Source: Clavelina lepadiformis
Taxonomy: Eukaryota > Chordata > Ascidiacea > Aplousobranchia > Clavelinidae
DNA length: 64,000 nucleotides
Direction: 5' to 3'
NCBI RefSeq assembly: GCF_947623445.1
Contig: NC_135246.1
Coordinates: 1,800,501 to 1,864,500, forward strand
This document shows positions 1-64,000 of the stretch, one piece after another. A program made the translations under genes and the position numbers. Every line of letters starts with the position of its first letter. Within the stretch, counting starts at the first letter, position 1. The notes under the pieces are model-generated. The model had not been told where the DNA came from and searched no databases. It was given only the letters and a program-made list of their open reading frames with translations.

Positions 1-130
1 CATACTAAATTGCCATGCAAAATTTCAGAGAGCCCCATAAAAGATTTTTTGAGCAAACAGTCTTTCAGTAAAATCACTGTATAAAAATACAAACAAAGAT
101 TTTATGGCATTTTTGGTGTTTAGCCCCTCC
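1..130. mobile_element. MITE in unit 0, right part only
   Basis: Right half of the L-type copy, cut by the window edge. Confidence 0.7.
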
Positions 131-529
131 TGAAATACAAATTTTCTTCTTACTCATGCCAAATTTTACGTACGTCTTGAAGGCGATCTTAAAATTTGAA
201 ACAATTCATTTTCTAGGATAATTCCAAGGCCAAAACACAAAATCGACCATATTGCCCCTGATTGGCTAAAACATATTTTAAAAGCCTTACGTAAGAGTCT
301 AACAAACTCAGAAAAGTTTAAGTTTTTCACAGATACGTTTCTTTCATACATAGCACTCGTAATATTATCTTTACGCGATGAGAACCTTTTCGTTCATTTA
401 CAGAACCACTGTTTTTATGTAAATATTTGAAGTTTCTTTTTTACACATTAAAACAAGTTTTACGGCCCAATGTGTGTACAAATTAATTAAGTCTGCAATG
501 TACCATGCACGAAACAGGAAGCTTTTAGC

Positions 530-830
530 AAAAAAGAGTTGAGTCCAGCTATATTAACCGGGCTACGACACTCGGCCTATTCACGGGTGCTGTCCCGCTA
601 CTGGTCAACGCGGGAACTTTTGGCTGCTCCCTTTCGGACCTGACACGGTTCGTTCCTCCTTAGACAACCTGGACACCTTAAGTTTCCATAAGACGACCAT
701 ATTGACGCTGAGCTTAGCGCGGACACCTGCTCGACATAGGTCCAAGTACCGCACATTTCCCAGTTTCAAGTTGTTCAACAACTCCAGCTTCCAAGTAACT
801 GGATTACAGGCGCGCGCCACAACGCCCGGC
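530..830 (-). ncRNA. 7SL: 7SL (SRP) RNA, unit 1, L subfamily
   Basis: L-type copy. It has a GAAA tetraloop in the SRP54-binding helix 8 and reads CTAAGGAGG in the S domain, closer to vertebrate 7SL than the M-type copies. A run of six T closes the gene. Confidence 0.9.
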
Positions 831-1018
831 GAGCCTACAGCCACTAAATGGAGCGTATAAACATCAAATTATTTTTGGAACGTCGAGATTTGATTTCCAT
901 ATACGAAACAAATAAATCCCAATTTGGTTCTTTGAAAACTGCCTCAATGTTTACAAATATACATTGTGTGAATAAACCAATGTTTTGCGTTTATTCTGCG
1001 AATGGATACATTCGAAAT

Positions 1019-1091
1019 CGTGCACGGCAGGACTCGAACCTGCAATCTTCTGATCCGAAGTCAGACGCGTTATCCATTAAGCTACGTGCCC
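1019..1091 (-). tRNA. trnR-ucg: tRNA-Arg(TCG), unit 1, diverged
   Basis: Anticodon TCG is intact. The acceptor stem has a G2/A71 mismatch and the D stem reads GCTT instead of GCGT, so this edge copy may be decaying. Confidence 0.8.
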
Positions 1092-1445
1092 TGTTAAAGA
1101 AAAGTATTCAACGTAACTTACATCAATACGAGATTGGTGTAATCTGAATCCGTTTGTGCAGCATCTCGTTCACATGGCAAATCCTTACAAGTAAAGGACT
1201 GACCTGAAAATTTCGTTAAATGCGTGAAAGATCATCCTGCACCAGCTATTTGCAAAAGTGCTCTTGAGTTCTGCTTAAACTAACAATTTCACCACATGGA
1301 AGAGATTGCCCGTGTCCGTCAAGTATAAACTTCATATGTCTCAAATCCTTTCTCGGTAAATGAAACTGGAAGATATTTGGATTTTAAAACTAAGCAAAGG
1401 TTTCTCAATAGTTTTGATTGTCTACGGATTCGTAGAAAGTTTGAA

Positions 1446-1518
1446 CGAGCACGCCAGGATTCGAACCTGGAATCTTCTGATCCGTAGTCAGACGCGTTAT
1501 CCATTGCGCCACGCACCC
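1446..1518 (-). tRNA. trnR-acg: tRNA-Arg(ACG), unit 1
   Basis: Complete cloverleaf with anticodon ACG. The acceptor 3' strand reads CGTGCTC, giving a G5-U68 wobble in place of the G-C pair seen elsewhere. Confidence 0.93.
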
Positions 1519-1854
1519 ACAAGTTTTTACAAATATAGATTTCGTAATGCGATTTAAATGAATTTACCTCAGTTAAAATTTTAAAACTTTAAATGCATTT
1601 GTACATACCAAAACTTTGGTTACGTCAAGGTGCTTGTTTTAGGAGATGTACGGTGTATATTTGAAGAAGGGGCAAGAGTCTGATTTTATGACCTAATGTG
1701 TAGTAAAATTACCAAGAATACAGTCGCGATTACTTTTTGCATACAAAGTATAGGTATGCCTGCGACTACACCATACTGGTATACGACAGATTTCACATAC
1801 CTCTATCTCCCGCTGTATATAGGATTAATATATAGATTGCATATTTTGACCTTA

Positions 1855-2283
1855 AGGGGGCGTCAAACACCAAAAACTAAGATCTTTATGAATTTGTTGT
1901 ACTCCTACGTAGGGCTTTAAAATAGCACTTTAGGCCAATCGAAAAACAGCATGTTTTCAATCCTGGGAACTACCCTTGCAGTTGGCGTGCTTCAATGTCC
2001 CAGGTCGCGTGCAGAATTAGGCTAAAAAGTAGTACGAATGTAGCCAAGATCGATTTTTAGACCAAAATTTTAGTGTTTATTTTGCGTCTTTGGAAAAAAC
2101 GTTTGAATCATGTTTTTTGATGGCTTTTTATGGAATGATATTGTAGTTCAAAGCATACTAAATTGCCATGCAAAATTTCAGAGAGCCCCATAAAAGATTT
2201 TTTGAGCAAACAGTCTTTCAGTAAAATCACTGTATAAAAATACAAACAAAGATTTTATGGCATTTTTGGTGTTTAGCCCCTCC
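1855..2283. mobile_element. MITE in unit 1 (L type)
   Basis: The best-preserved ends of all copies: left AGGGGGCGTCAAACACC, right (reverse strand) GGAGGGGCTAAACACC. Flanks are TTA on the left and TGA on the right. Confidence 0.7.
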
Positions 2284-2682
2284 TGAAATACAAATTTTCT
2301 TCTTACTCATGCCAAATTTTACGTACGTCTTGAAGGCGATCTTAAAATTTGAAACAATTCATTTTCTAGGATAATTCCAAGGCCAAAACACAAAATCGAC
2401 CATATTGCCCCTGATTGGCTAAAACATATTTTAAAAGCCTTACGTAAGAGTCTAACAAACTCAGAAAAGTTTAAGTTTTTCACAGATACGTTTCTTTCAT
2501 ACATAGCACTCGTAATATTATCTTTACGCGATGAGAACCTTTTCGTTCATTTACAGAACCACTGTTTTTATGTAAATATTTGAAGTTTCTTTTTTACACA
2601 TTAAAACAAGTTTTACGGCCCAATGTGTGTACAAACTAATTAAGTCAGCAGTGTACCATACACGAAACAGAATGGTTTTAAC

Positions 2683-2982
2683 AAAAGAGATTGAGTCCAA
2701 TTATATTAACCGGGCTACGAGACTCGGCCTATTCACGGGTGCTGTCCCGCTACTGGTCAACGCAGGAACTTTTGGCTGCTCCCTTACGGACCTGACCCGG
2801 TTCGTTCCTTCTTGGACAACCTGGACACCTTACGTTCCCATAAGACGGCCATATTGACGCTGAGCTTAGCGCGGACACCTGCTCGACATAGGTCCAAGTA
2901 CCCCACATTTCCCAGTTTCAAGTTGTTCAACAACTCCAGCTTCCAAGTAACTGGATTACAGGCGTGCGCCAAAACGCCCGGC
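2683..2982 (-). ncRNA. 7SL: 7SL RNA, unit 2
   Basis: First M-type copy, with a GTAA tetraloop. It carries T instead of G at about nucleotide 11 of the Alu domain (loop L2). It ends in T4. Confidence 0.9.
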
Positions 2983-3170
2983 GAGCATACAGCGACTAAA
3001 TGGAGCGTATAAACATCTAAATATTTTTGGAACGTCGAGATTTGATTTCAATTTACAAAACAAATAAATCTCAATTTGGTTCTATAAAAACTGCCTCAAA
3101 CTTTACAAACGTACATTGTGAGAATAAGCCAATAGTTGGCTTTTATACTGTGAGTTGATTCATTCGATAG

Positions 3171-3243
3171 CGAGCACGGCAGGACTCGAACCTGCAATCT
3201 TCTGATCCGAAGTCAGACGCGTTATCCATTACGCTACGTGCCC
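3171..3243 (-). tRNA. trnR-ucg: tRNA-Arg(TCG), unit 2
   Basis: Matches the consensus copy, with full A and B boxes. Confidence 0.96.
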
Positions 3244-3597
3244 TGTCAAGGAAAAGCAATCAGCGTAACTTCCATCAATACGAGGTTGGTGTAATCTAAT
3301 TTGATTGGTGGTGAACCTCGTTCACATGGCAAGTTCTTCCAAGTACAGGACTGACCTGAAAATATCGTTAAATGCATGACAGATCCCCCTGCACCAGTTA
3401 ATTGCAAAAGTGCTCCTGAGTCGTGCTTAAACTAACAATTTCTCCACATGGAACAGATTGCTCGTGTCCGTCAAATATAAACTTCATATGTCTCAAATCC
3501 TTTCTCGGTAAAATAAACTGGTAGATATTTGGATTTTAAAACTAAGCAAAAATATCTTATTAGCTTTGATTGTCTACGAATTCGTAAAAAGCTTGAA

Positions 3598-3670
3598 CGA
3601 GCGCGCCAGGATTCGAACTTGGAATCTTCTGATCCATAGTCAGACGCGTTATCCATTGCGCCACGCACCC
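3598..3670 (-). pseudogene. tRNA-Arg body with ATG anticodon, unit 2
   Basis: The anticodon loop reads CTATGGA, so the anticodon is ATG (His) on a tRNA-Arg(ACG) body. The T stem also has a G52 to A change that loses a pair and alters the B box. Most likely a decayed copy near the L/M subfamily boundary. Confidence 0.8.
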
Positions 3671-4008
3671 ACAAGTTTTTACAAAATGTCATTTACGTAA
3701 TCCCTGTAATAATGAATTTACCTCAGTTAAAATTTCAATATATTAAATGCATTTATACATAACAAAACATTAGTTACGTCAAGGTTCGTGTTTTAGGAGA
3801 TGTATTGTATATATTTGAAGAAGGGGCAAATGTCTGATTTTATCACTTAATTTGTAGTAACATTACCAAGAATACAGTCGCGATTACCTTTTGCATACAA
3901 AGTATAGGTATGCCTACGATTACACCATACTCGTATATGACAGAATTCACGTACCTCTAACTCCCGCTGTAAATAGGATTAATATATAGATTGGATAGTT
4001 TGCCCTTA

Positions 4009-4438
4009 AGAGGGGTCAAAGACCTAAAACTAAGATCTTTATGAATTTGTTGTACTCCTACGTAGGGCTTTAAAGAAGCTATTTAGACCAATCAGAGGGC
4101 AGCATGTTTTGTAGCCTAGAAATTGCAATAGCAGTTGGCGTGCTTTAATGTCCCGGGACTCGTGCAGAATTAGGCTAAAAATTAGCATGAAAATAGCTAA
4201 GATTGGGTTTTTTAAACCAAAACTTTTAGTGTATATTTTGCGCCTCTGTGAAAAATGTTTGAATCATGGTTTTTTGATGGCATTTTATGGAATGGTAGTT
4301 CAAAGCATACTGAACTGACATTCGAAATTTCAGAGAGCCCAATGGAGGAATTTTTGAGTAATCAGTTTTTAGTAAGCAAATTTACTGTATGAAAAAACAA
4401 ACAAAGATTTTATGGCATTTTTGGTGTTTGACCCCCCT
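4009..4438. mobile_element. MITE in unit 2
   Basis: M type; the right end has one extra C. Confidence 0.7.
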
Positions 4439-4837
4439 TGAAATACAAATTTTCGTTTTTCTCATGCCAAGTTTTACCTACATCTTGAACGCCATCTTAA
4501 AATTGGAAACACTTCATTTTCTAGGATAATTCCAAGGCCAAAACACAATACCGACCATGTTGGCACTGATTGGTGGAAACGTATTTTAAAAGCCCTACGT
4601 AAGAGTCTAACAAACTTAGAAAAGTTTAAGTTTTTCACAAACACGTTTCCTTCATACATAGCACTCGTAATATTATCTTTACGAGATGAGAAACTATTCG
4701 TACGTTTACAAAACTACTGCTTTTATGTTAATATTTGAAGTTTGATTTTTACGCATTAAAATAAGTTTTACGGCCCAATGTGTGTACAAACTAATTAAGT
4801 CAGCAGTGTACCATACACGAAACAGAATGGTTTTAAC

Positions 4838-5138
4838 AAAAGAGAGTTGAGTCCAATTATATTAACCGGGCTACGAGACTCGGCCTATTCACGGGTGCTG
4901 TCCGGCTACTGGTCAATGCAGGAACTCTTGGCTGCTCCCTTACGGACCTGACCCGGTTCGTTCCTTCTTGGACAACCTGGACACCTTACGTTCCCATAAG
5001 ACGGCCATATTGACGCTGAGCTTAGCGCGGACACCTGCTCGACATAGGTCCAAGTACCGCACATTTCCCAGTTTCAAGTTGTTCAACAACTCCAGCTTCC
5101 AAGTAACTGGATTACAGGCGTGCGCCACAACGCCCGGC
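4838..5138 (-). ncRNA. 7SL: 7SL RNA, unit 3
   Basis: M type, G at position 11, T4 stop. Confidence 0.92.
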
Positions 5139-5326
5139 GAGCATACAGCGACTAAATGGAGCGTATAAACATCTAAATATTTTTGGAACGTCGAGATTTG
5201 ATTTCAATTTACAAAATAAATAAATCTCAATTTGTTTCTATAAAAACTGCCTCAAACTTTACAAACGTACATTGTGAGAATAAGCCAATAGTTGGCTTTT
5301 ATACTGTGAGTTGATTCATTCGAAAG

Positions 5327-5399
5327 CGAGCACGGCAGGACTCGAACCTGCAATCTTCTGATCCGAAGTCAGACGCGTTATCCATTACGCTACGTGCCC
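5327..5399 (-). tRNA. trnR-ucg: tRNA-Arg(TCG), unit 3
   Basis: Consensus copy. Confidence 0.96.
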
Positions 5400-5753
5400 T
5401 GTCAAGGAAAAGCATTCAGCGTAACTTCCATCAATACGAGGTTGGTGTAATCTAATTTGATTGGTGGTGAACCTCGTTCACATGGCAAGTTCTTCCAAGT
5501 ACAGGACTGACCTGAAAATATCGTTAAATGCATGACAGATCCCCCTGCACCAGTTAATTGCAAAAGTGCTCCTGAGTCGTGCTTAAACTAACAATTTCAC
5601 CACATGGAACAGATTGCTCGTGTCCGTCAAATATAAACTTCATATGTCTCAAATCCTTTCTCGGTAAAATAAACTGGTAGATATTTGGATTTTAAAACTA
5701 AGCAAAAATATCTTATTAGTTTTGATTGTCTACGAATTCGTAAAAAGCTTGAA

Positions 5754-5826
5754 CGAGCGAGCCAGGATTCAAACCTGGATACTTCTGATCCGTAGTCAGA
5801 CGCGTTATCCATTGCGCCACGCACCC
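5754..5826 (-). pseudogene. tRNA-Arg(ACG)-like, unit 3, damaged
   Basis: Anticodon ACG is kept, but the T loop reads TTTGAAT. The invariant C56 (partner of G19 and part of the B box) is lost. The variable loop is altered, and the acceptor stem has the C6/U67 mismatch. Confidence 0.75.
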
Positions 5827-6164
5827 ACAAGTTTTTACAAAATGTCATTTACGTAATCCCTGTAATAATGAATTTACCTCAGTTAAAATTTCAATATATT
5901 AAATGCATTTATACATAACAAAACATTAGTTACGTCAAGGTTCGTGTTTTAGGAGATGTATTGTATATATTTGAAGAAGGGGCAAATGTCTGATTTTAAA
6001 ACGTAATTTGTAGTAACATTACCAAGAATACAGTCGCGATTACCTTTTGCATACAAAGTATAGGTATGCCTACGATTACACCATACTCGTATATGACAGA
6101 ATTCACGTACCTCTAACTCCCGCTGTAAATAGGATTATAATATAGATTGGATATTTTGCCCTTA

Positions 6165-6594
6165 ATAGGGGTCAAAGACCTAAAACTAAGATCTTTATGA
6201 ATTTGTTGTACTCCTACGTAGGGCTTTAAAGAAGCTATTTAGACCAATCAGAAGGCAGCATGTTTTGTAGCCTAGAAATTGCACTAGCAGTTGGCGTGCT
6301 TTAATGTCCCGGGACTCGTGCAGAATTAGGCTAAAAATTAGCATGAAAATAGCTAAGATTGGGTTTTCTAAACCAAAACTTTTAGTGTATATTTTGCGCC
6401 TCTGTGAAAAATGTTTGAATGATGGATTTTTGATGGCATTTTATGGAATGGTAGTTCAAAGCATAATGAACTGACATTCAAAATTTCAGAGAGCCCAATG
6501 GAGGAATTTTTGAGTAATCAGTTTTTAGTAAGCAAATTTACTGTATGAAAAAACAAACAAAGATTTTATGGCATTTTTGGATTTTGACCCCTCT
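6165..6594. mobile_element. MITE in unit 3
   Basis: Left end reads ATAGGGG; the right end has ATTTTGACCC instead of GTGTTTGACCC. Confidence 0.7.
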
Positions 6595-6993
6595 TGAAAT
6601 ACATATTTTCGTTTTTCTCATGCCAAGTTTAACCTACATCTTGAACGCCATCTTAAAAGTGGAAACACTTCATTTTCTAGGATAATTCCAAGGCCAAAAC
6701 ACAATACCGACCATGTTGGCACTGATTGGTGGAAACGTATTTTAAAAGCCCTACGTAAGAGTCTAACAAACTTAGAAAAGTTTAAGTTTTTCACAAACAC
6801 GTTTCCTTCATACATAGCACTCGTAATATTATCTTTACGCGATGAGAAACTTTTCGTACGTTTACAAAACTACTGCTTTTATGTTAATATTTGAAGTTTG
6901 ATTTTTACGCATTAAAATAAGTTTTACGGCCCAATTTGTGTACAAACTAATTAAGTCAGCAGTGTACCATACACGAAACAGAATGGTTTTAAC

Positions 6994-7294
6994 AAAAGAG
7001 AGTTGAGTCCAATTATATTAACCGGGCTACGAGACTCGGCTTATTCACGGGTGCTGTCCAGCTACTGGTCAACGCAGGAACTTTTGGCTGCTCCCTTACG
7101 GACCTGACCCGGTTCGTTCCTTCTTGGGCAACCTGGACACCTTACCTTCCCATAAGACGGCCATATTGACGCTGAGCTTAGCGCGGACACCTGCTCGACA
7201 TAGGTCCAAGTACCGCACATTTCCCAGTTTCAAGTTGTTCAACAACTCCAGCTTCCAAGTAACTGGATTACAGGCGTGCGCCAAAACGCCCGGC
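6994..7294 (-). ncRNA. 7SL: 7SL RNA, unit 4
   Basis: M type with T at position 11. It shares a C for T change in the S domain (GTTGCCC) with U6 only. Confidence 0.92.
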
Positions 7295-7482
7295 GAGCAT
7301 ACAGCGACTAAATGGAGCGTATAAACATCTAAATATTTTTGGAACGTCGAGATTTGATTTCAATTTACAAAACAAATAAATCTCAATTTGGTTCTATAAA
7401 AACTGCCTCAAACTTTACAAACATACATTGTGAGAATAAGCCAATAGTTGGCTTTTATACTGTGAGTTGATTCATTCGAAAG

Positions 7483-7555
7483 CGAGCACGGCAGGACTCG
7501 AACCTGCAATCTTCTGATTCGAAGTCAGACGCGTTATCCATTACGCTACGTGCCC
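7483..7555 (-). tRNA. trnR-ucg: tRNA-Arg(TCG), unit 4
   Basis: Anticodon loop CTTCGAA: base 37 is A instead of G. Otherwise consensus; the variant is shared with U6. Confidence 0.94.
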
Positions 7556-7909
7556 TGTCAAGGAAAAGCAATCAGCGTAACTTCCATCAATACGAGGTTG
7601 GTGTAATCTAATTTGATTGGTGGTGAACCTCGTTCACATGGCAAGTTCTTCCAAGTAGAGGACTGACCTGAAAATATCGTTAAATGCATGACAGATCCCC
7701 CTGCACCAGTTAATTGCAAAAGTGCTCCTGAGTCGTGCTTAAACTAACAATTTCACCACATGGAACAGATTGCTCGTGTCCGTCAAATATAAACTTCATA
7801 TGTCTCAAATCCTTTCTCGGTAAAATAAACTGGTAGATATTTGGATTTTAAAACTAAGCAAAAATATCTTATTAGCTTTGATTGTCTACGAATTCGTAAA
7901 AAGCTTGAA

Positions 7910-7982
7910 CGAGCGCGCCAGGATTCGAACCTGGAATCTTCTGATCCGTAGTCAGACGCGTTATCCATTGCGCCACGCACCC
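7910..7982 (-). tRNA. trnR-acg: tRNA-Arg(ACG), unit 4
   Basis: Fully paired acceptor stem (3' strand CGCGCTC). Confidence 0.97.
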
Positions 7983-8320
7983 ACAAGTTTTTACAAAATG
8001 TCATTTACGTAATCCCTGTAATAATGAATCTACCTCAGTTACAATTTCAATAAAATAAATGCATTTATACATAACAAAACATTAGTTACGTCAAGGTTCG
8101 TGTTTTAGGAGATGTATTGTATATATTTGAAGAAGGGGCAAATGTCTGATTTTATCACTTAATTTGTAGTAACATTACCAAGAATATAGTCGCGATTACC
8201 TTTTGCATACAAAGTATAGGTATGCCTACGATTACACCATACTCGTATATGACAGAATTCACGTACCTCTAACTCCCGCTGTAAATAGGATTAATATATA
8301 GATTGGATAGTTTGCCCTTA

Positions 8321-8750
8321 ATAGGGGTCAAAGACCTATAACTAAGATCTTTATGAATTTGTTGTACTCCTACGTAGGGCTTTAAAGAAGCTATTTAGAC
8401 CAATCAGAAAACAGCATGTTTTGTAGCCTAGAAATTGCAATAGCAGTTGGCGTGCTTTAATGTCCCGGGACTCGTGCAGAATTAGGCTAAAAATTAGCAT
8501 GAAAATAGCTAAGATTGTGTTTTTTAAACCAAAACTTTTAGTGTATATTTTGCGCCTCTGTGAAAAATGTTTGAATCATGTTTTTTTGATGGCATTTTAT
8601 GGAATGGTAGTTCAAAGCATACTGAACTGACATTCGAAATTTCAGAGAGCCCAATGGAGGAATTTTTGAGTAATCAGTTTTTAGTAAGCAAATTTACTGT
8701 ATGAAAAAACAAACAAAGATTTTATGGCATTTTTGGTGTTTGACCCCTCT
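8321..8750. mobile_element. MITE in unit 4
   Basis: Left end ATAGGGG. Confidence 0.7.
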
Positions 8751-9149
8751 TGAAATACAAATTTTCGTTTTTCTCATGCCAAGTTTTACCTACATCCTGA
8801 ACGCCATCTTAAAATTGGAAACACTTCATTTTCTAGGATAATTCCAAGGCCAAAACACAATACCGACCATGTTGGCACTGATTGGTGGAAACGTATTTTA
8901 AAAGCCCTACGTAAGAGTCTAACAAACTTAGAAAAGTTTAAGTTTTTCACAAACACGTTTCCTTCATACATAGCACTCGTAATATTATCTTTACGCGATG
9001 AGAAACTTTTCGTACGTTTACAAAACTACTGCTTTTATGTTAATATTTGAAGTTTGATTTTTACGCATTAAAATAAGTTTTACGGCCCAATTTGTGTACA
9101 AACTAATTAAGTCAGCAGTGTACCATACACGAAACAGAATGGTTTTAAC

Positions 9150-9450
9150 AAAAGAGAGTTGAGTCCAATTATATTAACCGGGCTACGAGACTCGGCCTAT
9201 TCACGGGTGCTGTCCCGCTACTGGTCAACGCAGGAACTCTTGGCTGCTCCCTTACGGACCTGACCCGGTTCGTTCCTTCTTGGACAACCTGGACACCTTA
9301 CGTTCCCATAAGACGGCCATATTGACGCTGAGCTTAGCGCGGACACCTGCTCGACATAGGTCCAAGTACCCCACATTTCCCAGTTTCAAGTTGTTCAACA
9401 ACTCCAGCTTCCAAGTAACTGGATTACAGGCGTGCGCCACAACGCCCGGC
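9150..9450 (-). ncRNA. 7SL: 7SL RNA, unit 5
   Basis: M type, G at position 11. Confidence 0.92.
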
Positions 9451-9638
9451 GAGCATACAGCGACTAAATGGAGCGTATAAACATCTAAATATTTTTGGAA
9501 CGTCGAGATTTGATTTCAATTTACAAAACAAATAAATCTCAATTTGGTTCTATAAAAACTGCCTCAAACTTTACAAACGTACATTGTGAGAATAAGCCAA
9601 TAGTTGGCTTTTATACTGTGAGTTGATTCATTCGAAAG

Positions 9639-9711
9639 CGAGCACGGCAGGACTCGAACCTGCAATCTTCTGATCCGAAGTCAGACGCGTTATCCATTAC
9701 GCTACGTGCCC
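9639..9711 (-). tRNA. trnR-ucg: tRNA-Arg(TCG), unit 5
   Basis: Consensus copy. Confidence 0.96.
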
Positions 9712-10065
9712 TGTCAAGGAAAAGGAATCAGCGTAACTTCCATCAATACGAGGTTGGTGTAATCTAATTTGATTGGTGGTGAGCCTCGTTCACATGGCAA
9801 GTTCTTCCAAGTACAGGACTGACCTGAAAATATCGTTAAATGCATGACAGATCCCCCTGCACCAGTTAATTGCAAAAGTGCTCCTGAGTCGTGCTTAAAC
9901 TAACAATTTCACCACATGGAACAGATTGCTCGTGTCCGTCAAATATAAACTTCATATGTCTCAAATCCTTTCTCGGTAAAATAAACTGGTAGATATTTGG
10001 ATTTTAAAACTAAGCAAAAATATCTTATTAGTTTTGTTTGTCTACGAATTCGTAAAAAGCTTGAA

Positions 10066-10138
10066 CGAGCGAGCCAGGATTCGAACCTGGAATCTTCTGA
10101 TCCGTAGTCAGACGCGTTATCCATTGCGCCACGCACCC
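10066..10138 (-). tRNA. trnR-acg: tRNA-Arg(ACG), unit 5, acceptor mismatch
   Basis: Acceptor 3' strand CTCGCTC gives a C6/U67 mismatch; A and B boxes are intact. Confidence 0.9.
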
Positions 10139-10476
10139 ACAAGTTTTTACAAAATGTCATTTACGTAATCCCTGTAATAATGAATTTACCTCAGTTGAAA
10201 TTTCAATATATTAAATGCATTTATACATAACAAAACATTAGTTACGTCAAGGTTCGTGTTTTAGGAGATGTATTGTATATATTTGAAGAAGGGGCAAATG
10301 TCTGATTTTAAAACGTAATTTGTAGTAACATTACCAAGAATACAGTCGCGATTACCTTTTGCATACAAAGTATAGGTATGCCTACGATTACACCATACTC
10401 GTATATGACAGAATTCACGTACCTCTAACTCCCGCTGTAAATAGGATTAATATATAGATTGGATATTTTGCCCTTA

Positions 10477-10906
10477 ATAGGGGTCAAAGACCTATAACTA
10501 AGATCTTTATGAATTTGTTGTACTCCTACGTAGGGCTTTAAAGAAGCTATTTAGACCAATCAGAAGGCAGCATGTTTTGTAGCCTAGAAATTGCACTAGC
10601 AGTTGGCGTGCTTTAATATCCCGGGACTCGTGCAGAATTAGGCTAAAAATTAGCATGAAAATAGCTAAGATTGGGTTTTCTAAACCAAAACTTTTTGTGT
10701 ATATTTTGCGCCTCTGTGAAAAATGTTTGAATCATGGTTTTTTGATGGCATTTTATGGAATGGTAGTTCAAAGCATAATGAACTGACATTCGAAATTTCA
10801 GAGAGCCCAATGGAGGAATATTTGAGTAATCAGTTTTTAGTAAGCAAATTTACTGTATGAAAAAACAAACAAAGATTTTATGGCATTTTTGGTGTTTGAC
10901 CCCTCT
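10477..10906. mobile_element. MITE in unit 5
   Basis: Left end ATAGGGG. Confidence 0.7.
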
Positions 10907-11305
10907 TGAAATACATATTTTCGTTTTTCTCATGCCAAGTTTTACCTACATCCTGAACGCCATCTTAAAATTGGAAACACTTCATTTTCTAGGATAATTC
11001 CAAGGCCAAAACACAATACCGACCATGTTGGCACTGATTGGTGGAAACGTATTTTAAAAGCCCTACGTAAGAGTCTAACAAACTTAGAAAAGTTTAAGTT
11101 TTTCACAAACACGTTTCCTTCATACATAGCACTCGTAATATTATCTTTACGCGATGAGAAACTTTTCGTACGTTTACAAAACTACTGCTTTTATGTTAAT
11201 ATTTGAAGTTTGATTTTTACGCATTAAAATAAGTTTTACGGCCCAATTTGTGTACAAACTAATTAAGTCAGCAGTGTACCATACACGAAACAGAATGGTT
11301 TTAAC

Positions 11306-11606
11306 AAAAGAGAGTTGAGTCCAATTATATTAACCGGGCTACGAGACTCGGCCTATTCACGGGTGCTGTCCCGCTACTGGTCAACGCAGGAACTTTTGGC
11401 TGCTCCCTTACGGACCTGACCCGGTTCGTTCCTTCTTGGGCAACCTGGACACCTTACGTTCCCATAAGACGGCCATATTGACGCTGAGCTTAGCGCGGAC
11501 ACCTGCTCGACATAGGTCCAAGTACCGCACATTTCCCAGTTTCAAGTTGTTCAACAACTCCAGCTTCCAAGTAACTGGATTACAGGCGTGCGCCAAAACG
11601 CCCGGC
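11306..11606 (-). ncRNA. 7SL: 7SL RNA, unit 6
   Basis: M type, T at position 11, and the S-domain variant shared with U4. Confidence 0.92.
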
Positions 11607-11794
11607 GAGCATACAGCGACTAAATGGAGCGTATAAACATCTAAATATTTTTGGAACGTCGAGATTTGATTTCAATTTACAAAACAAATAAATCTCAATT
11701 TGGTTCTATAAAAACTGCCTCAAACTTTACAAACGTACATTGTGAGAATAAGCCAATAGTTGGCTTTTATACTGTGAGTTGATTCATTCGAAAG

Positions 11795-11867
11795 CGAGCA
11801 CGGCAGGACTCGAACCTGCAATCTTCTGATTCGAAGTCAGACGCGTTATCCATTACGCTACGTGCCC
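11795..11867 (-). tRNA. trnR-ucg: tRNA-Arg(TCG), unit 6
   Basis: A37 variant as in U4. Confidence 0.94.
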
Positions 11868-12221
11868 TGTCAAGGAAAAGCAATCAGCGTAACTTCCATC
11901 AATACGAGGTTGGTGTAATCTAATTTGATTGGTGGTGAACCTCGTTCACATGGCAAGTTCTTCCAAGTACAGGACTGACCTGAAAATATCGTTAAATGCA
12001 TGACAGATCCCCCTGCACCAGTTAATTGCAAAAGTGCTCCTGAGTCGTGCTTAAACTAACAATTTCACCACATGGAACAGATTGTTCGTGTCCGTCAAAT
12101 ATAAACTTCATATGTCTCAAATCCTTTCTCGGTAAAATAAACTGGTAGATATTTGGATTTTAAAACTAAGCAAAAATATCTTATTAGCTTTGATTGTCTA
12201 CGAATTCGTAAAAAGCTTGAA

Positions 12222-12294
12222 CGAGCGCGCCAGGATTCGAACCTGGAATTTTCTGATCCGTAGTCAGACGCGTTATCCATTGCGCCACGCACCC
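12222..12294 (-). tRNA. trnR-acg: tRNA-Arg(ACG), unit 6
   Basis: Fully paired acceptor; variable loop AAATT instead of AGATT. Confidence 0.94.
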
Positions 12295-12632
12295 ACAAGT
12301 TTTTACAAAATGTCATTTACGTAATCCCTGTAATAATGAATCTACCTCAGTTACAATTTCAATAAATTAAATGCATTTATACATAACAAAACATTAGTTA
12401 CGTCAAGGTTCGTGTTTTAGGAGATGTATTGTATATATTTGAAGAAGGGGCAAATGTCTGATTTTATCACTTAATTTGTAGTAACATTACCAAGAATATA
12501 GTCGCGATTACCTTTTGCATACAAAGTATAGGTATGCCTACGATTACACCATACTCGTATATGACAGAATTCACGTACCTCTAACTCCCGCTGTAAATAG
12601 GATTAATATATAGATTGGATAGTTTGCCCTTA

Positions 12633-13062
12633 AGAGGGGTCAAAGACCTAAAACTAAGATCTTTATGAATTTGTTGTACTCCTACGTAGGGCTTTAAAGA
12701 AGCTATTTAGACCAATCAGAAAACAGCATGTTTTGTAGCCTAGAAATTGCAATAGCAGTTGGCGTGCTTTAATGTCCCGGGACTCGTGCAGAATTAGGCT
12801 AAAAATTAGCATGAAAATAGCTAAGATTGTGTTTTTTAAACCAAAACTTTTAGTGTATATTTTGCGCCTCTGTGAAAAATATTTGAATCATGTTTTTTTG
12901 ATGGCATTTTATGGAATGGTAGTTCAAAGCATACTGAACTGACATTCGAAATTTCAGAGAGCCCAATGGAGGAATTTTTGAGTAATCAGTTTTTAGTAAG
13001 CAAATTTACTGTATGAAAAAACAAACAAAGATTTTATGGCATTTTTGGTGTTTGACCCCTCT
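12633..13062. mobile_element. MITE in unit 6
   Basis: Left end AGAGGGG; internal GATTGTGTTTTTT variant shared with U4 and U9. Confidence 0.7.
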
Positions 13063-13461
13063 TGAAATACAAATTTTCGTTTTTCTCATGCCAAGTTTTA
13101 CCTACATCCTGAACGCCATCTTAAAATTGGAAACACTTCATTTTCTAGGATAATTCCAAGGCCAAAACACAATACCGACCATGTTGGCACTGATTGGTGG
13201 AAACGTATTTTAAAAGCCCTACGTAAGAGTCTAACAAACTTAGAAAAGTTTAAGTTTTTCACAAACACGTTTCCTTCATACATAGCACTCGTAATATTAT
13301 CTTTACGCGATGAGAAACTTTTCGTACGTTTACAAAACTACTGCTTTTATGTTAATATTTGAAGTTTGATTTTTACGCATTAAAATAAGTTTTACGGCCC
13401 AATTTGTGTACAAACTAATTAAGTCAGCAGTGTACCATACACGAAACAGAATGGTTTTAAC

Positions 13462-13762
13462 AAAAGAGAGTTGAGTCCAATTATATTAACCGGGCTACGA
13501 GACTCGGCCTATTCACGGGTGCTGTCCCGCTACTGGTCAACGCAGGAACTCTTGGCTGCTCCCTTACGGACCTGACCCGGTTCGTTCCTTCTTGGACAAC
13601 CTGGACACCTTACGTTCCCATAAGACGGCCATATTGACGCTGAGCTTAGCGCGGACACCTGCTCGACATAGGTCCAAGTACCCCACATTTTCCAGTTTCA
13701 AGTTGTTCAACAACTCCAGCTTCCAAGTAACTGGATTACAGGCGTGCGCCAAAACGCCCGGC
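13462..13762 (-). ncRNA. 7SL: 7SL RNA, unit 7
   Basis: M type, T at position 11. It has a helix-5 variant (CTGGAAAATG) otherwise seen only in U10. Confidence 0.92.
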
Positions 13763-13950
13763 GAGCATACAGCGACTAAATGGAGCGTATAAACATCTAA
13801 ATATTTTTGGAACGTCGAGATTTGATTTCAATTTACAAAACAAATAAATCTCAATTTGGTTCTATAAAAACTGCCTCAAACTTTACAAACGTACATTGTG
13901 AGAATAAGCCAATAGTTGGCTTTTATACTGTGAGTTGATTCATTCGAAAG

Positions 13951-14023
13951 CGAGCACGGCAGGACTCGAACCTGCAATCTTCTGATCCGAAGTCAGACGC
14001 GTTATCCATTACGCTACGTGCCC
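13951..14023 (-). tRNA. trnR-ucg: tRNA-Arg(TCG), unit 7
   Basis: Consensus copy. Confidence 0.96.
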
Positions 14024-14377
14024 TGTCAAGGAAAAGCAATCAGCGTAACTTCCATCAATACGAGGTTGGTGTAATCTAATTTGATTGGTGGTGAGCCTCG
14101 TTCACATGGCAAGTTCTTCCAAGTACAGGACTGACCTGAAAATATCGTTAAATGCATGACAGATCCCCCTGCACCAGTTAATTGCAAAAGTGCTCCTGAG
14201 TCGTGCTTAAACTAACAATTTCACCACATGGAACAGATTGCTCGTGTCCGTCAAATATAAACTTCATATGTCTCAAATCCTTTCTCGGTAAAATAAACTG
14301 GTAGATATTTGGATTTTAAAACTAAGCAAAAATATCTTATTAGTTTTGATTGTCTACGAATTCGTAAAAAGCTTGAA

Positions 14378-14450
14378 CGAGCGAGCCAGGATTCGAACCT
14401 GGAATCTTCTGATCCGTAGTCAGACGCGTTATCCATTGCGCCACGCACCC
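14378..14450 (-). tRNA. trnR-acg: tRNA-Arg(ACG), unit 7, acceptor mismatch
   Basis: C6/U67 mismatch type. Confidence 0.9.
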
Positions 14451-14788
14451 ACAAGTTTTTACAAAATGTCATTTACGTAATCCCTGTAATAATGAATTTA
14501 CCTCAATTGAAATTTCAATATATTAAATGCATTTATACATAACAAAACATTAGTTACGTCAAGGTTCGTGTTTTAGGAGATGTATTGTATATATTTGAAG
14601 AAGGGGCAAATGTCTGATTTTAAAACGTAATTTGTAGTAACATTACCAAGAATACAGTCGCGATTACCTTTTGCATACAAAGTATAGGTATGCCTACGAT
14701 TACACCATACTCGTATATGACAGAATTCACGTACCTCTAACTCCCGCTGTAAATAGGATTAATATATAGATTGGATATTTTGCCCTTA

Positions 14789-15217
14789 ATAGGGGTCAAA
14801 GACCTATAACTAAGATCTTTATGAATTTGTTGTACTCCTACGTAGGGCTTTAAAGAAGCTATTTAGACCAATCAGAAGGCAGCATGTTTTGTAGCCTAGA
14901 AATTGCACTAGCAGTTGGCGTGCTTTAATGTCCCGGGACTCGTGCAGAATTAGGCTAAAAATTAGCATGAAAATAGCTAAGATTGGGTTTTCTAAACCAA
15001 AACTTTTTGTGTATATTTTGCGCTTCTGTGAAAAATGTTTGAATCATGGTTTTTTGATGGCATTTTATGGAATGGTAGTTCAAAGCATAATGAACTGACA
15101 TTCGAAATTTCAGAGAGCCCAATGGAGGAATTTTTGAGTAATCAGTTTTTAGTAAGCAAATTTACTGTATGAAAAACAAACAAAGATTTTATGGCATTTT
15201 TGGTGTTTGACCCCTCT
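14789..15217. mobile_element. MITE in unit 7
   Basis: One A shorter in an A-run, as in U10 and U12. Confidence 0.7.
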
Positions 15218-15616
15218 TGAAATACAAATTTTCGTTTTTCTCATGCCAAGTTTTACCTACATCTTGAACGCCATCTTAAAATTGGAAACACTTCATTTTC
15301 TAGGATAATTCCAAGGCCAAAACACAATACCGACCATGTTGGCACTGATTGGTGGAAACGTATTTTAAAAGCCCTACGTAAGAGTCTAACAAACTTAGAA
15401 AAGTTTAAGTTTTTCACAAACACGTTTCCTTCATACATAGCACTCGTAATATTATCTTTACGCGATGAGAAACTTTTCGTACGTTTACAAAACTACTGCT
15501 TTTATGTTAATATTTGAGGTTTGATTTTTACGCATTAAAATAAGTTTTACGGCCCAATTTGTGTACAAACTAATTAAGTCAGCAGTGTACCATACACGAA
15601 ACAGAATGGTTTTAAC

Positions 15617-15917
15617 AAAAGAGAGTTGAGTCCAATTATATTAACCGGGCTACGAGACTCGGCCTATTCACGGGTGCTGTCCCGCTACTGGTCAACGCAG
15701 GAACTTTTGGCTGCTCCCTTACGGACCTGACCCGGTTCGTTCCTTCTTGGACAACCTGGACACCTTACGTTCCCATAAGACGGCCATATTGACGCTGAGC
15801 TTAGCGCGGACACCTGCTCGACATAGGTCCAAGTACCCCACATTTCCCAGTTTCAAGTTGTTCAACAACTCCAGCTTCCAAGTAACTGGATTACAGGCGT
15901 GCGCCAAAACGCCCGGC
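15617..15917 (-). ncRNA. 7SL: 7SL RNA, unit 8
   Basis: M type, T at position 11. Confidence 0.92.
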
Positions 15918-16105
15918 GAGCATACAGCGACTAAATGGAGCGTATAAACATCTAAATATTTTTGGAACGTCGAGATTTGATTTCAATTTACAAAACAAAT
16001 AAATCTCAATTTGGTTCTATAAAAACTGCCTCAAACTTTACAAACGTACATTGTGAGAATAAGCCAATAGTTGGCTTTTATACTGTGAGTTGATTCATTC
16101 GAAAG

Positions 16106-16178
16106 CGAGCACGGCAGGACTCGAACCTGCAATCTTCTGATCCGAAGTCAGACGCGTTATCCATTACGCTACGTGCCC
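16106..16178 (-). tRNA. trnR-ucg: tRNA-Arg(TCG), unit 8
   Basis: Consensus copy. Confidence 0.96.
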
Positions 16179-16532
16179 TGTCAAGGAAAAGCAATCAGCG
16201 TAACTTCCATCAATACGAGGTTGGTGTAATCTAATTTGATTGGTGGTGAACCTCGTTCACATGGCAAGTTCTTCCAAGTACAGGACTGACCTGAAAATAT
16301 CGTTAAATGCATGACAGATCCCCCTGCACCAGTTAATTGCAAAAGTGCTCCTGAGTCGTGCTTAAACTAACAATTTCACCACATGGAAGAGATTGCTCGT
16401 GTCCGTCAAATATAAACTTCATATGTCTCAAATCCTTTCTCGGTAAAATAAACTGGTAGATATTTGGATTTTAAAACTAAGCAAAAATATCTTATTAGCT
16501 TTGATTGCCTACGAATTCGTAAAAAGCTTGAA

Positions 16533-16605
16533 CGAGCGCGCCAGGATTCGAACCTGGAATCTTCTGATCCGTAGTCAGACGCGTTATCCATTGCGCCACG
16601 CACCC
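16533..16605 (-). tRNA. trnR-acg: tRNA-Arg(ACG), unit 8
   Basis: Fully paired acceptor. The 3' flank has a GCCTACG variant shared with U11 and U13. Confidence 0.97.
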
Positions 16606-16943
16606 ACAAGTTTTTACAAAATGTCATTTACGTAATCCCTGTAATAATGAATTTACCTCAGTTAAAATTTCAATATATTAAATGCATTTATACATAACAA
16701 AACATTAGTTACGTCAAGGTTCGTGTTTTAGGAGATGTATTGTATATATTTGAAGAAGGGGCAAATGTCTGATTTTATCACTTAATTTGTAGTAACATTA
16801 CCAAGAATACAGTCGCGATTACCTTTTGCATACAAAGTATAGGAATGCCTACGATTACACCATACTCGTATATGACAGAATTCACGTACCTCTAACTCCC
16901 GCTGTAAATAGGATTAATATATAGATTGGATAGTTTGCCCTTA

Positions 16944-17373
16944 AGAGGGGTCAAAGACCTAAAACTAAGATCTTTATGAATTTGTTGTACTCCTACGTAG
17001 GGCTTTAAAGAAGCTATTTAGACCAATCAGAAAGCAGCATGTTTTGTAGCCTAGAAATTGCAATAGCAGTTGGCGTGCTTTAATGTCCCGGGACTCGTGC
17101 AGAATTAGGCTAAAAATTAGCATGAAAATAGCTAAGATTGGGTTTTTTAAACCAAAACTTTTAGTGTATATTTTGCGCCTCTGTGAAAAATGTTTGAATC
17201 ATGGTTTTTTGATGGCATTTTATGGAATGGTAGTTCAAAGCATACTGAACTGACATTCGAAATTTCAGAGAGCCCAATGGAGGATTTTTTGAGTAATCAG
17301 TTTTTAGTAAGCAAATTTACTGTATGAAAAAACAAACAAAGATTTTATGGCATTTTTGGTGTTTGACCCATCT
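16944..17373. mobile_element. MITE in unit 8
   Basis: The right end reads CCCATCT, a private change. Confidence 0.7.
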
Positions 17374-17772
17374 TGAAATACAAATTTTCGTTTTTCTCAT
17401 GCCAAGTTTTACCTACATCTTGAACGCCATCTTAAAATTGGAAACACTTCATTTTCTAGGATAATTCCAAGGCCAAAACACAATACCGACCATGTTGGCA
17501 CTGATTGGTGGAAACGTATTTTAAAAGCCTTACGTAAGAGTCTAACAAACTTAGAAAAGTTTAAGTTTTTCACAAACACGTTTCCTTCATACATAGCACT
17601 CGTAATATTATCTTTACGCGATGAGAAACTTTTCGTACGTTTACAAAACTACTGCTTTTATGTTAATATTTGAAGTTTGATTTTTACGCATTAAAATAAG
17701 TTTTACGGCCGAATGTGTGTACAAACTAATTAAGTCAGCAGTGTACCATACACGAAACAGAATGGTTTTAAC

Positions 17773-18073
17773 AAAAGAGAGTTGAGTCCAATTATATTAA
17801 CCGGGCTACGAGACTCGGCCTATTCACGGGTGCTGTCTGGCTACTGGTCAACGCAGGAACTCTTGGCTGCTCCCTTACGGACCTGACCCGGTTCGTTCCT
17901 TCTTGGACAACCTGGACACCTTACGTTCCCATAAGACGGCCATATTGACGCTGAGCTTAGCGCGGACACCTGCTCGACATAGGTCCAAGTACCCCACATT
18001 TCCCAGTTTCAAGTTGTTCAACAACTCCAGCTTCCAAGTAACTGGATTACAGGCGTGCGCCACAACGCCCGGC
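17773..18073 (-). ncRNA. 7SL: 7SL RNA, unit 9
   Basis: M type, G at position 11. The 3' strand of helix 5 reads AGCCAGAC, shared only with U12. Confidence 0.92.
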
Positions 18074-18261
18074 GAGCATACAGCGACTAAATGGAGCGTA
18101 TAAACATCTAAATATTTTTGGAACGTCGAGATTTGATTTCAATTTACAAAACAAATAAATCTCAATTTGGTTCTATAAAAACTGCCTCAAACTTTACAAA
18201 CGTACATTGTGAGAATAAGCCAATAGTTGGCTTTTATACTGTGAGTTGATTCATTCGAAAG

Positions 18262-18334
18262 CGAGCACGGCAGGACTCGAACCTGCAATCTTCTGATCCG
18301 AAGTCAGACGCGTTATCCATTACGCTACGTGCCC
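18262..18334 (-). tRNA. trnR-ucg: tRNA-Arg(TCG), unit 9
   Basis: Consensus copy. Confidence 0.96.
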
Positions 18335-18688
18335 TGTCAAGGAAAAGCAATCAGCGTAACTTCCATCAATACGAGGTTGGTGTAATCTAATTTGATTGGT
18401 GGTGAGCCTCGTTCACATGGCAAGTTCTTCCAAGTACAGGACTGACCTGAAAATATCGTTAAATGCATGACAGATCCCCCTGCACCAGTTAATTGCAAAA
18501 GTGCTCCTGAGTCGTGCTTAAACTAACAATTTCACCACATGGAACAGATTGCTCGTGTCCGTCAAATATAAACTTCATATGTCTCAAATCCTTTCTCGGT
18601 AAAATAAACTGGTAGATATTTGGATTTTAAAACTAAGCAAAAATATCTTATTAGTTTTGTTTGTCTACGAATTCGTAAAAAGCTTGAA

Positions 18689-18761
18689 CGAGCGAGCCAG
18701 GATTCGAACCTGGAATCTTCTGATCCGTAGTCAGACGCGTTATCCATTGCGCCACGCACCC
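18689..18761 (-). tRNA. trnR-acg: tRNA-Arg(ACG), unit 9, acceptor mismatch
   Basis: C6/U67 type. The 3' flank matches U5, but the 5' flank matches U6, so a subtype switch lies beside this gene. Confidence 0.9.
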
Positions 18762-19099
18762 ACAAGTTTTTACAAAATGTCATTTACGTAATCCCTGTAA
18801 TAATGAATCTACCTCAGTTACAATTTCAATAAATTAAATGCATTTATACATAACAAAACATTAGTTACGTCAAGGTTCGTGTTTTAGGAGATGTATTGTA
18901 TATATTTGAAGAAGGGGCAAATGTCTGATTTTATCACTTAATTTGTAGTAACATTACCAAGAATATAGTCGCGATTACCTTTTGCATACAAAGTATAGGT
19001 ATGCCTACGATTACACCATACTCGTATATGACAGAATTCACGTACCTCTAACTCCCGCTGTAAATAGGATTAATATATAGATTGGATAGTTTGCCCTTA

Positions 19100-19529
19100 A
19101 GAGGGGTCAAAGACCTAAAACTAAGATCTTTATGAATTTGTTGTACTCCTACGTAGGGCTTTAAAGAAGCTATTTAGACCAATCAGAAAACAGCATGTTT
19201 TGTAGCCTAGAAATTGCAATAGCAGTTGGCGTGCTTTAATGTCCCGGGACTCGTGCAGAATTAGGCTAAAAATTAGCATGAAAATAGCTAAGATTGTGTT
19301 TTTTAAACCAAAACTTTTAGTGTATATTTTGCGCCTCTGTGAAAAATGTTTGAATCATGTTTTTTTGATGGCATTTTATGGAATGGTAGTTCAAAGCATA
19401 CTGAACTGACATTCGAAATTTCAGAGAGCCCAATGGAGGAATTTTTGAGTAATCAGTTTTTAGTAAGCAAATTTACTGTATGAAAAAACAAACAAAGATT
19501 TTATGGCATTTTTGGTGTTTGACCCCTCT
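19100..19529. mobile_element. MITE in unit 9
   Basis: Matches the U6 copy at diagnostic sites. Confidence 0.7.
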
Positions 19530-19928
19530 TGAAATACAAATTTTCGTTTTTCTCATGCCAAGTTTTACCTACATCCTGAACGCCATCTTAAAATTGGAAA
19601 CACTTCATTTTCTAGGATAATTCCAAGGCCAAAACACAATACCGACCATGTTGGCACTGATTGGTGGAAACGTATTTTAAAAGCCCTACGTAAGAGTCTA
19701 ACAAACTTAGAAAAGTTTAAGTTTTTCACAAACACGTTTCCTTCATACATAGCACTCGTAATATTATCTTTACGCGATGAGAAACTTTTCGTACGTTTAC
19801 AAAACTACTGCTTTTATGTTAATATTTGAAGTTTGATTTTTACGCATTAAAATAAGTTTTACGGCCCAATTTGTGTACAAACTAATTAAGTCAGCAGTGT
19901 ACCATACACGAAACAGAATGGTTTTAAC

Positions 19929-20229
19929 AAAAGAGAGTTGAGTCCAATTATATTAACCGGGCTACGAGACTCGGCCTATTCACGGGTGCTGTCCCGCTAC
20001 TGGTCAACGCAGGAACTCTTGGCTGCTCCCTTACGGACCTGACCCGGTTCGTTCCTTCTTGGACAACCTGGACACCTTACGTTCCCATAAGACGGCCATA
20101 TTGACGCTGAGCTTAGCGCGGACACCTGCTCGACATAGGTCCAAGTACCCCACATTTTCCAGTTTCAAGTTGTTCAACAACTCCAGCTTCCAAGTAACTG
20201 GATTACAGGCGTGCGCCACAACGCCCGGC
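19929..20229 (-). ncRNA. 7SL: 7SL RNA, unit 10
   Basis: M type, with the U7-like helix-5 variant but G at position 11. Confidence 0.92.
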
Positions 20230-20417
20230 GAGCATACAGCGACTAAATGGAGCGTATAAACATCTAAATATTTTTGGAACGTCGAGATTTGATTTCAATT
20301 TACAAAACAAATAAATCTCAATTTGGTTCTATAAAAACTGCCTCAAACTTTACAAACGTACATTGTGAGAATAAGCCAATAGTTGGCTTTTATACTGTGA
20401 GTTGATTCATTCGAAAG

Positions 20418-20490
20418 CGAGCACGGCAGGACTCGAACCTGCAATCTTCTGATCCGAAGTCAGACGCGTTATCCATTACGCTACGTGCCC
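20418..20490 (-). tRNA. trnR-ucg: tRNA-Arg(TCG), unit 10
   Basis: Consensus copy. Confidence 0.96.
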
Positions 20491-20844
20491 TGTCAAGGAA
20501 AAGCAATCAGCGTAACTTCCATCAATACGAGGTTGGTGTAATCTAATTTGATTGGTGGTGAGCCTCGTTCACATGGCAAGTTCTTCCAAGTACAGGACTG
20601 ACCTGAAAATATCGTTAAATGCATGACAGATCCCCCTGCACCAGTTAATTGCAAAAGTGCTCCTGAGTCGTGCTTAAACTAACAATTTCACCACATGGAA
20701 CAGATTGCTCGTGTCCGTCAAATATAAACTTCATATGTCTCAAATCCTTTCTCGGTAAAATAAACTGGTAGATATTTGGATTTTAAAACTAAGCAAAAAT
20801 ATCTTATTAGTTTTGATTGTCTACGAATTCGTAAAAAGCTTGAA

Positions 20845-20917
20845 CGAGCGAGCCAGGATTCGAACCTGGAATCTTCTGATCCGTAGTCAGACGCGTTATC
20901 CATTGCGCCACGCACCC
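20845..20917 (-). tRNA. trnR-acg: tRNA-Arg(ACG), unit 10, acceptor mismatch
   Basis: C6/U67 type. Confidence 0.9.
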
Positions 20918-21255
20918 ACAAGTTTTTACAAAATGTCATTTACGTAATCCCTGTAATAATGAATTTACCTCAGTTGAAATTTCAATATATTAAATGCATT
21001 TATACATAACAAAACATTAGTTACGTCAAGGTTCGTGTTTTAGGAGATGTATTGTATATATTTGAAGAAGGGGCAAATGTCTGATTTTAAAACGTAATTT
21101 GTAGTAACATTACCAAGAATACAGTCGCGATTACCTTTTGCATACAAAGTATAGGTATGCCTACGATTACACCATACTCGTATATGACAGAATTCACGTA
21201 CCTCTAACTCCCGCTGTAAATAGGATTAATATATAGATTGGATATTTTGCCCTTA

Positions 21256-21684
21256 ATAGGGGTCAAAGACCTATAACTAAGATCTTTATGAATTTGTTGT
21301 ACTCCTACGTAGGGCTTTAAAGAAGCTATTTAGACCAATCAGAAGGCAGCATGTTTTGTAGCCTAGAAATTGCACTAGCAGTTGGCGTGCTTTAATGTCC
21401 CGGGACTCGTGCAGAATTAGGCTAAAAATTAGCATGAAAATAGCTAAGATTGGGTTTTCTAAACCAAAACTTTTTGTGTATATTTTGCGCTTCTGTGAAA
21501 AATGTTTGAATCATGGTTTTTTGATGGCATTTTATGGAATGGTAGTTCAAAGCATAATGAACTGACATTCGAAATTTCAGAGAGCCCAATGGAGGAATTT
21601 TTGAGTAATCAGTTTTTAGTAAGCAAATTTACTGTATGAAAAACAAACAAAGATTTTATGGCATTTTTGGTGTTTGACCCCTCT
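21256..21684. mobile_element. MITE in unit 10
   Basis: Matches the U7 copy. Confidence 0.7.
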
Positions 21685-22083
21685 TGAAATACAAATTTTC
21701 GTTTTTCTCATGCCAAGTTTTACCTACATCTTGAACGCCATCTTAAAATTGGAAACACTTCATTTTCTAGGATAATTCCAAGGCCAAAACACAATACCGA
21801 CCATGTTGGCACTGATTGGTGGAAACGTATTTTAAAAGCCCTACGTAAGAGTCTAACAAACTTAGAAAAGTTTAAGTTTTTCACAAACACGTTTCCTTCA
21901 TACATAGCACTCGTAATATTATCTTTACGCGATGAGAAACTTTTCGTACGTTTACAAAACTACTGCTTTTATGTTAATATTTGAAGTTTGATTTTTACGC
22001 ATTAAAATAAGTTTTACGGCCCAATTTGTGTACAAACTAATTAAGTCAACAGTGTACCATACACGAAACAGAATGGTTTTAAC

Positions 22084-22384
22084 AAAAGAGAGTTGAGTCC
22101 AATTATATTAACCGGGCTACGAGACTCGGCCTATTCACGGGTGCTGTCCCGCTACTGGTCAACGCAGGAACTTTTGGCTGCTCCCTTACGGACCTGACCC
22201 GGTTCGTTCCTTCTTGGACAACCTGGACACCTTACGTTCCCATAAGACGGCCATATTGACGCTGAGCTTAGCGCGGACACCTGCTCGACATAGGTCCAAG
22301 TACCCCACATTTCCCAGTTTCAAGTTGTTCAACAACTCCAGCTTCCAAGTAACTGGATTACAGGCGTGCGCCAAAACGCCCGGC
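22084..22384 (-). ncRNA. 7SL: 7SL RNA, unit 11
   Basis: M type, T at position 11, near-identical to U8. Confidence 0.92.
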
Positions 22385-22572
22385 GAGCATACAGCGACTA
22401 AATGGAGCGTATAAACATCTAAATATTTTTGGAACGTCGAGATTTGATTTCAATTTACAAAACAAATAAATCTCAATTTGGTTCTATAAAAACTGCCTCA
22501 AACTTTACAAACGTACATTGTGAGAATAAGCCAATAGTTGGCTTTTATACTGTGAGTTGATTCATTCGAAAG

Positions 22573-22645
22573 CGAGCACGGCAGGACTCGAACCTGCAAT
22601 CTTCTGATCCGAAGTCAGACGCGTTATCCATTACGCTACGTGCCC
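22573..22645 (-). tRNA. trnR-ucg: tRNA-Arg(TCG), unit 11
   Basis: Consensus copy. Confidence 0.96.
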
Positions 22646-22999
22646 TGTCAAGGAAAAGCAATCAGCGTAACTTCCATCAATACGAGGTTGGTGTAATCTA
22701 ATTTGATTGGTGGTGAACCTCGTTCACATGGCAAGTTCTTCCAAGTACAGGACTGACCTGAAAATATCGTTAAATGCATGACAGATCCCCCTGCACCAGT
22801 TAATTGCAAAAGTGCTCCTGAGTCGTGCTTAAACTAACAATTTCACCACATGGAACAGATTGCTCGTGTCCGTCAAATATAAACTTCATATGTCTCAAAT
22901 CCTTTCTCGGTAAAATAAACTGGTAGATATTTGGATTTTAAAACTAAGCAAAAATATCTTATTAGCTTTGATTGCCTACGAATTCGTAAAAAGCTTGAA

Positions 23000-23072
23000 C
23001 GAGCGCGCCAGGATTCGAACCTGGAATCTTCTGATCCGTAGTCAGACGCGTTATCCATTGCGCCACGCACCC
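23000..23072 (-). tRNA. trnR-acg: tRNA-Arg(ACG), unit 11
   Basis: Fully paired acceptor. Confidence 0.97.
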
Positions 23073-23410
23073 ACAAGTTTTTACAAAATGTCATTTACGT
23101 AATCCCTGTAATAATGAATTTACCTCAGTTAAAATTTCAATATATTAAATGCATTTATACATAACAAAACATTAGTTACGTCAAGGTTCGTGTTTTAGGA
23201 GATGTATTGTATATATTTGAAGAAGGGGCAAATGTCTGATTTTATCACTTAATTTGTAGTAACATTACCAAGAATACAGTCGCGATTACCTTTTGCATAC
23301 AAAGTATAGGAATGCCTACGATTACACCATACTCGTATATGACAGAATTCACGTACCTCTAACTCCCGCTGTAAATAGGATTAATATATAGATTGGATAG
23401 TTTGCCCTTA

Positions 23411-23839
23411 AGAGGGGTCAAAGACCTAAAACTAAGATCTTTATGAATTTGTTGTACTCCTACGTAGGGCTTTAAAGAAGCTATTTAGACCAATCAGAAG
23501 GCAGCATGTTTGTAGCCTAGAAATTGCAATAGCAGTTGGCGTGCTTTAATGTCCCGGGACTCGTGCAGAATTAGGCTAAAAATTAGCATGAAAATAGCTA
23601 AGATTGGGTTTTTTAAACCAAAACTTTTAGTGTATATTTTGCGCCTCTGTGAAAAATGTTTGAATCATGGTTTTTTGATGGCATTTTATGGAATGGTAGT
23701 TCAAAGCATACTGAACTGACATTCGAAATTTCAGAGAGCCCAATGGAGGAATTTTTGAGTAATCAGTTTTTAGTAAGCAAATTTACTGTATGAAAAAACA
23801 AACAAAGATTTTATGGCATTTTTGGTGTTTGACCCCTCT
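23411..23839. mobile_element. MITE in unit 11
   Basis: One T shorter internally (ATGTTTGTAGCC). Confidence 0.7.
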
Positions 23840-24238
23840 TGAAATACAAATTTTCGTTTTTCTCATGCCAAGTTTTACCTACATCTTGAACGCCATCTTA
23901 AAATTGGAAACACTTCATTTTCTAGGATAATTCCAAGGCCAAAACACAATACCGACCATGTTGGCACTGATTGGTGGAAACGTATTTTAAAAGCCTTACG
24001 TAAGAGTCTAACAAACTTAGAAAAGTTTAAGTTTTTCACAAACACGTTTCCTTCATACATAGCACTCGTAATATTATCTTTACGCGATGAGAAACTTTTC
24101 GTACGTTTACAAAACTACTGCTTTTATGTTAATATTTGAAGTTTGATTTTTACGCATTAAAATAAGTTTTACGGCCGAATGTGTGTACAAACTAATTAAG
24201 TCAGCAGTGTACCATACACGAAACAGAATGGTTTTAAC

Positions 24239-24539
24239 AAAAGAGAGTTGAGTCCAATTATATTAACCGGGCTACGAGACTCGGCCTATTCACGGGTGCT
24301 GTCTGGCTACTGGTCAACGCAGGAACTCTTGGCTGCTCCCTTACGGACCTGACCCGGTTCGTTCCTTCTTGGACAACCTGGACACCTTACGTTCCCATAA
24401 GACGGCCATATTGACGCTGAGCTTAGCGCGGACACCTGCTCGACATAGGTCCAAGTACCCCACATTTCCCAGTTTCAAGTTGTTCAACAACTCCAGCTTC
24501 CAAGTAACTGGATTACAGGCGTGCGCCACAACGCCCGGC
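24239..24539 (-). ncRNA. 7SL: 7SL RNA, unit 12
   Basis: M type, with the same AGCCAGAC variant as U9. Confidence 0.92.
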
Positions 24540-24727
24540 GAGCATACAGCGACTAAATGGAGCGTATAAACATCTAAATATTTTTGGAACGTCGAGATTT
24601 GATTTCAATTTACAAAACAAATAAATCTCAATTTGGTTCTATAAAAACTGCCTCAAACTTTACAAACGTACATTGTGAGAATAAGCCAATAGTTGGCTTT
24701 TATACTGTGAGTTGATTCATTCGAAAG

Positions 24728-24800
24728 CGAGCACGGCAGGACTCGAACCTGCAATCTTCTGATCCGAAGTCAGACGCGTTATCCATTACGCTACGTGCCC
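24728..24800 (-). tRNA. trnR-ucg: tRNA-Arg(TCG), unit 12
   Basis: Consensus copy. Confidence 0.96.
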
Positions 24801-25154
24801 TGTCAAGGAAAAGCAATCAGCGTAACTTCCATCAATACGAGGTTGGTGTAATCTAATTTGATTGGTGGTGAGCCTCGTTCACATGGCAAGTTCTTCCAAG
24901 TACAGGACTGACCTGAAAATATCGTTAAATGCATGACAGATCCCCCTGCACCAGTTAATTGCAAAAGTGCTCCTGAGTCGTGCTTAAACTAACAATTTCA
25001 CCACATGGAACAGATTGCTCGTGTCCGTCAAATATAAACTTCATATGTCTCAAATCCTTTCTCGGTAAAATAAACTGGTAGATATTTGGATTTTAAAACT
25101 AAGCAAAAATATCTTATTAGCTTTGATTGTCTACGAATTCGTAAAAAGCTTGAA

Positions 25155-25227
25155 CGAGCGAGCCAGGATTCGAACCTGGAATCTTCTGATCCGTAGTCAG
25201 ACGCGTTATCCATTGCGCCACGCACCC
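25155..25227 (-). tRNA. trnR-acg: tRNA-Arg(ACG), unit 12, acceptor mismatch
   Basis: C6/U67 type. Confidence 0.9.
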
Positions 25228-25565
25228 ACAAGTTTTTACAAAATGTCATTTACGTAATCCCTGTAATAATGAATTTACCTCAGTTGAAATTTCAATATAT
25301 TAAATGCATTTATACATAACAAAACATTAGTTACGTCAAGGTTCGTGTTTTAGGAGATGTATTGTATATATTTGAAGAAGGGGCAAATGTCTGATTTTAA
25401 AACGTAATTTGTAGTAACATTACCAAGAATACAGTCGCGATTACCTTTTGCATACAAAGTATAGGTATGCCTACGATTACACCATACTCGTATATGACAG
25501 AATTCACGTACCTCTAACTCCCGCTGTAAATAGGATTAATATATAGATTGGATATTTTTCCCTTA

Positions 25566-25994
25566 ATAGGGGTCAAAGACCTATAACTAAGATCTTTATG
25601 AATTTGTTGTACTCCTACGTAGGGCTTTAAAGAAGCTATTTAGACCAATCAGAAGGCAGCATGTTTTGTAGCCTAGAAATTGCACTAGCAGTTGGCGTGC
25701 TTTAATGTCCCGGGACTCGTGCAGAATTAGGCTAAAAATTAGCATGAAAATAGCTAAGATTGGGTTTTTTAAACCAAAACTTTTTGTGTATATTTTGCGC
25801 TTCTGTGAAAAATGTTTGAATCATGGTTTTTTGATGGCATTTTATGGAATGGTAGTTCAAAGCATAATGAACTGACATTCGAAATTTCAGAGAGCCCAAT
25901 GGAGGAATTTTTGAGTAATCAGTTTTTAGTAAGCAAATTTACTGTATGAAAAACAAACAAAGATTTTATGGCATTTTTGGTGTTTGACCCCTCT
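25566..25994. mobile_element. MITE in unit 12
   Basis: U7/U10-like copy. Confidence 0.7.
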
Positions 25995-26393
25995 TGAAAT
26001 ACAAATTTTCGTTTTTCTCATGCCAAGTTTTACCTACATCTTGAACGCCATCTTAAAATTGGAAACACTTCATTTTCTAGGATAATTCCAAGGCCAAAAC
26101 ACAATACCGACCATGTTGGCACTGATTGGTGGAAACGTATTTTAAAAGCCCTACGTAAGAGTCTAACAAACTTAGAAAAGTTTAAGTTTTTCACAAACAC
26201 GTTTCCTTCATACATAGCACTCGTAATATTATCTTTACGCGATGAGAAACTTTTCGTACGTTTACAAAACTACTGCTTTTATGTTAATATTTGAAGTTTG
26301 ATTTTTACGCATTAAAATAAGTTTTACGGCCCAATTTGTGTACAAACTAATTAAGTCAGCAGTGTACCATACACGAAACAGAATGATTTTAAC

Positions 26394-26694
26394 AAAAGAG
26401 AGTTGAGTCCAATTATATTAACCGGGCTACGAGACTCGGCCTATTCACGGGTGCTGTCCCGCTACTGGTCAACGCAGGAACTTTTGGCTGCTCCCTTACG
26501 GACCTGACCCGGTTCGTTCCTTCTTGGACAACCTGGACACCTTACGTTCCCATAAGACGGCCATATTGACGCTGAGCTTAGCGCGGACGCCTGCTCGACA
26601 TAGGTCCAAGTACCCCACATTTCCCAGTTTCAAGTTGTTCAACAACTCCAGCTTCCAAGTAACTGGATTACAGGCGTGCGCCAAAACGCCCGGC
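26394..26694 (-). ncRNA. 7SL: 7SL RNA, unit 13
   Basis: M type, T at position 11. One private change in the helix-6 region (GGCGTCCGC for GGTGTCCGC). Confidence 0.91.
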
Positions 26695-26882
26695 GAGCAT
26701 ACAGCGACTAAATGGAGCGTATAAACATCTAAATATTTTTGGAACGTCGAGATTTGATTTCAATTTACAAAACAAATAAATCTCAATTTGGTTCTATAAA
26801 AACTGCCTCAAACTTTACAAACGTACATTGTGAGAATAAGCCAATAGTTGGCTTTTATACTGTGAGTTGATTCATTCGAAAG

Positions 26883-26955
26883 CGAGCACGGCAGGACTCG
26901 AACCTGCAATCTTCTGATCCGAAGTCAGACGCGTTATCCATTACGCTACGTGCCC
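26883..26955 (-). tRNA. trnR-ucg: tRNA-Arg(TCG), unit 13
   Basis: Consensus copy. Confidence 0.96.
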
Positions 26956-27309
26956 TGTCAAGGAAAAGCAATCAGCGTAACTTCCATCAATACGAGGTTG
27001 GTGTAATCTAATTTGATTGGTGGTGAACCTCGTTCACATGGCAAGTTCTTCCAAGTACAGGACTGACCTGAAAATATCGTTAAATGCATGACAGATCCCC
27101 CTGCACCAGTTAATTGCAAAAGTGCTCCTGAGTCGTGCTTAAACTAACAATTTCACCACATGGAACAGATTGCTCGTGTCCGTCAAATATAAACTTCATA
27201 TGTCTCAAATCCTTTCTCGGTAAAATAAACTGGTAGATATTTGGATTTTAAAACTAAGCAAAAATATCTTATTAGCTTTGATTGCCTACGAATTCGTAAA
27301 AATCTTGAA

Positions 27310-27382
27310 CGAGCGCGCCAGGATTCGAACCTGGAATCTTCTGATCCGTAGTCAGACGCGTTATCCATTGCGCCACGCACCC
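27310..27382 (-). tRNA. trnR-acg: tRNA-Arg(ACG), unit 13
   Basis: Fully paired acceptor. Confidence 0.97.
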
Positions 27383-27720
27383 ACAAGTTTTTACAAAATG
27401 TCATTTACGTAATCCCTGTAATAATGAATTTACCTCAGTTAAAATTTCAATATATTAAATGCATTTATACATAACAAAACATTAGTTACGTCAAGGTTCG
27501 TGTTTTAGGAGATGTATTGTATATATTTGAAGAAGGGGCAAATGTCTGATTTTATCACTTAATTTGTAGTAACATTACCAAGAATACAGTCGCGATTACC
27601 TTTTGCATACAAAGTATAGGTATGCCTACGATTACACCATACTCGTATATGACAGAATTCACGTACCTCTAACTCCCGCTGTAAATAGGATTAATATATA
27701 GATTGGATAGTTTGCCCTTA

Positions 27721-28150
27721 AGAGGGGTCAAAGACCTAAAACTAAGATCTTTATGAATTTGTTGTACTCCTACGTAGGGCTTTAAAGAAGCTATTTAGAC
27801 CAATCAGAAGGCAGCATGTTTTGTAGCCTAGAAATTGCACTAGCAGTTGGCGTGCTTTAATGTCCCGGGACTCGTGCAGAATTAGGCTAAAAATTAGCAT
27901 GAAAATAGCTAAGATTGGGTTTTTTAAACCAAAACTTTTAGTGTATATTTTGCGCCTCTGTGAAAAATGTTTGAATCATGGTTTTTTGATGGCATTTTAT
28001 GGAATGGTAGTTCAAAGCATACTGAACTGACATTCGAAATTTCAGAGAGCCCAATGGAGGAATTTTTGAGTAATCAGTTTTTAGTAAGCAAATTTACTGT
28101 ATGAAAAAACAAACAAAGATTTTATGGCATTTTTGGTGTTTGACCCCTCT
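27721..28150. mobile_element. MITE in unit 13 (reference copy)
   Basis: A 430 bp non-coding insert. Its ends are inverted repeats: left AGAGGGGTCAAAGACCTAAA, right on the reverse strand AGAGGGGTCAAACACCAAAA. It is flanked by TTA (or TTAA) on the left and TGA (or TGAA) on the right. Units U22-U24 have an unoccupied site reading CCTTAAATAC or CCATAAATAC at the same place, so the boundaries come from comparing filled and empty sites. A TTA target suggests PIF/Harbinger and TTAA suggests piggyBac; the sequence does not decide. No transposase frame inside. Confidence 0.75.
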
Positions 28151-28549
28151 TGAAATACAAATTTTCGTTTTTCTCATGCCAAGTTTTACCTACATCTTGA
28201 ACGCCATCTTAAAATTGGAAACACTTCATTTTCTAGGATAATTCCAAGGCCAAAACACAATACCGACCATGTTGGCACTGATTGGTGGAAACGTATTTTA
28301 AAAGCCCTACGTAAGAGTCTAACAAACTTAGAAAAGTTTAAGTTTTTCACAAACACGTTTCCTTCATACATAGCACTCGTAATATTATCTTTACGCGATG
28401 AGAAACTTTTCGTACGTTTACAAAACTACTGCTTTTATGTTAATATTTGAAGTTTGATTTTTACGCATTAAAATAAGTTTTACGGCCCAATGTGTGTACA
28501 AACTAATTAAGTCAGCAGTGTACCATACACGAAACAGAATGGTTTTAAC
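28151..28549. other. Spacer between the MITE and the next 7SL (unit 14; same in all units)
   Basis: About 400 bp, downstream of 7SL on the minus strand. It contains a 61-codon minus-strand frame kept in most units. Changes between subfamilies are mostly amino-acid replacing, so I do not call it a gene. No known small RNA recognised. Confidence 0.55.
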
Positions 28550-28553
28550 AAAA
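28550..28553 (-). terminator. Pol III T4 stop of 7SL (unit 14)
   Basis: TTTT just after the 3' strand of helix 5. It is T4 in most units, T6 in U1, and interrupted in U25. Confidence 0.75.
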
Positions 28554-28850
28554 GAGAGTTGAGTCCAATTATATTAACCGGGCTACGAGACTCGGCCTAT
28601 TCACGGGTGCTGTCCGGCTACTGGTCAACGCAGGAACTCTTGGCTGCTCCCTTACGGACCTGACCCGGTTCGTTCCTTCTTGGACAACCTGGACACCTTA
28701 CGTTCCCATAAGACGGCCATATTGACGCTGAGCTTAGCGCGGACACCTGCTCGACATAGGTCCAAGTACCCCACATTTCCCAGTTTCAAGTTGTTCAACA
28801 ACTCCAGCTTCCAAGTAACTGGATTACAGGCGTGCGCCACAACGCCCGGC
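28550..28850 (-). ncRNA. 7SL: 7SL (SRP) RNA, unit 14 (reference copy)
   Basis: RNA scaffold of the signal recognition particle, which pauses translation and targets nascent secretory proteins to the ER. The length of about 300 nt is typical of metazoan 7SL. The 5' Alu domain starts GCCGGGCG and continues GTGGCGC and GCCTGTAATCC, including the UGUAA turn bound by SRP9/14. The S domain has GGTGTCCGCGCTAAGC and GTCAATATGG (helix 6, SRP19 side). Helix 8 follows with AGGTC, a GTAA tetraloop and GGAGCAGC, then GACCAGTAG, the SRP54 site. The 3' strand GTGAATAGGCC and a terminal CAACTC that can pair with 5' GAGTTG close helix 5. A T4 run ends the gene. The 5' end is set by homology and may be off by a few bases. 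This is a full SRP RNA, not an Alu-type SINE, because the complete S domain is present. Confidence 0.95.
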
Positions 28851-28875
28851 GAGCATACAGCGACTAAATGGAGCG

Positions 28876-28881
28876 TATAAA
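28876..28881 (-). promoter_or_regulatory. TATA-like box of 7SL (unit 14)
   Basis: TTTATA at -31 to -26 from the assumed 7SL start. The same element sits at the same offset in the other units, except U24, where it reads TTGATA. Confidence 0.6.
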
Positions 28882-28899
28882 CATCTAAATATTTTTGGA

Positions 28900-28904
28900 A
28901 CGTC
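28900..28904 (-). promoter_or_regulatory. GACGT element upstream of 7SL (unit 14)
   Basis: GACGT at about -54 to -50, conserved in every unit including the diverged edge copies. Human 7SL depends on an ATF/CRE site (TGACGT core) near -50, so this half-site is a plausible counterpart. Its function here is inferred. Confidence 0.45.
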
Positions 28905-28953
28905 GAGATTTGATTTCAATTTACAAAACAAATAAATCTCAATTTGGTTCTAT

Positions 28954-28958
28954 AAAAA
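28954..28958 (-). terminator. First T5 run downstream of tRNA-Arg(TCG) (unit 14)
   Basis: The first run of four or more T on the minus strand after this tRNA lies 80 nt past its 3' end. Nearer the gene there is only TTTC, 4 nt away. Confidence 0.5.
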
Positions 28959-29038
28959 CTGCCTCAAACTTTACAAACGTACATTGTGAGAATAAGCCAA
29001 TAGTTGGCTTTTATACTGTGAGTTGATTCATTCGAAAG

Positions 29039-29111
29039 CGAGCACGGCAGGACTCGAACCTGCAATCTTCTGATCCGAAGTCAGACGCGTTATCCATTAC
29101 GCTACGTGCCC
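29039..29111 (-). tRNA. trnR-ucg: tRNA-Arg(TCG), unit 14 (reference copy)
   Basis: Intronless 73 nt tRNA reading CGA codons. The acceptor GGGCACG pairs with CGTGCTC (one G2-U71 wobble) and the discriminator is G73. D arm GCGT...ACGC, anticodon arm TCTGA-CTTCGGA-TCAGA with TCG at 34-36, and T arm GCAGG-TTCGAGT-CCTGC. A box TAGCGTAATGG and B box GGTTCGAGTCC fit the Pol III internal promoter consensus. CCA is not encoded. It lies 188 bp upstream of the 7SL gene on the same strand. Confidence 0.97.
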
Positions 29112-29465
29112 TGTCAAGGAAAAGCAATCAGCGTAACTTCCATCAATACGAGGTTGGTGTAATCTAATTTGATTGGTGGTGAACCTCGTTCACATGGCAA
29201 GTTCTTCCAAGTACAGGACTGACCTGAAAATATCGTTAAATGCATGACAGATCCCCCTGCACCAGTTAATTGCAAAAGTGCTCCTGAGTCGTGCTTAAAC
29301 TAACAATTTCACCACATGGAACAGATTGCTCGTGTCCGTCAAATATAAACTTCATATGTCTCAAATCCTTTCTCGGTAAAATAAACTGGTAGATATTTGG
29401 ATTTTAAAACTAAGCAAAAATATCTGATTAGTTTTGATTGTCTACGAATTCGTAAAAAGCTTGAA
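29112..29465. other. Spacer between the two tRNA genes (unit 14; same in all units)
   Basis: About 354 bp, conserved between subfamilies only in patches. I see no further RNA gene or credible coding frame. It contains the stop of tRNA-Arg(ACG) and the 5' flank of tRNA-Arg(TCG). Confidence 0.6.
29454..29458 (-). terminator. Pol III T5 stop of tRNA-Arg(ACG) (unit 14)
   Basis: TTTTT begins 8 nt past the tRNA 3' end, the usual distance; present in nearly all units. Confidence 0.8.
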
Positions 29466-29538
29466 CGAGCGAGCCAGGATTCGAACCTGGAATCTTCTGA
29501 TCCGTAGTCAGACGCGTTATCCATTGCGCCACGCACCC
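29466..29538 (-). tRNA. trnR-acg: tRNA-Arg(ACG), unit 14 (reference for the mismatch type)
   Basis: Intronless 73 nt tRNA; A34 is expected to become inosine and read CGU/CGC/CGA. Acceptor GGGTGCG, D arm GCGC...ACGC, anticodon loop CTACGGA, T arm CCAGG-TTCGAAT-CCTGG. A box TGGCGCAATGG and B box GGTTCGAATCC are intact. The acceptor 3' strand is CTCGCTC, so C6 faces U67; the other class (for example U4) has CGCGCTC and pairs fully. Fourteen of the 24 copies share the mismatch. Confidence 0.92.
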
Positions 29539-29876
29539 ACAAGTTTTTACAAAATGTCATTTACGTAATCCCTGTAATAATGAATTTACCTCAGTTAAAA
29601 TTTCAATATATTATATGCATTTATACATAACAAAACATTAGTTACGTCAAGGTTCGTGTTTTAGGAGATGTATTGTATATATTTGAAGAAGGGGCAAATG
29701 TCTGATTTTATCACTTAATTTGTAGTAACATTACCAAGAATACAGTCGCGATTACCTTTTGCATACAAAGTATAGGTATGCCTACGATTACACCATACTC
29801 GTATATGACAGAATTCACGTACCTCTAACTCCCGCTGTAAATAGGATTAATATATAGATTGGATAGTTTGCCCTTA
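29539..29876. other. Spacer between tRNA-Arg(ACG) and the MITE (unit 14; same in all units)
   Basis: About 338 bp. The 5' flank of the tRNA contains a palindromic TTACGTAA-type site about 25 bp upstream, well conserved between units and of unknown role. No other gene seen. Confidence 0.55.
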
Positions 29877-30306
29877 AGAGGGGTCAAAGACCTAAAACTA
29901 AGATCTTTTTGAATTTGTTGTACTCCTACGTAGGGCTTTAAAGAAGCTATTTAGACCAATCAGAAAACAGCATGTTTTGTAGCCTAGAAATTGCAATAGC
30001 AGTTGGCGTGCTTTAATGTCCCTGGACTCGTGCAGAATTAGGCTAAAAATTAGCATGAAAATAGCTAAGATTGGGTTTTTTAAACCAAAACTTTTAGTGT
30101 ATATTTTGCGCCTCTGTGAAAAATGTTTGAATCATGGTTTTTTGATGGCATTTTATGGAATGGTAGTTCAAAGCATACTGAACTGACATTCGAAATTTCA
30201 GAGAGCCCAATGGAGGAATTTTTGAGTAATCAGTTTTTAGTAAGCAAATTTACTGTATGAAAAAACAAACAAAGATTTTATGGCATTTTTGGTGTTTGAC
30301 CCCTCT
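29877..30306. mobile_element. MITE in unit 14
   Basis: ATCTTTTTG variant, carried from here through U21. Confidence 0.7.
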
Positions 30307-30705
30307 TGAAATACAAATTTTCGTTTTTCTCATGCCAAGTTTTACCTACATCTTGAACGCCATCTTAAAATTGGAAACACTTCATTTTCTAGGATAATTC
30401 CAAGGCCAAAACACAATACCGACCATGTTGGCACTGATTGGTGGAAACGTATTTTAAAAGCCCTACGTAAGAGTCTAACAAACTTAGAAAAGTTTAAGTT
30501 TTTCACAAACACGTTTCCTTCATACATAGCACTCGTAATATTATCTTTACGCGATGAGAAACTTTTCGTACGTTTACAAAACTACTGCTTTTATGTTAAT
30601 ATTTGAAGTTTGATTTTTACGCATTAAAATAAGTTTTACGGCCCAATGTGTGTACAAACTAATTAAGTCAGCAGTGTACCATACACGAAACAGAATGGTT
30701 TTAAC

Positions 30706-31006
30706 AAAAGAGAGTTGAGTCCAATTATATTAACCGGGCTACGAGACTCGGCCTATTCACGGGTGCTGTCCGGCTACTGGTCAACGCAGGAACTCTTGGC
30801 TGCTCCCTTACGGACCTGACCCGGTTCGTTCCTTCTTGGACAACCTGGACACCTTACGTTCCCATAAGACGGCCATATTGACGCTGAGCTTAGCGCGGAC
30901 ACCTGCTCGACATAGGTCCAAGTACCCCACATTTCCCAGTTTCAAGTTGTTCAACAACTCCAGCTTCCAAGTAACTGGATTACAGGCGTGCGCCACAACG
31001 CCCGGC
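30706..31006 (-). ncRNA. 7SL: 7SL RNA, unit 15
   Basis: M type, near-identical to U14. Confidence 0.92.
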
Positions 31007-31194
31007 GAGCATACAGCGACTAAATGGAGCGTATAAACATCTAAATATTTTTGGAACGTCGAGATTTGATTTCAATTTACAAAACAAATAAATCTCAATT
31101 TGGTTCTATAAAAACTGCCTCAAACTTTACAAACGTACATTGTGAGAATAAGCCAATAGTTGGCTTTTATACTGTGAGTTGATTCATTCGAAAG

Positions 31195-31267
31195 CGAGCA
31201 CGGCAGGACTCGAACCTGCAATCTTCTGATCCGAAGTCAGACGCGTTATCCATTACGCTACGTGCCC
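31195..31267 (-). tRNA. trnR-ucg: tRNA-Arg(TCG), unit 15
   Basis: Consensus copy. Confidence 0.96.
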
Positions 31268-31621
31268 TGTCAAGGAAAAGCAATCAGCGTAACTTCCATC
31301 AATACGAGGTTGGTGTAATCTAATTTGATTGGTGGTGAACCTCGTTCACATGGCAAGTTCTTCCAAGTACAGGACTGACCTGAAAATATCGTTAAATGCA
31401 TGACAGATCCCCCTGCACCAGTTAATTGCAAAAGTGCTCCTGAGTCGTGCTTAAACTAACAATTTCACCACATGGAACAGATTGCTCGTGTCCGTCAAAT
31501 ATAAACTTCATATGTCTCAAATCCTTTCTCGGTAAAATAAACTGGTAGATATTTGGATTTTAAAACTAAGCAAAAATATCTGATTAGTTTTGATTGTCTA
31601 CGAATTCGTAAAAAGCTTGAA

Positions 31622-31694
31622 CGAGCGAGCCAGGATTCGAACCTGGAATCTTCTGATCCGCAGTCAGACGCGTTATCCATTGCGCCACGCACCC
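31622..31694 (-). tRNA. tRNA-Arg with GCG anticodon, unit 15
   Basis: The anticodon loop reads CTGCGGA, so the anticodon is GCG instead of ACG, in a C6/U67-type body. G34 in this box is rare in eukaryotic nuclear genomes. It may be a chance mutation or a functional variant. Confidence 0.85.
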
Positions 31695-32032
31695 ACAAGT
31701 TTTTACAAAATGTCATTTACGTAATCCCTGTAATAATGAATTTACCTCAGTTAAAATTTCAATATATTAAATGCATTTATACATAACAAAACATTAGTTA
31801 CGTCAAGGTTCGTGTTTTAGGAGATGTATTGTATATATTTGAAGAAGGGGCAAATGTCTGATTTTAAAACGTAATTTGTAGTAACATTACCAAGAATACA
31901 GTCGCGATTACCTTTTGCATACAAAGTATAGGTATGCCTACGATTACACCATACTCGTATATGACAGAATTCACGTACCTCTAACTCCCGCTGTAAATAG
32001 GATTAATATATAGATTGGATAGTTTGCCCTTA

Positions 32033-32462
32033 AGAGGGGTCAAAGACCTAAAACTAAGATCTTTTTGAATTTGTTGTACTCCTACGTAGGGCTTTAAAGA
32101 AGCTATTTAGACCAATCAGAAAACAGCATGTTTTGTAGCCTAAAAATTGCAATAGCAGTTGGCGTGCTTTAATGTCCCGGGACTCGTGCAGAATTAGGCT
32201 AAAAATTAGCATGAAAATAGCTAAGATTGGGTTTTTTAAACCAAAACTTTTAGTGTATATTTTGCGCCTCTGTGAAAAATGTTTGAATCATGGTTTTTTG
32301 ATGGCATTTTATGGAATGGTAGTTCAAAGCATACTGAACAGACATTCGAAATTTCAGAGAGCCCAATGGAGGAATTTTTGAGTAATCAGTTTTTAGTAAG
32401 CAAATTTACTGTATGAAAAAACAAACAAAGATTTTATGGCATTTTTGGTGTTTGACCCCTCT
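32033..32462. mobile_element. MITE in unit 15
   Basis: Private changes CCTAAAAATT and CTGAACAGAC. Confidence 0.7.
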
Positions 32463-32861
32463 TGAAATACAAATTTTCGTTTTTCTCATGCCAAGTTTTA
32501 CCTACATCTTGAACGCCATCTTAAAATTGGAAACACTTCATTTTCTAGGATAATTCCAAGGCCAAAACACAATACCGACCATGTTGGCACTGATTGGTGG
32601 AAACGTATTTTAAAAGCCCTACGTAAGAGTCTAACAAACTTAGAAAAGTTTAAGTTTTTCACAAACACGTTTCCTTCATACATAGCACTCGTAATATTAT
32701 CTTTACGCGATGAGAAACTTTTCGTACGTTTCCAAAACTACTGCTTTTATGTTAATATTTGAAGTTTGATTTTTACGCATTAAAATAAGTTTTACGGCCC
32801 AATTTGTGTACAAACTAATTAAGTCAGCAGTGTACCATACACGAAACAGAATGGTTTTAAC

Positions 32862-33162
32862 AAAAGAGAGTTGAGTCCAATTATATTAACCGGGCTACGA
32901 GACTCGGCTTATTCACGGGTGCTGTCCAGCTACTGGTCAACGCAGGAACTTTTGGCTGCTCCCTTACGGACCTGACCCGGTTCGTTCCTTCTTGGACAAC
33001 CTGGACACCTTACGTTCCCATAAGACGGCCATATTGACGCTGAGCTTAGCGCGGACACCTGCTCGACATAGGTCCAAGTACCCCACATTTCCCAGTTTCA
33101 AGTTGTTCAACAACTCCAGCTTCCAAGTAACTGGATTACAGGGGTGCGCCAAAACGCCCGGC
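32862..33162 (-). ncRNA. 7SL: 7SL RNA, unit 16
   Basis: M type, T at position 11. The Alu domain reads GCGCACCCCTG, shared only with U20. Confidence 0.91.
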
Positions 33163-33350
33163 GAGCATACAGCGACTAAATGGAGCGTATAAACATCTAA
33201 ATATTTTTGGAACGTCGAGATTTGATTTCAATTTACAAAACAAATAAATCTCAATTTGGTTCTATAAAAACTGCCTCAAACTTTACAAACGTACATTGTG
33301 AGAATAAGCCAATAGTTGGCTTTTATACTGTGAGTTGATTCATTCGAAAG

Positions 33351-33423
33351 CGAGCACGGCAGGACTCGAACCTGCAATCTTCTGATCCGAAGTCAGACGC
33401 GTTATCCATTACGCTACGTGCCC
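33351..33423 (-). tRNA. trnR-ucg: tRNA-Arg(TCG), unit 16
   Basis: Consensus copy. Confidence 0.96.
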
Positions 33424-33777
33424 TGTCAAGGAAAAGCAATCAGCGTAACTTCCATCAATACGAGGTTGGTGTAATCTAATTTGATTGGTGGTGAACCTCG
33501 TTCACATGGCAAGTTCTTCGAAGTACAGGACTGACCTGAAAATATCGTTAAATGCATGACAGATCCCCCTGCACCAGTTAATTGCAAAAGTGCTCCTGAG
33601 TCGTGCTTAAACTAACAATTTCACCACATGGAACAGATTGCTCGTGTCCGTCAAATATAAACTTCATATGTCTCAAATCCTTTCTCGGTAAAATAAACTG
33701 GTAGATATTTGGATTTTAAAACTAAGCAAAAATATCTGATTAGTTTTGATTGTCTACGAATTCGTAAAAAGCTTGAA

Positions 33778-33850
33778 CGAGCGAGCCAGGATTCGAACCT
33801 GGAATCTTCTGATCCGTAGTCAGACGCGTTATCCATTGCGCCACGCACCC
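33778..33850 (-). tRNA. trnR-acg: tRNA-Arg(ACG), unit 16, acceptor mismatch
   Basis: C6/U67 type. Confidence 0.9.
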
Positions 33851-34188
33851 ACAAGTTTTTACAAAATGTCATTTACGTAATCCCTGTAATAATGAATTTA
33901 CCTCAGTTAAAATTTCAATATATTATATGCATTTATACATAACAAAACATTAGTTACGTCAAGGTTCGTGTTTTAGGAGATGTATTGTATATATTTGAAG
34001 AAGGGGCAAATGTCTGATTTTATCACTTAATTTGTAGTAACATTACCAAGAATACAGTCGCGATTACCTTTTGCATACAAAGTATAGGTATGCCTACGAT
34101 TACACCATACTCGTATATGACAGAATTCACGTACCTCTAACTCCCGCTGTAAATAGGATTAATATATAGATTGGATAGTTTGCCCTTA

Positions 34189-34618
34189 AGAGGGGTCAAA
34201 GACCTAAAACTAAGATCTTTTTGAATTTGTTGTACTCCTACGTAGGGCTTTAAAGAAGCTATTTAGACCAATCAGAAAACAGCATGTTTTGTAGCCTAGA
34301 AATTGCAATAGCAGTTGGCGTGCTTTAATGTCCCGGGACTCGTGCAGAATTAGGCTAAAAATTAGCATGAAAATAGCTAAGATTGGGTTTTTTAAACCAA
34401 AACTTTTAATGTATATTTTGCGCCTCTGTGAAAAATGTTTGAATCATGGTTTTTTGATGGCATTTTATGGAATGGTAGTTCAAAGCATACTGAACTGACA
34501 TTCGAAATTTCAGAGAGCCCAATGGAGGAATTTTTGAGTAATCAGTTTTTAGTAAGCAAATGTACTGTATGAAAAAACAAACAAAGATTTTATGGCATTT
34601 TTGGTGTTTGACCCCTCT
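34189..34618. mobile_element. MITE in unit 16
   Basis: M type with two private substitutions. Confidence 0.7.
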
Positions 34619-35017
34619 TGAAATACAAATTTTCGTTTTTCTCATGCCAAGTTTTACCTACATCTTGAACGCCATCTTAAAATTGGAAACACTTCATTTT
34701 CTAGGATAATTCCAAGGCCAAAACACAATACCGACCATGTTGGCACTGATTGGTGGAAACGTATTTTAAAAGCCCTACGTAAGAGTCTAACAAACTTAGA
34801 AAAGTTTAAGTTTTTCACAAACACGTTTCCTTCATACATAGCACTCGTAATATTATCTTTACGCGATGAGAAACTTTTCGTACGTTTACAAAACTACTGC
34901 TTTTATGTTAATATTTGAAGTTTGATTTTTACGCATTAAAATAAGTTTTACGGCCCAATGTGTGTACAAACTAATTAAGTCAGCAGTGTACCATACACGA
35001 AACAGAATGGTTTTAAC

Positions 35018-35318
35018 AAAAGAGAGTTGAGTCCAATTATATTAACCGGGCTACGAGACTCGGCCTATTCACGGGTGCTGTCCGGCTACTGGTCAACGCA
35101 GGAACATTTGGCTGCTCCCTTACGGACCTGACCCGGTTCGTTCCTTCTTGGACAACCTGGACACCTTACGTTCCCATAAGACGGCCATATTGACGCTGAG
35201 CTTAGCGCGGACACCTGCTCGACATAGGTCCAAGTACCCCACATTTCCCAGTTTCAAGTTGTTCAACAACTCCAGCTTCCAAGTAACTGGATTACAGGCG
35301 TGCGCCACAACGCCCGGC
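35018..35318 (-). ncRNA. 7SL: 7SL RNA, unit 17
   Basis: M type. One private change in the S domain (CAAATGTTCC). Confidence 0.91.
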
Positions 35319-35506
35319 GAGCATACAGCGACTAAATGGAGCGTATAAACATCTAAATATTTTTGGAACGTCGAGATTTGATTTCAATTTACAAAACAAA
35401 TAAATCTCAATTTGGTTCTATAAAAACTGCCTCAAACTTTACAAACGTACATTGTGAGAATAAGCCAATAGTTGGCTTTTATACTGTGAGTTGATTCATT
35501 CGAAAG

Positions 35507-35579
35507 CGAGCACGGCAGGACTCGAATCTGCAATCTTCTGATCCGAAGTCAGACGCGTTATCCATTACGCTACGTGCCC
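35507..35579 (-). pseudogene. tRNA-Arg(TCG)-like, unit 17, B box damaged
   Basis: The T stem reads GCAGA, so the invariant G53-C61 pair is lost and the B box becomes GATTCGAGTCC. Anticodon TCG is intact, but expression and folding are doubtful. Confidence 0.7.
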
Positions 35580-35933
35580 TGTCAAGGAAAAGCAATCAGC
35601 GTAACTTCCATCAATACGAGGTTGGTGTAATCTAATTTGATTGGTGGTGAACCTCGTTCACATGGCAAGTTCTTCCAAGTACAGGACTGACCTGAAAATA
35701 TCGTTAAATGCATGACAGATCCCCCTGCACCAGTTAATTGCAAAAGTGCTCCTGAGTCGTGCTTAAACTAACAATTTCACCACATGGAACAGATTGCTCG
35801 TGTCCGTCAAATATAAACTTCATATGTCTCAAATCCTTTCTCGGTAAAATAAACTGGTAGATATTTGGATTTTAAAACTAAGCAAAAATATCTGATTAGT
35901 TTTGATTGTCTACGAATTCGTAAAAAGCTTGAA

Positions 35934-36006
35934 CGAGCGAGCCAGGATTCGAACCTGGAATCTTCTGATCCGTAGTCAGACGCGTTATCCATTGCGCCAC
36001 GCACCC
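35934..36006 (-). tRNA. trnR-acg: tRNA-Arg(ACG), unit 17, acceptor mismatch
   Basis: C6/U67 type. Confidence 0.9.
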
Positions 36007-36344
36007 ACAAGTTTTTACAAAATGTCATTTACGTAATCCCTGTAATAATGAATTTACCTCAGTTAAAATTTCAATATATTAAATGCATTTATACATAACA
36101 AAACATTAGTTACGTCAAGGTTCGTGTTTTAGGAGATGTATTGTATATATTTGAAGAAGGGGCAAATGTCTGATTTTATCACTTAATTTGTAGTAACATT
36201 ACCAAGAATACAGTCGCGATTACCTTTTGCATACAAAGTATAGGTATGCCTACGATTACACCATACTCGTATATGACAGAATTCACGTACCTCTAACTCC
36301 CGCTGTAAATAGGATTAATATATAGATTGGATAGTTTGCCCTTA

Positions 36345-36774
36345 AGAGGGGTCAAAGACCTAAAACTAAGATCTTTTTGAATTTGTTGTACTCCTACGTA
36401 GGGCTTTAAAGAAGCTATTTAGACCAATCAGAAAACAGCATGTTTTGTAGCCTAGAAATTGCAATAGCAGTTGGCGTGCTTTAATGTCCCGGGACTCGTG
36501 CAGAATTAGGCTAAAAATTAGCATGAAAATAGCTAAGATTGGGTTTTTTAAACCAAAACTTTTAGTGTATATTTTGCGCCTCTGTGAAAAATGTTTGAAT
36601 CATGGTTTTTTGATGGCATTTTATGGAATGGTAGTTCAAAGCATACTGAACTGACATTCGAAATTTCAGAGAGCCCAATGGAGGAATTTTTGAGTAATCA
36701 GTTTTTAGTAAGCAAATTTACTGTATGAAAAAACAAACAAAGATTTTATGGCATTTTTGGTGTTTGACCCCTCT
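36345..36774. mobile_element. MITE in unit 17
   Basis: M-type consensus. Confidence 0.7.
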
Positions 36775-37173
36775 TGAAATACAAATTTTCGTTTTTCTCA
36801 TGCCAAGTTTTACCTACATCTTGAACGCCATCTTAAAATTGGAAACACTTCATTTTCTAGGATAATTCCAAGGCCAAAACACAATACCGACCATGTTGGC
36901 ACTGATTGGTGGAAACGTATTTTAAAAGCCCTACGTAAGAGTCTAACAAACTTAGAAAAGTTTAAGTTTTTCACAAACACGTTTCCTTCATACATAGCAC
37001 TCGTAATATTATCTTTACGCGATGAGAAACTTTTCGTACGTTTACAAAACTACTGCTTTTATGTTAATATTTGAAGTTTGATTTTTACGCATTAAAATAA
37101 GTTTTACGGCCCAATGTGTGTACAAACTAATTAAGTCAGCAGTGTACCATACACGAAACAGAATGGTTTTAAC

Positions 37174-37474
37174 AAAAGAGAGTTGAGTCCAATTATATTA
37201 ACCGGGCTACGAGACTCGGCCTATTCACGGGTGCTGTCCGGCTACTGGTCAACGCAGGAACTTTTGGCTGCTCCCTTACGGACCTGACCCGGTTCGTTCC
37301 TTCTTGGACAACCTGGACACCTTACGTTCCCATAAGACGGCCATATTGACGCTGAGCTTAGCGCGGACACCTGCTCGACATAGGTCCAAGTACCCCACAT
37401 TTCCCAGTTTCAAGTTGTTCAACAACTCCAGCTTCCAAGTAACTGGATTACAGGCGTGCGCCACAACGCCCGGC
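37174..37474 (-). ncRNA. 7SL: 7SL RNA, unit 18
   Basis: M type, G at position 11. Confidence 0.92.
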
Positions 37475-37662
37475 GAGCATACAGCGACTAAATGGAGCGT
37501 ATAAACATCTAAATATTTTTGGAACGTCGAGATTTGATTTCAATTTACAAAACAAATAAATCTCAATTTGGTTCTATAAAAACTGCCTCAAACTTTACAA
37601 ACGTACATTGTGAGAATAAGCCAATAGTTGGCTTTTATACTGTGAGTTGATTCATTCGAAAG

Positions 37663-37735
37663 CGAGCACGGCAGGACTCGAACCTGCAATCTTCTGATCC
37701 GAAGTCAGACGCGTTATCCATTACGCTACGTGCCC
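37663..37735 (-). tRNA. trnR-ucg: tRNA-Arg(TCG), unit 18
   Basis: Consensus copy. Confidence 0.96.
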
Positions 37736-38089
37736 TGTCAAGGAAAAGCAATCAGCGTAACTTCCATCAATACGAGGTTGGTGTAATCTAATTTGATTGG
37801 TGGTGAACCTCGTTCACATGGCAAGTTCTTCCAAGTACAGGACTGACCTGAAAATATCGTTAAATGCATGACAGATCCCCCTGCACCAGTTAATTGCAAA
37901 AGTGCTCCTGAGTCGTGCTTAAACTAACAATTTCACCACATGGAACAGATTGCTCGTGTCCGTCAAATATAAACTTCATATGTCTCAAATCCTTTCTCGG
38001 TAAAATAAACTGGTAGATATTTGGATTTTAAAACTAAGCAAAAATATCTGATTAGTTTTGATTGTCTACGAATTCGTAAAAAGCTTGAA

Positions 38090-38162
38090 CGAGCGAGCCA
38101 GGATTCGAACCTGGAATCTTCTGATCCGTAGTCAGACGCGTTATCCATTGCGCCACGCACCC
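38090..38162 (-). tRNA. trnR-acg: tRNA-Arg(ACG), unit 18, acceptor mismatch
   Basis: C6/U67 type. Confidence 0.9.
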
Positions 38163-38500
38163 ACAAGTTTTTACAAAATGTCATTTACGTAATCCCTGTA
38201 ATAATGAATTTACCTCAGTTAAAATTTCAATATATTAAATGCATTTATACATAACAAAACATTAGTTACGTCAAGGTTCGTGTTTTAGGAGATGTATTGT
38301 ATATATTTGAAGAAGGGGCAAATGTCTGATTTTATCACTTAATTTGTAGTAACATTACCAAGAATACAGTCGCGATTACCTTTTGCATACAAAGTATAGG
38401 TATGCCTACGATTACACCATACTCGTATATGACAGAATTCACGTACCTCTAACTCCCGCTGTAAATAGGATTAATATATAGATTGGATAGTTTGCCCTTA

Positions 38501-38930
38501 AGAGGGGTCAAAGACCTAAAACTAAGATCTTTTTGAATTTGTTGTACTCCTACGTAGGGCTTTAAAGAAGCTATTTAGACCAATCAGAAAACAGCATGTT
38601 TTGTAGCCTAGAAATTGCAATAGCAGTTGGCGTGCTTTAATGTCCCGGGACTCGTGCAGAATTAGGCTAAAAATTAGCATGAAAATAGCTAAGATTGGGT
38701 TTTTTAAACCAAAACTTTTAGTGTATATTTTGCGCCTCTGTGAAAAATGTTTGAATCATGGTTTTTTGATGGCATTTTATGGAATGGTAGTTCAAAGCAT
38801 ACTGAACTGACATTCGAAATTTCAGAGAGCCCAATGGAGGAATTTTTGAGTAATCAGTTTTTAGTAAGCAAATTTACTGTATGAAAAAACAAACAAAGAT
38901 TTTATGGCATTTTTGGTGTTTGACCCCTCT
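38501..38930. mobile_element. MITE in unit 18
   Basis: M-type consensus. Confidence 0.7.
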
Positions 38931-39329
38931 TGAAATACAAATTTTCGTTTTTCTCATGCCAAGTTTTACCTACATCTTGAACGCCATCTTAAAATTGGAA
39001 ACACTTCATTTTCTAGGATAATTCCAAGGCCAAAACACAATACCGACCATGTTGGCACTGATTGGTGGAAACGTATTTTAAAAGCCCTACGTAAGAGTCT
39101 AACAAACTTAGAAAAGTTTAAGTTTTTCACAAACACGTTTCCTTCATACATAGCACTCGTAATATTATCTTTACGCGATGAGAAACTTTTCGTACGTTTA
39201 CAAAACTACTGCTTTTATGTTAATATTTGAAGTTTGATTTTTACGCATTAAAATAAGTTTTACGGCCCAATGTGTGTACAAACTAATTAAGTCAGCAGTG
39301 TACCATACACGAAACAGAATGGTTTTAAC

Positions 39330-39630
39330 AAAAGAGAGTTGAGTCCAATTATATTAACCGGGCTACGAGACTCGGCCTATTCACGGGTGCTGTCCGGCTA
39401 CTGGTCAACGCAGGAACTTTTGGCTGCTCCCTTACGGACCTGACCCGGTTCGTTCCTTCTTGGACAACCTGGACACCTTACGTTCCCATAAGACGGCCAT
39501 ATTGACGCTGAGCTTAGCGCGGACACCTGCTCGACATAGGTCCAAGTACCCCACATTTCCCAGTTTCAAGTTGTTCAACAACTCCAGCTTCCAAGTAACT
39601 GGATTACAGGCGTGCGCCACAACGCCCGGC
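39330..39630 (-). ncRNA. 7SL: 7SL RNA, unit 19
   Basis: M type; I see no difference from U18. Confidence 0.92.
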
Positions 39631-39818
39631 GAGCATACAGCGACTAAATGGAGCGTATAAACATCTAAATATTTTTGGAACGTCGAGATTTGATTTCAAT
39701 TTACAAAACAAATAAATCTCAATTTGGTTCTATAAAAACTGCCTCAAACTTTACAAACGTACATTGTGAGAATAAGCCAATAGTTGGCTTTTATACTGTG
39801 AGTTGATTCATTCGAAAG

Positions 39819-39891
39819 CGAGCACGGCAGGACTCGAACCTGCAATCTTCTGATCCGAAGTCAGACGCGTTATCCATTACGCTACGTGCCC
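39819..39891 (-). tRNA. trnR-ucg: tRNA-Arg(TCG), unit 19
   Basis: Consensus copy. Confidence 0.96.
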
Positions 39892-40245
39892 TGTCAAGGA
39901 AAAGCAATCAGCGTAACTTCCATCAATACGAGGTTGGTGTAATCTAATTTGATTGGTGGTGAACCTCGTTCACATGGCAAGTTCTTCCAAGTACAGGACT
40001 GACCTGAAAATATCGTTAAATGCATGACAGATCCCCCTGCACCAGTTAATTGCAAAAGTGCTCCTGAGTCGTGCTTAAACTAACAATTTCACCACATGGA
40101 ACAGATTGCTCGTGTCCGTCAAATATAAACTTCATATGTCTCAAATCCTTTCTCGGTAAAATAAACTGGTAGATATTTGGATTTTAAAACTAAGCAAAAA
40201 TATCTGATTAGTTTTGATTGTCTACGAATTCGTAAAAAGCTTGAA

Positions 40246-40318
40246 CGAGCGAGCCAGGATTCGAACCTGGAATCTTCTGATCCGTAGTCAGACGCGTTAT
40301 CCATTGCGCCACGCACCC
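40246..40318 (-). tRNA. trnR-acg: tRNA-Arg(ACG), unit 19, acceptor mismatch
   Basis: C6/U67 type. Confidence 0.9.
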
Positions 40319-40656
40319 ACAAGTTTTTACAAAATGTCATTTACGTAATCCCTGTAATAATGAATTTACCTCAGTTAAAATTTCAATATATTAAATGCAT
40401 TTATACATAACAAAACATTAGTTACGTCAAGGTTCGTGTTTTAGGAGATGTATTGTATATATTTGAAGAAGGGGCAAATGTCTGATTTTATCACTTAATT
40501 TGTAGTAACATTACCAAGAATACAGTCGCGATTACCTTTTGCATACAAAGTATAGGTATGCCTACGATTACACCATACTCGTATATGACAGAATTCACGT
40601 ACCTCTAACTCCCGCTGTAAATAGGATTAATATATAGATTGGATAGTTTGCCCTTA

Positions 40657-41086
40657 ATAGGGGTCAAAGACCTAAAACTAAGATCTTTTTGAATTTGTTG
40701 TACTCCTACGTAGGGCTTTAAAGAAGCTATTTAGACCAATCAGAAAACAGCATGTTTTGTAGCCTAGAAATTGCAATAGCAGTTGGCGTGCTTTAATGTC
40801 CCGGGACTCGTGCAGAATTAGGCTAAAAATTAGCATGAAAATAGCTAAGATTGGGTTTTTTAAACCAAAACTTTTAGTGTATATTTTGCGCCTCTGTGAA
40901 AAATGTTTGAATCATGGTTTTTTGATGGCATTTTATGGAATGGTAGTTCAAAGCATAATGAACTGACATTCGAAATTTCAGAGAGCCCAATGGAGGAATT
41001 TTTGAGTAATCAGTTTTTAGTAAGCAAATTTACTGTATGAAAAAACAAACAAAGATTTTATGGCATTTTTGGTGTTTGACCCCTCT
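40657..41086. mobile_element. MITE in unit 19
   Basis: Left end ATAGGGG and internal CATAATGAAC, an otherwise U3/U5-like combination. Confidence 0.7.
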
Positions 41087-41485
41087 TGAAATACAAATTT
41101 TCGTTTTTCTCATGCCAAGTTTTACCTACATCTTGAACGCCATCTTAAAATTGGAAACACTTCATTTTCTAGGATAATTCCAAGGCCAAAACACAATACC
41201 GACCATGTTGGCACTGATTGGTGGAAACGTATTTTAAAAGCCCTACGTAAGAGTCTAACAAACTTAGAAAAGTTTAAGTTTTTCACAAACACGTTTCCTT
41301 CATACATAGCACTTGTAATATTATCTTTACGCGATGAGAAATTTTTCGTACGTTTACAAAACTACTGCTTTTATGTTAATATTTGAAGTTTGATTTTTAC
41401 GCATTAAAATAAGTTTTACGGCCCAATTTGTGTACAAACTAATTAAGTCAGCAGTGTACCATACACGAAACAGAATGGTTTTAAC

Positions 41486-41786
41486 AAAAGAGAGTTGAGT
41501 CCAATTATATTAACCGGGCTACGAGACTCGGCTTATTCACGGGTGCTGTCCAGCTACTGGTCAACGCAGGAACTTTTGGCTGCTCCCTTACGGACCTGAC
41601 CCGGTTCGTTCCTTCTTGGACAACCTGGACACCTTACGTTCCCATAAGACGGCCATATTGACGCTGAGCTTAGCGCGGACACCTGCTCGACATAGGTCCA
41701 AGTACCCCACATTTCCCAGTTTCAAGTTGTTCAACAACTCCAGCTTCCAAGTAACTGGATTACAGGGGTGCGCCAAAACGCCCGGC
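41486..41786 (-). ncRNA. 7SL: 7SL RNA, unit 20
   Basis: M type, with the U16-type Alu-domain variant. Confidence 0.91.
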
Positions 41787-41974
41787 GAGCATACAGCGAC
41801 TAAATGGAGCGTATAAACATCTAAATATTTTTGGAACGTCGAGATTTGATTTCAATTTACAAAACAAATAAATCTCAATTTGGTTCTATAAAAACTGCCT
41901 CAAACTTTACAAACGTACATTGTGAGAATAAGCCAATAGTTGGCTTTTATACTGTGAGTTGATTCATTCGAAAG

Positions 41975-42047
41975 CGAGCACGGCAGGACTCGAACCTGCA
42001 ATCTTCTGATCCGAAGTCAGACGCGTTATCCATTACGCTACGTGCCC
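41975..42047 (-). tRNA. trnR-ucg: tRNA-Arg(TCG), unit 20
   Basis: Consensus copy. Confidence 0.96.
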
Positions 42048-42401
42048 TGTCAAGGAAAAGCAATCAGCGTAACTTCCATCAATACGAGGTTGGTGTAATC
42101 TAATTTGATTGGTGGTGAACCTCGTTCACATGGCAAGTTCTTCCAAGTACAGGACTGACCTGAAAATATCGTTAAATGCATGACAGATCCCCCTGCACCA
42201 GTTAATTGCAAAAGTGCTCCTGAGTCGTGCTTAAACTAACAATTTCACCACATGGAACAGATTGCTCGTGTCCGTCAAATATAAACTTCATATGTCTCAA
42301 ATCCTTTCTCGGTAAAATAAACTGGTAGATATTTGGATTTTAAAACTAAGCAAAAATATCTGATTAGTTTTGATTGTCTACGAATTCGTAAAAAGCTTGA
42401 A

Positions 42402-42474
42402 CGAGCGAGCCAGGATTCGAACCTGGAATCTTCTGATCCGTAGTCAGACGCGTTATCCATTGCGCCACGCACCC
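42402..42474 (-). tRNA. trnR-acg: tRNA-Arg(ACG), unit 20, acceptor mismatch
   Basis: C6/U67 type. Confidence 0.9.
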
Positions 42475-42812
42475 ACAAGTTTTTACAAAATGTCATTTAC
42501 GTAATCCCTGTAATAATGAATTTACCTCAGTTAAAATTTCAATATATTAAATGCATTTATACATAACAAAACATTAGTTACGTCAAGGTTCGTGTTTTAG
42601 GAGATGTATTGTATATATTTGAAGAAGGGGCAAATGTCTGATTTTATCACTTAATTTGTAGTAACATTACCAAGAATACAGTCGCGATTACCTTTTGCAT
42701 ACAAAGTATAGGTATGCCTACGATTACACCATACTCGTATATGACAGAATTCACGTACCTCTAACTCCCGCTGTAAATAGGATTAATATATAGATTGGAT
42801 AGTTTGCCCTTA

Positions 42813-43242
42813 AGAGGGGTCAAAGACCTAAAACTAAGATCTTTTTGAATTTGTTGTACTCCTACGTAGGGCTTTAAAGAAGCTATTTAGACCAATCAGA
42901 AAACAGCATGTTTTGTAGCCTAGAAATTGCAATAGCAGTTGGCGTGCTTTAATGTCCCGGGACTCGTGCAGAATTAGGCTAAAAATTAGCATGAAAATAG
43001 CTAAGATTGGGTTTTTTAAACCAAAACTTTTAGTGTATATTTTGCGCCTCTGTGAAAAATGTTTGAATCATGGTTTTTTGATGGCATTTTATGGAATGGT
43101 AGTTCAAAGCATACTGAACTGACATTCGAAATTTCAGAGAGCCCAATGGAGGAATTTTTGAGTAATCAGTTTTTAGTAAGCAAATTTACTGTATGAAAAA
43201 ACAAACAAAGATTTTATGGCATTTTTGGTGTTTGACCCCTCT
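42813..43242. mobile_element. MITE in unit 20
   Basis: M-type consensus. Confidence 0.7.
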
Positions 43243-43641
43243 TGAAATACAAATTTTCGTTTTTCTCATGCCAAGTTTTACCTACATCTTGAACGCCATC
43301 TTAAAATTGGAAACACTTCATTTTCTAGGATAATTCCAAGGCCAAAACACAATACCGACCATGTTGGCACTGATTGGTGGAAACGTATTTTAAAAGCCCT
43401 ACGTAAGAGTCTAACAAACTTAGAAAAGTTTAAGTTTTTCACAAACACGTTTCCTTCATACATAGCACTCGTAATATTATCTTTACGCGATGAGAAACTT
43501 TTCGTACGTTTACAAAACTACTGCTTTTATGTTAATATTTGAAGTTTGATTTTTACGCATTAAAATAAGTTTTACGGCCCAATGTGTGTACAAACTAATT
43601 AAGTCAGCAGTGTACCATACACGAAACAGAATGGTTTTAAC

Positions 43642-43942
43642 AAAAGAGAGTTGAGTCCAATTATATTAACCGGGCTACGAGACTCGGCCTATTCACGGGT
43701 GCTGTCCGGCTACTGGTCAACGCAGGAACTCTTGGCTGCTCCCTTACGGACCTGACCCGGTTCGTTCCTTCTTGGACAACCTGGACACCTTACGTTCCCA
43801 TAAGACGGCCATATTGACGCTGAGCTTAGCGCGGACACCTGCTCGACATAGGTCCAAGTACCCCACATTTCCCAGTTTCAAGTTGTTCAACAACTCCAGC
43901 TTCCAAGTAACTGGATTACAGGCGTGCGCCACAACGCCCGGC
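43642..43942 (-). ncRNA. 7SL: 7SL RNA, unit 21
   Basis: M type, G at position 11. Confidence 0.92.
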
Positions 43943-44130
43943 GAGCATACAGCGACTAAATGGAGCGTATAAACATCTAAATATTTTTGGAACGTCGAGA
44001 TTTGATTTCAATTTACAAAACAAATAAATCTCAATTTGGTTCTATAAAAACTGCCTCAAACTTTACAAACGTACATTGTGAGAATAAGCCAATAGTTGGC
44101 TTTTATACTGTGAGTTGATTCATTCGAAAG

Positions 44131-44203
44131 CGAGCACGGCAGGACTCGAACCTGCAATCTTCTGATCCGAAGTCAGACGCGTTATCCATTACGCTACGTG
44201 CCC
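44131..44203 (-). tRNA. trnR-ucg: tRNA-Arg(TCG), unit 21
   Basis: Consensus copy. Confidence 0.96.
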
Positions 44204-44557
44204 TGTCAAGGAAAAGCAATCAGCGTAACTTCCATCAATACGAGGTTGGTGTAATCTAATTTGATTGGTGGTGAACCTCGTTCACATGGCAAGTTCTTCC
44301 AAGTACAGGACTGACCTGAAAATATCGTTAAATGCATGACAGATCCCCCTGCACCAGTTAATTGCAAAAATGCTCCTGAGTCGTGCTTAAACTAACAATT
44401 TCACCACATGGAACAGATTGCTCGTGTCCGTCAAATATAAACTTCATATGTCTCAAATCCTTTCTCGGTAAAATAAACTGGTAGATATTTGGATTTTAAA
44501 ACTAAGCAAAAATATCTGATTAGTTTTGATTGTCTACGAATTCGTAAAAAGCTTGAA

Positions 44558-44630
44558 CGAGCGAGCCAGGATTCGAACCTGGAATCTTCTGATCCGTAGT
44601 CAGACGCGTTATCCATTGCGCCACGCACCC
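44558..44630 (-). tRNA. trnR-acg: tRNA-Arg(ACG), unit 21, acceptor mismatch
   Basis: C6/U67 type; the last copy of this class in the array. Confidence 0.9.
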
Positions 44631-44968
44631 ACAAGTTTTTACAAAATGTCATTTACGTAATCCCTGTAATAATGAATTTACCTCAGTTAAAATTTCAATA
44701 TATTAAATGCATTTATACATAACAAAACATTAGTTACGTCAAGGTTCGTGTTTTAGGAGATGTATTGTATATATTTGAAGAAGGGGCAAATGTCTGATTT
44801 TATCACTTAATTTGTAGTAACATTACCAAGAATACAGTCGCGATTACCTTTTGCATACAAAGTATAGGTATGCCTACGATTACACCATACTCGTATATGA
44901 CAGAATTCACGTACCTCTAACTCCCGCTGTAAATAGGATTAATATATAGATTGGATAGTTTGCCCTTA

Positions 44969-45398
44969 AGAGGGGTCAAAGACCTAAAACTAAGATCTTT
45001 TTGAATTTGTTGTACTCCTACGTAGGGCTTTAAAGAAGCTATTTAGACCAATCAGAAAACAGCATGTTTTGTAGCCTAGAAATTGCAATAGCAGTTGGCG
45101 TGCTTTAATGTCCCGGGACTCGTGCAGAATTAGGCTAAAAATTAGCATGAAAATAGCTAAGATTGGGTTTTTTAAACCAAAAATTTTAGTGTATATTTTG
45201 CGCCTCTGTGAAAAATGTTTGAATCATGGTTTTTTGATGGCATTTTATGGAATGGTAGTTCAAAGCATACTGAACTGACATTCGAAATTTCAGAGAGCCC
45301 AATGGAGGAATTTTTGAGTAATCAGTTTTTAGTAAGCAAATTTACTGTATGAAAAAACAAACAAAGATTTTATGGCATTTTTGGTGTTTGACCCCTCT
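44969..45398. mobile_element. MITE in unit 21 (last copy)
   Basis: M type. The next unit has the empty site. Confidence 0.7.
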
Positions 45399-45797
45399 TG
45401 AAATACAAATTTTCGTTTTTCTCATGCCAAGTTTTACCTACATCTTGAACGCCATCTTAAAATTGGAAACACTTCATTTTCTAGGATAATTCCAAGGCCA
45501 AAACACAATACCGACCATGTTGGCACTGATTGGTGGAAACGTATTTTAAAAGCCCTACGTAAGAGTCTAACAAACTTAGAAAAGTTTAAGTTTTTCACAA
45601 ACACGTTTCCTTCATACATAGCACTCGTAATATTATCTTTACGCGATGAGAAACTTTTCGTACGTTTACAAAACTACTGCTTTTATGTTAATATTTGAAG
45701 TTTGATTTTTACGCATTAAAATAAGTTTTACGGCCCAATTTGTGTACAAACTAATTAAGTCAGCAGTGTACCATACACGAAACAGAATGGTTTTAAC

Positions 45798-46098
45798 AAA
45801 AGAGAGTTGAGTCCAATTATATTAACCGGGCTACGAGACTCGGCCTATTCACGGGTGCTGTCCCGCTACTGGTCAACGCGGGAACTTTTGGCTGCTCCCT
45901 TTCGGACCTGACCCGGCTCGTTCCTCCTTAGACAACCTGGACACCTTAAGTTTCCATAAGACGGCCATATTGACGCTGAGCTTAGCGCGGACACCTGCTC
46001 GACATAGGTCCAAGTACCGCACATTTCCCAGTTTCAAGTTGTTCAACAACTCCAGCTTCCAAGTAACTGGATTACAGGCGCGCGCCACAACGCCCGGC
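45798..46098 (-). ncRNA. 7SL: 7SL RNA, unit 22, L-type sequence
   Basis: GAAA tetraloop and CTAAGGAGG as in U1, although the flanks on both sides are M type. The L-type tract runs from about 45879 to 46198. Confidence 0.9.
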
Positions 46099-46286
46099 GA
46101 GCCTACAGCCACTAAATGGAGCGTATAAACATCAAATTATTTTTGGAACGTCGAGATTTGATTTCCATATACGAAACAAATAAATCCCAATTTGGTTCTA
46201 TAAAAACTGCCTCAAACTTTACAAACGTACATTGTGAGAATAAGCCAATAGTTGGCTTTTATACTGTGAGTTGATTCATTCGAAAG

Positions 46287-46359
46287 CGAGCACGGCAGGA
46301 CTCGAACCTGCAATCTTCTGATCCGAAGTCAGACGCGTTATCCATTACGCTACGTGCCC
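46287..46359 (-). tRNA. trnR-ucg: tRNA-Arg(TCG), unit 22
   Basis: Consensus copy in M-type context. Confidence 0.96.
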
Positions 46360-46713
46360 TGTCAAGGAAAAGCAATCAGCGTAACTTCCATCAATACGAG
46401 GTTGGTGTAATCTAATTTGATTGGTGGTGAACCTCGTTCACATGGCAAGTTCTTCCAAGTACAGGACTGACCTGAAAATATCGTTAAATGCATGACAGAT
46501 CCCCCTGCACCAGTTAATTGCAAAAGTGCTCCTGAGTCGTGCTTAAACTAACAATTTCATAACATGGAAGTGATTGCTCTTGTCCGTCAAATATAAACTT
46601 CATATCTCTCAATTACTTTCTCGGTAAAATAAACTGGTAGATATTTGGATTTAAAGACTAAGCAAAGTTATCTTATTAGCTTTGATTGTCTACGAATTCG
46701 TAAAAAGTTTGAA

Positions 46714-46786
46714 CGAGCGCGCCAGTATTCGAACCTGGAATCTTCTGATCCGTATTCAGACGCGTTATCCATTGCGCCACGCACCC
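46714..46786 (-). pseudogene. tRNA-Arg(ACG)-like, unit 22, damaged
   Basis: The invariant C61 is A, breaking the G53-C61 pair and the B box. Base 32 of the anticodon loop is A. Anticodon ACG itself is intact. The gene lies in S-type sequence just past a subfamily switch. Confidence 0.75.
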
Positions 46787-47514
46787 ACAAGCTTTTATAA
46801 AATGTCGATTACGTAATCCAGTTCAAATAAATCTACCTCAGTTACAATTTCAATAAATTAAATGCATTTATACATAACAAAACTTTGGTTACGTCAAGGT
46901 GCGTGTTTTAGGAGATGTATATATTTGAAGAAGGTGCAAATGTCTCATTTTATCACTTAATGTGTAGTAAAATTACCAAGAATACAATCGCGATTACCTT
47001 TTGCATACAAAGTATAGGCATGCCTACGACTACACCATACTGGTATATGACAGAATTCACATACCTCTATCTCCCACTGTATATAGGGTTAGTATATAGA
47101 ATGGATATTTTGGCCATAAATACAAATTTTCTTCTTCCTCATGCCAAGTTTCACCTACATCTTGCACGCGATCTGGAAATTTGAAACACTTCATTTTCTA
47201 GGATAATTCCAAGGCCAAAACACAAAATCAACCATGTTGCCCCTGATTGGTGTAAACAGATTTTAAAAGCCCTACGTAAGAGTCAAACAAACTCAGAAAA
47301 GTGTAAGTTTTGCACAAATACGTTTCCTTCATACATAGCACTCGTAATATTATCTTTAAGCGATGAGAAACTTTTCGTACATTTACAGAACTACTGTATT
47401 TATGTTAATATTTGAAGTTTGATTTTTACGCATTAAAATAAGTTTTACGGCCCAAATTGTGTACAAACTAATTAAGTCAGCAGTGCACCATACACGAAAC
47501 AGAATGGTTTTAAC

Positions 47515-47815
47515 AAAAGAGAGTTGAGTCCTATTATATTAACCGGGCTACGAGACTCGGCCTATTCACGGGTGCTGTCCCGCTACTGGTCAACGCAGGA
47601 ACTTTTGGCTGCTCCCTTTCGGACCTGACACGGTTCGTTCCTTCTTGGACAACCTGGACACCTTACGTTCCCATAAGACGGCCATATTGACGCTGAGCTT
47701 AGCGCGGACACCTGCTCGACATAGGTCCAAGTACCGCACATTTCCCAGTTTCAAGTTGTTCAACAACTCCAGCTTCCAAGTAGCTGGATTACAGGCGCGC
47801 GCCACAACGCCCGGC
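47515..47815 (-). ncRNA. 7SL: 7SL RNA, unit 23, S subfamily
   Basis: GAAA tetraloop. The Alu domain reads GCCTGTAATCCAGCTACTTGG, with GCTAC as in vertebrate 7SL. T4 stop. Confidence 0.92.
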
Positions 47816-48003
47816 GAGCATACAGCGACTAAATCAAGTGTATAAACATCAAAAAATTTTTAGAACGTCGAGATTTGATTTCCATATACGAAACAAATAA
47901 ATCTCAATTTGATTCTTTAAAAACTCCCTCAAAGTTTACTCATGTACATTGTGCGAGTAAGCCAATGTTTGGCGTTTATACTGTGAGTGGTTACATTCGA
48001 AAG

Positions 48004-48076
48004 CGAGCACGGCAGGACTCGAACCTGCAATCTTCTGATCCGAAGTCAGACGCGTTATCCATTACGCTACGTGCCC
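48004..48076 (-). tRNA. trnR-ucg: tRNA-Arg(TCG), unit 23
   Basis: Consensus copy. Confidence 0.96.
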
Positions 48077-48430
48077 TGTCAAGGAAATGTAATCAACGTA
48101 ACTTCCATCAATACGAGATTGGTGTAATCTGAATCAGTTGGTGCAGCACCTCGTTCACATGGCAAATTCTTCCAAGTACAGGACTGACCTGAAAATTTCG
48201 TTGAATGCATGACAGATCCCCCTGCACCAGTTATTTGCAAAAGTGCTCCTGAATCTTGCTTAAACTAACAATTTCATAACATGGAAGAGATTGCTCGTGT
48301 CCGTCAAGTATAAACTTCATATGTCTCAAATCCTTACTCGGTAAAATAAACTGGTAGATACTTGGATTTTAACACTAAGCAAAATTATCTTATTAGCTTT
48401 GATTGTCTACGAATTCGTAAAAAGTTTGAA

Positions 48431-48503
48431 CGAGCGCGCCAGGATTCGAACCTGGAATCTTCTGATCCGTAGTCAGACGCGTTATCCATTGCGCCACGCA
48501 CCC
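48431..48503 (-). tRNA. trnR-acg: tRNA-Arg(ACG), unit 23
   Basis: Fully paired acceptor. Confidence 0.97.
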
Positions 48504-49231
48504 ACAAGCTTTTACAAAATGTCGATTACGTAATCCAGTTTAAATAAATTTACCTCAGTTACAATTTCAATAATTTAAATGCATTTATACATAACAAAAC
48601 GTTGGTTACGTCAAGGTGCGTGTTTTAGGAAATGTATATATTTGAAGAAGAGGCAAATGTCTCATTTTATCACTTAATGTGTAGTAAAATTACCAAGAAT
48701 ACAATCGCGATTACCTTTTGCATACAAAGTATAGGCATGCCTACGACTACACCATACTGGTATATGACAGAATTCACATACCTCTATCTCCCACTGTATA
48801 TAATGTTAGTATATAGAATGGATATTTTGGCCATAAATACAAATTTTCTTCTTCCTCATGCCAAGTTTCACCTACATCCTGCACGCGATCTGGAAATTTG
48901 AAACACTTCATTTTCTAGGATAATTCCAAGGCCAAAACACAAAATCAACCATGTTGCCCCTGATTGGTGTAAACAGATTTTAAAAGCTCTACGTAAGAGT
49001 CTAACAAACTCAAAAAAGTGTAAGTTTTTCACAAATACGTTTCCTTCATACATAGCACTCGTAATATTATCTTTAAGCGATGAGAAACTTTTCGTACATT
49101 TACAGAACTACTGTATTTATGTTAATATTTGAAGTTTGATTTTTACGCATTAAAATAAGTTTTACGGCCCAAATTGTGTACAAACTAATTAAGTCAGCAG
49201 TGCACCATACACGAAACAGAATGGTTTTAAC

Positions 49232-49532
49232 AAAAGAGAGTTGAGTCCAATTATATTAACCGGGCTACGAGACTCGGCCTATTCACGGGTGCTGTCCCGC
49301 TACTGGTCAACGCAGGAACTTTTGGCTGCTCCCTTTCGGACCTGACACGGTTCGTTCCTTCTTGGACAACCTGGACACCTTACGTTCCCATAAGACGGCC
49401 ATATTGACGCTGAGCTTAGCGCGGACACCTGCTCGACATAGGTCCAATTACCGCACATTTCCCAGTTTCAAGTTGTTCAACAACTCCAGCTTCCAAGTAG
49501 CTGGATTACAGGCGCGCGCCACAACGCCCGGC
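49232..49532 (-). ncRNA. 7SL: 7SL RNA, unit 24
   Basis: S type. The upstream TATA-like box is changed to TTGATA, so transcription may be reduced. Confidence 0.88.
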
Positions 49533-49720
49533 GAGCATACAGCGACTAAATCAAGTGTATCAACATCAAAAAATTTTTAGAACGTCGAGATTTGATTTCC
49601 ATATACGAAACAAATAAATCTCAATTTGATTCTTTAAAAACTCCCTCAAAGTTTACTCATGTACATTGTGCGAGTAAGCCAATGTTTGGCGTTTATACTG
49701 TGAGTGGTTACATTCGAAAG

Positions 49721-49793
49721 CGAGCACGGCAGGACTCGAACCTGCAATCTTCTGATCCGAAGTCAGACGCGTTATCCATTACGCTACGTGCCC
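49721..49793 (-). tRNA. trnR-ucg: tRNA-Arg(TCG), unit 24
   Basis: Consensus copy; the last complete one. Confidence 0.96.
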
Positions 49794-50147
49794 TGTCAAG
49801 GAAATGTAATCAACGTAACTTCCATCAATACGAGATTGGTGTAATCTGAATCAGTTGGTGCAGCACCTCGTTCACATGGCAAATCCTTCCAAGTACAGGA
49901 CTGACCTGAAAATTTCGTTGAATGCATGACAGATCCCCCTGCACCAGTTATTTGCAAAAGTGCTCCTGAATCTTGCTTAAACTAACAATTTCATAACATG
50001 GAAGTAATTGCTCGTGTCCGTCAAGTATAAACTTCATATGTCTCAAATCCTTACTCGGTAAAATAAACTGGTAGATACTTGGATTTTAACACTAAGCAAA
50101 ATTATCTTATTAGCTTTGATTGTCTACGAATTCGTAAAAAGTTTGAA

Positions 50148-50220
50148 CGAGCGCGCCAGGATTCGAACCTGGAATCTTCTGATCCGTAGTCAGACGCGTT
50201 ATCCATTGCGCCACGCACCC
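50148..50220 (-). tRNA. trnR-acg: tRNA-Arg(ACG), unit 24
   Basis: Fully paired acceptor; the last copy in the array. Confidence 0.97.
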
Positions 50221-50947
50221 ACAAGCTTTTACAAAATGTCGATTACGTAATCCAGTTTAAATAAATTTACCTCAGTTACAATTTCAATAATTTAAATGCA
50301 TTTATACATAACAAAACGTTGGTTACGTCAAGGTGCGTGTTTTAGGAGATGTATATATTTGAAGAAGAGGCAAATGTCTCATTTTATCACTTAATGTGTA
50401 GTAAAATTACCAAGAATACAATCGCGATTACCTTTTGCATACAAAGTATAGGCATGCTTACGACTACACCATACTGGTATATGACAGAATTCACATACCT
50501 TTATCTCCCGCTGTATATAGGGTTAGTATATAGAGTGGATATTTTGGCCTTAAATACAAATTTTCTTCTTTCTCATGCCAAGTTTCACCTACATCCTGTA
50601 CGCGATCTTGACATTTGAAACACTTCATTTTCTAGGATAATTCCAAGGCCAAAACACAATACCGACCATGTTGGCACTGATTGGTGTAAACAGATTTTAA
50701 AAGCCCTACGTAAGAGTCTAACAAACTCAGAAAAGTCTAAGTTTTTCACAAATACGTTTCCTTCATACATAGCACTCGTAATATTATCTTTACGCGATGA
50801 GAAACTTTTCGTACATTTACAGAACTACTGTATTTATGTTAATATTTGAAGCTTGTTTTTACGCATTAAAATAAGTTTTACGGCCCAATTTGTGTACAAT
50901 GTAAGTAAGTCAGCAATGTACCATACACGAAACAGGAAGCTTTTAAC

Positions 50948-51248
50948 AAGAAAGAGTTGTGTCCAACTATATTAACCGGGCTACGGCGCTCGGCCTATTC
51001 ACGTGTGCTGTCCCGCTACTGGACAACGCAGGAACTTTTGGCTGCTCCCTTTCGGACCTGACCCGGTTCGTTCCTTTTTGGACAACCTGGACACCTTACG
51101 TTCCCATAAGACGACCATATTGACGCTGAGCTTAGCGCGGACACCTGATGGACATAGGTCCAAGTACCGCACATTTCCCAGTTTCAAGTTTTTCAACAAC
51201 TCCAGCCTCCAAGTAGCTGGATTACAGGAGCGCGCCACAACGCCCGGC
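50948..51248 (-). ncRNA. 7SL: 7SL RNA, unit 25, diverged edge copy
   Basis: The most diverged copy. There are scattered changes in helix 5 and the Alu domain (GCGCGCTCCTG for GCGCGCGCCTG). The T4 stop is interrupted and reads CTTTCTTG. It may be a pseudogene. Confidence 0.75.
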
Positions 51249-51436
51249 GAGCATACAGCGACTAAATTGATTGTATAAACACCGAAATGTTTTTGGAACG
51301 TCGAGATTTGATTTCCATAAACGAAACAAATAAATCCCAATTTGATTCTTTAAAAAGTACTTCGAAGGTTACTAATTTACATTGTGTGCATAAGCCAATA
51401 TTTGGCTTTCATGCTGTGAGTGGATAGATACGAAAG

Positions 51437-51475
51437 CGAGCACGGCAGGACTCGAACCTGCAAACTTCTGATCCA
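51437..51475 (-). pseudogene. tRNA-Arg(TCG), unit 25, cut off at the array edge
   Basis: Only the 3' half (acceptor 3' strand, T arm and part of the anticodon arm) remains. Similarity stops at about 51475, where hAT sequence begins. Confidence 0.9.
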
Positions 51476-51727
51476 ATCAAAATGCCGCTGTGCGTTGCGA
51501 GATATGCGGACTGCTTTTTTCAGTGATTCGATCTTCTCTGCATTGTCCTTGAAGGATTTCTCGTGCTTCGTTTCAAAATGTCGTTTTATGTTTGATGTTC
51601 GGCAAACGACGTTTTGCCAACAGAACTCACACTCAGCTCGGTCGTCTCGAGAAACGAATCCGAAATCTGTCGTCCAGGATTCTTGGAATGATCTGACGGC
51701 CAGTTTAAGTCTGTTTGGAGACGCCAT
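51476..51727 (-). pseudogene. hAT transposase N-terminus, BED-type zinc finger (84 codons)
   Basis: An open frame from ATG at 51727 to the array junction. It holds a BED-type zinc finger with C33, C36, H50 and H55 (CEFC ... RHFETKH), followed by a lysine- and glutamate-rich linker. This layout is typical of hAT transposases and of ZBED/GTF2IRD2-like proteins derived from them. The catalytic RNase H-like domain and dimerisation region are absent. The frame reads on into antisense tRNA sequence of U25, which adds meaningless codons. Confidence 0.75.
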
Positions 51728-52158
51728 AAACCTAATTTCGTAAGTTAAATTCTGTAAATATATGCATTTTTTATGCTATCCACTGATATTCTGGGAGCTA
51801 GTAGTATGCCTAACTGCTTCTCTAATTTTTATTCTGCCTACAAAAGTGCCAAACAAGAGTCTTATTGATAGGCTATATGAGTATCAGCCTAGGCATGTAC
51901 TGTAGTTTGTATATATTCAATTTAACTAACCTACTAACAACACTCGACTGGAGATGTGTGCAACTATTTAGTTAGCTCTAGACTGCGCAATAATGTTAGT
52001 GATGCAATCAAAGCAAGCTGTAACTCGAAGAGCAAGAAATTTGTTCGGCGCTGGTCTAGGAACAACTTATTGTTGCACTCTGGTGAATTCGCGTGCGCGT
52101 CAAATCACTTGGCGTGCCATGTTAAATCATCTCGCGTTCCAGGGGTTGCCGACCCCTG
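51476..52158 (-). mobile_element. hAT transposon, 5' part only
   Basis: On the minus strand this begins CAGGGGTCGGCAACCCCTGG, a common hAT terminal sequence starting with CA. About 430 bp of leader follow before a transposase start codon at 51727. The other end is missing because the element stops where the rRNA-like array unit U25 begins, so no target duplication can be checked. The 8 bp outside the end are CACTACAA. Confidence 0.7.
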
Positions 52159-52795
52159 CACTACAAAAGCATTTTTCCATTAAAAGGAAGGGAATATATA
52201 TTGTGGTTCATTACACCTTTTTGGCCTAAACAAATTAAAACGATTGAAAATACTGCCGTGACGTAATATTTTACGTCGCCATAGAATATGTAGCTGTTTA
52301 ATTCAACTATATTTGAAGGCATCATTTGTAAGCCGTAGGAAAACGCTTGCGTCAGATTTAAAAATGGCAAACAAATGATTTATATATAAAAGCTGAACTA
52401 AATCCTCCCACCGCATTCAGTTGGCTCCTGGTTAGCAAGTCAAACCATCAGCAATGATTAGATAAGTTAGGCTCAATTTTTTGTAACAATTTATCTCATA
52501 ACGTATATCTCTTCTTCATGTAAACGTCCAGGTTTGGATATTTTTCTTTGATCATCTCTATCATTCTTTCTCGGTCATGGTTTTGTCTTCCCTCCATTTA
52601 AAATAATGGCGATATGCTTTATGGTTTGTTGCAAGAAGTTTCAAGTATTTGGCAAGATGAATTATTACTCACTTCCACTTCTCACTGTCCATCTTATTTA
52701 TTTTAGTAAAGTATCAAAACAGCGCCCCTTACCGTCACTACTCAACTTGCCTTTTGTAGTGAGGAGTGCTTTGGATATTGTTTGTCGGCTTTTTA
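52159..52795. other. Intergenic stretch between hAT fragment and Gypsy element
   Basis: AT-rich, with no credible gene. Short plus-strand frames here lack recognisable domains. The only notable signal is the promoter-like TATA/Inr pair listed separately. Confidence 0.5.
52383..52422 (+). promoter_or_regulatory. TATA box with initiator-like motif
   Basis: TATATAAA at 52383-52390 is followed by TCAGTT at 52417-52422, which resembles the arthropod-type initiator at roughly the right distance. No recognisable gene follows; the Gypsy LTR starts 370 bp downstream. May be chance. Confidence 0.2.
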
Positions 52796-53009
52796 TGTTA
52801 CCGGCCTTTTTCTAGTGCTGGTTCGAAGAGATCTGCAGTTAACTATAAGATCGTATTTCAAAAATGGACAAAACTAGGCACGTATACACAGCAGTACTGG
52901 TCTCGGTCTCGTTGTGGCAACAGACAAGGCGCAGTCAAATCGACAAGCGCTTCCACCCGGAGGCAGACAAGACTGCAGAATGACAAATCAAGCGTTAAAC
53001 AACGTAACA
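52796..53009 (-). repeat. Gypsy 3' LTR
   Basis: 214 bp, bounded by TG...CA. Outer flank TTTA. Confidence 0.9.
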
Positions 53010-53024
53010 CTCATCCCTCTCCAA
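53010..53024 (-). other. Gypsy polypurine tract
   Basis: Minus strand GGAGAGGGATGAG lies directly before the 3' LTR. Confidence 0.7.
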
Positions 53025-53624
53025 TAAATTTCGCTCTGGCATTGTTTGAACATCAATCAGCATAACAGGCTATAGGCTAAGTATATGGTAAATACAACGA
53101 CAAACTACAATATAATCACGAAGCAACCACCATTACTTTTGTTACCCAGATGAATTTGTGAATTTTGAAGAAAACTTTTTCGACACTACGTATGCTATAG
53201 TGGGCCACGTAAAAAAGGTTTACAAAAACGAATTATTTTTACACACAGCAAAATGGAGCACTAGTGACAGAAATTATGATTATCCCACCAATAAAAACAA
53301 AAATCAAGGTACAGCATTTCTATGCAGAAAATGTAAACACAAACATTACATTGCAAACCACGGCCAAATTTAAAATAACTTGTTATAAAAGAAATTTAAA
53401 CATATGATGACTATACCAACACAATAGCACAAACACAATAAAAAGTATCGGTGGGTTACAAATCACGCTTCATGCTAATAACACAACAAAAGTATAAAAA
53501 CGTGAGATTGATAGCTAAAATAGGACGTATATAAACGGATCCGAAATAAAATACAATCATACTTGAAACTGTGGTAAATAAAACGCAAATCATAGGAAAG
53601 TAGTCAACAACATAGCATCAAGCA
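53025..53624. other. Gypsy 3' internal non-coding stretch
   Basis: About 600 bp between the end of pol and the polypurine tract. AT-rich; no envelope-like or other gene recognised. Confidence 0.5.
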
Positions 53625-56600
53625 TCACACAAATAAACAATTAATACCTTTCGACGTCTGGGTAACGAATAGGGCGACGTGGGCTTCGGCGAAGTCGACC
53701 GTTATTTCGGGAGTTATTAACGTTATTAAAATTGTTACTCTCGCGGCGATTTGCATTTGATCGGTTATTAAAAAAGTAAGCTCCAGTCCAGGCGTGTCCA
53801 ATTGCTGGGGGACATCTTCTGGGCGACTAGCTTGACTATAGGAAGGCATCCCTGTATCATAGTCTCGTCTGCTTAGCTTTAGCCTGTTAAAATGTACCCT
53901 TAACGTCCGTTCATGATTGCGAATGAGATAATTTACGGGCGGCAAAGCCTCAACAACTTCGTAGGGGCCTGAATAAGGGAGGTGAAACTTTCGCTTTTCA
54001 TCTTTTGATATGACAGTGTTTCGCAGCATGACCTTGTCTCCCACTTGAAACTCCGCTTGTCTCGATACCGACTTGTCGTAACGTGCTTTCATGGATTGCC
54101 GACATTGGTCGAGTCTTGTTTTCACGATTTCGTGGACAAGCCGCATACGGTCTTGTAAATCGAACATTGCCGACGACGATGGATGACTTGAAGGCTGTCC
54201 AGTCATCAAATCTGCTGGTAACCTCAATTCTTGTCCTGTCAGAAGGAAATGTGGAGAAACACCTGTCTCTTCGTGTCGACTGGCGTTATAGGTCGCACCA
54301 ATTGAGGAGAGGGATTTATCCTAGGATAGTGGATCGCGCTGGACATAGTTCTGCATGATGGAAAGGATTGTTCTGTTGGTCCTTTCAACCGCTCCGTTCC
54401 CAGAAAGGTGGTATGCTGTGGTTCTTGATTTCTTGCAGCCGAGAAGATCAATAAGCTCTTTAAACAACTGGCTCTCAAAGTTTCCTCCTCGGTCGCTGTG
54501 ACTACGCTCCGGAACACCATGAATCGTCATTTAGTTATGATAGAGAAAAAATGCCGTTTCATTGGCTGTCTATGATGCCATTGACCAAGCCTGAATGTAT
54601 TTAGTGTACATATCAGTGGCTACCAGTATGTAACGGTTACCTGAATGTGTCACAAGAAGTCCTCCCAGGACGTCAATCTCTATTCTTTGCATCGGCTCCA
54701 ACTCATCGGAAGGTACCAAGGGCGCTCTTGGTTTCTAGAAGGAGCTTTACGTAAATCACAGAGTGTGCAATTCTCACAATACTCACGGACATCCGTTTAC
54801 CAGCGGGGTCACTAAAATCGTCTTGAAACTCTTTCAGCTGTTCTATCGATACCCATGTGTCCTCCTCCATGTGATGCGTCATATAGCTCTTTCAGGACTC
54901 TCGGACGCATTTCTTTAAGAACCAGTTACTGAAGGCGTTTTCCTGCCAATGTGTCTTCCAGACTGCGATACAAGCACTAGAGCATTAAAAAAAAGCTCTT
55001 CAAACAAAGACCAGTAATGTCGAACCTCATTGCTCAATTTCTTAATTTTCTTAAAACGGATTCTTGTGCCGGCTCTAATCCAACCTAGTACTACGCAAAG
55101 ATGTTCGTCGGACTTTTGAGCTTGTGAAATTTGATCAGGAGTCCAACCAAAACCCTCACGAAGATCAATACTTAAAACACTTTCTGTCGAGTTCTTACCG
55201 GTTTTAAAGTTTTCTTTAACTTCAAACGAATACTTGTCAAGATTCAATTCGACGCTATTAGAATCACTTCTTTTGCTGCTCTGTGGCCTTCTACTAAGTG
55301 CGTCTGCATTGGAGTGCTTTGATCCAAAGCGATGTATTAATTTAAAATCAAAATCAGCCAATACTTCAAACCAGCGCGCACATTGACCGTATGTTTCTTT
55401 TGCGGTCCACAGCCACCGTAACGAAGCGTGGTCCGTGCGAAGAAGAAAAGGTGTGCCAAGATAACAACGAAATTTCTGCACCCCATAAACAATTGCCAGG
55501 AGTTCCTTCCTCGTGGTGGAATAATTTCTTTCTGCTTTCGTTAGAGACCTACTTGCGTATGAAACTGGGTGTCCTTCACCATCTACAATCTGTGACAAAA
55601 CACAGCCAAGCGAAGAATTTGAAACATCTGTATCGAGGATGAACTGCTGCGTAAGGTACGGATATCTCAATATCGGGTTTGTTACGACTGCGTCTTTCAA
55701 CAAGTTGAATGAGTGTAAACATTTACCATTCCAGCAGAACTGTTTTTAGGACTTCGTCAAATCGTACAGTGGGGCCGCACTTTGGCAAAATCTCTGACAA
55801 ACTTGCGATAGTATGATGCGAGTCCGAAAAACTGTCTTACATCCTTTATCGACGAGGGCGCAGGCCAATTGGAAACCGCAGAGATTTTCTCCAGATCGCA
55901 GGATATACCAAATTTTGAAACCACATGACCCAAGAATCTAACTTCTTCTTTGAACAAATTGCATTTAGACAGTTTAAGTTTGAGGCCACCTGCAACTAAT
56001 TGGGAAAGTACGTCGTCCAAGTTGTGCAGATGATCTTGAAAGGTGCGTGCATATATGATGACGTCATCCAGGTAAGGCAATGCATCATTCCATTCAACCC
56101 CATCGAGCACTATCCGCATCAAGTGCTGAAACGTGACAGGTGCGTTGGCTAGTCCAAAAGGCATAACATTAAAATTGAATAACCCTCGATGGCACGTAAA
56201 CGCTGACTTTTCACGGTCGTCTTCACTCATCGGCATTTGCCAGTAACCAGATTTAAGACCCATTGTGGTAAAATATTTGCACCCTGAGAGTTGATCCAAA
56301 CTTTCATCGATCCGTGGCAAAGGAAAACTGTGCTTCTTAGTGATATCGTTGACGGCCCTGTAGTCAATGCAAAACCTTACATTGCCGTCCTTTTTTATCA
56401 ACACAACTGGGCTAGACCAAGGCGACTGTGAGTGACTAATAACGTTTTCATTTAACATATCCTTTAGCAACTCATCTACCTTTCGTTAGTTTTCTTCTGA
56501 CATTCTTCTTGGGTGTTGGCGTATCGGTGCAGCGTCTCCCGTGTCAATACTGTGAGTAAGAATATTGGTTTTGCCAAGATCACGTTTAGAGAGTGAAAAA

Positions 56601-57600
56601 GCAGCTTGCCGTCTTCGAATCACTTCGATTGCAGCTTCCCGCTCAACATCTGACAAATTAAGATCATTTAGATGCAGTTGTTCAATGAGAGACGACACGT
56701 CATCATAGGTCGTTGGCTCGTCAACCTCTTCCGATATACAACATAATGAGTAGGCATTAATGTACGAAACATTTTCTCCAACAATTGGTATTAAACCTGC
56801 AACAGTTGTCCCAGCCGGAATGCATTTGCTTTTATTCGTAAAATTAGCAAGTCTAACTGGCACGAAATTGTCCTTGGTTTTTGTTACGTAATTTGCGCCT
56901 AAAATTTCGTATTTGTCTAGTAGGCATGCAGACCTCTGTATAAAAACGTCGTAAGACTTGGACTTTGTCGTGCATTTAACATTACAGGGCAACACAACCT
57001 CAGTAAACGCGGGGATAAGCAGTGACTCAATTAATGCAATCGAGGAACTGTGAAAAATACCTGGTTCTCTTAATAGCGGTAATGTTCCTCCACCAGCCTT
57101 GAGTGTCATCACATCATAGTCAACGATGCAACCATGGTCTTGAAGAAAATCCAGACCCAGAATGCAAGACTCCGACAATTTCTCCGCGACAAAAACGACG
57201 CGAGTGGCCTCTATTCCGGCAACGGTGAGGTTTAGCTTTAGCTTTGCTTTGTTTTTCCTGCCATCGCGATAACGGTTCCGCTTGCGCCAAGGAATCGAAC
57301 ATTTGAAGGGCAGTCTTTCAAATCTTGAGCGGAACATTGTTGGAAAGCCAAATATGTTATGACGGTAATTGATGCACCAGTGTCAACAAGCGCAAACAAG
57401 GGTTTACCATTAATGACGATGTTAACACACCTATATTGTTCTGCAGAGACGGTCTGTATCTTGTAAGTAACCAATTCTCGTTTTCGTTGTGGTGATGCAT
57501 TCAGGGGCGGACACCTGTGCCCGTCCCGTTGGCGTTTCCCTGGTGGTTGTGTTGAGGACAATATCGACTGATGTGTCCTATTTCTCCGCATGCAAAACAC
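53625..57600 (-). pseudogene. Gypsy pol region (PR, RT, RNase H, integrase)
   Basis: In transcription order: an aspartic protease motif LVDTGAS near 57.4 kb; reverse transcriptase with CIDYRAVN, FGLANAP and the YLDD active site near 56.1-56.4 kb; RNase H with a DASLRWL segment near 55.4 kb; an integrase core with HSDRGGNF near 54.5 kb; and a C-terminal integrase part near 53.9 kb. Identification rests on these motifs and their order. The region no longer encodes a continuous polyprotein. Confidence 0.88.
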
Positions 57601-58300
57601 GTGCGTGATTTCCGTGGGCGAAAGGGATGATTGTGGTTAAGACGAGACCTCCGCGATATCTCCGATAGTGATTCACGCAAGGTGTCAACTTCCTGCCGCA
57701 GCTCCTGGATAATTTGTTTCATTTCCTCACAAGCTGATGGGACTTGCTTTATTGGTTGTATTTTGGAAACATGTTGTTGCACATGCGCAGGTTCCATCAT
57801 TAATAGCTTTTTGACAGCATCTAGAAACTTTGGACACTGTACCTCCATGTTGCACGTAACCAGCCTTTCTGCTTCATGTTTATTACGCAGTCCAGCTATC
57901 AAAGCGTTATACAAGACGTCGTTCTTCGTACCTTCATCTTCCGGTTTCGGGTATGCAATGGCTCCCAAATTGACAAGGGCGTTGACGTAACTTCGATTCG
58001 TTTCACCGAGAGCTTGGGTTCTTTGCACAAGTTGTTGTTTGGCCTTGTTACATCGAAGTGAGCAACAAGCAACTTCCTTTGCCATAGTTCATGGTGCCTA
58101 CCTCTGCACCATTGCATTTCATTTCCAACTTAACCTCTTCCGGTAAATTCAGCATAAAAGCATGATTTTAGCTGAAGCTGTTGCGTCCACACTGTCGCAG
58201 AAACTTTCAAACGTGGATAAAAACGAGCTAAAACTTTCTCCAAGTTCAAACTTCGGAGGAGGGTAAAAAAAATTCATCGTGGATAAAACCTGGTCCAGAT
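57500..58300 (-). pseudogene. Gypsy gag-like region
   Basis: Encodes a Gag-type segment ending in a CCHC zinc knuckle (CFACGEIGHISRYC), which packages element RNA in this family. Fossil copy. Confidence 0.75.
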
Positions 58301-58331
58301 CACTTTCTTTATACACGTTTTGAAACTGCAG

Positions 58332-58349
58332 GTCCTGCCGTGCTCGCCA
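58332..58349 (-). other. Gypsy primer-binding site, tRNA-Arg(TCG) type
   Basis: Reads TGGCGAGCACGGCAGGAC on the minus strand, two bases inside the 5' LTR. It is the exact complement of the last 15 nt of the array's tRNA-Arg(TCG) plus CCA. The tRNA-Arg(ACG) end would differ at several positions. Confidence 0.88.
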
Positions 58350-58351
58350 AA

Positions 58352-58580
58352 TGTTACCGGCCTTTTTCTAGTGCTGGTTCGAAGAGACCTGCAGTTAACT
58401 ATCAGATTGTATTTCAAAAACGATAAAAACTAGGCACGTCTACGCAGCCGTACCGGTATCGGTAGAATCTCATCCTCAATCATTGTAGCAACAGACAAGG
58501 CGCAGCCAAATTGACAAGCGCTTCCGCCCGGAGGCAGACAAGACTGCGGAATGACAAATCAAGCGTAAAACAACGTAACA
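58352..58580 (-). repeat. Gypsy 5' LTR
   Basis: 229 bp, bounded by TG...CA. It differs from the partner LTR by about 9 percent plus a 15 bp length difference. Outer flank TTTA. Confidence 0.9.
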
Positions 58581-59648
58581 TTTAAACCTATTTAACTGAA
58601 CGCGGTGCGTATCTAGTATGGAAGTGCACAAACGACCGAAGTTTTTGGCGCACAACTCAGCTCACACTTGACTGATTGAAACAAACTTGGTATTGTTCGA
58701 ATGGGAAAGAATTTCTCTCAAAGTCCATGTAATTTAATTTTCCAAATAATTAACACTCCACCACTTTCCGCTTACTCAACTTGGCTTAAGGTTAAAACGC
58801 AATATCTCATCACGTGGTTTCCCAACTTTTATCGCATAACAGCGGAGAGTTGGAAATGTAAATGTGGTTGTTTTTTCTCCGTGTTCATAGAGATATATGT
58901 TTTTAAACAAAGATTTTTTGTTGGTTTGAGTTCTTGGTTTTGGCGTATGTTTGATACCACACAGTTGAGAAATCCCTTCTTTTTTGACAGATTTATTCGC
59001 CCCGTGAAGACTGTTTCAGTCCCATTTTAAGGGGATAAATGTTGTGAGAAGGTGCAAATTTTTTAGAATGTTAAATCTAGTGTTGTACCGTTTGTCCTAC
59101 TTCATAGATACGTTGGATTTTTTTCGGTAAAGTAGTGCATTGAAGGCTCAAAAACGCCTCGGAAGTTGGATCAGTAAGATGCTAAATTTTTAATGCGTCA
59201 CTTCGTTTTACCCCACAATAAAATGTCGTCAAATGACGTGCGGCAGCAGGTGCGCGAACATTTAAAACTAATTTTTTTAAAGGTGTATAAATACCCAGAT
59301 GTAGCAGTTCCATTCAAAGATATCAAAGGTCTCCAACCAAATCAACGTGGATTAGTTCCGTTGTCGCAATAACAATGTATACAGTAAACAAATAACGTAA
59401 AAAGTATGCAGATAGCTCGACAGGGGATGCGAAGAAAAGAAACTGCACAAAACTATATATACAGGTCTTAAAGAGTTTTCAGTCATCTGAAGTTTAGGTA
59501 TTTAATCCAGTATATTTTCCCAACTTCTAGGCTATTTTATAAACGAAAATAAATTTACAAACACAATTAATAAATGCCTGCAAAAACCTGTTAGAGTAAA
59601 ATAATTTTAATAGAAGGTTGAATTTTAGAGAGCTGTAAAGCGATGTAG
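58581..59648. other. Intergenic stretch between Gypsy and sulfotransferase gene
   Basis: I see no convincing gene. A plus-strand frame at 58701-59030 (109 codons) has no recognisable domain and a skewed composition. TATAAATA near 59285 is an isolated match. The segment should include the sulfotransferase 3' UTR. Confidence 0.45.
59606..59611 (-). promoter_or_regulatory. Possible ATTAAA polyadenylation signal
   Basis: ATTAAA about 40 bp past the sulfotransferase stop codon on the minus strand. No nearer AATAAA was seen. Confidence 0.3.
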
Positions 59649-59975
59649 TTACAAAGGACATCCGCCGTGATTGTCAACCATATACTTAGCTAGATCGTAT
59701 GATAATGTTTTGTTTCTATTTTTTATTTTTGACAACTTCTCGTAAAGAATATTGACAAGAAAAGTGTCGTTATAAGTCTTCGGGATCGAATCGAAAAGAT
59801 CTTTGAAATCAAAATTGCTTTTTTTCATCCTGTTGCTTTCAGTCTGCAAAATCTTCGCTTTTTTAACTCCCTTCAGTTTTCTTAGCTTCGTGATATCGTT
59901 GTCCATTCTCTCGCGTCCGTATTCATCCACTTTCCTCCATAATGTGGCGTTGAAGTGACGGTATAAGAATATATC
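59649..59975 (-). CDS. Sulfotransferase exon E (terminal)
   Basis: Acceptor ATGTAG. Encodes DIFLYRHFNATLWRKVDEYG and a basic helical tail ending NHGGCPL before the stop. Confidence 0.87.
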   Translation of the reverse strand, partial: DIFLYRHFNATLWRKVDEYGRERMDNDITKLRKLKGVKKAKILQTESNRMKKSNFDFKDLFDSIPKTYNDTFLVNILYEKLSKIKNRNKTLSYDLAKYMVDNHGGCPL

Positions 59976-61144
59976 CTACATGGAACTTATTTCAAGATAT
60001 TGAAAAATTAAAGCAATCGGGCTGATTTGAGTAACCAAGAAATATTTTATTTTGAGTGGCTTTGTTATAAAAGTGTAGTGTATTTGTATTAGGTTGGACT
60101 GTTTGACAGACTACAGAAATACTTTACACCGCTTTAATTCCGTCTGTAATCTTACCAACTTAAACATTTTCTGAAACTTAGCGTTTCTTTCGGGATATTC
60201 ATCCAGGTTATAATGGGGATAGGATCTCACGTTTCTGTGTTTACCTACCAAGGTTTTCCACGTCACGTTCATTATGTTCTAAAAACATCTCAATGAAAAA
60301 TAGGATAAATGTTGTAACGAAATTTGTTAGAGGTATAGAGTTTTAAAAATACCTTCAGTAAAATCAACGATTCTTCCATGTGTTCGTTTATCATAACCAG
60401 ATCAATTCCTGAATCAAGTATCTCAATATTCTTCTTGATTTCCTCCTCGTCTTCAAGGTTTGAATCTAATCCCAAATCGAAAGCTTGCGGATTTTTACTT
60501 CTGTTTTACAAAAAAAAACAATATTTGACCAAACCTGACCAACGGTATACGATTGGCAACGTTTGATTTTTAGACGAAATTAAGAATCGCGTGAAAAATA
60601 AAGTCAACAAGCTCACTTGAAGAAATAAGGAATATTTTGATCAAGATTTTCAAAAGCTAAATCGAAATATTCCAGCACGTCAATATTGCGACCTTCAGCT
60701 ATATGCAAATATGGGTAAAGAAAACAGTTTGCTTCTAGCTGTTTCTTTTCTCTCCATTCTTCTTCAAAAAAGTTTTTAGCGTAGTAATAATTAAAAGCCG
60801 ACTGAAATTGTTTCCAAGGTTGGCGAATGATGGTAAAGACTCTGTTTTAAATTGACATTAAGGTTAATTTACATTGCACTTGTTATTCGCGAAAAGCTAT
60901 CTAACAATAAGTATCAACAACGTGTTTATCCATTTTAACGTAGCTAATGATGTTACCATTACCTGGTTCTTTTTGGCATTATATTTTTAACTAGAGTAAG
61001 ATTTAAGCGGCTGTGATGATAAATGGCCGTTTTTATACATTCGTTCTTCTTGTTTGTTCCAACGTCATCTTTCAAACGGAACAAGAACCTTTGCTGTATA
61101 CGACCTGGATATCCCCCAATAACTGGGTTAACGTAGCAATGCTC
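59649..61144 (-). CDS. Galactose-3-O-sulfotransferase-like gene, last five exons (5' part not found)
   Basis: Golgi-type enzyme family that transfers sulfate from PAPS to the 3-OH of galactose on glycolipids or glycans. Five exons join in frame through GT-AG introns: 61144-60963, 60841-60617, 60500-60353, 60278-60156 and 59975-59649, about 334 residues. Family motifs in order: HHSRLN; VFTIIRQPW, the 3'-phosphate binding segment of PAPS; AFDLGLD; IDLVMINEHMEESLILL, matching the family's LVMVAEYFDESLVLL; and LYRHFNATLWRKVDEYG, matching LYVHFNRSLWARIEKYG. Introns are 121, 116, 74 and 180 bp. The usual N-terminal anchor and the 5'-phosphosulfate segment (KTHKTGSST) are missing. They should lie in exons further upstream (above 61144), but I found none before the window ends. 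Partial gene, apparently intact where seen. Confidence 0.85.
60156..60278 (-). CDS. Sulfotransferase exon D
   Basis: Acceptor TTTTTAG, donor TTG|GTAAGA; exactly 41 codons, phase 0 at both ends. Encodes NIMNVTWKTLVG ... FQKMFKL. This part is poorly conserved in the family, so the call rests on splice sites and frame. Confidence 0.75.
60353..60500 (-). CDS. Sulfotransferase exon C
   Basis: Acceptor AAACAG, donor AAG|GTATTT. Encodes SKNPQAFDLGLDSN and the signature INEHMEESLILLK. Confidence 0.88.
60617..60841 (-). CDS. Sulfotransferase exon B
   Basis: Acceptor AAACAG, donor AA|GTGAGC, phase 2. Encodes VFTIIRQPWKQFQSAF and a C-terminal LDQNIPYFF. Confidence 0.85.
60963..61144 (-). CDS. Sulfotransferase exon A
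   Basis: Begins after TCTAG and ends at AG|GTAATG with phase 2. Encodes GYPGRIQQRF ... HHSRLNLTLVKNIMPK. The start is the least certain boundary. Confidence 0.75.
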
Positions 61145-61820
61145 CTAGATTTACAAACGTTATTTTATGAATTTGTCATTCGGCATTGTAATAGATGCTA
61201 ACAAAACCCTGTAACACTAGTTATTAGCGAGTCTATGATTTATTTGATACGTCCACACCGAGCATTCAAATCGAATGACAATGAAAATCCTTAAGTAGGG
61301 ATATCATTGGAATCAACGATTAAAGGAGCAGTGAACAACAGCCAAGGCAACAATAAATAAACACTGGCTACTAGCGGTGTGAATATTTAAACTAAATATT
61401 GTTGACTTTCGTTTGCGCCGCAAGGTGATGACAGAAAACTAGTAAGCTACTGCAAGTCAGGCTGTTACCAGCCTACCAGTTGAGTCATACTTCCTATACT
61501 TTACTATGATCACAGGCATTAATAAGTAAGTTATTACAAATTAAATGGAATTCCACAAATAAGACCAAAATCCTATAGTTTTTGACACGATCTTAAGACC
61601 AGTGGTGTCAACCGATTCATTGCGCAAAGCTATTCTTAAATTATAAACGCTTAAAAGAAAGGAATTTTTTAGGCTGTTCGAAAATAATTACGCTTAATCT
61701 TCGCTCAAAGTAGATGTTAAAATATCTGCCACGACACCACAAATATCGTCTTTCGCATAAACAAACAGTGTTAATACTGTTTAAGCAGAGTCAGAGAGTC
61801 TGCAACAGACGATTTCATGC
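61145..61820. other. Stretch upstream of the sulfotransferase exons
   Basis: About 680 bp, AT-rich. I looked on the minus strand for an exon with the KTHKTGSST-type motif and saw none. It is probably a longer intron of the sulfotransferase gene. Confidence 0.4.
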
Positions 61821-61986
61821 CATAGGCGTAGCCAGGGGGGGCGAAAGGGGCCATGGCCCCACCCAAATTTTTGTGTCTATAGGTTTCTACATCAGGTGGC
61901 GGTGTCTTAAAACAAACACTTTGTAGTTCCCTTGAACTCATGAAATATTTGGCCCACCCCAAATTTTTTTTATGGCTACGCCACTG
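61821..61986. mobile_element. hAT-type MITE, 166 bp
   Basis: Ends are inverted repeats: left CATAGGCGTAGCCA, right on the reverse strand CAGTGGCGTAGCCA. The 8 bp TTTCATGC occurs directly on both sides (61813-61820 and 61987-61994). CA-starting ends with an 8 bp target duplication are diagnostic of hAT. Non-autonomous, no coding capacity. Confidence 0.88.
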
Positions 61987-61994
61987 TTTCATGC

Positions 61995-62843
61995 CCCGCA
62001 GCAATTGGTTTGCCAGAATGATTTATTGGCCGTTCTGAAATCTGCGACTACAACGTTTGTCGTACATTGTTGTCTATAATCATAATAAGTATGATAATAT
62101 GAACTCATTTGCTTTACGAGTAAATCCATAACAAACTAACGTAATATTTAACTAATTGCTAATAGGACACAGCATTGTAAGTTTTCTCAAGCATAAGAAA
62201 CACAATATAACAATAATGTATTATTTATTTGTTAATTAATTGTTAATTTTATTAGCTATTTTGTTAATTTGTCATTAAATATTTAATCATTTACATCTGC
62301 CACCGCCATACGGCTGTAGTATAGTACAATTACAAACAAAGTTCAGTAATAACTAGGAACTTAAAATCTGCTGCACAATATTAAAATATTGCGAAACAAT
62401 AAGTGATCGGTAATTGATAATAATCAATCAATCGACAATCAATAATCGATCGGATAAAATCCTTTTCAAATCAAAGTTGTATCAACAGTTGCTATTTTAC
62501 TAAATTGCCGGTACACAGATGGCTAAGTTATGTGGTTCTCATGTGATGCGAGAATTTTGCTTAAGTATCCCTAGAATATTAAAAGCTTTTGAACTCAATA
62601 TAGTAAAATAAATCTTTCAATCGCATGGGTCACATTTCGTTACCTTTGCTACCACAGACATACGTTAGTATTACGTCACAAAGAAATATGTTGAAATTAC
62701 GCTAAACAGTGGAATTATTTTTAGTGTCTACACGTTCCTTCATAATTAAAATAATAAATTATTATAGACTTATGAAATTATACTATTTATGTTTTGGGGC
62801 GCTACCCAACTCTTCTTCTTATATGACTGTTCTGAAAGATTAA
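61995..62843. other. AT-rich stretch without recognised features
   Basis: About 850 bp, rich in short A/T runs (for example TTAATTAATTG near 62233 and ATCGATCG-like stretches near 62430). No gene seen. Confidence 0.5.
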
Positions 62844-63005
62844 AGTAAAATAAAAAACATGATATAGTTTGGCATTCCGAAGTTTAACTTTGTTTTTGGT
62901 TTTTCTACACGGTACGTGTAGAAACATTTTTTATTTGTAGAAAAACCACAAATAAAGTTAACCTTCGGAATGTCAAACTATATCATGTTTTTTTTAAATT
63001 TTACT
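62844..63005. repeat. Long imperfect inverted repeat (foldback)
   Basis: Outer arms pair AGTAAAAT and an A/T run, then about 48 bp of GATATAGTTTG.CATTCCGAA...GGTTTTTCTAC with roughly five mismatches. The centre holds a short palindrome CTACACGGTACGTGTAG. It could be a foldback MITE or a hairpin-forming transcript. A TA duplication at the ends is possible but not clear. Confidence 0.7.
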
Positions 63006-63052
63006 ATAAACTTGAGTTAACACGGATCAGTCGCCATCAACTTGAAAGATTC

Positions 63053-63748
63053 GCCATCAACCTGTACCTGGGAAAAATCAGATGCGCAGTAAGTTATAAT
63101 GGTCAAATTCAAACATGCTCCTTTTGCACAGAACAAGGGCACAAATTTAGAGACTGCCCAAAGAGAATGCAGATTGGCAACAGCGATGCGGACAAACTGG
63201 ATGTACCGATGACGACCACTCGGAATGTGGAATCAGAAGAGGAGGAACCAGCACCACCCCCCAGCGAAAGAACAATCAAACTATTACGAGAAAAGAGCAC
63301 CAAGGAGACGGAGAAGAGCCGAGCGGGAGAGCTTTTGGAGGGGAGCCTGAAGCTCGACTCGAATGAGCAGTCCCCTGAACAACAGAAAAACAGAGGAAAC
63401 AAAAGAAAAGACATCAGCGGGGACTCAACAGAAAATCAGGAAAATCAAAAAAGTAAGATAGACCATATGCCATATGACTTTACCGAATTGCCTTTAAACG
63501 AAACCGCAGACGTGAGATGCACATGCAGGAACTTCTATCAAGTTCGGAGAAGCAATAAACCGGGAAAGGAGGCACCGCGGATTCAGCACCCGGTGTACTG
63601 TGAGGGATGCGATGGAGCCCTAATAAGGTGCAACTGCGTCGACTTCTCGTTCCAACTCGTTGAAAATAGATACAAGCCATGCTTTTTTAATTGCTGCAAA
63701 ATAACGTACAAACCGAACCCCAGTGAACTCAATAGAACTATCACGTAA
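63053..63748 (+). CDS. Zinc-knuckle plus cysteine-rich protein, 5'-truncated ORF
   Basis: The frame is open from the insertion edge to a stop at 63746-63748, about 231 codons; the first internal ATG is at 63167. Near the N-terminus is a CCHC knuckle, CSFCTEQGHKFRDC, preceded by LGKIRCAVSYNGQIQ, as in Gag-like ORF1 proteins. A polar, low-complexity linker rich in E, K, S and P follows. The C-terminal ~75 residues hold a second cysteine cluster: CTC, then CEGC, CNC and CFFNCC. I do not recognise this domain. The product probably binds nucleic acid; function unknown. Confidence 0.6.
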   Translation, partial: AINLYLGKIRCAVSYNGQIQTCSFCTEQGHKFRDCPKRMQIGNSDADKLDVPMTTTRNVESEEEEPAPPPSERTIKLLREKSTKETEKSRAGELLEGSLKLDSNEQSPEQQKNRGNKRKDISGDSTENQENQKSKIDHMPYDFTELPLNETADVRCTCRNFYQVRRSNKPGKEAPRIQHPVYCEGCDGALIRCNCVDFSFQLVENRYKPCFFNCCKITYKPNPSELNRTIT

Positions 63749-63887
63749 TGACCGCACAACTCTGCTGTGTTTCTTATTTCAGAACGATTTGAAATGTACT
63801 CTGTGCTCTACCTTTTGATCATTTTTTCTCGAATTTTTTTTTTTTTTTATTATTATTAAGCGTGCCTTAACACTGTTTGAGAGCGTT

Positions 63888-63893
63888 TAATAA
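63888..63893 (+). promoter_or_regulatory. AATAAA polyadenylation signal of the retroposed insertion
   Basis: AATAAA at the end of the 3' UTR, just before the second copy of the target duplication. Confidence 0.65.
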
Positions 63894-64000
63894 ACAAAAA
63901 CTCATCAACTTGAAAGATTTACAGCGTCACGCATCCCGCTAATTAGTATGGTACCAAGCCTTGAATAAAAAAACTTCTGAGTGTTGTTGTTGCGAGCCGG

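Follow-up and report, generated by a model that had tools for sequence, protein, structure and literature searches.

In Entamoeba, most of the tRNA complement lies in arrays. The 3.18-kb tDNA repeat of the chordate Xenopus laevis is tandemly arrayed and, like the locus described here, has several tRNA genes in each unit, but it is not known to include an SRP RNA gene. In trypanosomatids, a divergent tRNA gene beside the 7SL gene lends it its promoter. Didemnum vexillum belongs to the same order as Clavelina.

The tandem tRNA arrays of Entamoeba are named in PMC11067881 and PMC2888827. In the cnidarian Hydractinia, rRNA, tRNA, U1, U2, U5, U6 and U3 genes occur as tens to hundreds of near-identical, evenly spaced copies (Schnitzler et al. 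2024, PMC11067881), and for an independent draft of H. echinata 5S, SRP RNA and tRNA genes are said there to be tandemly arrayed. For an animal, tandem arrays are already in print for tRNA genes and, from one assembly, for SRP RNA genes. In the cited part of PMC5006418, the clustered share of tRNA genes is put at about 40% for both Ciona intestinalis and Botryllus schlosseri and at 90% for Ciona savignyi; most of the clustered genes are direct tandem copies. For the fragmented draft of D. vexillum it gives a single SRP RNA, with almost 99% of the tRNA genes unclustered, unlike the Clavelina array.

We analyzed a window of 64 kb from chromosome C7 of Clavelina lepadiformis, that is, the whole stretch of DNA presented here. 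Linkage of SRP RNA with two arginine tRNAs on one strand, as the initial annotation had proposed, is borne out: the window has 25 Metazoa_SRP genes (Rfam; full model coverage, positions 1-299 in 25/25; 218-240 bits against a gathering score of 70) and 48 tRNA genes (ARAGORN; 24 of TCG type and 24 of ACG type), all on the minus strand (Table 1). All 24 tRNA-TCG genes have the arginine anticodon TCG, and the ACG type comprises 22 genes with ACG, one with GCG and one with ATG (labelled His). In the direction of transcription, each unit reads SRP, spacer, tRNA(ACG), tRNA(TCG) and then the next SRP gene. The proposed unit of about 2.16 kb holds for 20 units of 2,155-2,156 bp but not for the last three complete ones (1,717, 1,717 and 1,716 bp), which are without a 439-bp insert. 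The array does occupy positions 1 to 51,475, but these are not its natural limits. At the right, the tRNA(TCG) upstream of the 25th SRP gene is broken near its anticodon and the array is interrupted, picking up again near C7:1867401; at the left, it goes on to about C7:1621660.

Table 1. Array features in the window (positions within the 64-kb stretch).
Feature	Position	Strand	Basis or remark
Window part of SRP RNA/tRNA-Arg tandem array, 25 SRP genes	1..51475	-	
Unit switching from subfamily B (SRP gene and spacer start) to A (rest)	831..2982	-	diagnostic sites; crossover-like junction
20 subfamily B units, 2,155-2,156 bp each	2983..46098	-	
Three units of 1,717/1,717/1,716 bp without 439-bp insert	46099..51248	-	
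439-bp insert, 22-bp inverted ends (MITE-like), one unit shown	44966..45404	no strand	
SRP RNA gene	533..830	-	Rfam
SRP RNA gene	2685..2982	-	Rfam
SRP RNA gene	4841..5138	-	Rfam
SRP RNA gene	6997..7294	-	Rfam
SRP RNA gene	9153..9450	-	Rfam
SRP RNA gene	11309..11606	-	Rfam
SRP RNA gene	13465..13762	-	Rfam
SRP RNA gene	15620..15917	-	Rfam
SRP RNA gene	17776..18073	-	Rfam
SRP RNA gene	19932..20229	-	Rfam
SRP RNA gene	22087..22384	-	Rfam
SRP RNA gene	24242..24539	-	Rfam
SRP RNA gene	26397..26694	-	Rfam
SRP RNA gene	28553..28850	-	Rfam
SRP RNA gene	30709..31006	-	Rfam
SRP RNA gene	32865..33162	-	Rfam
SRP RNA gene	35021..35318	-	Rfam
SRP RNA gene	37177..37474	-	Rfam
SRP RNA gene	39333..39630	-	Rfam
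SRP RNA gene	41489..41786	-	Rfam
SRP RNA gene	43645..43942	-	Rfam
SRP RNA gene, reference copy for identity ranking	45801..46098	-	Rfam
SRP RNA gene	47518..47815	-	Rfam
SRP RNA gene	49235..49532	-	Rfam
SRP RNA gene, last in window; least identical of the 25 to copy 45801-46098	50951..51248	-	Rfam
tRNA-Arg(TCG)	1019..1091	-	ARAGORN
tRNA-Arg(TCG)	3170..3243	-	ARAGORN
tRNA-Arg(TCG)	5326..5399	-	ARAGORN
tRNA-Arg(TCG)	7482..7555	-	ARAGORN
tRNA-Arg(TCG)	9638..9711	-	ARAGORN
tRNA-Arg(TCG)	11794..11867	-	ARAGORN
tRNA-Arg(TCG)	13950..14023	-	ARAGORN
tRNA-Arg(TCG)	16105..16178	-	ARAGORN
tRNA-Arg(TCG)	18261..18334	-	ARAGORN
tRNA-Arg(TCG)	20417..20490	-	ARAGORN
tRNA-Arg(TCG)	22572..22645	-	ARAGORN
tRNA-Arg(TCG)	24727..24800	-	ARAGORN
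tRNA-Arg(TCG)	26882..26955	-	ARAGORN
tRNA-Arg(TCG)	29038..29111	-	ARAGORN
tRNA-Arg(TCG)	31194..31267	-	ARAGORN
tRNA-Arg(TCG)	33350..33423	-	ARAGORN
tRNA-Arg(TCG)	35506..35579	-	ARAGORN
tRNA-Arg(TCG)	37662..37735	-	ARAGORN
tRNA-Arg(TCG)	39818..39891	-	ARAGORN
tRNA-Arg(TCG)	41974..42047	-	ARAGORN
tRNA-Arg(TCG)	44130..44203	-	ARAGORN
tRNA-Arg(TCG)	46286..46359	-	ARAGORN
tRNA-Arg(TCG)	48003..48076	-	ARAGORN
tRNA-Arg(TCG)	49720..49793	-	ARAGORN
tRNA-Arg(ACG)	1445..1519	-	ARAGORN
ACG-type tRNA, anticodon ATG (labelled His)	3597..3671	-	ARAGORN
tRNA-Arg(ACG)	5753..5827	-	ARAGORN
tRNA-Arg(ACG)	7909..7983	-	ARAGORN
tRNA-Arg(ACG)	10065..10139	-	ARAGORN
tRNA-Arg(ACG)	12221..12295	-	ARAGORN
tRNA-Arg(ACG)	14377..14451	-	ARAGORN
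tRNA-Arg(ACG)	16532..16606	-	ARAGORN
tRNA-Arg(ACG)	18688..18762	-	ARAGORN
tRNA-Arg(ACG)	20844..20918	-	ARAGORN
tRNA-Arg(ACG)	22999..23073	-	ARAGORN
tRNA-Arg(ACG)	25154..25228	-	ARAGORN
tRNA-Arg(ACG)	27309..27383	-	ARAGORN
tRNA-Arg(ACG)	29465..29539	-	ARAGORN
ACG-type tRNA, anticodon GCG	31621..31695	-	ARAGORN
tRNA-Arg(ACG)	33777..33851	-	ARAGORN
tRNA-Arg(ACG)	35933..36007	-	ARAGORN
tRNA-Arg(ACG)	38089..38163	-	ARAGORN
tRNA-Arg(ACG)	40245..40319	-	ARAGORN
tRNA-Arg(ACG)	42401..42475	-	ARAGORN
tRNA-Arg(ACG)	44557..44631	-	ARAGORN
tRNA-Arg(ACG)	46713..46787	-	ARAGORN
tRNA-Arg(ACG)	48430..48504	-	ARAGORN
tRNA-Arg(ACG)	50147..50221	-	ARAGORN
tRNA-Arg(TCG) remnant, cut near anticodon	51436..51475	-	array interruption point

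The 'at least 25' copies proposed at first proved to be a floor. The array extends over about 280 kb of C7 and has about 120 head-to-tail units of roughly 2.15 kb; its matches begin at C7:1621660 and, interrupted in places, reach at least C7:1904477. A 29-base SRP core pattern, allowing up to 3 mismatches, had 121 matches genome-wide, of which 112 were located in examined sequence: 111 in the array (101 in C7:1605001-1864500, 1 in C7:1866501-1868700 and 9 in C7:1884501-1904500) and a lone gene on C1. Most of the 9 remaining matches are probably in C7:1868701-1884500, because 7 tRNA-TCG matches are listed there. The tRNA-TCG pattern had 110 matches (109 forward, and 1 reverse on C6), with 106 placed in the array (99 in examined sequence plus those 7), 1 on C6 and 3 unplaced. 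For tRNA-ACG there were 111 (109 forward, and 2 reverse on C2 and C6), with 105 placed in the array (100 in examined sequence and 5 listed), 2 on C2 and C6 and 4 unplaced. Reversed-pattern controls gave no genome-wide matches for any of the three patterns, so chance is not at issue. These counts are of near-identical matches and leave out more divergent loci. Nearly all near-identical gene copies of SRP RNA and the two tRNA-Arg types sit in the array and, in gene number, the suggestion that one locus holds their dosage stands.

SINEs usually derive from SRP and tRNA sequences, and a homologous tRNA pair is present on C6, as might be expected if the unit were a dispersed SINE-like or composite mobile element. 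We consider this scarcely credible. Dispersed copies were not found: among the 100 SRP core matches listed, 99 are in the one C7 array and 1 is on C1, all 121 matches have the same orientation (121 forward, 0 reverse), and the 5.5 kb around the C6 pair has no SRP match. Judging from its 22-bp inverted ends, the 439-bp insert in the spacer appears to be MITE-like; a 40-base piece of it recurs in 20 units of the window and also at 23 sites beyond the array, which between them include every one of C1-C9.

Across 104 aligned units, mean pairwise identity is 94.4%, and it is 98.4% for neighbouring units, in agreement with the proposal of a single homogenising locus. The units form several subfamilies, and from diagnostic sites the unit at 831..2982 has a crossover-like B/A junction. 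Within the array, units at least 99.8% identical are found 16-17 units (about 34 kb) apart, a pattern that false expansion during assembly could produce. Such an artefact is very improbable, however, given the several subfamilies, the scattered differences between repeated blocks, the unrelated DNA that breaks up the array, and an assembly built from PacBio Sequel II and Hi-C data with a QV of 67.4 (PMC10884593).

Other small-RNA genes are arrayed in the same genome, namely 5S, U2 and tRNA-Lys/Leu/Leu. The tRNA-Lys/Leu/Leu array (C9:4936555-5170352) resembles the SRP/tRNA-Arg array in having one-strand tandem units (about 1,180 bp) with three genes each, but these are tRNA genes only, and no SRP RNA was found in the 8 kb examined. 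U6 had only 5 matches above the cut-off. Set against Entamoeba, at least one tRNA here, tRNA-Gly(GCC), has dispersed copies, with 17 matches, 9 on C1, C5 and C6 and 8 on C7, 6 of the latter on one strand at spacings of 1.4 kb to 3.4 kb. With the evenly spaced, near-identical units of the SRP/tRNA-Arg array and several small-RNA classes arrayed in its genome, Clavelina is like Hydractinia, which is a cnidarian and not a chordate, and for which the cited section gives no shared SRP RNA and tRNA repeat unit (PMC11067881). No animal array that combines SRP RNA with tRNAs was known to the initial annotation. We likewise found no animal report of a joint SRP RNA-tRNA repeat unit in the literature searched.

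The genes are more conserved than the intergenic DNA, and because of this the array is probably a working supply and not junk. Diversity over the 104 units is 0.037 for SRP, 0.017 for tRNA-TCG and 0.026 for tRNA-ACG, against 0.057-0.065 for spacers and insert. Equal-length spacer windows as low as the gene numbered 0/930 for SRP, 0/1,496 for tRNA-TCG and 17/1,496 for tRNA-ACG, overlapping windows whose tests are not independent. The subfamily A and B consensus sequences differ at 13/298 SRP, 0/73 tRNA-TCG and 3/73 tRNA-ACG positions and at 217/1,700 positions of spacers and insert (Fisher p against the latter, 7e-6, 8e-5 and 0.03). Alternatively, unequal exchange might have amplified a mostly silent, satellite-like unit, most copies being repressed while the work falls to the C1 SRP gene and to the non-array tRNA-Arg genes, which lie on C2 and C6. 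The C1 gene is the best family match (273 bits vs 218-250 for array copies), and altered copies have been amplified, such as the anticodon mutants and the 17/104 copies in which the helix 8 region reads AGTAG instead of AGCAG. The cited part of PMC12308677 reports silence in most tissues for the Arabidopsis SYY cluster, where tRNA genes of two amino-acid types are tandemly repeated; it is a plant locus, and no SRP RNA is named there. We think a silent expansion unlikely, since genes vary less than spacers both over all units and between subfamilies, one tRNA-TCG consensus is common to all six unit groups compared (one group being a single unit), and tRNA-ACG is kept in the array but decayed in the homologous C6 pair.

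The array-type and C1-type SRP RNAs are 85% alike and have equal numbers of standard pairs. Of the 45 differences between the array consensus and the C1 gene, 35 are at paired sites, yet 98/120 modelled pairs remain standard in each of the two; when the differences were placed at random, 87.2 +- 2.6 pairs were standard, and none of 5,000 placements did as well. Part of this preservation could date from the C1 branch, and within the array alone the test is weak (A vs B, 243/5,000; A vs left block, 3,427/5,000). The helix 8 AGCAG motif and GNRA loop are present in 87/104 units.

Upstream of the SRP genes in the array are GTTTATA, which is TATA-like, and a GACGT box, at positions comparable with those in the C1 gene; at the 3' end, 103/104 units have a T run of at least 4. 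Conservation of the GACGT box within the array is unexceptional (rank 95 of 1,679 twelve-base spacer windows). Upstream sequences differ between the two classes; the C1 gene alone has the full TGACGTCAC, together with a TATA-like box, a point also in favor of the silent expansion considered above. It had been suggested that the tRNA supplies promoter function to 7SL, as in trypanosomatids. This finds no support: the tRNA-TCG gene lies 187 bp upstream of the SRP gene in the same direction, not divergent, and the SRP genes keep their own upstream boxes.

Frogs and fish have oocyte and somatic classes of 5S RNA. By analogy, the array might provide a stage- or tissue-specific pool of SRP RNA (and tRNA-Arg), for example in oocytes or buds, and the C1 gene another pool. 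The two SRP RNA classes, with their matched pairing and different upstream sequences, fit such a dual system, but the sequence itself points to no stage. We regard it as a lesser possibility; it is a special case of bulk dosage, and the likelihoods of the two overlap.

The consensus B box is present in 95/104 tRNA-ACG and 94/104 tRNA-TCG genes. Against a working array, a T run of 4 follows tRNA-ACG within 10 nt in only 25/104 units, and that of tRNA-TCG lies only 80-90 nt downstream, in 103/104. The commonest tRNA-ACG version in the window (12 exact matches there) appears, by reading, to carry an acceptor-stem mismatch. On C6, the homologous tRNA-Arg pair without SRP has an intact tRNA-TCG and the decayed tRNA-ACG, and its spacer keeps 179/259 ungapped positions of the array spacer (score 98 vs a highest of 44 in 500 shuffles).

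We infer that the array began with a tRNA-Arg(ACG)-(TCG) pair, of which the C6 pair would be a surviving relative, and that this pair came to adjoin a copy of the SRP gene that was already old. Unequal crossing-over and segmental duplication would then have amplified the joint unit together with the MITE-like insertion in its spacer, and concerted evolution within local blocks would keep the units similar. Each gene would be transcribed from a promoter of its own, the tRNAs through internal A and B boxes and SRP through the TATA-like and GACGT boxes. We favor, with fair confidence, a Pol III gene array that works as a bulk-dosage locus for SRP RNA and two tRNA-Arg types and is kept alike by concerted evolution; in Clavelina, it would probably serve to supply these RNAs in bulk.

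In the window, which spans C7:1800501-1864500, 25 SRP (7SL) RNA genes cover the whole Rfam model. They are accompanied by 48 tRNA genes, 24 for tRNA-Arg(TCG) and 24 of the ACG type (two of these with a changed anticodon), and every gene lies on the minus strand. This bears out the initial annotation, which described a unit of 7SL and two tRNA-Arg genes on one strand. In transcription order, the SRP RNA gene is followed after a long spacer by tRNA(ACG), 353 bp further by tRNA(TCG), and after another 187 bp by the next SRP RNA. The proposed unit length of ~2.16 kb holds for 20 window units (2,155-2,156 bp) and fails for the last three complete ones (1,716-1,717 bp), which lack a 439-bp insert. 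A 40-base piece of this insert has 44 genome matches at up to 3 mismatches: the 20 window units, one further array site and 23 elsewhere, these being spread over each of contigs C1 to C9. The presence of the piece both in the units and on all these contigs suggests that a dispersed MITE-like element entered the spacer and was then copied along with it. We also considered whether the unit holds a fourth RNA gene of known type, and rejected this; a loose Rfam scan of a single unit (E up to 1, window 43600-46400) returned SRP, tRNA and four weak rows from two families (Plastid-ycf2 and mir-1268), far under their gathering scores. The longest period in TRF is 500, and the array is thus not called by that program.

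Coordinates of the array, its neighbours and related loci (window positions, or genome contig and position)
Feature	Location	Strand	Description
Insert	window 44966-45404		MITE-like, 22-bp inverted ends; present in long units
Insert-piece match, array	C7:1871350		
Unit with A/B switch	window 831-2982		SRP gene and spacer start are B, remainder A
Open frame across array break	window 51377-51775		weak BED zinc-finger match, under Pfam cut-off
LTR-retrotransposon-like pieces	window 53625-58088	minus	zinc knuckle, reverse transcriptase, RNase H, integrase C-terminal, in separate frames
Open frame	window 59649-59975	minus	matches late part of galactose-3-O-sulfotransferase; perhaps exon or gene fragment
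Array stretch	C7:1605001-1864500		101 SRP copies; two adjacent pairs 7.5 and 12.6 kb apart
Array stretch	C7:1884501-1904500		9 full SRP copies
Lone SRP RNA gene	C1:13527165-13527463		
tRNA-Arg(ACG)-(TCG) pair outside array	C6:5789351-5789867		decayed ACG gene upstream of TCG gene, same direction
Intact tRNA-TCG of that pair	C6:5789795		
tRNA-ACG pattern match	C6:13593273	reverse	identical to a reverse match on C2
tRNA-Lys(TTT), tRNA-Leu(TAG), tRNA-Leu(AAG) array	C9:4936555-5170352		units of ~1,180 bp
8-kb piece of that array	C9:5096001-5104000		
5S genes, close set	C4:18170001-18178000		~230 bp apart
5S genes, whole span	C4:14.38-18.53 Mb	both	some several Mb off
U2 snRNA tandem genes	C4:17035987-17112588		mostly 776-bp spacing (at least 46 matches)
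U6 matches	C4:18.57-18.59 Mb		5 above cut-off, clustered; ~40 kb from nearest 5S gene listed

The array extends well beyond the window. A search of 209.06 Mb in 95 contigs with a 29-base core of the SRP gene gives 121 matches at up to 3 mismatches, in a single orientation, so that the earlier figure of at least 25 copies, which the 25 genes in the window already satisfy, is far exceeded. Among the 100 core matches listed, 99 are on C7 and one is on C1. Retrieved sequence confirms 112 of the 121, with a sequence-level view that excludes C7:1868701-1884500 and C7 past 1904500. Each of the two tRNA patterns matches 109 times in forward orientation, and 106 of these matches for tRNA-TCG and 105 for tRNA-ACG could be assigned to the array. 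In reverse orientation tRNA-TCG matches once, on C6, and tRNA-ACG twice, on C2 and C6. The unplaced matches (9 SRP, 3 tRNA-TCG and 4 tRNA-ACG) could sit outside the array, and all of these counts are of near matches, more divergent genes of these kinds being outside their scope. The initial annotation had asked about other 7SL and tRNA-Arg loci: near matches are mostly in the array, with a lone SRP RNA gene on C1 and tRNA-Arg genes on C2 and C6. That so long a repeat might be an artefact of assembly is argued against by the data behind the genome, which its report gives as PacBio Sequel II and Hi-C with a QV of 67.4 (PMC10884593). After window position 51,475 the array is interrupted. It breaks inside a tRNA-TCG and picks up again ~15.4 kb further on, within a spacer belonging to an insert-less unit, and we therefore dropped the idea of one clean insertion at this point.

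For comparison of units, we disregarded SRP hits of 250 bp or less, took the 108 intervals between the remaining hits and removed the 4 longer than 2,300 bp. The resulting 104 aligned units have a mean pairwise identity of 94.4%, and neighbours are 98.4% identical. The units fall into blocks (a core, A; B; left; and right), plus a few insert-less units at block margins. Block B makes up most of the window and is 88-90% identical to the overall consensus. One window unit passes from B to A in a single clean, crossover-like switch, and 14 pairs of core units that lie 16 or 17 units (~34 kb) apart are at least 99.8% alike. Judged from this alignment, the block pattern is that of locally acting unequal exchange, and the 16/17-unit recurrence is the mark of a segmental duplication.

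Within this homogenising background, the genes vary less than the sequence between them. Among the 104 units, diversity amounts to 0.037 for SRP, 0.017 for tRNA-TCG and 0.026 for tRNA-ACG, versus 0.057-0.065 for the spacers and insert. Equal-length spacer windows, which overlap and are therefore not independent tests, were as low in 0 of 930 cases for SRP, 0 of 1,496 for tRNA-TCG and 17 of 1,496 for tRNA-ACG. The A and B consensus sequences differ at 13 of 298 positions in SRP, 0 of 73 in tRNA-TCG and 3 of 73 in tRNA-ACG, versus 217 of 1,700 in the spacers and insert. We conclude that this is a real and probably working multi-gene Pol III array.

Several features argue against uniform function of all copies. 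The SRP AGCAG motif of helix 8 contacts SRP54, and 17 of the 104 copies have AGTAG instead. A relaxed count finds the helix 8 motif in 87 of 104 copies; a strict regular expression, too strict for a GTAA loop, gave 55 (39 with all five motif expressions). Anticodon changes cause ARAGORN to give odd labels to 7 of 200 array tRNAs in a 259.5-kb stretch (3 Cys, 2 SeC, 1 His and 1 Arg-GCG), and the commonest tRNA-ACG version in the window has an apparent acceptor-stem mismatch (54 versus 60 bits). A run of at least four T's is present at the SRP 3' end in 103 of 104 units and within 10 nt of tRNA-ACG in 25 of 104; for tRNA-TCG such a run occurs only 80-90 nt downstream, in 103 of 104.

7SL genes use upstream promoter elements. 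Upstream of the lone C1 SRP gene are TGACGTCAC and GTTTATATA, including a TATA-like box, and the array SRP genes have GACGT and GTTTATA at comparable positions. The idea that selection within the array targets the GACGT box at -55 in particular was rejected, as the box ranks only 95 of 1,679 windows. The initial annotation had also hinted that a tRNA might lend its promoter to SRP in the manner of trypanosomatids. The Clavelina array differs from trypanosomatid 7SL in the orientation of its tRNAs and in having SRP genes with upstream boxes of their own, and both differences speak against such borrowing. The simplest reading of these sequences is that each unit would have three separate Pol III promoters.

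A related tRNA pair lies outside the array, on C6. The tRNA-TCG there might be taken as solitary, but next to it lies a tRNA-ACG that has decayed, and the spacer between the two is homologous. The decayed gene matches at 54 of 66 aligned positions, and 2 bases are inserted in its anticodon region. The start-to-start distance from ACG to TCG is 444 bp, versus 427 in the array. The spacers between the tRNAs agree at 179 of 259 ungapped positions with a score of 98 (maximum of 500 shuffles, 44), by which the C6 and array spacers are judged homologous. Beyond the pair, the flanking sequence has no likeness to the array (88 and 63 of 500 shuffles were equally good), and no SRP match was found in the 5.5 kb retrieved. 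Thus, the two tRNA genes also occur together without SRP, and the C6 pair could be either the earlier arrangement or a copy derived from the array. Decay of the ACG gene on C6 and its retention in the array fit selection in the array.

Other small RNA genes of this genome are also arranged in tandem. 5S, U2 and tRNA-Lys/Leu/Leu genes all form arrays, and the joint SRP-tRNA array is thus an unusual case of a general tendency in this genome. Some Leu copies in the C9 array are low-scoring (36-45 bits), and tRNA-Gly(GCC) is partly dispersed in the genome. Family searches of the genome return best candidates only, so their counts are floors (26 SRP, 63 tRNA, 47 5S, 46 U2 and 7 U6). In other animals, many small-RNA genes of Hydractinia genomes are described as lying in tandem arrays, and the same article states that an independent H. 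echinata assembly has tandem arrays of 5S, SRP RNA and tRNA (PMC11067881). An account of tunicates describes clustering of tRNA genes and gives a single SRP RNA for Didemnum vexillum (PMC5006418), and a survey of eukaryotic tRNA organisation leaves 7SL and SRP unmentioned in its main text (PMC2888827). The initial annotation knew of no animal array joining SRP RNA to tRNAs, and in the open literature, supplements aside, we likewise found no statement of the two in one animal repeat unit. Tandem small-RNA arrays being already known, what appears to be new is the joint SRP-tRNA unit in an animal.

The array SRP genes and the lone C1 gene, which has no tRNA found within the 10 kb retrieved around it, form two distinct classes. 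The array consensus differs from the C1 gene at 45 positions (~15% of the sequence), 35 of them at paired sites, and 98 of 120 pairs are standard in both. The same changes placed at random leave 87.2 +- 2.6 standard pairs, and 98 was reached in 0 of 5,000 trials. When five unit groups were each compared with C1 in this way, 2 of 5,000 trials did as well for the left block and 0 of 5,000 for each of the other four; within the array the test is weak (A versus B, 243 of 5,000; A versus left, 3,427 of 5,000). At the 45 differing sites the Rfam consensus is matched by the C1 gene at 22, by the array at 12 and by neither at 11, suggesting that the array class has drifted more, yet that part of the change lies off its branch.

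The usual view is that SRP RNA has one or a few functional gene copies and that tRNA-Arg dosage is distributed across many loci. With both in one homogenising chordate locus, SRP RNA copy number and arginine decoding would shift together. We consider it possible, if rather unlikely, that the array class (~120 genes, tied to tRNA-Arg) and the lone C1 class serve different stages or tissues. If so, the array would be a coupled supply of RNAs for secretion and arginine decoding, perhaps in oocytes, buds or tunic-secreting cells, and such stage- or place-specific use of the two classes would raise the interest of the locus. Since they differ at ~45 positions, ordinary RNA reads can separate the classes. 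Whether tandem RNA-gene arrays are a working stock, a stage-specific stock or silent satellites thus becomes a testable question.
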